Source of the DNA: Tetracentron sinense
Taxonomy: Eukaryota; Streptophyta; Magnoliopsida; Trochodendrales; Trochodendraceae
Direction: 5' to 3'
DNA length: 64,000 bases
Assembly (NCBI GenBank): GCA_015143295.1
Contig: CM026568.1
Span: 29,334,441 to 29,398,440, forward strand
The position numbers and the translations under genes are program-made. The notes beneath the pieces were generated by a model. The model was not told where the DNA came from. It was given only the letters and a program-made list of their open reading frames with translations, and made no database searches. How positions within the stretch are numbered: the stretch's first letter is position 1; each line of letters starts with the position of its first letter. Positions 1 through 64,000 of this stretch are shown piece after piece.

Positions 1-500
1 GCAACTCAACATAAGCTCTCCTCAAAAGGGTACTAACCATTTGAGCGCCTGATGACATTTATAAGGGATGCAAGCTCAACTACATAGCTGATGTGAGACT
101 AAACACCTTAAGATAAGTATTTTTGGTAAACTTAACTTACACCACAGGGCGATAACCAAAGGCAAGACAAAGGAAAGGGTTTCTCTTTACTGGGTAAGGC
201 CTTTTTTTTTTTTTTCGTTGGTTTTTGACTGGGTAAGGCTTAGATTTGTCTTTTTAACCCATTTATCAATTAGGTTGGATTTAGGTTCAGATTATATTAC
301 TCAACTTGAAACCAACCAGACCTGTCAACTTTCCACGGGTTAGGGTTAAGGTTAAGGTTAAGAAACTATGTGTCACTAAGGTTAGATTTAACCAAAGTTA
401 AAGAGGAACACGCGTTGGGCAAAAAGGCTAGGCCACGGTAACATTCTCGCTTCCGCCAGAGGAAATCCGTTGCATTGCCCTGAGGAAACTCCCTTTCTCT
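1..500. other. Upstream intergenic DNA of the SAM-domain gene
   Basis: No coding region was recognised here. The stretch holds a T-run near 202-217 and a short run of GGTTAAGGTTAA-type steps near 334-360, which only loosely resembles telomere repeat. A pyrimidine-rich, promoter-proximal sequence begins near 480 and leads into the 5' leader of the next gene. No clear TATA box was seen. Confidence 0.4.
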
Positions 501-593
501 TTCCGGAGCCCCCTTTGGTCCTTTCAACTTACTTCAATTATGTTTTCGCTCTTCGATCCTTCCTTTCCTCTTCTTCTTCTCAGTAATGAGGTT

Positions 594-608
594 TTAGGGT
601 TAGGGTTT
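594..608 (+). promoter_or_regulatory. Double telo-box in the 5' leader
   Basis: The sequence TTAGGGTTAGGGTTT lies about 125 bp before the start codon of the SAM-domain gene. The telo-box (AAACCCTAA on the other strand) is an established plant element near the transcription start of genes for translation and growth, and a binding site for telobox proteins. A role here is inferred from position only. Confidence 0.5.
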
Positions 609-625
609 CTGCCTTCGATTCGGAG

Positions 626-646
626 ATGGTGACCTCTCGTGTATGA
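626..646 (+). other. Short upstream ORF in the leader of the SAM-domain gene
   Basis: ATG GTG ACC TCT CGT GTA TGA reads as a six-codon uORF about 85 bp before the main start at 731. A still shorter ATG-AGG-TTT-TAG lies at 586-597. They matter only if transcription begins upstream and no leader intron removes them, which cannot be decided from sequence. Confidence 0.3.
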
Positions 647-730
647 TTTGATTGTTTTTTTCTGGAATTGGTTGATTGATTATCTGGGGTTGGAGATTCT
701 GAAACTTTGGTCGGTTCTTAGCTGAGAGAA

Positions 731-3700
731 ATGTCGAGGCCCCAGGTCACGATTACCCTGGGGCGTAGCGGTCAGGTATCTCTTCTCTCACTCATTTCTA
801 ACTGAAAGTTAGGGTTTCAGAATCTGATCTCATCTTCTCTTGTATTTCTTGCTTTGTGGATTGTGAATTGATTGTTGTATTATATAACCCTAGAAATTGT
901 TTTACAACAGCTCTTGTTCGTCAAGATATCGTTTTTATGTCTCTGTCTCCAAATATTTGATTGAATTGAGGAAGTTTTTGCTGGAGGATTTCATGATACT
1001 CTCGATTGAAAAGTGCATTCACTTCTCCTTGCCAATCTTTTGCAGGTGGTGAAGAGGGCGGGACCTGTATCTGATGGCGTTCGTTCTGATTCTCTGCCTT
1101 CATCTGGAAGTAAGCGTTCCATTAGAGCGAGACTGGGGAGTAACCCGGATAAATCCTCGATGTATGGGAGCCAGCCCATGAACAAACGGTGTGCTTTTCT
1201 TTCTCTTGAAAATGTTTCCCAAACTTAATTTTAATTTCATGGTGTCTTCCATTTAAGATAACCATGGTTTTGTTCCAAGATTTCAATATGCATCCATACT
1301 CTTTTAAGGCCATTTTATGGAAAACTGAATTCGACACCGCAAAAATTCCTAAAACAAATCTATAATCTGTCACTGGGGCAACCTTCAGTTTTTTCAACAG
1401 AAACAAATAGTTCTGATTGAGGCATGAGTTTAAGTGTTTATGTTTATTTTTCAAATCAGTAGTGAGAACCTTTGTTTTGAACTCGATATTGATTACTTCA
1501 TTATGGTTTTTCAGACAACGGGGAGACGGTATTAAAAGGACTCCTAGTAATAATGGTTTGGATGGTAATAAGCAAACTCATGCCCTAAAACATATTTAGT
1601 TGGTTATGTATTCATTGCAATTTTGCATTTCTAAATTCCTTTCTCCATACTAACTTTGGGCTTTTAAATAACTGAAGATGCTAAGGTTGGTCGAGATGAC
1701 CTCCGGTTCAAACTGATGCGCAAAAACATATCTAGGCGAAGGAGAAGTGATATAAAAGATCATAATAACATGGATCTCCGTGAGAAGCTGTCAAGGACAG
1801 TTCAGTCTCCAATGAATGTCAATACGCGGCAGCGCATGCGACAACCAACGACCACTGGCCTTCCGAGGCGAGTTCCTCCCACAAGAAGTGCAGATGATTT
1901 GCTCCAGATGGACTCATTAAAAAAATCTTACTCCGCTTGGACTTTGGATGGATTGAGACGTAGATCTCCGGATAGAACTTTTCTTAGTTCTAGAGCTCTC
2001 TCACCACCGATGGATATGCATTACCGACGACAAGTGCCATCAATTAGGCCGGTTGATGCTCCAAGACCTGCTCCGTACATGAGGAGAGATGTTCTTGATC
2101 CTTTTATGATGAAAGCTACTATACCTTTTGAAGCTACAAAGCCAGTCACCCGACTTCCTCCACCAAGTGGCATCGAACAAAAAAGTTCATATATGGTACA
2201 AGTTACTTGCCTTCCTTCAGCTTTTTACTATTTTTCCCAAGGTTTAAAAAAAGGGTTTCGGACACCATAACGGACACGGCCGAAACCTTTACGTAGCGTC
2301 GTTACGTAACAGTTTCGGCCTTTCCTTATTTTTTTTTTCTTTTTTACTTAAAAAAATCTAAAAACTTCCAATTAAAAAAAAAAAAACATATAGTAAATGA
2401 GTAACAAGATACTTTTAAAGCCAATATGAAGCTCAAAATTTAGAAATAAGGACATTAGATGGGTCAATGATTGAAACATACCCGAAATAAAGAACCTATA
2501 TTGATTCCTTCAAATCTATGAATTAAACCCCAAATCAAGTTAATCAACAAAAAAAAAAAAAATTTTAGGGAAAAAAAAGTACTAAGAATAAGTAGAGAAA
2601 AAAAAAGGAAGCAAAAATGAGGTTTTAGAATGAGTTTAGGGATTTTTGGAACCTAGTCCTACGACTGAAACCTTTACGTAGACGTAACGTTCGTTACGTA
2701 ATGGTTTCGGGCATTACGGTTTTGTTTCGAGATAAACGGGTAAAGGTACGTTATCGGGTATTGGAGGCCACCGAAACTTTTACGTAATGGGCTTTATATA
2801 ACGGTTTCGGCGGTTTTTTAAATCATGATTTTTCCTCCATTAACCCTACGATAGCTTATTTCTAGGAGAGCCATTTGATGTGGTCATTATTCACATATCT
2901 AGATGAGTTGGAAAAGATATACAACATACTATTTCCTGATATACAGTTTACAAGTGTGTTATTATAATTGATGAGACAAATCCTTCATTTGTTTACTATT
3001 TTTCGTGCATTAACCCTACAATAGCTTAATGCTAGGAGAGCCATTTGATGTGGCAAATTGGCAATTATTCACATGTCTAGATGAGTTGGGTTTAGTCTAG
3101 GTACTATCTCCTGATGTACGTCAGACAAGTAGATGTATGTAATCGTAGTCTGTTTGAAAAGATATACGACGTAGTATTTCCTGATAAACGGTGTACAAGT
3201 GTGTTTTTATAATTGATGAAACAAATCCTTAGAGGACAAGAAACTGCATTTTGAATTGTTGAAAACAAAAAAATAGAAGGTAATTACAAAGTTTGGATGG
3301 TATTTCTCGTATCTTACATGTATCTTTAATGAAATGATAAGCATGGTTTGATGATGATCTTATCCTGCTATGGAAACTGCTCAAATAATGGTTGGAAAGG
3401 AGAGGTTTTTTTTTTTTATAGTTTCGATATGTTTTCATGCCAAAAGAGAGGAAAACTATTAAGTTTTTGGAGTTGAAAACAATGCTCTTATGTGAAAGTG
3501 ATAATGGTGAAGTGACAACATTGGAAACGTCTAGATGCTACAAGTGGATGGATATTACTTATTATGTTGGCTATTTATGAGGAATAGATGTCAGCATACA
3601 TGTATAAGGCTTTTGTGCCAGTCATCCGTTTATAGACAATATTCAACTAACTTCAAAATGCTGTATAAGAATAGAGTTACTGCATCATGGGTCTGTAGAA

Positions 3701-6700
3701 TTCAATTCAACGAATAATTATTTGTTGGCAATTTTTTTTTATTGTTGTAAATATAACCCATGATGGATGCTACAAATGAAATTTCCCTATCACACATTTA
3801 CACTTGCTTCTTGATGTTTAAAATTTCGTTTGCATGTTCCACTATGCCAACACCCAAACCATTATATTGGCGCAACTTGAGCATTTCTTTCATCCAACTT
3901 AGTGTAGAGTGTTAACTTTGCATGTAATTATAACCATTCATCCTAATCATATATGTAACTGATACATATATGTAATTATAACCATTCATCCCGGGTCTCG
4001 AAACCGTACTTTTACCTTTGTTTTCCAAAAAATAAAACTTGGCCGAAACCGTGACGTATCGGCCGAGTCCTACGATACATCACTGTTTCAGCTGTAGGAC
4101 TCGCCCGACGTGTTAACATTTAAAGTGGTTCCGAAAATCCCTAAACCCATTCCGAACGCCTCTTTCTTTCCTATCTTTTTCTCTACTCATTCTAACCCCT
4201 ATTATCTAAGATCTTTTTGATTTTTGCTGATTAATAACTTGATTTGGGGTTTGAATCACCGATTTGAAAAAATCTACACCAAGTTCTTCATTTCGGGGAA
4301 AACTCAATTTGAGAGCTAAATCAGGTAAGTTTTCTCAATTTGTTTAATGCAAATTATGTTCATTTCAACCAAAACTTACTAAATGCGGTGTATGTTTCTA
4401 CTCTCGACCCATCTACTACATTTATATTCTATTATTTCTACATTTTCAACTTGATATTGGCTTTAGAAGTATGTTATTACTCATTTACTGCATTGTTTTT
4501 ATTTTTATTTTTTTTATTTATTGTGATTTTTTAGATGTTTTTAAACAAAAAGGAAAAAAAAACGGCCGAAACTGATACGTATTGGTTTCGGCTTGAGACC
4601 GTTACAGTGGCCGAAATCGAGTTTTTAAACCTTGTTTAGATGTTCTAATAATATTCAGAAAAGCTGAAATGGTGGTACTTATCAATTTCATTGTTTCTTT
4701 ACAATTTCTTACCACTTCTACTCTTCCATTAGGGATATGTTTGATCTGTGAATGTTAGACCGCCGCATGCATCTTCTTATCATTTTTTCCTGTGTTGGCT
4801 TTTATCTAGGGCGAGGAACCACTTACTGTAGCTAGCTTGTTGTATTCACTGGGTTTGCAGAAATATGCCATTCTTTTTCAGGCTGAGGAAGTAAGTATCC
4901 TGCTCTTACCTTCTATGAATGTAGGTACAATTGTACAATTGGAGACAAAGTTGTCGTTGCAAAGTGAAATTTTGAGACATTCCTTATTTTGATGTTATTT
5001 TAAACATGAACCCATAATTTGCACTGCCTTGATGGGTGCAAACGTGCAGGTAATCTGCTGATAATGGTTATATATGCATCGATTAGAGAATGATAGGAAA
5101 ATTGCCATGAGTGGATCTCAATTTTATTTTGGGCGGTAGTTTTATTCTTAGGGGCTTGGAAAACGGAGAAGATATGTGTTAGGTGGTCTCGTGTTGACAA
5201 AACATTGAATTTGGAACTGCCAAGCTGGACCTTGTTGGAAAGCGTCACCTCTCTTGAAAACGTGCTTATTGTTTGGTTTAAAAATTAGTACATTGACAAA
5301 AGAGTCATTCGATAGACTAAATGGGGGCTACTTGATTAGTGAAGGGAAATAAAGGTTAGAATTTTCATCCTAATAATATCTGTAGTGGTGGAAGCTCACG
5401 CCAAAGCTGTCGCTGATAGATTATGGTGTGGAAGAGACACATAGTTTTGATTGGGTTTGGCTTTGGTTGGGAGTTGGAGATGGCACCTTGCTGAGGAGAT
5501 GTGAGACTTTGAAGAGTGCCTTTCTAGAGGTGTAAGAGATTAGCAAATAACTGATATAGGGTTTAGACCATTTGCTCTTGTGATTTTAAGTATAACTAAG
5601 GTTTTAAATGTTGATATCGCAAGACATGTCGCACTGATGGGAAAAAGATATATCGGAGACATCGCAAAAAATATTGTTTCATAGGCATTTTATTAAACGT
5701 AAAAAGAAAAAGAAAAAAACACAGAGAATTTTGCAGTGAAACTCAAGTAAATGTTAAAATAGATATTAATTCATATTTGATAATATTTTTAAAAAAAACA
5801 ACACTTAGAAGATACAATGGGAAGGGGGCAAAGATGTGCACTGACAAGTGATGATAATCTATGATTGATTATTATTGATATAATTTAGATAAAATGTTTC
5901 ATTTATCCCTCAATGTATCATATAATTAAAGTTTCATACATAATACATTCATGATCCAACTCACCCCAAGAAGTACAATCAGAGCCACATGGAGTTACGC
6001 GGAGTCTTGAAGTTATCTCTGTCTTGACTAGGTTGATGATAGTACGAAAATGTATATTTACGTATATAATGCCGGTAGTCATTTGGTTCAAGATGTAGCA
6101 ATACTCCCATCGATGAATATTGTGGGTACTGAAGCATAACTGTCACCATGATCCCTTAAGATTCGGAAAAAAGCTTTGCAATTGGAATTTGAAATTTGGC
6201 TCGGATAGCTAAAAATTGTATTTAAATGGAGGGTGCCCTGCATATGCTTATAAAATTTTTGTAAAGCTTGAATGTAAGTCCTTTTTTATTGAACTATTAG
6301 TTGACTTTTTGACTTATGAAAATATTTTTGAAGACTAGAATATAAAACTTTTCTCACCGTACTTTTGGGTTTTATTGATATTTTGATATAGTAGAATTTA
6401 TGAAATTTTAAGATTTAAAAAATACTTAAACATTTAAAAGTTGAAATTTTGACCCCATCTCCTAAAAAGCGGATTTTGTTTTTGAACTGAAAAATTGACT
6501 TTTTATTCTTCAGAAATTTGGATGTAGGATAATTTTTATTGATTTCATATGTGGGTATAACCTTATTTACATCTAAATATCTTAAGTAAATGAAAGAAAA
6601 GTATAACAAAACTATTTACTTATGTAAATAAGCTGTATATAGTGAAGTTTATCCCCAAAATTTTGAAAAAATATTATTTCCATATACTGTGCGATATCGA

Positions 6701-9700
6701 CGATATATCGTATATTGATGATATATCATCAATATTGGTCGAAATCCTGTAAAATTTATACTATTGTATTTAGATATGTCGGTCACCACCGATATTTACG
6801 ATAAATTGTCAACATTTTAAACCATGAGGATAAAAACTCTTAGAAGCTGGATCGTTAGTTGTGAGTGAGTTCTATCTTTGTCAATGAATAGTCTAAGTTT
6901 TAGGGTAGTTCATGATTTTGTTATATTCCCAATCTGGGAGTTGATGGATATGCAAGAATTCGATATAGGTCTGTTTTCTCTTGTGGCTCAAGTATAAGAA
7001 CTCTTAAAGGCTGGATTATTCAGTTGATGAGTGTGTTCTCCATATATTTTTTGATCGGTAAATAATGATTATATTAATAGATCAAAATAAGTACAATCAA
7101 TTTACGGAGATGTAAAATTATCATAAAGGAAAGATGAGATAGTCTTATAACTAGTATAGACGTTGACTGCGCACAACAAAATATCATCGTCCAACCCCAA
7201 TAGACTGATTGAGCATCATTCCAATTGAATGCCGAATACGAGCTATAATTTGAGTGTTTGAAGAAGAGGAATTATAAAAAATACGACTATTCATCTCTTT
7301 CCAAATAGCCTACGAAAGGGTTCCAAGCAAAATAGTCCAGATTACTTTCTTTACACTAACTGGTGTCATCAATTGCCGACCTAATATGAAACTCAGAAAG
7401 GAGAATAAGAAGACTCAATCCACACCTAATCGAGACAAGAAGAAACCACAAAGCTAAAAAACAGTCGGACAATGCAAGAGCAAATGATCTAAGGTCTCTT
7501 CCTTGATTAGGCACAAAAAGCATCGGTTTGCCATACTTCACCCTCTACTTTTTAAATGATTAGTTGTAAGAATCTTATTCAAGGTTGCAGTCAAAAAGAA
7601 AAAAGATGCCTTTGATGGTACCTAGGGGGCACCAAATAGCCTTGAGGGCGAATATACAGTTGCAAAGGACTGTAAGAATGATCTCACTGAAAACTGATCA
7701 TTGTTGCTTTTAGGCCAAATCCTACAATCTCTAATCTGGGTATATGGGGGGAGGAGCTCAGGCGAGTGAAAAGGCATTGCAAATCGTCAACCTTTCATTC
7801 ATTTAGGTCTCTCCTCAAATCTAGGACACCAAATTGACTCACTTTCCGTCCTCTCAAAGCAATCAGCTACCGTGACCTCTTTATTCTTTATGAAGGGCAA
7901 GGAGAATTATGTTTCCAAAATCATCCTTAAGTCTTGAATAGCCATCCTAGGTGACTTTCCTAAAGTGAATTTCGGTTTCACTCCCCACCTTGAACCTGAT
8001 GTAAGGATCTAGTAACTTGGCCACAACTATGATACCTTTCCAAAGTCCTATCCCATGAGAGCCTCGCACCCCCTTTGGCGTCCAGCAAGATGTTTCCTCA
8101 TATTTTTTGACAATCACTTTCTTCCATAAACTCTCTTGTTCTTCACCAAATCTCCTTTTCCATTTGCCAAGGAGGGCCGTATACACTTTACTAAGTGGAA
8201 CTATGTTGAGCCCACCATCTCTTGATGGTTTATAGATTTGGTTCCACTTAACTAGATGATTTTTCATTTTCTCACCTTTCATTCCAAAGAAAGTTGTATT
8301 GCAATCGAAAAATGATCATGGCTATGGATTTTGGTAGTGATAAGGTGGACATGAAGTAGAGAGACTCCTAAGTGTGCTCTTAATGAAAGTTATTTTTTTT
8401 TTAAAATTTGCTGATAAAAAAAAATGATAAGAAGATATATATTAATTAAAAGAGAGCTACAAAAGGACAAGAACAATGTAAAGGAATTTACAATAGCGTA
8501 AACTCAAAGCAAAAAGCAGAAAAAGCATGAAAACTGAAAGGCCCAAGCTGTGACAGTCTCAACCCAACACCGCTCCAAGATCCACCTTGTCACTCCAAAT
8601 GGAGATCCAATTTAAGATTAGTAAACGGATCCGTGTTCAAATGCGAGAAATAGAAGAGAACAAGTTCTCGAATACTCTCCTATTTCTTTTTTTCCATATT
8701 GACCACGAGATAGTCCCAAGAAGAACAGACCAAATTGTTCTCTATGCACTATCCGTACTTACCAAAGACCAACAAGATAAGAAGTTGTGAAAGGAAGAAG
8801 GAAAGACCCAATCCACACTCACACAAGATAGGAAATGCCCCTAGATCACACCTACAATAGGGCAATGCAAGGGCAAATAATCCATCATCTCTTCCGCTTG
8901 AAGGCACAAAATACAATGATTAGCCATCATCCACCCTCTATTATTTAAGTGATTACAAATAAGAATCTTATTCAAATATAGGAAGAAAGATACTTTAGAT
9001 GAAATACGTGGATTCCACATTAGTCTATGAGGAAAAGATATTTAAGGCACTAACTCAAATGATAATAGTAGTGCTTTCACTGAGAATCGATCATTGTTGC
9101 CTCTAGACCAGATCCTAGTCCCTGCCCTATGGACTCGAAGGGGAAGACCCTAAGCGTGACAAAAGGCGACCCAAATCCTCAATTTCTCAATCGTTCAAAC
9201 CCCGTCTCAACTTTGGACCAAGGATTAAAAATACGTTTTCGAGAGATGAATCGATCCCAACCAAAAACCTATACGTATTGGTTTCGGGCGATACATATAA
9301 TTTTTCTTTTTTAAGAAAAAAATATAAAGAAACAAATTAAATATATAAAAAAATGAAATGAGTTATAGGAACCAAATATAAAGTGATGGAAAGCAACTCA
9401 AAAATAATGTAGCAAATACAATTACACAATGAATTAAAACATAAATTACTAATAAACAATACGTATCGCCCGTTTCGTATCAGTATAAATATCGTATAGG
9501 GGACTACTGATACCTATACGTATCCCCTATTTCGTATCGGTTTCGGCGATTTTTATTTCCATGCTTTGGACAGCACACCACCCTCTATTCCCTTGACTGA
9601 AAAGTCAAAATAGTCTCCCACTAGAGCATTATCGTCAATGGCTAAGAGAAAAATATTGTCAAAGGCATTCTTTAATTTCTCGGCCCCGTACCATGTCTTT

Positions 9701-12700
9701 TCAAAATGAACCTTTGACCTTTTGCCCGCTTTGAAACTAAACTTGGGCACAACTAGATTGACGACTGCCATAATACCCTTCTACAAACCTACCTCATAGG
9801 AGTACTTGACCTCCCGCGGGATCCAACAACAATTTGTTCCATATTTTGGCACTGTGACAGACCGCCATAAAATTTCTCTCTCCTCCCCAAATCTCCAAAT
9901 CCATTTGCTTAACAGAGTCTTATTCACTTGAACTAAATGCTTAATATCCAAGTACCATTTAGTAGCTTGAGATAATGTGTCATCTAAAGAGTTAATTCTA
10001 CACCGTTGGAGATGAAGTTTGACTTCCATCTTGCTAATCTAGAGGAGCATCTTTCAATCACTGGATTCCAATCTGCTTTAGATTTGAATGAAGCACTCAA
10101 GAGTAGACCAAGGTAATTTGAGAAGAGACAGCCTGTCTTACAACCTAAACAACTTGTGAAGAGATCTAGATGGGGTATCTCACTTACCCTCACGATTTCA
10201 CTCTTGCACAAATTAACCCTAAGGCCTGACCTAAGTAATCAGAGCGAGAGCAAGAGCGTCAAATTTCAATTTAGGATAAGGTCGAGAGCGCCTTCGGAGC
10301 GCCGATATATATACATTAAATATATATTGATGTTCTTGAAAATTACTTGTAGATGTAAATATATCTTTTTAGTTATTTAAACTCTTAAGAGAAAATTGAT
10401 AAAATCATTCATAATTCAAAATTTTCATCACAACAAACAAGATGACTATTGAATTATTAAATGTATCTTTCTAAATTCAATTACAAGATGACTAATAATT
10501 AACAAATCTTGTATGAATCTTGTACCCTACAAAGAAAACTGACAAAATACACTTCGTTTCACATGAAAAATTAGGATAAAAATAAAACTTTACACAAAAA
10601 CCGCACCTTTAGGTGAGAGCGAGGTTTACCAAAGTTGAAATTGAGCTCCTGAGGTGAAAGCAAGGTTTGAGAGCAGGAGCGAGTAGCAGGTTAGGGGGTT
10701 TGGGTTACTAATACTGCTTCAAAACATCACGGAATACACCTAAGATTAACAAGTTGACTAGACGAAGCTCCACAAAATACTAGGGTATTGTCTAGAGATG
10801 CAATATACTTGGTTGTTCTTGGCCTATGGATATACTTTTGTCTTGAACCCCTTGAGTTCTAGAAGAAACCTTTAGAATTATCATTGAGGAGGATTAGAGA
10901 AAGAAGTTCAGGATACACATGCTGATATCCATTTTCTCCATTTGAGACCATAGCCTATTCTATGCATCACTTATTGTAAGAACTCCCAATTAACGTTGTC
11001 ATAGGCCTTTCCCGTATCAATTTTGCAGATAAGCATTTGGATTCTTGATGTAAGGTGTCCATCCACACATTCATTGTCAATGAACAATCTAAATTTCAGG
11101 TTGTTCATGATTTTGTTATTTTCCCAATATGGGAAGTCCATGGATATATATTAGTTCAACCTAGTTTTGTTATATCATTCTTGTTTACAGTTCAAACCTT
11201 ACAATTCAAGTTGTGTGGTCTTTATGGAAGGAAAGAAACATTCACATGTTTGAGGATGTGGCTCGTCCCTTATTCATTATCCAGCGAGGGGTCTCTCTCT
11301 GTCAGCTCATCTCAGAGTGGGGGCTCCCCTAGGGGGATTTTGAGAACTCATGGATTTCACCACCCTCTTGCAGCAGTTTTTTTTTTCCTCTTTTGTTTTA
11401 TTATCCTTTTGCTGTCTTTTTTTCTTTGTAGCTTTTTTCCTCGTTTCACTAACTGTGAGTCCTTTTGTTTACTTTTTTTTTTCCTCTTCTTAAATGAGTA
11501 GTGGTTTTTTTTTATAAAAAAAAGGAAAAAAAGAGACCTGTGTACCTGTTCTTTCAAGCATGCATGTAACTGCAACTATAGTATTATAGAGTGCTGATAA
11601 AAAAAAAAATTATAGGATTATAGAGTATGCTGCATTAGAACAATGTTGAGGGTTTAACTCATGATGTCAAGAGCTGTAGCTATTATATTTATGCGGGGTC
11701 CATCAATTTTGAAAATAGAGAAGGTAATTCCAAATTCCTTTAGGGGTGGGTGTTTTAGTAAATTTTCAGTGAAATAATTAGTTTTTTCTTGTTTTTGGTA
11801 GTAGCTGATTTCTATTGTTTCTTCCGGTAGCTGATGTCAGACTTATTTTGATCTAATTTGCAGGTGGACATGACTGCATTGCAGCAAATGGGGGACAATG
11901 ACCTCAAAGAGTTGGGGATACCAATGGTATTTTCATTTATTAATCCCATAGTTAACTTTTATTATCAGATTTACTACTTGCTTTGTATACTATGTGAATA
12001 TGAACCAAATTTTATTTCACTGTCAATGGAGTTTGTATATTCTATTTATCTGGAAGTGCTTTGTATGTCTTACGTTTTGTCAACCTTAAAAGATCAGTAC
12101 AATATCATATAAGCATGCATAAATTAGCTCTATGTCATATTGTGTTTTTTCCCATTACACCAAGGGTATGCAACTCTCCTGATTTTCCTCTTTTAAGGAA
12201 TCTAATGTTCGAAACATTAATGTAACTCAATAGACTCCGTAGTTGGAGCCTGGGAGAGTCCCTTGATGTTTGGAGGCTCATCTTCGGGCTGAATTTCATA
12301 CACACACAATGCTAGTTACTATGTTTGCCACCTTACCCCATTTATAGTAATCACTTGCATCTTGTATGTTGGACCTATTGAATATTGTGCAACATCTCTC
12401 TTTCCGCTCATTCCAAACAGTTGAAAAGCATACCATCATTTATTAAGCTTTGGAATGATCATCTCTATGCTACTACTACCATTGCAACAAGAGCAAATGA
12501 GAACATGAACCCCATGATGAGAGGATCCAAAGAACCTCATATCGTCAGAAAGGTCACTACACACCAAGAGATGGGAATTCATCCTTTAATCTTTCTCAGA
12601 TCTTGTCGAGATTGGAAGCAGAATACCCATCTCATTTGGTTGGTCAGGAAACGAGGGATATATCTTAATGCTATCTGCTATTTATATGCTAGATCATGGC

Positions 12701-13254
12701 CTTTGGTACAGCAATCAGTCTTCCAAACCAAAACTGTTAGTGAACTCACATGCCCACAGACAACCTATAGGAGGATTCCACAGACTTCTCTTTGAAACAG
12801 AAACACTCAGTTGCTTTTAACACTTGAGCATTTCTATGGCCTTGAACTTTGCTTAACATCTCTATGATGTTGGACATTGTTGTAGTGGCTCTAACATGAA
12901 CTAGAGAATGCTCTCAAGCAAGTGAACACATAAGCAGTGCTGCAGTAGTCCAGAAAGAATTTCAAGGTAACATTTAGGATGCATAAAATATAATACATAA
13001 TTCCTGCTTTCCATTCAACTTACCTTGTTTGTTGTAAACTATACACGAGGCATTTGTAATTTACCTCGTTTCCATTCAACTTACCTCAGACAAGGACCTC
13101 TTTTTGTGGGCTCCTTATGAAGAAACGACACTGGATATCATTAACATTGTTCATTCAGGCATTTGAAATTTATATATGAAGGCTGTTTGGATTGCAGGGA
13201 CCGAGGAAGAAGATTCTCCTTGCCGTCTTGCCTCGTTCCAAACGGAAACTATGA
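731..13254 (+). CDS. SAM (sterile alpha motif) domain protein, 7 coding exons
   Basis: Exons read in one frame: 731-775, 1046-1188, 1515-1564, 1678-2195, 4810-4890, 11864-11926 and 13198-13254, all with GT-AG borders, giving 318 residues. The first 250 residues are basic and low in order: an MSRPQVTITLGRSGQ start, an RRRR patch, then Pro/Arg-rich sequence. Residues about 253-313 form a SAM domain (GEEPLTVASLLYSLGL, then AEEVDMTALQQMGDNDL, then ELGIPMGPRKKILLAV), spread over the last three exons. SAM domains mediate protein self-association, and some bind RNA. The layout matches small plant SAM proteins of unassigned function in Arabidopsis. The three C-terminal exons are separated by introns of 2.6, 7.0 and 1.3 kb, the larger two filled with transposons. 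Start chosen as the first ATG that opens this frame. Exon joins are inferred from frame and splice consensus; there is no transcript evidence. Confidence 0.88.
2238..2828 (+). repeat. Foldback element with TTTCGG/CCGAAAC end words (copy 1)
   Basis: Lies in intron 4 of the SAM gene. The ends are AAGGTTTAAAAA on the left and TTTTTTAAATCATG on the right, an imperfect inverted pair. The terminal 80-150 bp on each side repeat short words (GGCCGAAAC, TTTCGG, TTTACGTA, ACGTAACG). The AT-rich interior carries a TTTAGGGATTTTTGGAACC stretch. A second copy lies inverted at 3992-4634. No ORF of its own, so non-autonomous; no clear target duplication. Confidence 0.6.
2829..3240 (+). repeat. Diverged tandem duplication in intron 4
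   Basis: Two direct copies of a 160-230 bp unit, about 2830-2990 and 3003-3238. Each has ATTAACCCTAC, ATAGCTTA, CTAGGAGAGCCATTTGATGT and a shared tail that includes ACAAATCCTT. The second copy carries extra sequence in the middle. Non-coding. Confidence 0.65.
3992..4634 (-). repeat. Foldback element with TTTCGG/CCGAAAC end words (copy 2, inverted)
   Basis: Read on the minus strand it starts CAAGGTTTAAAAACTCG and carries the words GGCCGAAAC, TACGTAT and TTTCGG near both ends. Its interior (GGTTCCGAAAATCCCTAAAC, then CTACTCATTC, then TTGATTTGGGGTTT) is the reverse complement of the interior of the copy at 2238-2828. Both lie in intron 4, so the pre-mRNA could fold on itself over several hundred bases. 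Confidence 0.6.
5598..6823 (+). repeat. Foldback element with ATCGATATATCG end words
   Basis: Lies in intron 5 of the SAM gene. The left end AAGGTTTTAAATGTTGAT pairs with the right end, TGTCAACATTTTAAACC. Terminal parts repeat GATATCG, TATATCG, GATATATCATC and similar words, densest at 6690-6810. The interior at about 6380-6620 is the reverse complement of 56530-56760, inside an element with quite different end words (see 56334-57072). Non-coding. Confidence 0.6.
7048..8390 (-). mobile_element. L1-type LINE, truncated 3' part, antisense in intron 5
   Basis: On the minus strand, 8282-7947 encodes the region after the reverse transcriptase of plant L1 elements: KNHLVKWNQIYKPSRDGGL, then ALLGKWKRRFGEEQESLWKK, then a GIGLWKGI stretch. 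A zf-RVT-like piece (LCLIKEE-TLDHLL-like, across frames) follows near 7550-7480. The 3' end is at 7048 and reads TTTTTTGATCGGTAAA on plus. This matches the reverse complement of the 3' end of the LINE at 48880-50255, so both belong to one family. It is broken, 5'-truncated and without an intact ORF. Confidence 0.75.
9219..9558 (+). repeat. Foldback element with TACGTATC/TTTCG end words
   Basis: Inserted in the antisense LINE. The left end (CAAGGATTAAAAATACG) resembles the start of the elements at 2238 and 3992. Short words repeat on both sides: TACGTATTGGTTTCGGG, CGTATCGCCCGTTTCGTATC and ACGTATCCCC. The centre (9300-9450) is AT-rich with no ORF. Confidence 0.55.
10226..10711 (+). repeat. Foldback element with GAGCGAG end words (copy 1)
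   Basis: Inserted in the antisense LINE. The left end starts CCTAAGTAATCAGAGCGAGA; the right end carries GTGAGAGCGAGGTTTACC and AGCAGGAGCGAGTAGC. The AT-rich centre (TTGATGTTCTTGAAAATTA, then ATCTTTCTAAATTCA) matches 20797-21262 along its length. Two full copies in one window show a mobile family; no coding capacity. Confidence 0.65.
11041..11530 (+). mobile_element. LINE 3' end fragment, sense orientation, in intron 5
   Basis: Contains a decayed VVWSLWKERK-like stretch (11211-11240), the conserved C-terminal tail of plant L1 ORF2, followed by a T-rich 3' region and an A-run (11515-11530). The opening part (TGTTCATGATTTTGTTAT, then TTCCCAAT-TGGGA) recurs at 6905-6945. It meets the antisense LINE head to head near 11040. 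Broken. Confidence 0.5.
11927..13197. other. Intron 6 of the SAM gene
   Basis: No repeat family was recognised with confidence. A 136-codon open frame at 12385-12795 has no recognisable domain and its composition looks like chance. A short near-direct repeat (CATTCAACTTACCT-type) occurs near 13012 and 13074. Confidence 0.4.
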
Positions 13255-15929
13255 TAGCTATAACTTTAGATGACTTTAAATGGCTACATTATACAGAGCA
13301 TCAATTCTATTTGTATCGTCGGAAATTTGTATTGGAGCATTTTGTATGTCAAACTAGTACTACGTATATTTTTTTTTGAATTGGGTTGCCACAGTGAAAA
13401 ATCAGTCTTCTGTGAATATTTGTTCTACCTAGTTACAATTTGAGGCTTGAATTGATGATGCAGTGGTAACAAAGTGAATGTTTTTTATTTTGTATTAAGA
13501 TCACTTGATTGCTTTGGATGCCACGTATGAATTAATGGCTTTAGACCATGCAGCATCTCAAGTTCTATTGCAAAATGGGGTTCCTTCAGCTGGTTTAAGA
13601 GGTGGCAAAAATTGATACTTTGGGAATATTATCAATCCCCTTGGAACAGATTTAAAATGAACAACCTAATAGACATGAGGATTGCTTCCAGAAATTCAGT
13701 GGCAGTTGGGAGTTGGGAGTTGGGACAAACGTGTTTGGAAACATTGATATAGAAAGAAAACCTTATTATAACATAATTGGATGACGAAACAAGGAACTTA
13801 GTTGGCTCTCTCAACAGGCTTTAATAGACGGGATGAGCAATACTAGATGCAGGAGACACGAGCCGAGCCGCCGAGTTGTTACTGTTACTTGAAGCCAAAG
13901 CCATCACCATTTGGTAGTTGGTACTGCAGAAAAAGTGCATGAGCGGTTGGTAAATCTTGTGTTTGACCATATATTGCAGGCCTTGAATTCTCTCCAAACG
14001 ATTTGAGCATATGTTGTGCATCCACTCCAAATGATGAAGAATATCAAAATCGAATCAATACCCTATTCCCCTTCCTATCAGTCTTAGATAACCAAAGTTC
14101 AGTAAGTTGCAAAAGGAAATAAGGGGAATTGAGTTGGAACTTATAACTACATTTCGACGTCCATCGTTCAGTAGATTGCTCCAATGAGTTCATCAATAAC
14201 CGTCCATAAGTTTCTTTGATTAGAATACTTGTTTTTGGCCCCCATCTAGGAGGTTGTCCATTGATCAGTAGATAATATAGGTGGACAATCAAGAGCCTTG
14301 TTTTTAAGGCCTATTTGCTCATGTGAGTCTGAGAGATCATGATCACTAGGCAAAAAGGTTCTTCACTAGGACCATCAATGGGCCAGGTATGGGAAAAGGC
14401 TTGGTTTATGAGCTAGGATATGATTTATGAGCGTGAGCCTTGCTAGTACTTTTGTAGCTTAAACCATAACTCAAACTTGGTGGGCCCAATTATGAAAAAA
14501 TATACTGTAGAGAGAATCCAATTCCAACCCCCTTCTCTAAAAGTTGCAAACCCCATGAATGAATAAAGCAAAGGTTTAAAGCAAATTTATGAGGTGCTTA
14601 ACAAAAAGTCCATATCAAAGATCAGATACCTTCTTTGGAGGAATCCTTGAGAAAAGAAAATGGCAATGAATAAGAGACAGGATAGAGAGGATGGTCAGGA
14701 CCACCCCAAATGCATGGCTCTTGATGAACTGTTAAGGGTGAAATACTTATTATTCACTCCAAATAGCTGGGATTGAAGAGGGGATTCATCTCTCTAAACT
14801 TCCAAATGGCTTTGCTTACTTTTAATAGTCAAATGACTTTCATCAGCTCATACTTTTAATTACTTTATATTAAAGTGAATAATAAGCGTGCACTATTTGA
14901 TAGGTGAAAAGCATATTAGCACGACCTAACCTAACGACACTTCTCGATTGGTGCCACGTGTCATCAGAAAGTTGGATTGTATGATGGGCATGAGGTCCAT
15001 CATCCTCCTTGGATCCAATCTGTCAATAGGCCCGATCGATCTTACACGGATTGGGGATGAGGTTTTGGACCCAATTGTGGGATTCGACTTGGGTTTTCCA
15101 ACCGCCTTACAATCGGGTTGGTTTTTGGTTTTGCTCCCTTCTATTGACTAATTAACTACTAATTATGGCTATTGATTTTGAATTTTAAGTATGTATACAA
15201 TGCCATTTCAATCCCTTAAGTAATGGGTCGAGTTTATGTTGAGGATCCGCTCGCCCGGCAGTTGAGACCCAACCCATCGGCACCTTTGCTCATAGCCGAA
15301 GAGGTCAATGTGTTGCGAGCCCACCGGCACAAGTTAGAGAGGTTCCATATCTTAGAACCCTACACAGACCTCACAAGGTCAAGGGGTGTTAGGATCGATG
15401 TAAGTGGAATGCTCCTTTTTAAGTGTAATAAAGCATAAATATACTTGAAAGGAAAGAAAGGCAATGCTAATAGAGAGCCAAAAGAAGCACACAACCATAA
15501 AGTCCCACTAACTACTGCATGGATTGGATGTAGCTGCTGGTCAAATATGTGAAGGGGTGGGCTCACGTTCGAAAGAAGGGACCCACTTTTATAATCAACT
15601 ACTTTTTCTTTTCTTTTTTTGGTTAAGGTAACAACACCACAAGTCATGAGGAAGAATACAGCCCTAAAACACTTGGAGTGGGGGACCGTTGATCCAGAAC
15701 TTAGAAAACTCAAGAGATTTAAACTAAACATTTGTGATAGAATGGTTGCTTGTGATAGAAGGTTTGTTCAGTAGGGACCACTAGTTTGAGATATTGATGG
15801 GTTCCACACATGATTTGGTGCTCCTCTAATGTGGACATATGTGCGCATATCTTGTAACCCAAATAAATATAACTGAAATGCCAGTGTTGACTCTCTCTCT
15901 CTCTTTAGTGTATTGCTTCAATCCGCCTA
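13255..15929. other. Intergenic DNA downstream of the SAM gene
   Basis: Starts with the probable 3' UTR of the SAM gene. Two neighbouring minus-strand frames (14292-14044 and 14030-13821) look somewhat protein-like but match no family I recognise. A plus frame at 15223-15438 likewise has no recognisable domain. Nothing else was identified. Confidence 0.35.
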
Positions 15930-16325
15930 CTTTCCGATAGGTAAAATAAGTGAAGGGTAAGTTCATTAAAAAAAAAATGTTGAAATTATGGCTTTAATCA
16001 ACTATAAAAACAACACGCCTGGGTTTGTCCCAGGGTTAGTGTATCTCCTTTGGGGAGGAGTGACTCGTGTTCGAGTACTTTCCAATAGGTTAAATAAAAG
16101 TGCAGGGTAAGTTCATTAAAAGTTGAAATTATGGCTTTAATCAACTATAAAAACAACACGCCTGAGTTTGTCCCATTGTTAGTGTATCTCCTTTGGGGAG
16201 GAGTGACTCGTATTCAAGTCCTGATGTGGCCGTTAAGGGCCCACCCTTGAGTTCTAACCCACCTAACCCCCCAACCATGACATAGATAGATAAATGATAT
16301 AACTGATTATCAAAAAAAAAAAAAA
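15930..16325 (+). mobile_element. tRNA-derived SINE within a 149-bp tandem duplication
   Basis: The complete right copy starts near 16157 (CGCCTGAGTTTGTCCCA) and has a box-B-like GACTCGTATTCAAGTCC. It ends in AGATAAATGAT and an A-run at 16312-16325. The left copy (from about 16017) is cut after GTGTTCGAGT. Both sit in a direct duplication: unit 1 is 15930-16078 and unit 2 starts at 16079, each opening with CTTTCC-ATAGGT and containing GAAATTATGGCTTTAATCAA. A-box-like (TTTGTCCCAGGGTTAGTG) and B-box-like words suggest an RNA polymerase III origin. Confidence 0.65.
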
Positions 16326-17374
16326 CTATAAAAATAGCCCCAAAAAATAATATAGCATCTAAGGAAGCCAATGTCTAACACTGGTTATCCTAAAAAACAA
16401 AAGTTAGGAATGCACATCTTTTGGAGGAATCCCTTGGCCCTGCGCAATTTTGGGGTTCGATGGTAAATATATAAATAATAACAGAAATGAGATATAATAT
16501 ATATATGGTTCATCTACAATAAAGTTATATTTATGAATTAAGGTCCATAACTACATTTTAAAGTAGATGTTTTTACCTCTAAAATCTCTAAGATATAGAC
16601 ATGCAATTAACCTTCAACTTAACAATCTAAAGTCCAACTAAGCATAATCTTCAAATAAGCTCAATTTTAAGATTAGTGTCACCAAACGGCACCTAAGACA
16701 ATTAAGAACTTTCACTATACAGATATTAAATAATTCAATGAGTTTTAATCTTGAACATGGAGTTCGTTTTCTACGAGAGCCATTAAAATTAGAAAATAAC
16801 TTTCAACAAGAGCTCCGATTGAACAGTGAACCAGATCAACCGAAAATTATTATGGGAATGGGTATTTATGAAAAAAGTTAATTGTTAAAAAAATAACCTT
16901 CTTTGTATTCATAATTACCAAACTATCCCTTCCCAATACAAATTTTGGATTGTTCCGATTGACCGTTCAATCAAAGCTTTTGTTCATAGTTAATCTATTA
17001 GAACTAGTTATAAGTTCGTTCTTCTTTTCATAGAGTTACTCATTTTCTTAAGAGTCACTACTCTTTTTTTCGAGAATTACTTGCTTTTTCTTGAGAATTA
17101 CTTAGGCCCTCACTAAGAGCAAATTGTTCTCCTTGAGAGTCCTATTAAGTTTAAGCCTACACTCTACCTATTTATTAAATTTTAGAACCTAAAATTCAAT
17201 TTTAAATCAATTAATTTTTTTTAAAAAATCTAATCATAACTTCATAAATTAGAATTAATATAAAATAAAATTATCGGTAAATTCCAACACTGCTGTTATG
17301 TGAAATATTCTTGAAATTATGAAATGAAAATACACTTCTTTAAATTTAGGATTATATGAATTACCAAAAAAATG
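16326..17374. other. AT-rich intergenic DNA
   Basis: No gene or named repeat was recognised. The segment is AT-rich with scattered short inverted words such as GATTGAACAGTGAACC near 16818 and GATTGACCGTTCAATC near 16957. Confidence 0.35.
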
Positions 17375-17546
17375 AGTACTAGCCCTACTCTTAGGGCATT
17401 CCTACTTTTAGCCGGAGCCAACCACCTGGCCATTTTTAATGTTGAAGCCTTAGGATCACTGAAAAAGTATGGACTTTAACAATAAAAATGAATAAATGAT
17501 TGGCTCAAGTTCAAAGTAGGACTGCCCTAAGAGTAGGGGTAGCACT
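17375..17546. mobile_element. MITE with about 35-bp terminal inverted repeats
   Basis: The left end AGTACTAGCCCTACTCTTAG pairs with the right end, which read on the minus strand begins AGTGCTACCCCTACTCTTAG. The similarity continues through GGGCATTCCTACTTTTA. The centre is short and non-coding. No convincing target duplication, so the superfamily is open. Confidence 0.65.
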
Positions 17547-17889
17547 CCTAAAAATAATATATGATTTTGCATGGAGGATTTGCGCTTGTCCCATTGATCA
17601 TGTGTGCCGGGTACCCCCCCAAAAAAAATGTGGGCCAGGGTATGAAATAAGTAGGGGTTTTTGCATATCAGCTACTGCATTCTACCAGCTTTGCAAATAC
17701 ACTGTTGTGAGTTATAGTTTTGCAAATTAACTCATGGTTTTGCAACCGTAAGACAAATAACCTCAATCCCCAATTTTGTTATGCTTTCATTTGTTATTAT
17801 TAGGAAAATAACTATTATGTCCTTGTGATATTTCATAACCTTACTAAGCCTTTAATTATCCTTGAACTATGATTAATAAGTTTTAACCA

Positions 17890-18680
17890 TTGTGATTTAG
17901 ATTCACACCCTTAGAGATAAAACATCTAAACCTAGTTTTTTTTTTAAAAATTTAATGTATCCCATTTTAACTCCCTTTAACTTAAGTGAAGATACATTAA
18001 CCCTTAGAGTTAAAGCATTTAACCTTGGTTTTAAAAGGAAATAAATTCCCTTTAACTATGGTGAAGATTCATTAACCCTTAAGGTTAAAGCACTAACCTT
18101 GAGTTTTAGAAAAAAATTAGAAAAAATTAACGTGTCCCTTTGCAACTCCCTTTAACTGTGGTTAAAATTCACTCAGCCTAATAAAAAATTTAATCATGTC
18201 TTTTAACTCCTTTTAACCGTGGTTAAGGTTCACTAACCATTAGGATTAGCGAATCTAACTTTGGTTTAAAAAAAAATAAAAAAATTTAAGTTGTCCCCTT
18301 TTAACTCTCTTTAACTATGATTAAGGTTAACTATCCCTTAGGGTTAAAGCATCTAACCTTGGTCCTTTATATTGAAAAAAAAAATTAATGTGTCCCTTTC
18401 CATAAAAGATAGGTTTTATTTTATTTTATTAAAAACCAAGATTAGATGTTTTAACCCTAAGGGTTAGCTGATCTTAACTGCAGTTAAAGAGAGTTAAATG
18501 GGGACACCTTAATTTTTTTTTCTAAAAACCAAAGTTAGATGTTTTAACCCTAAGAGTGAGTAAATCTTAACCACAGTTAAAAGGAGTTAAAAGGGGACAC
18601 GTTAATTGTTTATTTTTTTTCTAAAAATCAAGGTTAGATGCTTTAACCCTAAGAGTTAATAAATCTTAATCATAGTTAAA
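17890..18680. repeat. Two-way tandem array of the TTAACCCTAAGGGTTA core
   Basis: About five units of roughly 100-120 bp run in one direction from 17890 to 18390. Each has TTTAACTGTGGTTAAG-like sequence, ATTCACTAACCCTTAGGGTT and CATCTAACCTTGGTTTT. About three units in the opposite orientation follow to 18680 (AAAACCAAGGTTAGATG, then TTTAACCCTAAG, then AATCTTAACCACAGTTAAA). The whole block is thus a large imperfect palindrome. The same unit recurs singly or as an inverted pair in many elements listed below. Confidence 0.7.
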
Positions 18681-19005
18681 GGTTATTTTTTGGGATTTCG
18701 GTGAAATTTCGAAATTCGAAATATTAATATTTTTATATATATATATAATTAAAAAATAATATTTTATTAAATTTTATATATTTATATAAATATTATTGTT
18801 TTATTTTTAAAATTAATATATAAATTTTCAAAATTTCACGAAATTTCAGTAAAAATTTCAAAATTTTAATAAAAAAAAAATCAGATGTCAGCTAAAATTC
18901 CGAAATCTTCAAAATCCGAAACTTCACCCCAAATTTTCAAAATTTCGGCCAAAATCTTCAAAATTTAGGCCGAAATTTGATTTTCGAAATAAACCTAGTT
19001 TCAAT
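18681..19005. repeat. Foldback element with GAAATTTCG end words
   Basis: The ends GGTTATTTTTTGGGATTTCG and (minus strand) GGTTTATTTCGAAAATC form an imperfect inverted pair. Both flanks repeat CGAAATT, GAAATTTC, TCAAAATTTC and CCGAAA words around a pure A/T centre (18720-18830). It abuts the palindromic array without a spacer. Non-coding. Confidence 0.55.
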
Positions 19006-19090
19006 GTTATTGGGGTTGTCCAAAACCAAATTTTCAACATTGGTACCGGGTACCCCTAAAAAAAAAATGTGGGCCAGGGAAATAAGTATG

Positions 19091-20796
19091 GACAGAGGAT
19101 TTGGACTCATCATCACCAGCCAAAGTTATCTGTAAAGTATATTCTTTAAAATTATCACATGCCTGTCAATAGCTCTTTTATTGCCTCTATCGTGGTGGTA
19201 GTAGCAGCAGTAGTACCCTACTTTTAGATATGAACTCAAGTTCTATTTGAATGGTGGAGAGCAGGTGGAAGCTTATTGGTTCTTAACCCATACTTGTGCC
19301 TTGGGACTTGGTCGTTGCCCTTCATCACAACTTCATAAATCATAACAAAATATCCTTTCCTTCTCTCCAAATTTCAGTAATCTTCTAACTTCACCATAGC
19401 TGCACACTTTTTTTTTTCTTCTGTTTTTTTTGCTTTATTTACCAACGGTAGTTGGTTAGCTTGGGCATTGGAGTTCTTACAACTCGTACTCGGGTGAGTG
19501 TTAGATCCTAGACCTCCCTCCATTGAAAGCCACATTCACCATGACTACAACAGGCATACCATTCGTCCACATCAATTAAAATTTCAAAAGAAATGACTTT
19601 TCCCGTTAGTACTACAACACATATCTTCAAAAGCATTGGATTTTTATTTATTTTCTATTTTTATTGAGATAGACTAATAACATGTCTGTTAAAATCCTTT
19701 GCCCTACAAGAAGGGCTGTTGCTAATCCACACTTCTATATACACGCTCTGATTCTCACATACTAGTCACCTGAGGGCACCTCTATTTGGCGCAAACCTGT
19801 TCTTTGGTATTAGCACAATTTTTGTTTATGTCTTTTATGAGTTTTACTATAAACAATAGATAAACGGGAGCTTCTAAAACATGCCTTCACAATGATAATT
19901 TGAAAATTATATATATAAAAAAAAGGTATTTAGGTAAACAAATATTTTTATGTAAGTGCTGAAATACCCTTGTCAAAGCATATTTTGGAGAGGCTCTCTC
20001 TTGAACCAGAGCTCAGTTTTATATTCACACTCTTCTATTTATATGAACAAAAATGAAATGGGTCAACACTCATAATTCTAAACCCACAAGAAGGTCAATC
20101 CTCTTATCAATATGGGAGGAGAGGAATAACTTGAAAATGCAAATTGAATCGGCCAAATTGAAGAATCTCAATTGCAGGTGACATTTTATGCTATACTAAA
20201 ATTACTTTAGTGTCCATCAATTAATTTATTATGTACAAAATAATTTTCTGCCACGCTCACTTGGTTCTTTCTTTCTTTGTTCTTTTTTCCTCTACAATAG
20301 GTCTCAAATAAGGGAGGTTTTTTAAAATAAGTTTTGAATTTTCAACTTTAACTTCCTTTTAAGTTTTAACTCTTCTCTATATTGATCGATTGATACGTAT
20401 TATCAATCATCAAATATATCGATCAATGTTATAAAAAGCCAAAGTCTATAAAAACTTAAATTAAAAATTCAAACCCTATTTTGAGAAAAATGTCTTACTT
20501 GAGGCATATTTTGAAAATCCTCCTTAAGTGGGTGTTCCATAATCCAACAATCGTCTGTCCATGTCACATATTCTTATTAACTTACTATCAATCTCCTGGG
20601 AGACAAAAATTTTATTTATTTTTAAAAAGTAATTAAAAACTCTATAGTAGATACTATCGAGATTTGGGTTGCCCAATGAAATCTAACAGACCTACTTATG
20701 CATTAAATGATGGACCCCGCATGATGTTTGGTACTTATCCCAAATCAAAATATGTTGTACACACAACTAGGGCAAGCATTGCTTCCGTAAGAAGAG
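19091..20796. other. Intergenic DNA
   Basis: No gene or recognisable repeat was found. T-rich tracts occur near 19407-19440. A short inverted pair around AAAGTTGAAAATTCAAAAC lies near 20330-20480. Confidence 0.35.
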
Positions 20797-21262
20797 AGAC
20801 CTAAGTAATTAGAGTGGGGAGGGGAGCAAGAACGACAAATTACAATTTAGGATAGGGTTGAAAGCGTCGAGATTTATATATATATATATATATATTCTTG
20901 ATGTTCTTGAAAATTATCTGAAGATGTAAAATTTATCTTTTTTACTTTTTAAACTATAAGAAAGAATAGATAAAATCATTCAAATTTATAGTCACAATGA
21001 AAAAGATTATCGATATATTAAATATATCTTTCTAAATTCACTTACAAAATCACTGATAAGTAACAAATCTTACATGAATCTTATAACCTATAAAGAAATA
21101 TGAAAAATACATTAAAAAAAACTGAAAATTTTGGATAAAATATAAAATTGTACACAAAAATTACACTCTTAAATAAGAACGAGGTTTACAAAAGTTGAAA
21201 TCAAGCTCCCAAGAAAAGAAAGAGGTTGAAGAGGAGTATGTTTGCGAGGTTTGGTTTACTAA
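20797..21262 (+). repeat. Foldback element with GAGCGAG-type end words (copy 2)
   Basis: Colinear with 10226-10711: the start (GACCTAAGTAATTAGAGTGG), a TA-rich block, TTGATGTTCTTGAAAATTA, ATATCTTTCTAAATTCA and the end (ACGAGGTTTACAAAAGTTGA, then GGTTTACTAAGG) all match. Its end words have drifted further from GAGCGAG than in copy 1, while the interior stays close. Lies about 600 bp upstream of the U-box gene. Confidence 0.65.
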
Positions 21263-21266
21263 GGGA

Positions 21267-21426
21267 TAATTTTATTTTATTATATATATATATATAACCA
21301 CTACTTTGGGTTAGTATATGTTCCAGGTTAGCAAAGAGCTACAACGCACCCTCCACGTGGGATCGTTCCCGGGACCACCCTCTTAATGAGGGGATACACA
21401 AACCAGTGGGCTAGCCCCACGGTATG
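21267..21426 (-). mobile_element. SINE, minus strand, with 10-bp target duplication
   Basis: TACTAAGGGA occurs at 21257-21266 and 21427-21436 on either side. On the minus strand the unit begins near TACCGTGGGGCTAGCCCACT (A-box region) and has a degenerate B-box (GGTCCCGGGAACGATCCC). It ends in a TA-rich tail (21270-21296). The perfect duplication supports a retroposed copy about 160 bp long, inserted at the edge of the foldback element. It lies close to the promoter of the U-box gene. Confidence 0.72.
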
Positions 21427-21581
21427 TACTAAGGGACAGATTTGACATTAGATATTTGAAGCAAAGCAAGTAAATGGTAATTTTTTTTTGTAAATAATTC
21501 ACAAAGCCCTGGTTAGAACTTGTGATTTGTGAAAACAGTAGTTAGTTGGAAAGCAACGGAATCAAACTCCCACCGAACCGC

Positions 21582-21590
21582 ATATAAAAT
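21582..21590 (+). promoter_or_regulatory. TATA box of the U-box gene
   Basis: ATATAAAAT lies about 260 bp before the start codon and is followed by a CT-rich stretch (21655-21690) typical of plant leaders. This would place transcription start near 21615 and give a leader of roughly 230 bases. Confidence 0.55.
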
Positions 21591-21848
21591 ACTGTCAGCT
21601 TTTGCAACCGCGAAGACCCCTGTCTTGGCCGGATGATGGGTGCAGGATAGCACTATCTCCCTCTCTCTAGTACGTTAGCAGTCTCTCTGCATCTTTCTCT
21701 ACATTTCACTCTGGTTTGTTCATCGGAAATCGTCTCTTTGGTTTAAGAATAATGGAACATTTCGAAGCTTTCATTTCATACAATTTATGGACTCTGAGAA
21801 CGGCTCTTTAAGCTCTGATTGATATATTCGAAGGGAGAAGAACAGGAG

Positions 21849-23465
21849 ATGGGGAATGGCAAGAACAAGTGGAAGATCTCCTTCTATCGATCTTCATCTA
21901 CCGCGCTAAAACCAGAAAGGAAGAATCCTCCTAAGGAATTCCTCTGTCCGATTTCTGGCTCTTTAATGGCTGACCCGGTAATTGTTTCTTCAGGTCAGAC
22001 CTTCGAGCGACTCTACTTTCAAGTTTGCATGAACTTGGGGTTTACTCCGACTCTCTCAGACGGCTCAAAACCCGATTTTTCTACTGTAATCCCCAACATC
22101 GCCATTAAATCGACTATTCTCAACTGGTGCGATGCTGCTGCCATCGAACGACCGCAACCCCCTGACTTAGACTCTGCTGAGAAGCTCGTTCGCACGTTAA
22201 TGGCTTCTCAAGTTGAAAAATCACAGATCGAAAACATGAAAGAGGACGACAAGATAGCGGTTTCAGAGAAGGAATTGCTTAAAGGGATTGCAGAGAACCC
22301 TCCGGTGAAGTTTACTCATGCGGCGACTGAGGTGAATCGTCGGCCGAGTCACTTCTACTCCAGCTCGGAGGAATCGGTGGCCACGAAGATTCCCACGACG
22401 CCTCTGCCTCTGCCTCTGCCTCTGCCTCTCGCAACTCGCCCATCTTGTTACTCTTCGTCGTCGTCGTCGTCTGAGATCGTTGCAGACGAAACCATAAACC
22501 CTAATTCATCTGAAGAGGAGGAGATCGTTGTCAAGCTCAAGAGCTCTCAAGTGTTCGAACAAGAAGAAGCCGTTATCTCACTGCGAAAGATCACGAGAAC
22601 CAGAGAAGAAACTAGGGTTTCTCTCTGTACTCCTCGATTACTCTCTGCCCTACGATCTCTCCTGATATCAAGATACTCTGCAATTCAGATAAACGCAGTA
22701 GCAGCGTTGGTGAATCTCTCATTGGAGAGGATGAACAAGGTGAAGATCGTACGGTCAGGGATTATCCTACCGTTGATCGATGTATTGAAGGGACGATCCA
22801 CTGAAGCGCAGGAGCATGCAGCCGGTGCACTCTTCAGCTTAGCCCTTGATGATGATAACAAAACGGCGATTGGGGTTCTAGGCGCGTTGCACCCGCTTCT
22901 CCACACTATCCGATCCGAGAGTGAGCGAGCTCGTCATGACTCGGCACTTGCTTTATATCACCTCTCGCTCCTTCAGAGTAATCGTTCCAAACTCGTTAAA
23001 CTCGGTTCGGTCCCAGCACTTTTAGCTATGGCTAAGGCGGGGGACTTGGCTAGCCGGGCATTGCTCATTCTGTGCAATTTAGCTGTGTGCGCGGAGGGGC
23101 GGGCGGCTTTGCTTGATGCCAATGCGGTAGAGTGTTTTGTGGGGATGATGAGGGGGAACGAGTTGGACTCGGAGGCGACTCGGGAGAATTGTGTGGTGGC
23201 ATTGTATGAGCTGAGTCGGAAGAGTTTGAGATTTAAGGGGCTGGCGAAGGAGGCGGGAGCGGCGGAAGTGTTGAGGGATGTGGAGCAAAGAGGAAGCGAT
23301 CGAGCGAGGGAGAAAGCGAAGAGGATGTTGAAGATGATGAGAAGGAGAGATGAGAAGGAAGAGGTTGACTGGGAAGCTGTGTTGGAATCGGGGGCAATGA
23401 GTCAGACTCGTCGCCGACTCGGTTGCGGAATAAATGCATCGGGTGCAAATTCCACCGAGTTTTGA
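21849..23465 (+). CDS. PUB38: U-box/ARM E3 ubiquitin ligase, PUB38-41 clade
   Basis: Single-exon gene of 538 residues. Residues about 28-98 form a U-box (KEFLCPISGSLMADPVIVSS, then GQTFER), which recruits E2 enzymes for ubiquitin transfer. After it comes a Ser/Pro-rich linker, then Armadillo repeats over about residues 215-480 (SRYSAIQINAVAALVNLSLE, EAQEHAAGALFSLALDDDNK, RHDSALALYHLSLLQSNRSK). The C-terminus is basic. Layout and wording are closest to Arabidopsis PUB38-PUB41, cytosolic E3 ligases, several of which are linked to stress and hormone responses; the target here is unknown. The frame is open 10 codons further upstream but only from a TTG, so ATG at 21849 is the start (MGNGKNKW, as in the clade). 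A CTCTGC microsatellite at about 22402-22430 encodes a Pro-Leu run in the linker. Symbol indicates clade, not proven orthology. Confidence 0.95.
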   Translation: MGNGKNKWKISFYRSSSTALKPERKNPPKEFLCPISGSLMADPVIVSSGQTFERLYFQVCMNLGFTPTLSDGSKPDFSTVIPNIAIKSTILNWCDAAAIERPQPPDLDSAEKLVRTLMASQVEKSQIENMKEDDKIAVSEKELLKGIAENPPVKFTHAATEVNRRPSHFYSSSEESVATKIPTTPLPLPLPLPLATRPSCYSSSSSSSEIVADETINPNSSEEEEIVVKLKSSQVFEQEEAVISLRKITRTREETRVSLCTPRLLSALRSLLISRYSAIQINAVAALVNLSLERMNKVKIVRSGIILPLIDVLKGRSTEAQEHAAGALFSLALDDDNKTAIGVLGALHPLLHTIRSESERARHDSALALYHLSLLQSNRSKLVKLGSVPALLAMAKAGDLASRALLILCNLAVCAEGRAALLDANAVECFVGMMRGNELDSEATRENCVVALYELSRKSLRFKGLAKEAGAAEVLRDVEQRGSDRAREKAKRMLKMMRRRDEKEEVDWEAVLESGAMSQTRRRLGCGINASGANSTEF

Positions 23466-23987
23466 TTTTTTTGCGGGTTTGCGGGTGCGGTTTGTAATTA
23501 CGGATTACGGGTGAACTTTATGGGGTTTCTTTATTGTCCCTTTTTCTTTCTTTTCTTGAGTCCCTTTTCCACTATTGGACATGGGGGTGGAAATTTTTGA
23601 ACCCGGCATGAGAATTGAGTACTCTTTTCCTTTTCATGTTTGCCTTAGATGCCGAAGCTATGCTAAAGTTAGTCTAGCAACCAAGCATCAAGAGGAATTT
23701 AGAAATTTCTACTGCTCTGGGTAATATCATAACACAACGTCTTAAAATTTCTCATTATATCGTGTTTCATCTGTCTAAAAATGCTAACACTTATGCCCAC
23801 AAGCTTGCCCGGCATAGCTTGGGGGTTGAGCATTGCTAAAAATTTTCACTCTTAGCTTTTAATTCCTTGGCACTACAGGAAAATTTTGGGGCGCAGGAGT
23901 CCTCAAACTGTTTATAGACTGTAGACTCCCTAATGTACCTATTATCTCTTAACAAAAAAATTACCACATTTCCTCGGGATAAGGATT
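23466..23987. other. 3' flank of the U-box gene
   Basis: Contains the likely 3' UTR (T/C-rich to about 23640). The sequence after that (23700-23960) reads like decayed LINE 3' sequence (CTCATTATATCGTGTTTCAT, then ATGCTAACACTTATGCCCAC), but no domain can be shown. No gene recognised. Confidence 0.35.
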
Positions 23988-23995
23988 GCTATTCA

Positions 23996-25122
23996 CAGGG
24001 GCGGAGCCAGATGGGGGCCTGTGGGGGCACGTGCCCCCACTAAACTTTTGTAAAAAAAATGTTTTTTTAAATATAGCCATTGAAATGGGCCATCGAATCA
24101 CAGCCACTTGCAATTGAACTCAGGCAGAGTTCAATTGCACCCATAGGCCAACACGTGTCCCTTTTAACCTATATTAATCGTGGTTAAAATTCACCAACCC
24201 TTGGGATTCAATAATATAACCTTGGTTTGTTTGATAAAATATTAATCTCATGGTTTTAAAATTCTTATCTAGAGTTAATTATTTTTTTCTAAAAACTAAG
24301 GTTATATTATTGAATCTCAATGGTTAGTGAATCTTAACCATAGTTAATAAGGGTTAAAAGGGATACGTGTTGGTTGTGGGTGTGATTGAACTCTCCCAAA
24401 GTTCAATCGTAATTGATTGTGATTCGATCTCTGGAAATGGAGGCTAGGGCTGCTTGAGCTTTGAGTTTGAGTCTATCCAATTGTGATTGAAATTTGAATT
24501 GTACTCACAATAGGGCGGAAATCGAAGTAGGAGGATTAATATTTTCAAAATATTTTTTTTCTAAAAACCAATGTTAGATTGTTGAACCCTAAGGGTTAAT
24601 GAATCTTAATCATAATTAACCAGAGTTAAAAAGGGACATGTGTTGACCTGTGGGTGAAACTAGACTCTTCCAAGTTTAATGCAACTGACTATGATCCCAA
24701 CTCCTGAATTTTAAATAAAAAATATCTTTTATACTAAGTTGATTAATTAGTTAAGCGTGCATAATTATGGACAAGGAGCTTATCCCCTAAAACATTATAT
24801 TATGTTATTTAATTATTTAATATGGCATAACCATGAGGCAACGGAACAATTATCTCCTGAACTTTTGAAAACAAAATACATATTTTATATCATATTATTT
24901 AATTATTTAACAGGACATATAACTATAGAAGACAATTGTATTATAAACAAAGAGAAACAATACCCATAAGATATGTACGAAATGAATGGATGGAATGGCC
25001 CAAGAACTTAAGTCATAAAAAAAAACTACACCCCCTAAACCCTTAGACCCAGAATATTTCATACCTAATTTCAATTAACAATTGTGTGCCCCCACTACTA
25101 GAAAATCCTGGCTCCACCCCTG
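23996..25122. mobile_element. Non-autonomous hAT-like element, 1.13 kb
   Basis: The terminal inverted repeat is CAGGGGCGGAGCCAG on the left; the right end is CTGGCTCCACCCCTG (one mismatch). Flanks GCTATTCA (23988-23995) and ACTATTCA (25123-25130) form an 8-bp target duplication with one difference, as expected for hAT. There is no transposase. The interior carries several copies of the palindromic core in both orientations (about 24110-24220, 24290-24400, 24560-24650), next to Helitron-like words (GAGTTCAATTGCACCCA at 24128). Confidence 0.8.
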
Positions 25123-25130
25123 ACTATTCA

Positions 25131-25659
25131 CCATGCCTAACTACATTGAGTAATCTTTTCCTCTCTACCATTTCTCAACTGTTCCTCAAACACCACCACA
25201 ATTCCATTTCTGTAAAGATAATACATGCAGTTTTACTCATTTTCCAGCCTCTTATTCTAAGAATTACTCGTGACTTATTTTCAGCAGCTTCTTTAGAGTC
25301 CATTTTTTTATATCTGAAATAGGGTTTAAAATTATAATTAGGACCAAATGGAATAGATTGATAGTGCAGATTAAGGGTCATTAATTGGGTTGGATTCTTT
25401 CACATGTAAAAATAAAATATAAAATCTGGTTTGTAATTTTACACCCATTTAATTGAATAGTTTTTTACCTAATTCAACCCTATCCCTTTGGGATAAAAAT
25501 GTTGTGGACTGTGGAGATGGGACTCCCAATTCATCCCATCATGGGATTTTCAGAGGGGATGATCTGGAAAGGAAATATAAAATAAAAGTTGGGTTCAGGG
25601 TGGCATGCTCTTTTTCAATTGGAGCAAAATAATTAAATAAAATCAGCGTACATAATAGA
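25131..25659. other. Intergenic DNA between mobile elements
   Basis: No gene was recognised; open frames here lack any known motif. Confidence 0.35.
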
Positions 25660-26127
25660 GGGGAATGCTAGCTCCAATTTTTTTATTCCTCCCTTTCCTC
25701 GCAGGAGCAACAAGTGTTGTACTTGGGGCCCAAATTCGGCCCTTAAATCACTCTTGTAAAGGACCTCGGCTTGGGCCGAGCCTATTTAAAATTACAAAAC
25801 TTCAAGCCCAAGTCTAGCACATTGACAACCCTGCACCCCTTTAAACCTTGAACATTTTTTTTTGGTTAAGTAAAGTAACAACTAAACACACGACAGACCT
25901 AAGGTACTCTTAATGTATCACAAGGGTAAAGCCACTCAATCACTCCAAATGGCCTGGCTAATAAAGGATTGTTGGACCCTTGTATACTCCTGCCAAGTCT
26001 AGTACCTAACTAAGATAGGTCTAAACTAAGGTAGAGAGGGACAATAACACCCTGCCGCAAGCGAAGTAGAGAGAATATTGGTCCGGTAGAGAAAGTGAAG
26101 TAGAGAGAAATGAGGCTAGCATTCTCC
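25660..26127. mobile_element. MITE of the GGGAATGCTAGC family (copy 1)
   Basis: The left end GGGGAATGCTAGCTCCAATT pairs with the right end, read on minus as GGAGAATGCTAGCCTCATTT. Both are followed by CT-rich sequence (TTCCTCCCTTTCCTC and CTCTCTACTTCACTTTC). The same ends bound the element at 34279-34562. No coding capacity. Confidence 0.6.
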
Positions 26128-26141
26128 GCATAACATAACAT

Positions 26142-26338
26142 AGGCAAAAGATTAGCTCGGGAATCCACAAAACATTGGGCACCTGGCGATAATTTAGGGG
26201 AGAAGTCATTTCATTTTCTCCGCATGATTTTGACTTCTTCTCATTTGATATCTTTCCCCTTTAAAATGCCACATGCCCACTAGTTTGTGGATTCCCGAGC
26301 GCCCAATTCGGGCAGCCGTGTAGAGCTAATCTTTTGCC
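26142..26338. mobile_element. Short MITE with 8-bp target duplication
   Basis: The inverted ends are GGCAAAAGATTAGCTC and GAGCTAATCTTTTGCC. Inside them lie paired CGGGAATCCACAAA and TTTGTGGATTCCCG, and GGGCACC against GGGCGC words. Flanks CATAACAT at 26134-26141 and 26339-26346 are identical. About 197 bp, non-coding. Confidence 0.68.
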
Positions 26339-26424
26339 CATAACATTACATAATAGACAGTAAATATTATAAAAAAATTTGGACAACGTGTGACACTGAC
26401 TCAAATGATTTTCACTTTTTTCCC

Positions 26425-26545
26425 GGTAGGGACACCGCCAAAACCACCAAATGAAGGACACGTACCCCATATGCGTAAACTCTGTACCGAAACAAAGCCT
26501 ACGCAGCACTTCATTTGGTGGTGCTGATGGTGTCCCCACCAGGTA
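26425..26545. repeat. Small foldback element
   Basis: GGTAGGGACACC and CACCAAATGAAG on the left pair with CTTCATTTGGTG and GGTGTCCCCACC on the right, across a spacer of about 40 bp. MITE-like; no target duplication assigned. Confidence 0.6.
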
Positions 26546-26722
26546 GCACCGGAGAAGATCCTAAGTCTTTTCTTAATACTTATGCTTTTAAGGGGACTGG
26601 CAGTCAATCCAAATGAAGTGGAGGTTGTTTTGACTGGTCGGCTACGGAACCGTCAATTCCAATCCATTCTCAGGCCACAAAAACCTCTTGTGGCGGCCTA
26701 TTTAAAAATTACAAAAATGTAA

Positions 26723-26902
26723 GCCCGGCCCGGCTCAGTGATAACCACTAACTAGAATTTGCAATTCCAGCTCAAATCATTGACCCTTCCTAAATCTACA
26801 GGCCCAGCCCGGCCCGGCTCAGTGATAACAACTACCTAGAATTTGCAAGTCCAGCTCAAATCATTGACCCTTCCTAAATCTACAGGCCCAGCCCGGCCGA
26901 TT
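26723..26902 (+). repeat. 84-bp tandem duplication
   Basis: GCCCGGCCCGGCTCAGTGAT begins at 26723 and 26807, with the following ATTGACCCTTCCTAAATCTA also repeated; a third partial start (GCCCGGCC) is at 26891. The copies are nearly identical, so the duplication is recent. Non-coding. Confidence 0.75.
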
Positions 26903-26995
26903 AACACCTCGAATCCATGTATATAATAGAGCCCGGGGCCCCGGACAAATGAATATAGCACGGCCAGAATATACTTATCACATGGCATTATCTAA

Positions 26996-27830
26996 CTCAT
27001 TGACACGCCAGGGCCCCGTGCCCTCCTTAACTTTTGAAAACAAGGGAATTTTTTTTAGAGCAATAGTCCCCTCATCGGCGAGGAGGGACTATTCCTCCTC
27101 GCTCTCATATAGCTGACCCTTCAACTCCTACTAACTTGGGTTAGTTTTTTTCAACCTTTTAGTTAATTTTATTTTCCTAAAAAACAAGGGTAGGTAGGGT
27201 GAACCCTAAGAGTGGATGAATCTTAACTACAGTTAAATGGGTTAAAAGGGGGACACATGGCAAGAAAATGGGAGCCAAGACGCCCCTCCTCGCATCACCG
27301 ACCGAGGAGGTGATTATTTTCCATTTTTTTATTGGGAGCATACTATGATCCTTCTTAAACTTTTGGAAAAAAATAAATTAATATTTAAGCAATATGGCAT
27401 GGGATGTTGCCATTGGTCAACATGTGCCTATTTTAACCCCTATAAATTGTGGTTAAGATTCATTAATCTTTAGAGGTCAACGATATAACCTTTTAAAAAA
27501 TATATTAAAAAAATAACCCTAAGGGGAAAAATTCTTAACTTTGGTTATATTATTGAACTCGAATGTTAGTGAATCATAACCTTAGGGTTGAATCACAATT
27601 GATTGTGGTCCAATCTCCTTCAACTTATAAAAAAATATCTTTTATACAATTTTGTTTAATTAATTAGTAGAGCATAGTCATAGAATAAGAGGGCAGTTGT
27701 CCCCCTATACTTTTAAATATATATTGTTTTATTTAATGAGGCTCATTCGGCAAGCACCCCTAAATTTTTTGAAATAAAATATATTTTTATACTATATTAT
27801 TTAATTATTTAGCAAATGATAGCCCTGACA
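26996..27830. mobile_element. Diverged relative of the hAT-like element, with a MITE inside
   Basis: Shares stretches with 23996-25122: GCCCCGTGCCC and CTTAACTTTTG-AAAA at the left, a core pair (27420-27600), AAAATATCTTTTATAC, and AATTATTTAGCA at the right. The ends have decayed and no target duplication is seen. A MITE (27058-27322) sits in it. Confidence 0.4.
27058..27322. mobile_element. GAGCA...TTTTCC MITE (CTCCTCGG subtype, copy 1)
   Basis: Starts GAGCAATAGTCCCCTC and ends GAGGTGATTATTTTCC. GGCGAGGAGGGACTATTCCT and the right-hand CCTCCTCG/CGAGGAGG words give inverted ends. It carries one palindromic core half (27160-27250: AACCCTAAGAGTGGATGAAT). Flanks TTTTTTTTA and ATTTTTTTA form a 9-bp target duplication with one difference. 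No ORF. Confidence 0.62.
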
Positions 27831-27975
27831 TCTATTAGAATCACAATCAATCGCGATTGAACGTGGGGAGAGTTCAATTGCACCCACAAGTTAACACGTG
27901 TCCCTTTTAACTCCTATTAACTATGGTTAACTCCTTCCCCTCGCTCTCACGTGCATCGCACGTGCCACCCGCTAG
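27831..27975 (+). mobile_element. Mini-Helitron, 145 bp, complete ends
   Basis: Starts TCTATTAGAATCAC directly after an A. It ends in CTAG at 27972-27975 followed by T, the expected A/T host junction. The 3' end carries the subterminal hairpin CACGTGCATCGCACGTG about 8 bp before CTAG. Inside are CAATCGCGATTGAAC, a GTTCAATTGCACCCACA stretch and GTGTCCCTTTTAACTCC, the start of the palindromic core. No coding capacity. A second copy is at 37620-37776. Confidence 0.78.
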
Positions 27976-28317
27976 TGTAAATAATGAGAAATAAAATGAC
28001 ACAAATTCATTCTTCATCTATTATGTAAATAATGAGAAATAAAATTACACAAATTCATTCTTCACAAATTCACCAATATGACACGTTCTTTCACGGGACT
28101 TAAAATCGTCTCTAGCCATAACTAGACTTTCTCTGTGGCTGCATTCCCAGGATGCCACGTGTTAAGATACCCAAACATTTTTAATAACCATTACCGTTTT
28201 TCCTCTTTGCTTCACTCCATTACTTCCTCTGACCACATGGAGGTTATTTTAACATGCGGCAATAGCCAGAGATCCTACGTCATTTAATTTAATGGGGTGT
28301 GGTTGGGATCATAATAA

Positions 28318-28718
28318 TGTTGGAAGTTGTCATGAATTCAACCTAAATTCATGGTGACCCATTTGGCGATCCGGATGCCCTAAAATTTTGACCCGATTTA
28401 AGGCCCAATCTGTTTTGGGTATTTTATCCATTTCTCTTTATTGTAACCCTAATATAGAAGAGATTTTAATAGATTTTGTTCGTAAGAAAAAAAAGAGAAT
28501 AGAGAGCCGTTTTTTGAGATTCTTGTGAAGAGGGTTTCCGAGTGATTGTTTGAGAGAAATCTCATTGTTGAATAAATGAAATATTATCGCTGCCCGTGAA
28601 CGTAGGCATCTTGCCGAGAACCACATAAATTTTTTTAGTTTGTTTTTCTCTATTTCGTTTGTTTTGATTTGCTGTTTTTAGATTCGTTTCACTTTAATTT
28701 ATACGCTTTTGCATAACA
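28318..28718 (+). mobile_element. Solo LTR, probably Ty1/copia
   Basis: Starts TGTTGGAAGTTGTCATG and ends in ATAACA, about 401 bp. Flanking AATAA (28313-28317) and AGTAA (28719-28723) are a near-matching 5-bp target duplication. The phrase CCCGTGAACGTAGGCATCTT near the 3' part is a hallmark of many plant copia LTRs. No internal region remains, so this is a recombination remnant. Age not measurable from one LTR. Confidence 0.65.
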
Positions 28719-28737
28719 AGTAAGTTGTAATTGAAGT

Positions 28738-28830
28738 TCGGGAGAGTTCAATGGCACCCACACGTCAACATGTGTCTCTTTTAACCACTATTAACTGTGG
28801 TTAAGTTTCACCAAACCCTTGGCTCAGCCC
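28738..28830 (+). mobile_element. Mini-Helitron fragment
   Basis: GGAGAGTTCAATGGCACCCA, then CACGTCAACATGTGT, and the core start (TTAACTGTGGTTAAG, then TTCACCAAACCCTTGG) match the interior of 27831-27975, without either terminus. Confidence 0.5.
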
Positions 28831-30229
28831 TTTGACAGCCAAGGAAAATATACTTGGAGTACTTGTAAGACTTGGCTAGTTTATCTGTTCTCTCTATCGT
28901 CTCACCTGCGAATGACCTTGTTATTATGCTGCATTGCTTAGAGTAGAATTTCTGTAGTATCAAACTCAAGAGGATTAGTTTCTTTCTTCATTTAGAAGCT
29001 ACTAAGACTAGGCAAATTATCAAGAGTGTCAGGCCTTACTGGTTTAGGGTCTCCGGGGCCCTGTTTTTGCCCATCAAAGACATCAGAAGTCAATATTTGC
29101 ACTACCATTAACGATGAGGATTTTGCATTGTGGGAAACTAGAGTTTACAACGTTTTTCTTCTACTGATAAATATGATTTTGCAATGCTCATTTAAAAAGA
29201 AAATCCACTTTTTCCTCATATTCAAGTCTGCAAGATCTAATTGTTCTATCTTCTGCAAGATGATTTCCCCGTGGGAACACATGTGAGTCAGTGAGTGAGT
29301 ATATAAATATTTTTATATCCAACTTCACACAAGATATTCCTGAATCTCATTTATATACATATATATAGACTCGGGATCAGTGGATCGCCTCCATTTCTAA
29401 CTGGAGGGAAGCCCGCCAGCATTAACTTTCAGAGCTTCCACCTACTCTTTGAATTTCTTACCAAAATGAAGTGTAAAAAGAGAGACTTAGTTTGTGCGAC
29501 TGTAAGGGGTACGTGTTGGATCTCTATTAATGTTGGCGAGCTCCCTGCAGCCAGTTAACACTGGAGATGATCCCAATTCATTTTTTTCCCTGGTGTGAGG
29601 CATCATTTTCCATAGATAGTTGCAAGGTCAAAGTGGGCGAGTCATGAGTGAGCCCTCCAACCATATCACCAAAGGGAACTTCTACCAATTCATAGGTTAT
29701 TTCTATCTCTGGAAATTGAAGCCAGGAATATGAGGGGCCATGCACACCACCATCCTAGCTCAAGGGGGTGTGTGATATTCTTGAGATTCATTAAGAAATG
29801 CTGGAATAATACAGTATTCCTACATTTATACAGGTATTTTTGGATTACAAAGGCTGTTGGCTGGGTACCAGCAGGGGCAGAGAGGTAAAAGGCCTACCTT
29901 CATCTCAACAAGCAGATCCTTAGCGAACTAAAATTTGATCTGAACTGTCTCCTTCTTACACACAGAAAGCTCTGCCACAGGTGCACCAACAAGGATTACA
30001 GTAAATCTCTGGTATCATTTCTCTCCTCTTTAGACATGGAGCCTCCTATGACAATCCATGCCCTCTATCAAATTATTGTTGTAGCATTGATATTAATAGA
30101 TAAATGAATAATAGGTTTCCAATCTAGGCAAGGTTTTGATCATCTTGATTTGATACCAAAGTACTGGATGAATTATAAACCAATACCATTTTAAGAAAAA
30201 TGGATGAATAACATGGTACGTACATTAGT
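28831..30229. other. Intergenic DNA
   Basis: No gene was recognised. An 86-codon frame at 29026-29286 has no known domain. No clear repeat family. Confidence 0.35.
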
Positions 30230-30357
30230 CATTACACCATGGGCGTGTCCCAGTGGTTGTGTATCTCCCTTTGGGGAGGTGTGACTCGAGTTCGAGTGGT
30301 AACCCCCTTAACCCTAATCTAGCTAGATAAATGATTTAGGACCTACCAAAAAAAAAT
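30230..30357 (+). mobile_element. tRNA-derived SINE, complete
   Basis: Begins near ACCATGGGCGTGTCCCAGTG (A-box region). It has box B GACTCGAGTTCGAGTGG and ends TAGATAAATGATTTAGG plus an A-run. It is the same family as 16157-16325 (CTCC-TTTGGGGAGG-GTGACTCG in both). The flanks AATAACATGGTAC and ACATTAG on both sides look like a long target duplication, interrupted on the left by two extra bases. Confidence 0.75.
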
Positions 30358-31920
30358 AACATGGTACATTAGGGTAATGTGTAATTACATATACCAAAGT
30401 ACTTATATTTAATAGTATCAAGTAAATTCGTTAATATTCACTAGTCTTTTTTTACCCCTATGTAATGAATACCATTTTACCAACAAAAAAAAAATGAATA
30501 CCATTCTATTAAATATAAGATTACTTTGGTGTGTGTATATATATATAATCACCTTTTACCCATAAAACAAATCTCATAGCCTCTAAAGTCAATTTTGGCA
30601 TCCTTGGTTTTTTATTTCCGTGGGGAATTGCCCACAATTGAAGCAAAAGAAAGTAGATTAGGGTGGCTGATGGGTGGGAACAAGTCCTTCTGATCCTCAA
30701 TCCTCTCAGTGATAAATAAAATGAAATGAGTTGAAAACAATCAATCAACCAACCCACTCACACCCACCATATTCAATTTCTCTCATATGGCTTCTTTTGA
30801 TTCCACATGTCTGGATAGCGAAATGCTTGATAACTTTGCTTACCTACTTAGAATTCTTTCCCTAAAGCAAAGAAAGCAATGTGAATAGATTAGAAGAGGA
30901 AGAAGAACATGGACAAGAACAAGAGCCAGTTGATGAGAATGAGAGAGCCATTGGTGGAAGAAGTCCACCATTTGAAGATTTTATATGAGACAATGGAATA
31001 ACATCACAATCCAATTGTTTCTATCATGTTTTAAAGCTACAAAAGTTAGGGTCCAAAAAAAAAAGCAAGAACAACTGTCCAACACAAAAGCTTTGCTTGT
31101 CTATTCAACAAAAGTTGATGACTTAATTAATCTGTAAACCTATGTTTTTGGGTATAAAATATTAGGTTTTCCTGCTCTAAGAAGATATGCACAGATCTCA
31201 TTGAAGACCCTTATCACTATATATGCTTACATCATTTCCCACTTTTCTAATATTCCATTGTTCAGCAACTTCTTCCGTCTCTCAATCCCAAGAGCAATCC
31301 AAAACCTGGTCTAGATTAACAGTTTTTGTTTAGATGCATGTGGATGGAGGGTTAATTACGGAGAAGCTTCATTTAAGTGCCAGATAAGCACATTACTACA
31401 GAACTTAACATAGTCAAATCTAATTTGGAACACTGTTGTGGATGGCATTGGATACCCAAAGTTATATATTTTTTTGGAAAGTACCCAAAGTTATATATAT
31501 AATATGCAATTAAGTACAGTGGGAGATCTGTTGCAAAGCTAGGCGCCTTCCTTCCAGGTGATTGCATCCCCGCCTCTTTTGACTTTTGGATTACGGTAAA
31601 ATCTAGTATCAATCATTTCTCTCCTCTTTAAGAATGAAATATGTGTTTTAAATGCCCAAGTGGCACTTCAGCTTCATGTAAAATACAGATTGTCAAAGTG
31701 CTTGTAGACTGGATTTCCTTAATAAAACAGACTGAATCCTTTTTGATAGGGAAAGCTTGAGGCGTATCTACTATAATATGAAAAAGCTTTAGCCCAATAC
31801 TGCATGAGGGCTTATTCAATTCTTCTTTTTCTATTCCTTTTATTGACTATTTTGGGACTTGTATGCTGCTCTTGATTATAAAAGTATTCCTAATGCATAG
31901 TTGGATCCAAATGAGTTCAC
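30358..31920. other. Upstream region of the zinc-finger gene
   Basis: Contains TA-rich tracts (30533-30548, 31485-31503). A 30-codon ORF at 30909-31001 (MDKNKSQLMRMREPLV...) has no recognisable homology; it is a candidate only. No repeat identified. Confidence 0.35.
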
Positions 31921-31930
31921 TATATATAAA
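31921..31930 (+). promoter_or_regulatory. TATA box of the C2H2 zinc-finger gene
   Basis: TATATATAAA lies 73 bp before the start codon, at a spacing that would give a leader of about 45 bases. It is the only good match close upstream. Confidence 0.65.
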
Positions 31931-32002
31931 TCCAAGAGAGGCTGGAAAACTAACCTGAGAGTTAGTTCAAGGAGATATCATCATCTTCCCATTTAAACAG
32001 AT

Positions 32003-32716
32003 ATGGAAAAGGATGTGCTAGAACAAGGTGCTGCTGAATCTAGTCTTCTTTTCGCTGGAAGTGAGCGAGTCGAAGAGAAGAAGCTGAGATTGTTTGGCTT
32101 CGAGGTGGATCCATATATGAACGATAGGAAATGCTTGAGAGGGTCAGAGGAAGGAGATGAGAGTGTAAATTCCTCAACCACAGTTTCATCTTGTAAGGCG
32201 AAACTTGTTATGGAGAAGAGGCCAACAGGTGAGCTGGATGACAAGAAGTTTGAATGCCAATTTTGTTTCAAGGAGTTTGCAAACTCACAGGCATTGGGGG
32301 GTCACCAAAATGCCCATAAAAAGGAGAGGATGAAGAAGAAAAGATTGCAGCTTCAAGCAAGAACAGCAGGCATTAATTGTCACCTTCAACCTTCTTTCCA
32401 GAGTCGCCACGGTTTCAGTTACCACTGCTCCTCACCATGGTTCTATAATCCTTCCTGTTACACACCTGGCTTCACTCTCTATGAGGAGTCTCAAATTAGT
32501 TTCAACCAATTTGATCAAAATTCTTACCTCAAAGGTTCCCATGTCTCGAATTCATACGCTCGACCCTCTCACGCCCCGCTCAAACAAGATGCCTGTATGT
32601 TCAGCTTGATACACAGGTCCACCGAGAGTAGACCTGCTGTCGTCAAGCCTTCCCTCTTGCCTGTTTCCAAGCAAATCAGTAAAAAATTGGATCTTCAATT
32701 AGGATTTTCCATGTAA
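32003..32716 (+). CDS. C2H2 zinc-finger regulator, GIS/ZFP5/ZFP6/ZFP8 group
   Basis: Single-exon, 237 residues. [12 protein letters not shown] at residues 27-37 is the conserved N-terminal motif of this plant group. One C2H2 finger spans residues 83-105 (C85, C88, H101, H105) with the plant hallmark QALGGH (96-101). A basic patch (KKERMKKKR) follows and may act in nuclear import. The C-terminus LDLQLGFSM is an EAR-type repression motif (LxLxL at 229-233). Proteins of this group are nuclear factors that control trichome and root-hair formation through gibberellin and cytokinin signals in Arabidopsis; the role in this plant is inferred from family. A TATA box 73 bp upstream and an in-frame ATG in plain context support the start. 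Confidence 0.92.
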
Positions 32717-33583
32717 TCAAATCTCCAGTTCCTCTAGAGGTGGGGTATAACAGATTCCAGTATAGGAAGAAACACTGCTTTTTATCTTTTCTCCAGTGCT
32801 TCAAATTGTTAAAAGTTTCAAAAATTGCCAGAAGACAGACAATTTTTTGCACTCACATGATGGTTGGTTGGTATGTTTACCATCAGCCATTAATCAAAGA
32901 ACACAACTTTGGAAAATCCCTACCTTTGCCTAGAACAGCAGTTATCGTGTTCGAACAACACACTTATCGGCGATCATAGAATTTACCCATGCAAATCCGT
33001 TACAGCCAGAGAGAACATTCATGATTCAGTGTTCTTATACAAACACAGGCCATGTTTATCCCACCACAGAATCATGAAGCAGAGCATCCAGCAACCATAA
33101 TTCACGCAGTTCGGTTTACCCACAAGCCAAGTCTTCCATGTGTTTGCTGCTAATGGCAATTGCCTGTCGTAAATGTAACAGGTTTTGTTTTTTTAATGAG
33201 TAATTCAGCGAATAACTAAAATCTAATTAATGATTATGGGAGGGCATAAGAACCAAACATGGCTTACAAAACTTGCACATGGTCCAGTCAAATTCCCAGC
33301 CTTTCTAACTTTCTGGAGAAGTTGCCTGCGAAACATTCAGAACTTCTACCAAGCTCTCCTTTCACTGTTCTTTTGTATCAAATTCAATTCATACTATACA
33401 TAAATCATGAATCTTACTGTTTTTGAAAGTGTGCAGTGTTCAGCTCTTCCATGCTTCTACGCCTATAAATGTTGCACTAAATCTGCTAACATGATACAGG
33501 AAATAGGTATTTGAATCTAAATAATAATGGTAAATGACAACTTGTTGGGTTCTGTTTAATGGGTCAGGTTTCGGCTGGAGGTA
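32717..33583. other. 3' flank of the zinc-finger gene
   Basis: Holds the likely 3' UTR. Two small overlapping frames (32740-33100) have no recognised product. No repeat seen. Confidence 0.35.
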
Positions 33584-33898
33584 TGTATTAGGGAAATAAT
33601 AATGTAATATCTATGAGATACATACAAGATCTCATAAATAATATTGAATTAGCATCAATTAAGAATTTGATTAGGATTTGATTAGATTAGGTTTCTATCT
33701 TGAGGTCAATGTAATATCCATATAAACCCTATTAGAGGTCATTGTAATCATTCAAGAATTCTCAATAGAATCAATTTCTCTTCGGTATGATTAAAATATC
33801 GGTGCTTAACCCGGTCTGAAGCCATTCTTAATCAACCCCTTCTCATAATTGACCGCTATTCAATTGCAGGAGTGGTGTTTCTTTTTTTCCGTAACACA
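33584..33898 (+). mobile_element. Probable solo LTR
   Basis: Begins TGTATTAGGGAAATAA and ends near GTAACACA. Flanks AGGTA and GGGTA are a near-match 5-bp duplication. Inside are a TATA-like CCATATAAACCC (33718-33729) and a leader-like block (TCATTCAAGAATTCTC), the usual order of promoter and transcript start in an LTR. Family uncertain; the borders are the weakest part. Confidence 0.42.
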
Positions 33899-34278
33899 GG
33901 GTATCCCAACCTTAACAAGGAAGGACTAATCCTTGCGGATGCACACAATTGCCCTTAATTTCAGGATATGGTCTTGATCTTCCTTTCACCATCAGATTGC
34001 TCACATATGAGGCATTAAAATCGCTCGAAAAACCCCATATATATTGTCTCTTTGATTTTCTTCATGCTAACCAAACAACTTTGAGAAAAACGATTAATTT
34101 TCTTCTTTTTTTCATATTTGTTTTTTTTTGTTCTCCACGTCTACCAATTTTCTCAGCAACCAAACAGAGTATTTGTCAAACAAGGTATGGCAAATCTCTT
34201 ATCATATATCATTTTACCCTAAAATGATATATATACATACATGAGTTTAGGCGAAGCTATGCTTGAAAACATTTTGAT
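33899..34278. other. Intergenic DNA
   Basis: No gene or named repeat was recognised; a short ATGATATATATACATACATG tract lies at 34222-34241. Confidence 0.3.
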
Positions 34279-34562
34279 GGGGAATGCTAGCCTCAATTTC
34301 TTTCTTCCTCACTTTCTGTGGGACCAACAATTCAACAAGTATCCTCACTTTTTCCAGCTACCTATACAGCCATTAAAACCAAGAAATAGAGACGATTTGA
34401 AAATGTTGAGACCAACAATTCAACAAGTATCCTCACTTTTTCCAGCTACTTATACAGCAGTTAAAACTAAGAAATAGAGACGATTTGAAAATGTTGAAGC
34501 TTTAACCGATTGCGGAAAAATGAAAGATAGTGAGAAAGAAAGAAACCGAGGTTAGTATTCTA
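34279..34562. mobile_element. MITE of the GGGAATGCTAGC family (copy 2) with an internal 88-bp duplication
   Basis: The left end GGGGAATGCTAGCCTCAATT pairs with the right end, read on minus as GAATACTAACCTCGGTTT. CT-rich stretches (TTTCTTTCTTCCTCACTTTC) follow in each direction. An 88-bp unit starting GACCAACAATTCAACAAG is repeated in tandem at 34322 and 34410 with few differences. Non-coding. Confidence 0.65.
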
Positions 34563-34570
34563 CTTTGGGA

Positions 34571-34926
34571 CGTAATCTTCTCCAGTTGTAACCGGTTTTG
34601 CCAAAACCGGTTACACCCCTGAGGTGGCCACATGTTCCTTTTGACACATTTTAATTGTGGTTAAGATTCACTCACCCCTAGGGTTCGCTAACCTATCATT
34701 GGTTCTTAGAAAAAATAATAAAATAATTTATTAACCGTGGTTAAAATTTATTACCTCCTAGGGTTAAATTTTTTAAAATATTTTTTCTAAAAACCAAAGA
34801 TAGGTTGGTGAACCCTAGGGGTGAGTGAATCTTAACCACAATTAAAGGGTGTAAGAAGAGACACGTGACCACCTCGGGAGTGTAACCGGTTTTGGCAAAA
34901 ACCGGTTACAACGGGAGAAGATTACG
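34571..34926. mobile_element. Long-TIR MITE with AACCGGTT palindrome (copy 1)
   Basis: Inverted ends of about 65 bp, nearly perfect: CGTAATCTTCTCC, then GTTGTAACCGGTTTTG, then CCAAAACCGGTTACA, then GAGGTGGCCACATG. Within each arm the GTAACCGG/CCGGTTAC pair is itself a hairpin. The centre carries the palindromic core in both orientations (34660-34850). No ORF; target duplication not found. Confidence 0.68.
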
Positions 34927-35098
34927 AGTCTTCTCCTTTTCATAGAGCTCCCCATTTCAGTTTAAACTTGGTGGCGGCTTGTAATTTTGGAAAAATTTAG
35001 GCACAGATGGGCAAAGATTTTGGTCTATAATTAATTACAAGGCTTTGGTCTGTTCTATAATTACAAGGCTGACATCAAGTTTAAACTTTAAACTGTAA

Positions 35099-35343
35099 GA
35101 GCAAAAGTCCCCTCCTCAGCGGAGGACTATTCCTACTCACCTTCACAAGCCCCTTCGAAGTATGGGTAACAAGTTTTAATTCTTGTGGTTAGTTTTTTTT
35201 ATCTTAAAATTTAAGAATAGATGCTAATCCCGAGAATTAGTGAATTTTAACTATGGAATAAAAAAAGACAAGTGACACAAAAAAAAAAAAGGCCGAGACA
35301 GTAAATTACCTTTTAGGGCAAACAGACGAGGGGATTATTTTCC
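35099..35343. mobile_element. GAGCA...TTTTCC MITE (CTCCTC subtype, copy 2)
   Basis: Starts GAGCAAAAGTCCCCTCCTC and ends CGAGGGGATTATTTTCC. Flanks AAACTGTAA and AAACTGAAA form a 9-bp duplication with one difference. Shares its ends with 27058-27322. The core is mostly eroded (TTAATTCTTGTGGTTAG, then GAATTAGTGAATTTTAAC). Confidence 0.62.
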
Positions 35344-36204
35344 AAACTGAAATGGGAGCTCCGTCAAAACGTTGATGGGTAAAACTCAAAATCGATTGCC
35401 ATTTGTGGGTGAACGTTCTGGTATCTGTACCATTCGTTCATTCCTGGTCATGAAAAGAGAGAGACCAATCAACAAAATTATTTATTTCTAGGCATTCCAT
35501 TGTAGGCAAATTCAAGGAAAGATGAGGTGTGACATCTTTGTCTCGTGGTTAGGTACTGGGTCGCTCTCCAGTGTCCCAACTTGAGCCAAAGCTCTCATAT
35601 GTTCATCTAAAGTGAACGAGAAGACCCATCACACTAAGCAGAAAGATTCTAATTGTATTAGTTAAATACTTCTCTAATTCTTTTAAGCAGCCATTAGTTT
35701 AATTGTTAGGTACAAATTTTAGAAATATCAAACTCACAATATTTCTAAAATTTAGACTTAGAATTACAATGCTATGATTGTATGAATCCACACAATATTT
35801 GATACACGGTCTCTATAGATGATTGGAGCGCATTGGCCTCTTCTGCACAAGAAGTGACACCATGGTGGTGTTTGGATAGACTTTTCAAAGAAGAAAATTA
35901 CTTCCTACTAGTTACTTCGTAGGAAGTAATTCTTGAGGAAGTTTGACAAAGTTATTCAAGGGATAAAATAATGTTTGGTTCGCACAACTTAAATATGACT
36001 TTTACAAACTCAAAAATCAATTTTGTGTTTGGTATGCACTTTCAAAAAATAACTTTTGAAAATTTTATATATATCAAATTGATATATGATTATTTTTATA
36101 TATCAACTTTTATAGAATTTGTGATGCCCATAGATATAAAAGAGGAGAAAAAACATGTTGTATGCTTGTACATGAACTAGCAGGTAAAATAGAAATTACT
36201 ACAT

Positions 36205-36290
36205 ACCGTGGACCTAACCCAATGGTAAAACATCCCCTTACTAGGAGGGAGGTTCTGGGATCTTTCTTAAGGGGTGCTTCATAACCCTTA
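36205..36290 (+). mobile_element. SINE-like fragment
   Basis: ACCGTGGACCTAACCCAATG and GGAGGGAGGTTCTGGGATC resemble A- and B-box regions of plant SINEs, and parts echo the A-box of the SINE at 21267-21426 (minus strand). No tail or target duplication is visible. Confidence 0.3.
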
Positions 36291-36439
36291 GCCAAGTTTC
36301 AAATGTTAGGAATTAACCCACTAACCTCTAGAACAGATAACCCAAGTTAACCCCAAAGTTGACTACAAATCCTAAATACTCTCAAAACCAAATTATTTAT
36401 AAGCTTGTAAACCTCCATAGTTATTATCGGACTTAGGGT

Positions 36440-36745
36440 GACCAGTTACATCCTGAGGTCTCTATGTGTCCCTTTTGACACCCCTTAATTGTGGTTAAGA
36501 TTCATCCACCCCCCTAGGTTCACCCACCTATCCTTGGTTTTTAGGGAAAAAATCATTTTTTAACCCTAATTAAAATTCATTAACTCTTAGGGTTAATTTT
36601 TAAAAAATATTTTTTAAAGATAGGTGGGTGAACCCTAGTGGTGGGTGAATATTAACTACGGTTAAGGGGTTTCAAAAGGGATACGCAACAACCTTAAGGG
36701 CATAACTGAACTCCCCCCGAGTCTGGTTATAACGGTAGAGGATTA
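36440..36745. mobile_element. Long-TIR MITE, diverged relative of 34571-34926
   Basis: The left GACCAGTTACATCCTGAGGT and the right end (minus strand: TTTCTAATCCTCTACCGTTA, then TAACCAGACTCGG) parallel the AACCGGTT arms of copy 1. The palindromic core is in both orientations (36480-36530 and 36610-36670). No ORF. Confidence 0.5.
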
Positions 36746-36765
36746 GAAATCTTATTTTATAATAG

Positions 36766-37333
36766 GCAATGGATTACCTCTGTTAGATGCCCGAGATCCC
36801 ATCTCGAGCGCCACTCTTTATCTGACACGTGGGAGGCATTTAACTAGGGAGTGATAATGTGCAATCTCGAGCACCACTCTTCAGTTGATGCATGAGAGAC
36901 ATTTAACTAGGGAGTGATAACATGCATTGCGCGCACATTCCGTCGAGTGGTACACACACCTCCCAAGCTCGCCACGTATGCTCTTTGACAGCCATTAACT
37001 GTGGTTAAGATTCACCCACCCTTAGAGTAACCTTAGTTGTTATAAAAATATCTTAAAATCATTAACCACATGAACAAATGAAATCATAACCAAGGTTAAT
37101 TTTTTTTTAAAAATTAACATAGCAAAGGTTAGATTATTAACCCTAAGTATGAGTGAATATTAACCATTATTAATGAATGTCAAAGATGATATCTGGTGAG
37201 CTTGGCAGGTGTGCATGTAACCACTCAACAGGATGTGCAATGCATGGTATCACTCTCTAGTAAATGCCTCCCACGCGTCAAGAGTGGTGCCCAAGATGAG
37301 ATCTCGGCATCTGCCAGAGTTAACCTGTTTTCA
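36766..37333. mobile_element. Long-TIR MITE, 568 bp, with 10-bp target duplication
   Basis: TTTATAATAG is identical at 36756-36765 and 37334-37343. Arms of more than 150 bp: TTAGATGCCCGAGATC, CATCTCGAGCGCCACTCTT, ACGTGGGAGGCATTTAACTA, then a left-arm local duplication (AACTAGGGAGTGATAA twice). The core palindrome is at the centre (36990-37170). A 9-10 bp duplication with long arms is typical of Mutator-like MITEs. Confidence 0.75.
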
Positions 37334-37343
37334 TTTATAATAG

Positions 37344-37607
37344 AGCCCTGAGATGAGGAACCCAGTGTCCTCGTCTAAGCTGACCAAGTGTCTCTGTGTC
37401 TCTTTTAACACCTCTTTAATAATGGTTAAGCTTAATTAAATTAAAAATAATAATTTCATTTCTTTTTTGTTTTTTTTTTAAACCATGGTTAGATGTAGGG
37501 GTTGAATGAATCTAACCACAGTTGATGGATGGTAAAATGTGGGCATGGACCAATGAGATCCCAGGGTCAGCTTCAAAGTTGACCTAGGGGTTCATTTTCC
37601 ATTTCCC
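37344..37607. mobile_element. MITE, 264 bp, sharing the TTTATAATA duplication with its neighbour
   Basis: Starts AGCCCTGAGATGAGG and ends TTCATTTTCCATTTCCC. The left flank TTTATAATAG (37334-37343) and right flank TTTATAATA (37608-37616) match over 9 bp. Central core halves lie at 37400-37440 and 37470-37530. It lies directly after the previous MITE with only the duplication between them. Confidence 0.65.
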
Positions 37608-37619
37608 TTTATAATACTA

Positions 37620-37776
37620 CTAGCAGGTGGCACGTGCCATGCACGTGAGAGCGAGGGGAAGGAGTTAACCACAGTTAATAGGAGTTAAAAGGGGCACGTG
37701 TTAACCTGCAGGTGCGATTGAACTCTCCCCGAGTTCAATCGCGATTGACTGTGATTCTATTCTTTAAATAGATAGA
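37620..37776 (-). mobile_element. Mini-Helitron, minus strand
   Basis: On the minus strand it begins TCTATCTATTTAAAGAATAG and ends in CTAG (37623-37620), followed by T. The 3' hairpin CACGTGCATGGCACGTG matches 27831-27975, as do CAATCGCGATTGAAC and GAGTTCAATCGCACC. The 5' border could lie 4 bp further in. Non-coding; sits at the end of the MITE chain. Confidence 0.72.
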
Positions 37777-38747
37777 TGAGGGTAGTTTGGGAATTAAAAT
37801 AAAACATTAAACTAAAGTTTTGTTTTATGTAAGGGTAGTTTAGGAATTTCGTAAAATTCAGGGCCTGCTTCTCCCATTATGATAGTAAAGATAAGGATCC
37901 AAGCTCAATCAGTGGTTGGGTCCAAAGTTTTCTTCTTAGTACTCCAAAGGCTTACAAGTGAATAGTGATTGTTGTGCGTTTGTATTATGCATATTATGCA
38001 TTATTGTTCCGCCGGCTCTTCCGTCAACTTCCCGCCGAAGTGACAATTCCACTTCCCACCGAAGCTAGTCCCCTTGGCTTCTTGGGGAAGTAAGAAAATT
38101 ACCTTCTCACGACTTTTTACTTCCACGTGAAGTTAAATGAAAAATGGTAAACCAAACACTAATTTGTCAACTTTTGACTTCCCAAAAGCTAGAAGTTGTT
38201 GGCGAAGTCTATCCAAATGACACCCATATATCACATGATTTGAAACTTTTGTTTTTTAAGAAATAATGATGATTAAAATTCAAGTTATTTTCTTAAGTAG
38301 TAGTTTATTGACTATGACACTTTTTAGAAAACCTTAATCCAATAGTGGGAGTTTTTGAAAAATCCTAAACCTAATACTAGAGAGGTTAGGTAGCCATCGG
38401 TGTCCAAAGTTATGTCAGATTTAATTCATGGATAGAACAGAATAAAACATAGCTGGAGTCAACACCTACACCTTTAGCTTAGACAACGAGGTGTGCCCCT
38501 CTCAAGAGGGTAGTCCTGAGATCATGTCCTAGGGAAGTGAGGCTTTCCCCTAAATGTAGCAAGCAAGAGGTTACCAGTTATTAACCCACCATGCCTAACT
38601 ACTAAGCGTCGATATTTGATTCACTCTTGCGCCAGTGGTAGGGAGTGGCTTCTCTGATGAGGGATTTCTTGGGGTTTTGAATTCCTTGAGGTGCTGAGTC
38701 ATAAGAGCTCCAATCTCCAAGCTAACCACTAACCATACTAACGTAGG
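37777..38747. other. Right part of the nest and flank
   Basis: 37930-38222 is the right arm of the outer TIR element. No gene or clear repeat was recognised in 38223-38747, apart from a tRNA-like stretch near 38480-38560 too weak to call. Confidence 0.3.
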
Positions 38748-40045
38748 TGTAATGGGAAAAATTCATTAAAAGAAGGGGTAAAATGAGAATTTTCCATTCT
38801 AGCAAAGTCTAACAATTTAGCCGACATAAGCCCACTTGGGCTATGTGTTGGCTCTCTTAAGTGTTATCTGACAGGGACCTCATCATGACTACACAAGTCA
38901 TGATGACTTCAAATGCCTATAAATAAGCAATAATCATCAGAGAAAAGGAGGATGGTGCGGAAGGCAAGAGAGAAAGTAAGAAAAGAGAAAAGAAGAAGAG
39001 AAAAAAAAAGGAGAACTGGGAAGCTTGAGTCGCTTACACCCCAACCTCGTAGAACTATGCAGATATTTGCCCATCTGATTCTCCCATCTTCATTTGATGT
39101 TTTCCGGCCACTTGATGCACTCCATGGCCTCACAATCAATTACGACCACCGGATGCTCTCTTAAATCTGTCAAGTCCGCCTGATGTTCTCTAGGAAAGGT
39201 ACCCTTACACTCTGTTAAATATTTCATGTTTATCTACTTGGTGAAATATTAAGGTCACACTGCCACTTGCGCGACCTTGCAATTGATCATCTGCTGAGTG
39301 CATGCATACTTGAACTTGTGTCTAACGCTGTGCACTGTATCTGAGCCCGTTGTCTGTTGTCAGCTGTGCACTGTACCTAAGCCCGTTGTCAGTTGTCTGC
39401 TGTGCATTGTACCTGAGCCCGTTGTTCGTTGTCCGCTGTGCACTGTATCTGAGCCCGTTGTTTGAGCTACGTTGTCTGATATTCACCACGTACCCGTTGT
39501 CCATTTCACAACGTATACGTTGTCTTGTGTACAGCGTTCCCATTGTATTCTCGACAACGTATTCGTTGTCTGATGCACAACGTATACGTTGTTCACGCTA
39601 CGTTGTCTGAGCCTTGTCCGAGCTACGTTGTCCGAGAGGTACAACATCCATTGTGCCATCTGTTGTGCCATCCGTTGTGCTATCCATTGTGTTATCTGAG
39701 CTGCATCTGTTGTGCCATCCGTTGTGCTATCCGTTGTGTCATCCAAGCTACACCCTTTGTACCTCTCAAGCTATGTCCTCTACGTCTCTATCACTCGTCT
39801 TCCAGAGCACAACATTAGAGCACATCCTCAAGCGCATATGCTCAGTGACCTCACGATAAGTATCTCTAAGCTATCATGCTCATATGCTTGTGCCTTATAC
39901 TGACTTTATCATCGGATCTTATTTCAGGGTGCACACCCACCCCCTCAGTTTTATTTGTAGGTGGAGTTTTGCTATCTTTCTTTTACCAGGAAATCAGAGT
40001 TTGTAATAGCTATTGACGCGTGGCAAGTCCGAGAATTCCCCTTAA
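38748..40045 (+). repeat. 5' LTR with internal tandem words
   Basis: Starts TGTAATGGGAAAAATTC. Near 39330-39470 a unit of about 36 bp (TGCACTGTACCTGAGCCC, then GTTGTC-rich) is repeated about four times. It is followed by ACGTATACGTTGT words and a CCGTTGTGCCAT series (39650-39740). A promoter-like TGCCTATAAATAAGC lies at 38913-38927. The rest matches 41093-42361. Confidence 0.82.
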
Positions 40046-41092
40046 AAAATGGTGCCATCTGTGGGAAAGAGGTCAAGGGGCTTAGACAATCACAAATGAT
40101 GAGCGTCTTCTACACCTGAATGGGGCTTTCACTGTATGGCAACAACCAATAGGTAATTATCAAGTGCTTTATCAATTAAACTGTCTAGTGCATGCTCCGG
40201 TGAATTTCAATATCAAGTGAATTATCGAGTGAATTATCAGCCTATCAAGTGACTTATCAAGTGAATGATCAAGAGAAGCGACCAATGTCATATCAAGTAA
40301 AAAACATCTTGAGTGCAATGTCAAATGATGTCTTATCTGATATGTCTGAATACGGTGATGGGACACTTGTAGCTTATTAATAACATGTCATCCGAGCGAG
40401 GTGTCTTACCACATGGTTCAACACATATCTAAGCATGATGCTCACTGCGAGACTTGTGTGACTCAGTCAGATGCATTGTCCGTTAAGCGACCAATTGGCA
40501 TATCCTCATGCAATGCCATTTGAGCATGGTGTCATGATGCCCCGTTACAAGTCATTCGCGTGAGATAGCATCTGTATATATTTATGATGGTTTTTACTGT
40601 AAACTCATTCATGTGTTTATCAAGTGAATCCCTGTGCTCATGCATCTTCACGTGTTCATGCACCTTCCCGTGCTCGAAGTACGTAATGACTTCATTTTTT
40701 CATGGTGTTGTGATACATGTACATCGTTGTGTTCTTTAAACATGCTCTGAGGCACTATGCACGAGAAGCAGCTGCTCTGACTTGACTAGGGGCTGATACA
40801 AGCTCATCTTCGCTGTCACAAGCTCGTCCTCGTTGACAGAAGTTCGTCCTCGATTGTTCGCAAGATCGACCTCATTTTCAATGATTCGCTCTAACTCCTC
40901 GGCGAGCCCTGCCTCCACAACATCAATCTTCATGTGACAGCATAACGTATCAGTGACAACGGAGCATATACAACGAAAAAGAACGGAGAGCGGAGCACAA
41001 TCAGCATCTGCGGACAGAGGTATTCTTCATCTTATGTTATGAGTGATTTATGATACTTCGAACTGCGTTCAAAGCATCATAAATGGGCTAAT

Positions 41093-42361
41093 TGTAATGG
41101 AAAAAATTCGTTAAAAGAATGGGTAAAATGGGAATTTCCCACTCTTGCAAAGTCTAATAATTTAGCCGACATAAGCCCACTTGGGCTATGTGCTAGCTCT
41201 CTTAAGTGTCATCTGATAGGTGACCTCATCATAACTATACAAGCCATGATGACTCCAAATGCCTATAAATAAGCAAGAATCACCAGAGAAAGGGAGGATG
41301 GTGCGGAAGGCAAGAGAGAAAGTAAGAAAAGAGAAAAGAAGAAGAGGAAGAAAAAGGAGAACTGGGAAGCTTGAGTCGCTCACACCTCAACCCTGTAGAA
41401 CTATGTAGATAGTTGCCCATCTGATTCTCCCATCTTCATTTGATGTTTTCCAACCACTTGATGCACTCCACGGCCTCACAATCGATTACGACCGCCAGAT
41501 ACTCTCTCAAATCGGCCAAGTCCGCCTAATGTTCTCTAGGAGAGGTACCCTTACACTCTGTTAAATATCTCATGTTTATCTACTTGGTGAAATGTTAAGG
41601 TCACACTGCTACTTGCACGACCTCACAATTGATCATCTGCTGAGTGCATGCATACTTGAACTTGTGCCTAACGCTGTGCACTGTACCTGAGCTTGTTGTC
41701 CATTGTCCACTATGCACTGTACCTGAGCCCGTTGTCTGTTGTCAGCTGCGCACTGTACCTGAGCCCGTTGTCCGTTGTACAATGTACCTGAGCCCGTTGA
41801 CCGAGCTACGTTGTCCGATGTTCACCACGTACCCGTTGTCCATTTCATAATGTACACGTTGTCTTGTGTACAGTGTTCCCGTTGTATTATCGACAACGTA
41901 TTTATTGTCTGATGCACAACGTATACGTTGTCCGTGCTATGTTGTCTGAGCCTTGTTCAAGCTACATTGTCCAAGAGCTACAGCATCCGTTGTGCTATCC
42001 GAGCTGCATCCGTTGTGCCATCCGTTGTGCATCTGTTGTGCTATCCGTTGTGTCATCCGAGCTACGTCCTTTGAACCTCCCAAGCTATGTCCTCTACGTC
42101 TCTATCACTCGTCTTCCAGAGCACAATATCAGAGCCCGTCCTCAAGCGCATATGCTCAGTGACCTCACGATAAGTATCTCTAAGCTATCATGCTCATATG
42201 CTTGTGCCTTATACTGACTTTATCATCGGAGCTTATTTCAGGGTGCACACCCGCCCCCTCAGTTTCATTTGTAGGTGGAGTTTTGCTATCTTCCTTTTAC
42301 TAGGAAATCAGAGTTTGTAATAGCTACTGACGTGTGGCGAGTCCGGGAATTTTCCCCTTCA
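41093..42361 (+). repeat. 3' LTR
   Basis: Starts TGTAATGGAAAAAATTC and ends CCCCTTCA. Colinear with the 5' LTR, including TGCCTATAAATAAGC and the CGTTGTC-rich tandem words, with a somewhat different number of word repeats. Confidence 0.82.
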
Positions 42362-42484
42362 GTAGGTAAATGATATCCAAAGCAAAAAATAAAAGGTAGA
42401 TATTTGATGAGGTCCAAATATTAACTAGAAGTCTAAAAGGCATCAATTCAAGGACTAAGGTGTTGTGTTTGATTTTATATTATA

Positions 42485-42732
42485 GAGCAGTGATTAGCGG
42501 ACCAATAGCGGATTGTCATGTCCCTGTGTCCCTTTCAACCCTCTTTTAACAATGCTTAAGCATAACCAAATTATGATTAATACTTTTTTCCTAAAAATCA
42601 AGGTTGGATGGATGAACCCTAAGAGTGAGTGGATCTTAACCATCGTTAGTAGGTGTTAAAAAGGGGGTGTGGACCAATGAGGATCGCACATTCCGTTACA
42701 TAGCGGAATGTGTGGTCCCTTAACCATTTCCA
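42485..42732. mobile_element. GAGCA...TTTCC MITE (GCGGAATG subtype, copy 1)
   Basis: Starts GAGCAGTGATTAGCGGACC and ends TTAACCATTTCC plus A. TATATTATA occurs on both sides (42476-42484 and 42733-42741), a perfect 9-bp target duplication. The core is on both arms (42530-42560 and 42610-42650). The right arm has a CATTCCGTTACATAGCGGAATG palindrome-like pair. Confidence 0.72.
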
Positions 42733-42741
42733 TATATTATA

Positions 42742-42976
42742 TGGAGCAGTGATTAGCCGACCCTGCATTCCACTATCTAGTCGACTAATGTGTCCCGTGT
42801 CCCTTTTAATCCACATTTTAAATATGATTTCAGTTTAATTAAATATAGGTTAATATTTTATTTTGCTAAACTAAGGTTGGATGGGTGAACCCTAAGGTTG
42901 AGTGAATCTTAACCACATTAGTGAGCGCTAAGAAGAAGGGCATGGACCAATAATGTGCGGTCCATTAAACATTTCC
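42742..42976. mobile_element. GAGCA...TTTCC MITE (GCGGAATG subtype, copy 2)
   Basis: Starts TGGAGCAGTGATTAGCC directly after the right duplication of copy 1 and ends CATTAAACATTTCC. The right flank TATATGAGA only partly matches. Core halves at 42800-42850 and 42880-42930. Two related MITEs are thus in tandem with one shared 9-bp site. Confidence 0.62.
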
Positions 42977-43520
42977 TATATGAGATGATTTGATTTGATA
43001 GACAACTAAAGCATTTCTTTTGCTGGAAGAAGGCACTTGGCTATCATATAGAGAATCACTTTTGTACTTAATTAGTTAGGTTCTGTAATACAAATAATAT
43101 CACCAAAACCATTTAAGCATCTCTTTTTGCAACTCATGAAGGAACTTCAAAAATTTTAGAGAAATATGTGCATCTATTACTTTTTTCATGTGTCTAACAA
43201 AATAGATAAATTGATTACAAAAAAGAAGAAGATAAATTGCCAATGGTTTACAATAAGAGTTTTAAGTATAAACCAAAGATTTCAATGGATTTTCAGAGCT
43301 CCCAAAACACCTTTTTGGATAGGGATTTTTTATCAATATAGAGTAGAGCTCTGTTTCATGATGAAAAACGAAGCTCCTCTTTTTATCTATGGTGATGACA
43401 ATCTTATAATTGTGAAAAAAAATTATTCCAAAATTGTCCCAAAAAAGTGTCATTGTTTTTGTAGACATCCAATTTTGCACGCCTCAATGACTCGTTTTTC
43501 ACTCCAAGTATCAAACAAAT
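42977..43520. other. Intergenic DNA
   Basis: A 118-codon frame at 43166-43522 and an antisense frame over it have no recognised domain. No repeat identified. Confidence 0.3.
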
Positions 43521-44850
43521 GAACTCAGAGATGCGATCCAAACTCTAATATATCCAAGGTCGAAGTTGAAACCAAAGCCAAAGCCTGATCCAGCCAAAAC
43601 CCAGGGAAGGGCCTTCATTTTTGTTGAAAAAAAAAAAAACCCAGCGCCCTTTAAAAGGGCACAAACCCATTTTTTGTAAAAATCCGATGTCACGGTTTTT
43701 TAAAGGGCGCAATCCCATTTGCAATGAAATTTTGATGTTGCGCCTTTTAAAAAGGCGCAATTAGGAAAACCCTAAATTTTGAATTCTGGTTAAACATGCC
43801 AATGGCCTTAGCGCAGCACTCAAGGAAGAGAAACCTAATTTCATTGTTTTAAAGGGCGCGAGCACCATATTTTCCAATATTTTATTCCGCACAGGCCAAT
43901 CACCTTGAGCCACCTCACTAGGATTTCCGAGAACATTTAGTCCCACATCGGAAAAAAAAAAGAAAATCCATTCTTTTCACTATTATAAAATGACATTCAC
44001 CCCACACTCTTAGATCATCTTGAAAAATATAGGGAGAGCCTTTGGAGCCCTCGAGAAACCCTAGTCTTGTGAAATTTTGGAAGCTTAGAGAGATCTTACC
44101 AAACCTTAGGGAGTCCGGAGAAAACCCTAACTCATCTTGGAGGAGTCGCGGAGCTCAGATTTTCTTTGTTGTTCTTATCTTTAGGTAGTTGGAGTGCTGG
44201 TTCATTGGAGTACAATCAAAAGGTATGCAACATTTTCCTCTCATTCTACTTCTACCATTCATGTCCTTTCTTCCTTCCCTCTTCTCTAATAATCCAAAGA
44301 TTTCCCTCCAAACGGTCGTGAGGAAGTGGAAATCCGGACGAATGAGAGAGTAGGAAGAAGAGATCTTCGATTTCTTCTCCTTACTTTCATTGTATTTTTT
44401 ATTATTATTGTTAGTTCTTCTATTTTCCACTAAAGTAGGTGAGACTCCTCTCGATTCGGTCGAGGAGAGAGTGCGGTTGTTCACCGATTTAAGGAAAGAG
44501 CTTTATCACTCTAGTAGAGAGAAATCACCCCGATTCGGTCGAGGAGAGTTGAATTTCTAATATCGAAATAAAAGAACAAAAAAAGAAATAAAGAAAATAA
44601 TTGATTAATTAAATTAATGGAGAAATATTAAAAAGGTAACCGTCATTCGACGGATGAATAAGGGTGCCCAACACCTTCTTGTACTCATAAAAGAACCCCT
44701 GAATCCGATCTTTGGTTCTCGGACCAAAAATGATAATATTTGGTGACCAATCACACCCGAATTTTTTTATTGGTGGCAACTTTAAAAATCTCGGCTTCTC
44801 ATTAGTATGAAAATATTAATGTGGGAAAAAGATCGACCCGAGCCGACTAT
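43521..44850 (+). mobile_element. Possible LTR-element remnant with GGCGCAA words
   Basis: 43640-43870 repeats a unit of about 58 bp around CCTTTTAAAAGGGCGC/GGCGCAAT words. TAGTCCCACATCGGAAAA (43938) and the leader-like run to 44110 resemble plant LTR promoter-leader sequence. GGGTGCCCAACACCTTCTTG (44663) followed by a TTGGTGGCAAC stretch resembles the region next to the primer site of Ty3/gypsy elements. Ends and target duplication were not found, so this is a fossil fragment at best. Confidence 0.35.
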
Positions 44851-45627
44851 TACATAATTTTTACACTAAAAATGAGAGTTCCACTTTTACGCTGTGAAAT
44901 AGAACTCCACTTCAAAATTAAACTCATTAAAATAACATGATTTAGATATTAACAAGTATATATGTCGATCTACAACGATTAATTTGTATGAATATCTATT
45001 CTACAAATTAATCATGTGTCAGGAATCAGATTTGAACTGTTGACACTAGAATTTTCAATCCCCTGAGCTATCTCAATCATTCCCCATGCAATAATGTAAA
45101 GGACATGTCTGGTTATGAAATTTTATACGGGTGTTTTGAGAGATCCAAAATTTCATAGAGAACTTTTCCGCATGTGTTTGTGAAAGGAATTTTACATGGA
45201 TATTTTAGTCACTTAATGCATGAATAATTGTGAGAAAGGAAGGCTTAAAATGATGATAACCTCATCAATAATTTGGCTCAACTTTCTAAGTCAGTACACC
45301 CTAAATTATGATTATGGTCTTTTGCTTTGATTTGATTGTTGGCATAATCAATTATTAGGGTTAGTAGGTTAATGAATGGGAACAATGTCCCCGAGACCAC
45401 TCCCATGAGAGGACATGCCTCACCATCTGAGCTAGAGAGGTAGGTGGGTTCCCTTCTTTGATTTTTGAACTTTGAAATGCCTTAATTAATTTTCTAATAT
45501 TGCGACCCATTTCAAGACAAAGAAAACAATTGCATGCCAACTATGCAGCAAATTTCCCCCATCGTGTTTTTTTTTTTTGAGAGAGGTGTGGGTTAGGTAC
45601 TTAGGTAGCATATTAGCGGTTAGGTTT
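44851..45627. other. Intergenic DNA
   Basis: No gene or named repeat was recognised. A T-run lies at 45569-45579. Confidence 0.3.
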
Positions 45628-46082
45628 AACCCACTTTGCATATAAGTTATTCTAAGTTTCTGTTTTGCATAGATACTCAGCATTTATGTAAAGTTTTACA
45701 TATGTTATCATTGGATACTTACGTTAACATTTAACCCAAACTAGTGGTAAAAAGATAGAATTGCCCACATGTGTTGGTTATTCTCCTTTAAAAATATTAT
45801 TGGGATTATTCAGTCATTTTACCAATTATAATTTTTTAATTTTTCTTATCTTCTAAATATTTAGACTTTATCAGCGTAAAAATATTAACTATGAATTTAA
45901 TTATATATAATCAATTTTTTCATTTAAATGTCAACTAACTCTAATGAAATTTTGGAAAGAAAAATAATCAGAGTATTATTGGAAAGTACCCAATGAACAT
46001 ATGCAAAACTTTACATAAATTATGAGTATTTATGCAAAACAAAAACTTAGAATAACTTATATGCAAAGTGAGTTATACCCAG
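45628..46082. repeat. Long inverted repeat, arms of about 90 bp
   Basis: The left arm (45636-45723: CTTTGCATATAAGTTATTCT, then GTTTTGCATAGATACTCA, then GTAAAGTTTTACATATG) is the reverse complement of the right arm (about 45985-46070) with few differences. The centre is AT-rich. Probably a MITE; outer ends not fixed. Confidence 0.65.
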
Positions 46083-46262
46083 AAATTGATATGCAAACAT
46101 CCCCCTCCCTCTTTTCCTTTTTATTCACAACCCATCATGCTTCTCGATCACATTTTTTGGGTCCATATTCTATTGAATTATATACAAATATTGCTATTTG
46201 AAATAATGGGAGTGCTAGCCATCCTCTCCTCTTTAGGGGCAAGACTGATATAAGAAAAGGAT

Positions 46263-46412
46263 AAAGCTTCTGAGACTCTCTTAGGGCCGAGACCCCGAGA
46301 CCATACTCCAAGGGCATAGGATTTCATGTGGGGCCCATTTCATGATGGGCTCCACCTGAAATCCTATGCTCTTAGAGCACGGTTTCGGCCTAAGAAGGTC
46401 TCAATAGCAAAT
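46263..46412. mobile_element. Foldback MITE, 150 bp
   Basis: GCTTCTGAGACTCTCTTAGG and GGGCATAGGATTTCATGTGG on the left pair with CCACCTGAAATCCTATGCTC and GGCCTAAGAAGGTCTCAATA on the right. It folds almost end to end. No ORF; duplication not assigned. Confidence 0.65.
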
Positions 46413-47987
46413 CCTATAAAAAAAATTAGTCTTTATATTCTTGTCCAATAGAGGTGATGGTGCAATAAAAGGAGATTCTGCTGCCAAAATCCTTAGAATA
46501 GTAATACAACTAAGAATGAGAACAAAGTAGAGGGACCTTTTATCATTTTCTATTAGTGGGCTCAATTACCTAATGACACATGTCCTCCTTTTATGTCAAT
46601 GTCTCAACTTTTTTCTTTCAAATCCTAATTAAATTAGTATTAACCTTTAGAAATTCTAGTATTTCAAAAACTAGACAAGTAAGTGAGTAACATGTCTAGG
46701 TCGTTTACCAAAAAAAAAAAAACATATCTAAGTCTGTTTTGTGTTTTTGTGTGTGGCAAATGAGCACATAGTCCTTCTGTGACCCTTATAAAGTTGTGAC
46801 ACGTACTAGATATATTGATAAAAATATTCATTATATAGTGAGACAATATTTGACATTCATAATTTTTACTTTTACTATCATATCCTATATGGTTTGAGGG
46901 CACACAAAATTTGTGTCGACTTACACTAACAAAATGAACTTAACATATCTTGTTGGAATGTGTGAGGACTCCCAAGTAGCTCTCATATGCATGTGGTCTT
47001 CTTATAAGAGAACTCACTAAATAAATTTGAGTTTTAATATAAACAGAAACTCTTTTAAGAGATAACCGAAGCTCCTCAAATATGCATGTAAGCTTATGTG
47101 AGTAGTAGGGGTGAGAGAGGTTGGGGGATCCAATCCCCCAAGGGTATGAGTTGCAAGTGTTTCAATCCCAAGCTAACATCTCACGTATTCATTATTCATT
47201 GTACTAGCATAGATAAATGATGCCAACACCACCAAAATTAGAAAATGAAAAAGACATAATAAATCAAGAGAAATTTAATCTCAACATTTAATTATTTGAA
47301 TTAAAATATTAGGATTCTGTGACTATGCTTGGGAGTACTCATAGATTGATTCTTTAGGAATTGTTGAGCTAAACACTAATTAAAGCAATTCCAATCGCAT
47401 CATAAAGAAGAAAAGTAAATCACTTTTGTGTCTGAGAGGGTAATTAGAGTTGAAACGAATGGCCCCAGCAATTTTCTAAAGATTACATAAAAATTTCAAC
47501 ATATAAAATCGCACTTCTTATATACCTGTAATTTGCAAAATAACTAGACGCACATTATAGAGAGCTTTTGTTCATATTATAATTCAAATTTTTTTTTAAA
47601 TCCAAGATTCTTAAGGTTATTGGACATGTGGCGCAACGCTGTTGTTTCTTAAGCGGTTCTCTTAAACATATAGTTGAGGGGATCCTGTTTCAATTCGTAC
47701 TCGGTTCAGCCGGAGAATTTGTGCTCGTATTTCTCTATTTGCTCCTCCATAGCTCGAACTTGGAGGTACATTTGAGTCTTTCTCTTGCTTCTTAGGTTTA
47801 TCAACGATCTTAATTTGTTCTGAAATCGATTTTTGAGATATTTCAGACCAAATGACAGATGCATTTCTGTTGCAGATCCGTGAATCTCTGTGAAATTTTC
47901 TGATAAAGGAGAGATTTCTAGGGTTTCTGCTAAAAAGAGAGGGAGAGAGGGTGAGGGACTGGTCTTTTCATTCGTTTCTGAGTAACA
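46413..47987. other. Upstream region of the DnaJ gene
   Basis: No gene was recognised. The last 300 bases are promoter and leader of the ATJ16-like gene. No strong TATA box was seen, and the leader carries GA-rich and CT-rich tracts (47880-47960). A 113-codon minus frame over the leader is taken as chance. Confidence 0.4.
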
Positions 47988-50900
47988 ATGCCGGCTCGCC
48001 GCGGCTTTTCTTCGAAGTTGAAGAAGAATGAGGCCGCAAAGCAGCAACGACGAGACCCCTATGAGGTTCTTGGCGTCTCGAAGAACTCAAAGGACCAGGA
48101 AATTAAGAGCGCCTACCGAAAAATGGCTCTCAAGTAAGCTAATTGTCAATTTCTTTCTAACAATTTTTTGACTTTCATCAAATAATTGTGTTTCTTGTGA
48201 TTTTAACTTTTATTTTGTTTTAAAAATTCATTCTTTTTTATGAATGTTGGAAAGCGAGGGATTTTAATTTTGATATTTTGTTATTCTCGGGATATTTTCT
48301 GTTAATTTAGATCTTCTCATCGGAAAGATGAGAGTCAAGTCTCTTGTATACAAATATGACTTGTAACTAATTTTGATAAATTAGCTTGATTTTGTTACAA
48401 TGCGAATTTCATGCCCGGTAAAATCCTAAAGTTGGAACTTGAGGTGATCCATGTCACCAGCAAATTGGGCAATTCATAGAAGGCAACCGGAAGTGATAGG
48501 AGATATTGTTGAAAAATTGTCCTGGTGTTCTAATTGTTCAGTTATTTGTGAAAAAATCTCTTTGGAACCTTCCATTTGGTATCTCTAATTAGCCCTTTGT
48601 TCTCCTTGGACTGCATCGTGCACTCTTGGTGTCATTCACTTTGTCTTGTATAATTCTTAAGGTTTGACTCTCTTACGTTGTTCTTTGAAATTGGTGTATA
48701 AGACTTTTTTTTATCGATTGTGTGTGTATGAGACTTTAAATGCCATAATCATGTCATATCCGTGTGTTCTTTGCCTATTTGTCCAATCCTCTGTTAGGGT
48801 GAGTCATAGGAATATAATGATGTTGCGTTCCTTAAGCTTCTATCTAAGCATCTGTTCAACTCATTTTTCACCTTGACAATCGCTGAAGATATGCACTACT
48901 CGTTGGTTACCTTTGCATCTCAAAGGGGAGGTGAAACTTATGCTTCAGGTGGTCAATTTGTATTATTCTACTAATCTGGCGGGTTGAGTGGTGGTAAGAA
49001 GGATGTTTCATTGATCATTCAATTTGGGAGGTATTATTGGCTAACCTTGTGAGAAACTTCTGCAATTACTCCTTTTCTCTTTTGCTGTAGAAAAACTCTA
49101 GGCTTTTCAATTGGATGGTCATGCAACAAGCGGACATGATTACAGCCTACTATTTTTGTGGTATCTGAGATTCTTAATGGGAATTATGACAGCTAGTTTA
49201 GGGTAGTTTTCTTTGCCATCTCCTGTTGCTTGCATATTCGTTCCGTTTTTTGAGTGTGGGTTTTTAGGTTACTCCTTGATGGGACCAGGAAAACATTGTG
49301 GGATTGGTCAGATGTGTATATATCTGCTCCACAGTTGCAGGTTTTGTAGGTTACTCCTTGATGGGACCAGGAAAACAGTGTGGGATTGGTCAGATATGTA
49401 TGGATTTGCTCCCAGATTGCCTCTCTGAAAAGCTTGTTTTGCATTGTTTTCCTTATTCATTGTCTCATAATTATGGCATGTAAGGGTGACCCTTTTCACT
49501 TTCTGTATTTCATAGCATGGATTGTGCTGGTTGTTTGGATAATTGATGCTTGAAGACTTTTTTTTTTCTGAGAATTATCCGAGGCACTTGGTGGAGTTTC
49601 CCTATCAGTTGGTTTGGTTTAATGGGGTGCCTTCAAAGGTGTCGGTTTTCCTTTGGTCTGCTTATTAAGGCAAGATTCTGACTCTGGATAATTTAAGAAA
49701 GAGAGGTTGGAGTTTGCCTAATCGCTGCTATTTGTGTTTGTTGGAGGAGGAATCAGTGGATCATTTGCTTCTTCAGTGTCTGTTTGTGATAAGGATTTGA
49801 TTGTATTTTCTTTCCCAGCTCGGGGTAGCTTGGACATTCCCCTCGTCTTTTTGGGTGCTATTATCTTGCTGGCTCTCAAGTTCGGTGGACAAGCAGCTAG
49901 AGCTCATTTGGGCTCTCCTTTCAGGGGTGGTCTCGTGGTCTTTGTGGAAAGAGCGGAATAGGAGGGTGTTTGAGAATTCTGTATCACCTTTTGATAGAGT
50001 GTGCACCCGCTTGCGTGCAACTTTAAGGGATTGAGTCTCAGCTATAGTGGACTTGGAGGAGATAGGTTTCGACGAGATTATCGTTTAGGCATATTTTGGG
50101 GTTTTTTTTAGTTGTTTCGTGTGTATTGTTGTGTTGCCTTCTTTTCTCTTTTTTCATGTCTGTTGTGTTTTTTGTCTGTGCTCTTGGAGATTCACTTTTG
50201 GTGAATCGGCTTTTTAATGAACTTGATTTTTACCGATCAAAAAAAAAAAAAAAGCTTTTATTTTGGGGTAATTCTTTAACACCTCCCTATCCCACACCCC
50301 CATCTCTAAATGTACCTACATTGTATGATTTAGAAAACTGGTAGGGCTCCTGCCTAACTCCCTATCCGGCTATCCCCACTATATCCCCCCCCCCCCCCCC
50401 TCCAAAAAGATAGCTGATGCTTGAAGACAGATTCGACCACCTTGACATAGTATGCACCTTGTGGTCCGAGTGCAATGTTTGATCAGGTTGATGCTGCACT
50501 TCTTAGGTTTCTTCTCTCCAGGTTTCAATTAGAGGATGAAGTATACCAAAGATGTTTATTAATTTACTTTCCAGAAGATTGGGGTTGGTATTTTCTTGTC
50601 CGTGTCAATGGCACAGATCATGGACAAGCTTCCTGAGTGATAGTTACCAAGTTGGGGTTTAGGAATAATTCATTTAGGAAAAAGTTTGGGAAAAATTGTC
50701 GAAATTCGGAAACAAATCCGGAAAATGTCGGATAAGAAATGAAAAAAATATAAAATAAGATTACTAATTATGAAACGTATAGATAAATATATTTCATATA
50801 TTAAATATTTATTTAGGATTTAAAAAAAAAAAACCGTGAATAATTCGTGAAATTCGTGACTTTGAAAAAGTCGCTATTTTCCAAAACTCGCAAATACTTC

Positions 50901-53900
50901 ATGAATTAATCGTTCGATGAAAAAGTCGGGTATTATTCGGGATTTTTTGAAATAATCGGAGAACTTGGTAACTACTAACTATGCTTGAGTCTGATTAATT
51001 ATTAATGTTTCCCACGTTTTTGTTTCTGTTAACAAGTTATGCTCATCAACTTAACAATCCAGATTGTTTAAAAGGAATGCATATGATACTGTAAAGAGAG
51101 TATATTGGACCACCTGGACTGCATTATTCCTTTTGAGCCAAAAGGGTATTCTGATCATACTGCGACAGTACTATGGTTTCTATTTTTTTTTTGGTTGACT
51201 CAGCTTCTGATATGGATAAATGTAGTAAGATTTATTGTCTTTTTTTAATTTTGCATTAAGATGGTTTTTGTATGTTATGCTCTTGCTCTACTATGTGGTG
51301 GATGAATTGCCTACTAATGATATATATCATACAATTTTAGGTACCATCCAGACAAAAATGCAAATGATCCTAAAGCGGCTGATACATTTAAGGAAGTTAC
51401 ATTTTCCTATAAAATTCTCTCTGATCCAGAAAAACGACGTCATTATGACACAGCTGGTTTTGGGGTAAGATATTTAGGCAGGTGTGTAATTATAAGAACT
51501 GCTTAAATAACTTGTAGTAGCCTCACAGAGTTAGTGTTGATGCTACTGTTTGAGGTTCAGAAATTTCAGTTGTTACTGACAGTTACTAAGTTTGTATCTT
51601 TTGTGTGGTCTAGACTCTAGTCATTACGGTTTTACATTAGCGTCAGCAAATTTATTTCCACCATTTGTGTTGCCATGAAGAGTTGGTGCTAATTGCTGGT
51701 GCAATTGGTCTTTGCCCAGGCTATTGAATCAGAAAGCCAAGATTTGGAGCTAGATCTTTCAAGTTTGGGAGCTGTGAATACCATGTTTGCTGCACTTTTT
51801 AGGTAAGTCCAGATTAAGGGAAGTTCTGCATTTTTACTTGTGAATAGACTCATGATACTCATGAGCCCTGTGCCACGAACTGATGTGCTCAGTTCTGTTC
51901 TTGTATGTTCTACGCAATAGTAAACTTGGTGTGCCAATTAAGACCACCATATCGGCAATTGTCTTGGATGAGGCACTGAGGGGCATGGTAACCATTCGTC
52001 CACTTATGCTAGATCAACCCTTTTTTAAGAAGGTTAGGTATTGTTATCCCTTTTCTTTTTCTTGGTTTAGCTATTATCTTGACTCAGCCTAGTGGACACA
52101 TTTGAGTATTTATCATCTTTTTACAGGTTGAGAAACAATGTGCTCACTTCTATTCTATAGCAATAACAGAACAGGAAGCACAAGCTGGATTTGTGTGTCG
52201 AGTGCAATCGCCAGACAAGAGCAAATTCAAGGTTTGTACAAAAATTGCATGTGTTTGGTGTTATGTTCAACTTTAAGATTCCCTCTTATTCATATGAAGC
52301 TTGGTTGACGTTTATTCCTTTATAAAAACATGAAATAATGGTTACTTTCAAAATGTGATAATAATTTAGGTAAAATGAAACACAATCACACTAATGGGGG
52401 GAACTAATGCTGATGCCAACAATTCCTCATCTTCTAGTTAAAGACACTTAAAAAAAAGGAAGATACTTTGAGCTTTCAATAGATTAGGGCCTGAACTGCA
52501 AAAATGTCAAATTATTACTACTAATGAAAGCCGGGATGGGGGAGGTCCACGTGGCGTGTTTAGAGCAATTTTAGGGAATGAAGAGATATGTTTAAAGAAG
52601 TTTTTCATATTCATACCTCTTCATTTTGTATTGGATTCTGCACACCTACTAATATTGGACTCCAATGACTTTGATGGAAGGGATGCAACGTTTGGATTTT
52701 TGAGTGGGGCTCGAATCTTCACTGACACCCTTCAATTGCACCTCTTTCCTGCCCTTAATTTTCTCCCTGCACTATTTATCTTTCACAGCCAATTAAGTAA
52801 TGGGTTACACGGTTGTTTGGATTGAGAAAGTAGTGGGCCGGCGATGGTTAGATGGAATGTCCATGCAACCACGCCTCCTCTTTTCTACCATTTTCTATTC
52901 TCTCTCCCCTTTAAATATCAAACATTCCATGTGATGTGCCTGTTTGGGAGGGATGCACCTATTGGAAGTCTGTTTTCAGGGAGACAGAACTATGAATTGG
53001 GGGAGCGATGCAACTATTCGTAACAAAGTTCAACTCTTGATTGGTTTCACCTCCTTCCGCAACCGACACACCTATTCACACTGCATCTTTATAAATGCTC
53101 CTCTCTTTCTCTCATTATTGAACACGCAACATAAACAATAATGTCGCCCTTATTCTCTCTTTTATTTTCTCATTCTCTTTCTCTGTTATGTTCTCATAAA
53201 CTCTCTCAACCTCCCAATCAATCGAATCTATTACTGTACAATAAAGAAATAGAGGTGCCAACAACGAGAAAATCCTACGTGGCATCCTTCTTAGTTTTCT
53301 ATTTCCAATTTGCTACCACCACAATGACTCTTTAGAGTTCTCACGTGGCTCCTTAAAATTGAGTTTTTGATCAACATCAGATGACCCACTCAACGGGCAC
53401 GCCCATTACAAAAGCTATTGTTCAAACGGTTTCGGGTTCCAATGGCATTTCCAAACGTTTTTGGGTATATCATATAACTTCACCTTCCAGCCTGCCATAT
53501 CTTTCCATTTTCTTGCAACTTTGTCTCTCCCTCCGACACTTCACTTCTATCTTTAAAAGAAAATTTTTCCAAAATGGCCACAGAACCCAGATATCATCTC
53601 CAGACACTTCATTTTCAATTGGAGAGATTCATTCCACTCTTATGTGTTTACTACTCATGCAGAATACAAATTTCAGTCCTTCAAAATAACAAATATCCAT
53701 AGAAATAGGAAGAAGAAGAGAAACAGAATTAGGGGAACATACCAGCGTTGTGGGAGACGTAGATCTTGATGAGGGTTGTTTTTGGGAAATCGTAAAGGCG
53801 ATACTGCGATAGTGAGTCGACTCAGTCCTTGGAGATACGAATGACTCATCATCTGCAAGAGAACTTTCCATTACATGAGGGAATGATCCGATGTATTGTA

Positions 53901-56900
53901 GTTTGAAATCTCTACTTGAATCAAGGTTAGTCCTTATTTTTGGTTCTTTTATGGATACCGGTTGGTGGTTTCACCAAGTAATGTAGGTACATTCATAGAG
54001 AAGCAAGAGACCCTCAAGTAAGTTTGGATAAGAGTAAAATTCATAAATGTTTCATTAAGATAGTTTTGTCTATTTTACAAAATTTAATATTGAACATTCA
54101 TGGAGAAGCATTCCTTTGTAATGAACTTTATCTATTGTTATTACTATAGCTTTTGTTTGTGGAAAATTGATTTGTTGTTAGAATGGAGAAACAGTTCTAG
54201 CAAATTAATTAAGGAGTTGAAGTGGAACAATGAAATAAAATGAAAGTTACGCTTGGTGTGTGCGTGTGAGTTATTTACCTCTACCTAAAAACAAAATGAA
54301 ATTTATGCTTCAATATTTTTTGGAAAAAAGGCATGTTGTCAAAAGTTTTTTTGAGTGTGTGACATTGAAGTGGAACAATACAAGCTTAGATCCCTTATTT
54401 TTCTAGACAAAGTTAGCCTTAGATTTGTAAACACATAAGGGTTTTTGTTCTCTTTGTAGTTTATAAGATTTATGTACCCCTGTATTCTTTTTAATTAATA
54501 AACAGGTAGGGTCTGCCAAACCCCACTTTCATATTCCCTGATCTGGTATTTCACTTGAAGGTATTGCCATCATTAAGCTACTAGAGCTATTAGGTTAGTG
54601 TCAATGGGTGTGCGTGCGCACTACATAGAAATTCTAGTCTTCCAATTAAGGACGCAAGTCTAGGGCTTCTAAAATCAGAACTTGGTTGCCTTTTCCTTCT
54701 TATTTTTTGTTATTAATTTTTTCCACCTTAGTATAAGTATAATTCACTTTGAGAAATATGCGCTCACTTGATGGACATTTTTTCTGCACTTAATATTTGA
54801 TCTCTTAACCCAGAAAATGTATGTCAGATGAGAGGGGTTTTACTTGAACCTTTATATTGATCTCTGAAATTCTCCTACATTATGTATATGCGTATATTGC
54901 AAAGTCCACAAATCAAACCAGTTAGAGATCATCTTCAACACTTCATTTTGTATTATTTGGAGAGATGAAGCTTGTGATTAATACTGTTGTTACCAATGAA
55001 TGATAACTGAAGTTTTTCATTTTTGTTCTCCTTGGCTAGACAATGTTTATAGTCGACATTCCTGGAACCAAACTTTGTTCAATTCCCATATTTGTATCTA
55101 AGAGGTTTTTTTTGGTGAGGATTTCTATAGTATAGTTATTGTTGCTCCCGTGCATCGCATGGGCCATGGGGTGTTTGCTAGTGTAAATTAAGTCAAACTT
55201 GAAGTGTGGCATAAGTTGGCTTGGGCTAAACTTTATTCTTAAACCATTTTCCCACACATTAGATATCTTTTTTTTTATTGACAATGATGAGCATATATTA
55301 ATCAAAAGGAGCTACAAAGAAAAGAGTTTACAAGAACGTATTAAAAGAAGTAAACAGAAGCAGAAGCAAGTTAGGATTCCCATGTACTGAGAAATACATA
55401 AAAGCTCAACCCAGCACAACTCCCAGATTTGCCCCATCATGCCGAAAGGATGCCCATTCTAAGACCAGTAAACAAGTATGGGAGCAAATGCGAGATAGAG
55501 AAGAATGAGAATCCTCGAAGACTTTTTTGTTTCTCTCTTTCTATATCACCCATGAAATGGCCCCAAGAAGAACCACCCAAATAACCCTCCGCGCACTATC
55601 CTCAATAACGCACTATCCTAACTAACCAAAGGCCAACAGGATAACAATCTGTGAAGGGAAGAAGGAAAGACCCAATCCACGCCTAATTCTTCAATACGAA
55701 AAAAAAAAATTTGGGATGTTTCCCCTAAAAAACGTTCATTTACACCAATCCACGCCTTTTTTTTACCATTCAAAAAAAAAATTCCGGACACATTATTGTA
55801 TGAACGATAGTGAAATTGAATCTTTTTTTTTATTGAGTGGTAAACTGAATCTGAAGTGTTGCAAAGACAAAGTTAAGTTCCAATTGGAGAACTTTGAGAA
55901 GTAGAAGGGCCTCTGATTTTGGAAGGATGTGAAAAAAAACCCTAGATTCTAGGGAAAAGAAAATAGTGGAGAGAGATATTGTAGAACATTGAAACCTACA
56001 CATTATAGGATTTCCACGTGAGTTGAAACTTGCGGGAGTTCCAATACCATATTGATATGCATGGTTTTGTACTCCCTAGAGAGTTTCAAGTTCCCTTGAA
56101 TTGGATCTAACGAAGACCCGAAATTGTATGAATTTCTGTGGAATCCTAATTCCCACATAACAACACGCCCTAAGTTGCGGATATTGTTTGAATTCCTTTG
56201 GAATCCCAATTCCAGCATAACAAAGTGCATAAGTTGAAAACATTGACCCTCTTAAATTTTGATTAAATATTTCCAAAACTTCTTTCTTGTATCCAATAGT
56301 CCAAACTTTCTTACTCTTTCCATTCCTATCAATCAGTGTAGGCAAGGCGACACAAGGTGTCGCCTGGGCGTTGCCTAGGCGGTCGCCTAGGCAGTTTTGG
56401 ACTGTCACTACCTAGGCACCCCTCTAGGCGGGAGGTAGTCACCTGGGCGCTTTAATAGTTAGCCTGCTTTATAGTTTTACAACTTATTTATTTATAATAC
56501 CATTTAAGTAAATGGTTTTACACTTTACTTTCATCTACTTAAGATATTTATATGTAAATAAGGTTATATTCCTAGCCCCCCATTTGAATTTAATAAAAAT
56601 TATCTTAGATCTAAATTCCTAAAGAATAAAAAGTCAACTTTTCAGTTCAAGAACAAAATCCGCTTTTTTAGCGCCTTAGTCAAAATCTCAATTTGCAAAT
56701 GCTAAGTTATTTCTCAAAATTTAAAATTTCATTAAATTCTACGATAACAAAATATTACTAAAATCCAAAAGTCTTGAAAAAAAAAAAAAAGTCTCATATT
56801 TTAGTCTTTAAAATTTTTTTCATCTACAAGATCAAAAAGTCAACTAATAGTTAAGCAGAAAAATACTTATATTCAATCATTACAACATTAAATGTTAATT

Positions 56901-59900
56901 TACCTAGACCCTAGAAGGTTTGAATTATGTGTAAATATTAATATTATATATATATATAATTTAATTATTTTTATCGCCTAGGCATTGCCTGAGCGATGCC
57001 TAGGTAATCCCTTGCCTAGTTAGGCCTAATCGGCTAGGCATCGCCTAGACTCCTTGACTACACTGCTAAGTGCTATCAATTAACTAGCAGCCACAAGCAT
57101 TCCTTGGATTTGCTCTACTGCAGAATACAGTTCACTTTTCTTTCAACTATTTTTTCTATGGAATTGTTTCACTCTTCGGGTATTTTAGTTTTAAAAATTC
57201 ACACCATGACCTTTTACTGAAGTGTTTGGCTTCTATGCAGCTGTTGTATTTTGAGCAAGAAGAGAATGGTGGATTAAGCCTTGCACTGCAGGTACTTAAA
57301 TTTTTCTTTTCGGATTTTTTAATTGTTATAGTTGGAATAGTCTGTTCAAGTATTCTCGAATGAGCCCTGATCAATACTGAACTACTTATGTATAACCATT
57401 GGCGGATAAGAATGAAGGCATGAATTAATGAAAAGATTGTCATATCATGCTTTAACCTTCTATTAGATACAAACTTTTGATCTTGTACAAGATCTCACAC
57501 ACTTGGCATATTGTTTCTGACCTTAAGTTACATCAAAATTTCAGAGTGCAAGCACTCGCCTTTGTAGAGCTCACTTGCTCTTTCAAATTTGCTCTGCAAT
57601 TATTGAATTTTGAACATCATATCCTTGCCAAACCATACTACCAAATTTCTTTTTCTCCTCCAGTCGAGATGAAAACATATAAATTGCGATCTCTTGTTGT
57701 TCTTCAAATGTTATATCCAGGAAAAAGACAATGAAGGGCACGAAATTAAGACTTTAGGGCCAATTCATTAATGGAGCTGAGGTTTACATGTTTTGCTCTG
57801 TGATTCTGGCCTAGCTATTTGCCTGCCTTTTGAGGAGCTCACGTGGTTTTTGACTTAAATTGACTGATCAGCCTAATTGGTGATGAGGGAGCCAGCGTGC
57901 CCAGGGTCTTATGAATATCATTTGGATATTGATTATGTTTTAAGTGTCATGCGAAACTCCTCAATCTTCATACATATCTCGGTCAAACCATCCGAAAATT
58001 GCCCTGACAAGATACCATTCTTCCTCTGAGTCACACCATAGCTCAAACTGCAATCTGAATTGTAACCCTTTTCCGAAGAGGCTCCTCTACCATATAATTT
58101 AGAGTTATTAATCAAATGAGTATTTATTAACTGTACTATCCTAATAAGAAATTTTCAAGGCCTATTGGTATATGCCCAGCAATTCCTTTTGCAAGCAATG
58201 GGTATTTTCCCTAACAATGGCAGATTAGTGTTACCATACAAAGGCTTGCTAGGGAATCTCTGCATTCATTTTGGATTTAAGTGACTTAAGAAATAATGAA
58301 ATGCATTATATCACCAATATAGACTCAACATGCCAATGCCATTTGACCTACAGGCATACATGTACAAAATACACTGAACTCCTATATGCTTATGTGCATA
58401 TGAGTGTCTATATATTAATACTTGTGAATAAACTATAAAGTTTACAGTTTATGCTTCTTTTAGATTTCCTTGTATATATGTACAATTATAGAGTTGCATT
58501 TCAGATCCATTTTGCACCCATTTGTGATACTCATAATACTTGAACTGGTAGACATGGTAGGTGCTCATGTTAGCATAGCTTTAACCTTTTCCATTTTGTT
58601 TTTTTTATCATTTTGATGCACAAAAATGCCTTCTAGTATAATTAAATTACGTTCCAAAAAAAAAAAAAAGGTATTTGAGCATTTGTTAGAATATTGCTCG
58701 TATTTGGGATATAGCCTTAGTACAAGCATCACACATAATACAATGACTAGCCAATCATCACCTTGGTGCTTGGAATGGTTTAAACTAATCTTCTCTAAGT
58801 AACATACTCACCGTTTGTCCATCTCATAGTTCTACAGAAACTATGTAGAAGGTGGGAAGATCACTTCCTAGACTCACTTCATTCATGTTCCACTTTGTAG
58901 TCAAAGAGGGTCACGTATGTGGGAGTGGGATGTGAGGGGATTGACCCGAGTCTACAATCAGTGGTGTAGACCTTAAGTGAGTATCGTTTTATTGAAACCT
59001 TCTTTGTAAAGGATTGATAGAATATAGTGCGCCTCTACAACCAGTAATGTAAACCCTATGTGAATACCATTAAATTAAAAAAAAATCACAAAAGATTTAG
59101 TATTGATTGTATTATTTTTATTTCAACCCAAGGACAAAAGATTAAAATCGGATGGTTTTTATACAAGGTCCACTATAGTCTAATGCTACTACTATTTCAC
59201 ACCCTAGTGCAAAATTTAAGGTATGTCTTGAAATCTAATGGAAGTGATACGACTAATATCTCATTTCTCACTTCTTGTTTCCGATGAATATTTTGAGCCT
59301 TGCTTCCCGCTTCTCACTTCTTGTTTTGCTTCATTCTTCTTTCCTTTTCAATGCCAAGCTGGATTTTTAATATCTATATGCTCTCTTTTGTCAGTATGTT
59401 TCTAATTTGGATAGCCAACGTTGGTTGGGAGTTGGGACACATTTATCCATAATTCCATATAAGAATCAAGGTTTTTGATTCTCTGTTGGTCAAGGACTCT
59501 CCCGTGTACTGTTCTTCGTAGAGAGTTCCCTTGAGGACTCTCTGTTTTATATGAGAGAGAGTTGGGGAGTTACCCAACTGATTCCCCACATTGGAGAGGC
59601 ATTATAGGAGCATCCTCTCTTGAAAGGAGTCCATCTGTCCAATGGATAGTTTTTTGCTTCTAGTGGACCAACAAATGAAGGAAGTGCTCTCTTTGTTGAA
59701 GGCACTTGGCAACATTTTCTCCTGTTTTGGAGAGAATCGTGATTTGAAAGAGAGGAGTACATAACTCTCCTCTTAATGGAGTGCCAATTGGCACCTTAAC
59801 ATTAGTGCATTTAGGGGGATCCTTATCATGAGATCCCCCACTTAAAGTACTTGGGGATCCTTATTTAGGATCCTCTGACACATATCAGCCATTTGTTGGT

Positions 59901-61278
59901 TCCCAGGATGATTGCATATGCTATCCATATATAATCTTCTCTTTCTTTGTCAGTTCTCTTCCACATTGATTAGCATCTTCTCATGCATTTAGTGTTGAAA
60001 CTTACATATATAAATCTAATGCATTGGTTCAAGTAAACTTGTATGTTAGCAAATTTCTTATTGGTGTAGAAGGACAGCAAGATGCTATCCATATATCTGC
60101 CTTAATCTCCTCTTTCCTTGTGAATTTTCTTGCACCTTGATTAGCACCTTCTTATGCATTTAGTGTTGAAACTTACATATATCAATCTAATGCATTTGTT
60201 AAAGTAAATTTGTATATTAGCTAACCTCGTAATGGTGTAGGAGGACTGCATCAAAACAGGAAAGGTTACTTCTGCTGGGATGTATTTTCTTGGTTTCCCT
60301 GTTTACCGGTTGGATCAAACAGTTAACACGGTGAGCTAATGACATTTTAAATAATTTATTAATCAACTCTTGAACTTGAAAACATCTTTGTTCACGGTTT
60401 TGCCTTTGCCTTCCAAATTTTGGTGGCTCCAGATGGCAGCTGCAAAGGATCCAGATGCTGCTTTCTTCAAAAAGTTGGATGGATTTCAGCCGTGCGAAAT
60501 AACAGAACTAAACGCTGGCACCCATGTATTTGCTGTTTATGGTCAGTTCCATGAGTTTCTGTCCAGTTAGGTGTACCACTTTCTGTACTATGCACGCTGA
60601 TGGATCCTTATGCTACTTTTGTCCATATTCTGGTACATTTTTTAAGGTGACAACTTTTTCAAAAGTGCAAGCTACACGATAGAAGCTCTTTGTGCTGCAC
60701 CATTTTCAGAAGAAAAGGAAGAGCTCAAGGCTGTGGAAGCTCAAATTTTAACAAAGAGGGTGGAACTTTCAAAGTTCGAGACCGAGTACAGAGAGGTTTG
60801 GCATTTTCACAACTGTTTAATAATACCCCGAAGAAATGACTACCCTTTTGGCAAGTATATTCATGCTGAATATTGACAGGTTCTGGCACAATTTACAGAG
60901 ATGACCAGTAGATATGCACAAGAAATGCAAGCAGTGAGTTCTTTTGTCAATCTTTGAGACTCAACTCCATTTTAGTTGTGAGGTTTGGGTTCATTGATAG
61001 CTGTTGAAATGGAGCTCCTAGAATCTTTATGAATCATGCTCTTTTGTTTTCAGATTGATGAGCTTCTTAAGCAAAGGAATGCAATCCATGCCTCGTACTC
61101 AACTGCTCCGCCTATGAAGCGAAGTTCAAGTAGTAGCAAGATGAGAGGTTCCTTCAAGGAGTGTAAAGAGGAAGAATATTGTCAAGCGAGAGATAAGAAG
61201 CCCATGGAGAGGGATAGACCCAAGAAGAAGAAATGGTACAATATCCACTTAAAGGTGGACAAGAGGAAGCCTTGCTGA
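47988..61278 (+). CDS. ATJ16: DnaJ (Hsp40) protein, ATJ16/ARL1 type, 11 exons
   Basis: Exons: 47988-48133, 51341-51464, 51720-51802, 51921-52032, 52127-52231, 57241-57291, 60241-60330, 60433-60541, 60647-60795, 60880-60933 and 61054-61278, all GT-AG and in frame, giving 415 residues. The J domain spans residues 23-88 (RRDPYEVLGV, then EIKSAYRKMALKYHPDK with HPD at 51-53); it stimulates Hsp70 ATPase. The family-specific middle follows (LSSLGAVNTMFAALFSKLGV, KVEKQCAHFY, KTGKVTSAGMYFLGFPVYRL, GTHVFAVYGDNFFK). A coiled coil lies at about 293-352, and the tail is Lys-rich, ending KRKPC. No Gly/Phe or zinc-finger region. Arabidopsis ARG1 and its paralogue ARL1 act in root gravity signalling; wording and the C-terminal KKPC-like end favour ARL1 (ATJ16). 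Introns 1, 5 and 6 are 3.2, 5.0 and 2.9 kb and hold transposons. Confidence 0.93.
48880..50255 (+). mobile_element. L1-type LINE, 3' part, sense in DnaJ intron 1
   Basis: Encodes, across broken frames, the C-terminal region of plant L1 ORF2. It has TRKTVWDWSD near 49360-49390 and the zf-RVT motif RGWSLPNRCYLCLLEEES and DHLLLQC near 49705-49775. WSLWKERNRRVFEN follows at 49938-49980. The 3' end is TTTTTACCGATC plus an A-run (50240-50255). An internal 83-bp tandem duplication (TAGGTTACTCCTTGATGGGA at 49267 and 49348) is present. Broken and 5'-truncated. Confidence 0.78.
50385..50400 (+). repeat. C16 homopolymer
   Basis: A run of 16 C in DnaJ intron 1, within a CCCTATCC-rich stretch that begins near 50280. 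Confidence 0.7.
50641..50974. repeat. Foldback element with ATTCGTGAA/TCGG end words
   Basis: The ends are a perfect 13-bp inverted pair, TAGTTACCAAGTT and AACTTGGTAACTA. Flanks repeat GAAATTCG, TCGGA, AATTCGTGAA and AATAATCGG words around an A/T centre (50740-50830). Same build as 18681-19005 but different ends. Lies in DnaJ intron 1. Confidence 0.6.
52510..55181 (+). mobile_element. Candidate Helitron in DnaJ intron 5 (3' end clear)
   Basis: GCTCCCGTGCATCGCATGGG (hairpin) is followed by GTGTTTGCTAG and T at 55182, a Helitron 3' end like that at 27975. The 5' end is not certain; ATTACTACTAATGAAAGCCG at 52514-52533 is one candidate, but it lacks the A-TC junction. The body (53100-53880) has open frames without known domains. 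The right border is solid, the left open. Confidence 0.42.
55262..55690 (-). mobile_element. LINE 3' end fragment, antisense in DnaJ intron 5
   Basis: Matches 8402-8820 in order: CATATATTAATCAAAAG, a GAGCTACAAA stretch, CAAATGCGAGATAGAGAAG, CCAAGAAGAACCACCC, and AAGGAAAGACCCAATCCACG at the right. The T-run at its left edge is the antisense poly(A) tail. The inferred coding strand ends in the WKERN-type tail. Broken. Confidence 0.65.
56334..57072. mobile_element. Foldback hAT-like element with GCCTAGGC end words, 8-bp duplication
   Basis: CTATCAAT flanks both sides (56326-56333 and 57073-57080), a perfect 8-bp duplication. Inverted ends: CAGTGTAGGCAAGG and (minus) CAGTGTAGTCAAGG, with a 7-base overhang on the right. 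About 130 bp at the left and 90 bp at the right repeat GCCTAGGC, GTCGCCT, GGCGATGCC words. The interior 56530-56760 is the reverse complement of 6380-6620, in an element with ATATCG words. No ORF. Confidence 0.75.
57292..59529. other. DnaJ intron 6, left part
   Basis: No gene or clear repeat family was identified. An A-run lies at 58657-58669. Short near-direct phrases (AACC-TCTTTGTAAAGGATTGAT) near 58980-59060 were noted without a family. Confidence 0.3.
59530..59880. repeat. Chain of short hairpins
   Basis: Successive short inverted pairs: GTTGGGGAGTTACCCAAC (59561), TCTCCTGTTTTGGAGA (59718), AGAGGAGTACATAACTCTCC (59751), GTGCCAATTGGCAC (59781, perfect), GGGGGATCCTTATCATGAGA with CCCCC (59814), and GGGGATCCTTATTTAGGATC (59853). 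It is part of DnaJ intron 6. No protein frame fits. Confidence 0.55.
59920..60250 (+). repeat. Tandem duplication that copies the exon 7 splice acceptor
   Basis: Unit 1 starts at 59920 and unit 2 at 60084, both with GCTATCCATATAT. They share TTGATTAGCA, then CATGCATTTAGTGTTGAAAC, CTTACATATAT and a final TGGTGTAG. Unit 1 ends TTGGTGTAGAAGGACAGCAA; the true acceptor reads AATGGTGTAGGAGGACTGCA (exon 7 starts 60241). The copy therefore includes the acceptor and the first bases of the exon. Confidence 0.7.
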
Positions 61279-62512
61279 ATAGAGTAAGGCATTGTAGCTT
61301 ACCCTTGTTTTGTTACAAATTTCATCTGCCCATGTTGACAGTATGCTTAATTTCCTCATCTTTGTAGGGGTTTATTCTCTTTAAACAATTGTCGGGGGAG
61401 CTTCGACTGCAACTTCTGGGTGAATCGTATGCAGTGGTTAAGCATCCATACAAGCAAAGTATGAAACCTAGCAATCCTGGGCTGGCATTTTGTTCCTTTC
61501 CTGCCCAAGGCTGTATTTGAGCCATGCTAGGGCAGAGATGATGGTTCTGGTACAATGGCTCCATAACTCTAGCATGTAAAGGATAACAACTCATTGTTAT
61601 CATAAAATTCTTTCCTGCCCATTTTGCTTCCGTATGTCATTCTATAGTTTTCCTTTTCTTGCCATTTCCAGCAAATGTACCTGTAAATATTATATTATGT
61701 AACTGGATCATGAAGCTCCTTGCACATATCTATATTCTCGGGGCTTGAATTTTCGGACTTCATATCTCATCCATGAAATGGCCTTAAGATTGGATTATTC
61801 AGGTTCACGAGTATTGTTACTGATTGCTGCAGGAGATGTGGTTTACATTTATTTTTTCGAGGTTTAGCTTTGGAATTTTCTTGGCTGAAAGAGAATACTG
61901 CAGGCAAATGATCTGGCGAAAGCCCTGAATAAACAGCTGTATCACATCGTTCAACTGCCAGTCCAACTGTTTCTCTTGCCTTTGATTCTTGCCACCTTAC
62001 CTCACTTTGATGGACTGTTAAAAGCACAGAAACAAGTCCAAAACATGGTTTATTAGTTGGGTTCTCAAGATCAGTTATTGCTGTTCTCAAGATCATCAAT
62101 GGATATACAATCACTTGGACAATAGTCTTTTAGCTGTTTATCTGTTTCACCTGAAACTCCACCAGGATCGAGCTTTTGGTGTTTGCATTTCCCTCTCTAT
62201 GGTGGATTGTTGAGCTTTCTTCAATTCAAGCTCTTCCCCATCCATTCTCTCTTTCTTCCCTGTAAGATCCAAGCGTTCATCTGCCTGCCTGAACAACCCT
62301 AATTCCTCCATCATTCTCATGATTATAGCCATTCATCTGCTAAATAAACTTCTTGATAAATTCAGAAACTAGTCTGCTGTCCATATCATAATTATTACTA
62401 AAGTTAGATGCAGACACCCCCATTTCCCTCTCAGTCCTCTAACACATGCATTTGCATGCGCTTTCCCTATTGATTTTGGCCATTCCGTTAAAAAATTACA
62501 TTATCTTCACAA

Positions 62513-62520
<8 letters not shown>
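61279..62520. other. Convergent interval between DnaJ and peroxidase genes
   Basis: 61279-61760 is the likely DnaJ 3' UTR. Two minus-strand frames (62114-61767, 115 codons; 62332-62147, 61 codons) look more protein-like than most. The latter ends in a GGAGTTTCAG/GTGAAA donor-like site, but I recognise no family. Confidence 0.35.

Positions 62521-62549
<29 letters not shown>
62521..62549 (+). repeat. (AG)n microsatellite
   Basis: A run of about 14 AG units, downstream of the peroxidase gene on its strand. Confidence 0.85.
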
Positions 62550-62551
<2 letters not shown>

Positions 62552-62804
62552 CAATTGCCCGTTGCTACCGACACCGTAATTTCTGTCTGAAGAAGACCTC
62601 TCGAGTACAAAAAGATTAAATAAAAAACAAATAACTTGCATATACATATAATATATCATCATCAACAACAGATCATCTTCATCTTCATAATAAAGAATTA
62701 GAGGAATCATGAACATCAACAAACTCCTATTCCTTCTTCTCTTCCTGGTCATTTTATCATTCTCCGATCATCATCAGAATCAGAATCAGAATCAAAACAA
62801 TATT

Positions 62805-63794
62805 CTAAGTTGTAATAGAGTTGAAGGCATCGCATCTGTGCCGCACCTCTCCCTCCCGTCCGGTCTTGACCCCATAAACGCTAAGCTTCTCCATTGCACG
62901 AGCAAATGCCTCAAAGAACGCCGACTGGTCCTTGGCGTACATTTCCACAAACGGCTTCGTCCTCTCATCCCCATACAGGGCACGATCCGAAGCCAACAAC
63001 CCCAACCCCCTTGGCAGATTCTGGAAGTACATGTTATCGAACTTGTTGGGAGTCATGACGTCGTTGAAAGCAGACATTGTTGGGTTCTGGTGGTAGTTTC
63101 CGCAGGCTTTCCTTAATCCCTCTGCATACCTTGGGTTATAGGTGGGATCATACTCGGAGGACTTACTGTAATTGAAGATCCTGTCGCTAAATTCCTTACA
63201 GTGAGAGAATCCAATGGTATGGGCACCGCTTAGGGCCACCATTTCCTGGACGGAAAACCCTTTGGAGGCGAAGACGGAGATGATCTCAGGGATGGACATG
63301 GTGGGTCGAGGGACATTGGCTTGGACGTTGGAGGATTTGGAGACAAGCCCATCTTTCCTTCCTAGGGGGACATTGTAGTAGGGACCTCCGACCATGGTGA
63401 TCAAATCACGGGTGGCGAGGGCGAGGATATCAGCGCAGGAGACAGTGGAAGGGCAGGAGAGCTCGAGAGCAGTCTTGGCTCGGACGACGACATCGAAGGC
63501 GTCGCCGGGGAGGGAGAGGTTGATGTCGGCGTCACGCTCGGCTTTGTTGAAGGAATTGGAGGAGACGAGAACGGAGGCGTCACAGCCTTCGACCATACAG
63601 TCGTGGAAGAAGAGACGGACGGTGCCGGCGGCGGTGGTGGGGCTGGTGATTTGCTTGTTGGTGATGGTGTCTTGAATGATTTGTTCCAACTTTGGGCATG
63701 ATTTCTGGTAGTAGGTGGTGGTGAGCTTTGAGTGAGAAGGAGGGATGAATGTGAGAGACGAAAGGAAGAGAAGGATGAGCAGATTTAATGCCAT
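62805..63794 (-). CDS. Class III peroxidase, secreted, PER31/41/63/65 clade
   Basis: Intronless, 329 residues. Residues 1-22 are a signal peptide (MALNLLILLFLSS...), so the enzyme enters the secretory route to the cell wall or vacuole. RLFFHDC at 60-66 has the distal Arg60 and His64. VALSGAHTIGFSHC (186-199) has the proximal haem ligand His192. Eight cysteines at 33, 66, 71, 114, 120, 199, 231 and 321 fit the four conserved disulfides. GCDASV (70-75) belongs to a calcium site. Class III peroxidases oxidise phenolics with H2O2 in lignin and wall cross-linking; the substrate is not readable here. Lack of introns and DVMTPNKFDNMYFQNL place it with Arabidopsis PER31/41/63/65. Length is usual for the family and no key residue is missing. 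Convergent with the DnaJ gene. Confidence 0.95.
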   Translation of the reverse strand: MALNLLILLFLSSLTFIPPSHSKLTTTYYQKSCPKLEQIIQDTITNKQITSPTTAAGTVRLFFHDCMVEGCDASVLVSSNSFNKAERDADINLSLPGDAFDVVVRAKTALELSCPSTVSCADILALATRDLITMVGGPYYNVPLGRKDGLVSKSSNVQANVPRPTMSIPEIISVFASKGFSVQEMVALSGAHTIGFSHCKEFSDRIFNYSKSSEYDPTYNPRYAEGLRKACGNYHQNPTMSAFNDVMTPNKFDNMYFQNLPRGLGLLASDRALYGDERTKPFVEMYAKDQSAFFEAFARAMEKLSVYGVKTGREGEVRHRCDAFNSITT

Positions 63795-64000
63795 GGTGCT
63801 GTGGGGGTCCTGCTTCCCTTCCTCGCAAGGAAATGGGGGAAGATGGAGGCAGATCTGTTGCTTTTTGTGAAATAAAACTAAGGATGGGAGGGTTTTGGGG
63901 TGAGATGGGTTATATTTAGGATTATAGAGAGTGAGTGTGTGTGAAAATAGTGTCTAGGTCGTCATCAGATTGGGGGGAAGATGAAGGTGTCTTGAGCGTG
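63795..64000 (-). promoter_or_regulatory. 5' flank of the peroxidase gene
   Basis: Upstream sequence on the minus strand, about 200 bases to the window edge. A weak TATA-like TAAATATA (minus) lies at 63911-63918, about 117 bp before the start. The promoter continues outside the window. Confidence 0.4.

What the first reader, a model, noticed from the sequence alone, without database searches (positions are those of the whole stretch)
5598..57072. Foldback elements with different end words but a shared interior
At least seven short non-coding element types in this window have ends made of drifting repeats of one short palindromic word. The word differs: TTTCGGCCGAAAC (2238, 3992), ATCGATATATCG (5598), TACGTATC (9219), GAGCGAG (10226, 20797), GAAATTTCG (18681), ATTCGTGAA (50641) and GCCTAGGC (56334). 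The interior 6380-6620 of the ATATCG element is the reverse complement of 56530-56760 in the GCCTAGGC element. So the end word seems able to change while the body is kept, or bodies are swapped between ends. Several ends also begin AAGGTTTAAAA-like. I know of no described mechanism for this.
Basis: partly seen in the sequence, partly recalled or inferred. Interest (0 to 1): 0.7.

Follow-up and report, generated by a model that had tools for sequence, protein, structure and literature searches.

The report
Jumping-gene parasites that changed drivers
In this plant genome one non-coding DNA stretch sits inside several kinds of small hAT jumping elements whose ends carry different repeated words, apparently because the stretch was passed between elements that are moved by different transposases.

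Summary
The shared interior is real: window 6259-6622 matches 56885-56505 reversed, 77.9% over 384 bp. The carriers are not classical foldbacks but non-autonomous hAT transposons. The 'words' are family-specific subterminal repeats. Seven transposase-bearing zf-BED/DUF659 families were read at both ends. All seven have an exact 8-bp target duplication and a repeated end word beyond all 200 shuffles: ATATCG (A), GATACG (C), GTAACG, CTAGGC (B), ACTCGG, AACTCG, AGGCGT. Transposases of A and B are 40%, of A and C 36% identical, yet their non-autonomous elements share the body at 80-90%. The body was not found in 79,042 bases fetched around transposase hits, which cover autonomous A and B end to end. 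So the body was transferred between families, not inherited. On the body tree B is one clade; C rows are unresolved among A, and one C clade is not rejected. Minimum: two end switches. The word is therefore not shown to drift around a fixed body. Best reading: Ds2-like chimeras with a common filler between the ends of different hAT families, probably made by template switching in gap repair (inferred). Whether the body does anything is unknown.

The parts
5597..6826 (-). A-type (ATATCG) non-autonomous hAT element; transposase sense is the minus strand
   Evidence: 5598-6043 and 6050-6146 match autonomous A (L090) at 68-73%; tips TAAGGTTTTAAATG / CATGGTTTAAAATG; flanks 6 of 8 by eye
6150..6640 (-). 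Body (filler) of the A element, from the GGGCTCAT-type edge to the TTTACAGCTTATTTACAT-type edge; edges approximate
   Evidence: 6259-6622 matches the B body; edges from consensus comparison
6050..6146 (-). Remnant of the last coding part (Tyr-rich tail) of the A transposase
   Evidence: 73% to L090 5155-5251, inside its 427-aa frame
56334..57065 (+). B-type (GCCTAGGC) non-autonomous hAT element
   Evidence: tips CAGTGTAG...CTACACTG; 56945-57065 matches autonomous B 3' end L064 at 77%; CTATCAAT at 56326-56333 and 57073-57080
56505..56885 (+). Body (filler) of the B element, same orientation relative to the transposase as in A
   Evidence: consensus edges
2238..2827 (-). g7-type non-autonomous hAT element (TTTCGG / GTTACG words)
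   Evidence: 2237-2464 matches L067, 2749-2830 matches L069; target duplication ATTTTTCC 8/8
3992..4634 (+). Second g7-type element, right end resolved, left end not
   Evidence: 4431-4637 matches L067 at 72%; copy of 2238
9219..9563 (.). hAT-type element with GATACG/TACGTATC words; left end homologous to a g7 end
   Evidence: target duplication CTTTGGAC 8/8; 9219-9358 vs 4634-4503, 69% over 140 bp

Best explanation
The elements are non-autonomous members of several families of plant zf-BED/DUF659 hAT transposons. Each autonomous family has its own short word repeated through both ends. By analogy with Hermes I infer, but did not show, that the word is the site bound by BED zinc fingers of that family's transposase. 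The shared body is filler DNA. In families A, B and C it lies between a family-specific 5' end and a family-specific 3' part, in place of most of the transposase gene, as in maize Ds2. The same body lineage was transferred between families at least twice, so the same passenger came to carry the ends recognised by different transposases. The likely route (inferred) is template switching during gap repair after excision, with a body-bearing copy as donor.
For: Seven of seven families with both ends read: 8/8 target duplication and a commonest end 6-mer above all 200 shuffles. Pfam: DUF659 and BED in A and B, BED in g1, g3, g5, g7, hAT dimer domain in A and g7. Non-autonomous elements match the ends of the family whose word they bear: A2 consensus vs autonomous A 717 bp at 76% (3') and 146 bp at 74% (5'); C copy L013 vs autonomous C 530 bp at 78% (3') and 78 bp at 77% (5'); window B element vs autonomous B 123 bp at 77% (3') and 33 bp at 94% (5'). 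All 30 fetched body copies lie in A (23), B (4) or C (3) elements (my assignment). Body identity across families 80-90% (A1, A2, B as consensus, C as single copies) against transposase identity 40% (A-B) and 36% (A-C). Body not found in 79,042 bases fetched around transposase hits (best E 0.024). B elements with the body inside have flanking duplications of 7 or 8 of 8 in 21 of 26, so the body moves as part of the element.
Against: No donor-recipient event was caught; the source of the body is unknown. A 2.1-kb stretch of autonomous C and about 1.3 kb each of g1, g3, g5, g6 and g7 were not read. The left edge of the body is about the same in A, B and C, and the right edge the same in A1 and C, which a cassette with fixed ends would also give. 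g6 was read at one end only, its word is weak (11 of 200 shuffles as high) and Pfam found no BED in it; the C BED is below the Pfam cut-off. Binding of the words by the BED domains was not tested. The A-C relation on the body tree is unresolved.
Confidence: 0.78

Rival explanations
1. The body is an independent mobile cassette with fixed ends that inserted separately into A, B and C elements.
For: Left edge about the same in all, right edge the same in A1 and C; hundreds to thousands of body-like candidates in the genome (3661 first-look candidates).
Against: 30 of 30 fetched body copies are inside A, B or C elements; right edges differ in A2 and B; no direct or inverted repeat seen at the edges by eye; the two sides of the body in A come from the 5' end and from the transposase tail, so it is not a plain insertion into an otherwise whole element.
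Confidence: 0.12
2. Word drift: one element lineage keeps its body while its end word changes step by step.
For: The 9219 end is homologous to a g7 end but has other words; A, C and g7 words (ATATCG, GATACG, GTAACG) differ by few bases and their tips are alike; the C rows are scattered among A rows on the free body tree.
Against: The words of A, B and C each belong to a separate autonomous family with its own diverged transposase; all 33 B bodies are one clade, and a single C clade is not rejected; the linkers next to the body also differ between families.
Confidence: 0.06
3. The body is an ancestral part of the common ancestor of A, B and C, kept alike by gene conversion between copies.
For: Same orientation and similar place relative to the ends in all three.
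Against: Absent from autonomous A and B read end to end and from the read parts of C; conversion would itself be transfer between families.
Confidence: 0.04

Closest known systems
Maize Ds2, Ds1 and Ds-l4 elements of the Ac/Ds hAT family (PMC3260210; abstract and sections 9 and 17 read)
   Same: hAT tips, 8-bp target duplication, subterminal repeats of the driver family, internal filler from elsewhere; Ds1 copies share a filler
   Different: There the fillers belong to one family with one repeat (AAACGG); here one filler is shared by three families with different words and different transposases
Hermes hAT transposon and its BED domains (PMC10368747; passages read)
   Same: BED zinc finger at the transposase N-terminus; subterminal repeats near the tips; two BED domains on a quasi-palindromic pair of repeats
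   Different: Hermes repeats are AAGT/AAGC; here each plant family has its own longer word in dense arrays; binding not tested
SINEs that keep a conserved middle and exchange tails with different LINEs (PMC6887750; passages read; CORE-SINE literature cited there, not read)
   Same: A non-autonomous body pairs with different driver-recognised ends
   Different: Those are retroelements; here both ends of a DNA transposon change, and no conservation of the body beyond copying is shown
Foldback elements (recalled)
   Same: Repeated sequence in the ends
   Different: No long inverted arms here; short tips and word arrays

Membership tests
hAT superfamily | 8-bp target duplication | tested here: met
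   8/8 in 7 of 7 autonomous families with both ends read; 7-8 of 8 in 21 of 26 B elements; 8/8 for window 2238 and 9219
hAT superfamily | Short terminal inverted repeat of CAGTG/CAAGG type (recalled) | tested here: met
   tips CAGTGTAG, CAGTGTTT, CAAGGTTC, CATGGTTC and the like
hAT superfamily | Transposase with hAT dimerisation domain and BED finger | tested here: met
   Dimer_Tnp_hAT in A and g7; BED above cut-off in A, B, g1, g3, g5, g7; C below cut-off, none reported for g6
hAT superfamily | Excision and transposition activity | not testable with these tools
   needs a bench assay
Ds2-like chimera | Ends of an autonomous element around internal sequence unrelated to it | tested here: met
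   A, B and C ends match their autonomous elements, the body does not
Ds2-like chimera | Mobilised by the transposase of the ends | not testable with these tools
   inferred from the shared ends only
Foldback element | Long inverted-repeat arms (recalled) | tested here: not met
   25 of 27 inverted pairs of 40 nt or more were listed, none within these elements
Mutator-like element | Target duplication of about 9-11 bp (recalled) | tested here: not met
   duplications are 8 bp

The most novel reading that the evidence does not exclude
A non-autonomous DNA-transposon body can live on as its own lineage by changing drivers: it is handed from one hAT transposase family to another by exchanging its ends, the DNA-transposon counterpart of SINE tail exchange. 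The end words form an evolving recognition code between BED zinc fingers and their sites that can be read within one genome (T at the position equivalent to Hermes 66 in the three families with ATATCG, GATACG and GTAACG words, H in the two CCGAGT families; B, also with H, breaks a one-residue rule). The body may be kept because it helps the element amplify.
Probability: 0.25. Interest if true: 0.8.

Novelty: new variant of a known kind. Interest (0 to 1): 0.55.

Why it matters
Non-autonomous elements are usually thought of as tied to one autonomous partner. A body that moved between distantly related transposases shows how such a passenger can outlive its driver. Many BED/DUF659 families in one genome, each with its own repeated word, would also make the question of how hAT transposases change DNA specificity directly testable: BED domain and word can be lined up pair by pair and assayed.

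Tried and rejected
Rejected: foldback class (no long arms); Mutator-like class (8-bp duplications); the body as the last intron of the transposase (my first idea from the A2 consensus; dropped because the C tail is one continuous frame and the body is missing from autonomous A and B and from the read parts of C); the body as a 5' leader (same calls).

Tried without result: target duplications for the 10226, 18681, 20797 and 50641 elements. Ten answered paper searches. (DUF659 with subterminal) and one search gave no paper. The others gave listings in which I saw nothing on one body shared by hAT families with different words, but I opened only four papers, and the library lacks most subscription journals, so absence in print is not shown.

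Weak or contrary results: mosaicism within A is only suggestive (A2-like linker with the A1 junction in L006, L019, L022; L025 ambiguous). The BED-word correlation (Pearson 0.79 for 6-mers over 7 families, 10 of 5040 permutations as high; Spearman only 0.34) rests largely on two pairs (g3-g5, A-C), and shared ancestry alone could give it. Perfect palindromes were not above shuffles in 4 of 7 families. In one search the protein comparison of the C tail with L013 and L030 used a wrong reading frame and is not used; the DNA comparison of that call is.

Rows dropped before counts: L015 and L039 (near-duplicates of L014 and L038) from the 62 body sequences of the tree; of 34 B loci, L039 and L045 were left out, and of the 32 tried 26 had both tips found; of 40 matches listed, 30 were fetched, and of 59.
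Full report
WHAT WAS CLAIMED AND WHAT IS THERE. The window is C18:29334441-29398440 of a 1.16-Gb genome held as G000 (unnamed; I take it for a flowering plant from its content). The shared interior is real: 6259-6622 against 56885-56505 on the other strand, 77.9% over 384 bp, E about 1e-85; the next best match in the window has E 0.069. The word-rich ends are real but degenerate: two of the words as typed do not occur exactly.

THE ELEMENTS ARE hAT TRANSPOSONS. Two of the nine listed elements have exact 8-bp target duplications found by script (2238-2827 ATTTTTCC; 9219-9563 CTTTGGAC). For the GCCTAGGC element 30 genome copies were fetched. Of 26 B elements with both tips found, 21 have flanking duplications of 7 or 8 of 8 bases, 14 of them 8 of 8. 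By eye, the ATATCG copy L021 has AGACTAGG on both sides and the GATACG copy L013 has TTTTTGCA / GTTTTGCA.

THE WORDS BELONG TO TRANSPOSASE FAMILIES. The genome is rich in DUF659 (150 scored of 1783 first-look candidates) and hAT dimer-domain matches (150 of 1709). Flanks of selected copies were read. Seven families could be read at both ends. All seven have 8/8 duplications, and the commonest 6-mer of their ends exceeded each of 200 shuffles: g1 AGGCGT, g3 ACTCGG, g5 AACTCG, B CTAGGC, g7 GTAACG, C GATACG, A ATATCG. An eighth, g6, was read at one end only and its word is weak (11 of 200 shuffles as high). Longer palindromes occur in the ends, such as TCGGCGATATATCGCCGA (A), CGTATCGGCCGATACG (C), CGTTACGTAACG (g7), ACGCCTAGGCGT (B), ACTCGGCCGAGT (g3, g5), but the number of perfect 8-bp palindromes is above all shuffles only in A, B and g3, and TA runs inflate B and g3. 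Pfam: BED and DUF659 in A and B; BED in g1, g3, g5, g7; C below the BED cut-off; none reported for g6; hAT dimer domain in A and g7.

NON-AUTONOMOUS ELEMENTS BEAR THE ENDS OF THE FAMILY WHOSE WORD THEY CARRY. The A2 consensus matches the 7.16-kb autonomous A element (L091+L090, duplication CTAGGCAA) over 717 bp at the 3' side, including the coding tail (76%), and over 146 bp at the 5' side (74%). The C copy L013 matches autonomous C (L089, L088, L075; duplication AATATAAG) over 530 bp at the 3' side (78%) and 78 bp at the 5' side (77%). The window B element matches autonomous B (L092, L068, L064; duplication GCTACACA) over 123 bp at the 3' side (77%) and 33 bp at the 5' side (94%). The window elements at 2238 and 3992 match ends of autonomous g7.

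THE BODY. The 30 copies fetched with the window body (of 40 matches listed) lie in A (14 A1, 9 A2), B (4) or C (3) elements by my assignment from words, linkers and junctions. Body identities: A2-B 89.9% and A1-B 88.9% over 405 bp, A1-C 87.2 and 88.5% over 593 and 573 bp, A2-C about 85%, C-B 80.3 and 83.3% (A1, A2 and B are consensus sequences, C single copies). The left edge is about the same in all; the right edge is the same in A1 and C and falls shorter in A2 and B. Orientation relative to the transposase is the same in all. A search with a whole C element gave 40 scored of 6013 first-look candidates, three of which (itself included) cover 1476 or more of 1479 bases in one piece, so the C form with the body has been multiplied. 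The body was not found in 79,042 bases fetched around transposase hits (best E 0.024). These cover autonomous A and B end to end, but leave 2.1 kb of C and about 1.3 kb each of g1, g3, g5, g6 and g7 unread.

WHY NOT INHERITED. The transposases of A and B are 40% identical over 351 residues, those of A and C 36% over 315. A non-coding stretch at 80-90% can hardly have come down with them from a common ancestor (inference). So the body passed between families. The body tree has 60 rows. All 33 B rows form one clade (SH-aLRT 97 on the quick tree; 95/98 on the careful tree, in 94% of 200 bootstrap trees). The four C rows need 4 changes on either tree, no better than shuffled labels, but the branches that part them are unsupported. 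Holding C together gives a likelihood 5.06 higher than the free tree found, p-AU 0.605; A2 as one clade (p 0.492) and A1+A2 as one clade (p 0.442) are not rejected either. So the least reading is one switch to B and one between A and C; more A-C switches are not excluded. B's body is a shortened form of the A body, and its copies are less diverged from each other, which suggests, but does not show, transfer from an A2-like element to B.

WORD CHANGE ALONG END LINEAGES. Separately, ends do change word: the 9219 end is homologous to a g7-type end (69% over 140 bp) but carries GATACG-type words. Tips of A, C and g7 are alike (CAAGGTTC, CATAGTTC/CATGGTTC, CATGGTTTC/CAGGGTTC) while their words differ by few bases. 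In Hermes two BED domains bind a quasi-palindrome, with base contacts from residues 64, 66, 67 and 70 (63 and 65 through the main chain) beside the zinc-binding H71 (PMC10368747, passages). Aligned on that H, our families read at 64-67 and 70: A G-I-T-R, W; C and g7 G-I-T-R, E; B G-I-H-R, L; g3 G-I-H-R, H; g5 G-I-H-R, Q; g1 G-I-S-R, N; g6 G-V-F-R, H (alignment; the mapping to Hermes is mine). BED similarity and word similarity correlate (Pearson 0.79, 10 of 5040 permutations as high; Spearman 0.34), on few pairs, and shared ancestry would do the same.

MECHANISM. Shown: hAT anatomy, family-specific end words, chimeric structure, presence of one body lineage in three families. Strong inference: transfer between families. 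Inferred only: words are BED-binding sites; chimeras arose by template switching in gap repair after excision; each chimera is moved by the transposase of its ends. Known parallel: maize Ds2 carries filler between Ac ends and Ds1 copies share a filler (PMC3260210, abstract and sections 9 and 17). The difference is that here one filler is shared across families with different words. I saw no paper on that in searches, judged from listings of an open-licence library.

OPEN. Source of the body; L026, with C-like body and tail but TTCGG-like words at its left end, which may be a nested element; the class of the GAGCGAG, GAAATTTCG and ATTCGTGAA elements.

Noticed in passing
L022 about 2100-3265 (C16): A 1.1-kb element with AAGGCG-type words is nested in an A1 element, flanked by CCCACAGC/CCCACAGT (7 of 8, by eye): hAT inside hAT.
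   Followed up: no
L080 about 605 onward (C1:28658916-28660016, minus): A B-type end (CAGTGTAGTCAAGG, CCTAGGC words) joined to an interior in which the body was not found, so B ends may carry other fillers too.
   Followed up: no
L045 (C23:16754276-16756357): Part of the B element (query 463-640) is repeated in tandem several times.
   Followed up: no
G000: C9:38466603, C16:17762706, C17:25863826, C18:30996857, C19:8150540, C23:24583174: Six matches to the A tail with the same score and the same 399-aa open frame on six chromosomes: autonomous A copies may have moved recently; their DNA was not compared.
   Followed up: no
L089 about 1753-2124 (C18): Another repeat with CTCGAGAG/CTCGGGAGA words lies inside the autonomous C neighbourhood and matches L054 and L047 at about 81-82%: a further word family.
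   Followed up: no
window 17900-18690, 24148-24373, 34596-34900: Copies of another inverted-repeat family with TTAACCCTAAG-type sequence, some with arms of 100 nt or more; not part of the finding.
   Followed up: no
body at window 6150-6640: The longer A1/C body contains a degenerate internal duplication (about 150-200 bp at 73%, period about 326 bp) and an imperfect hairpin of about 30-bp arms near its left edge (by eye).
   Followed up: partly
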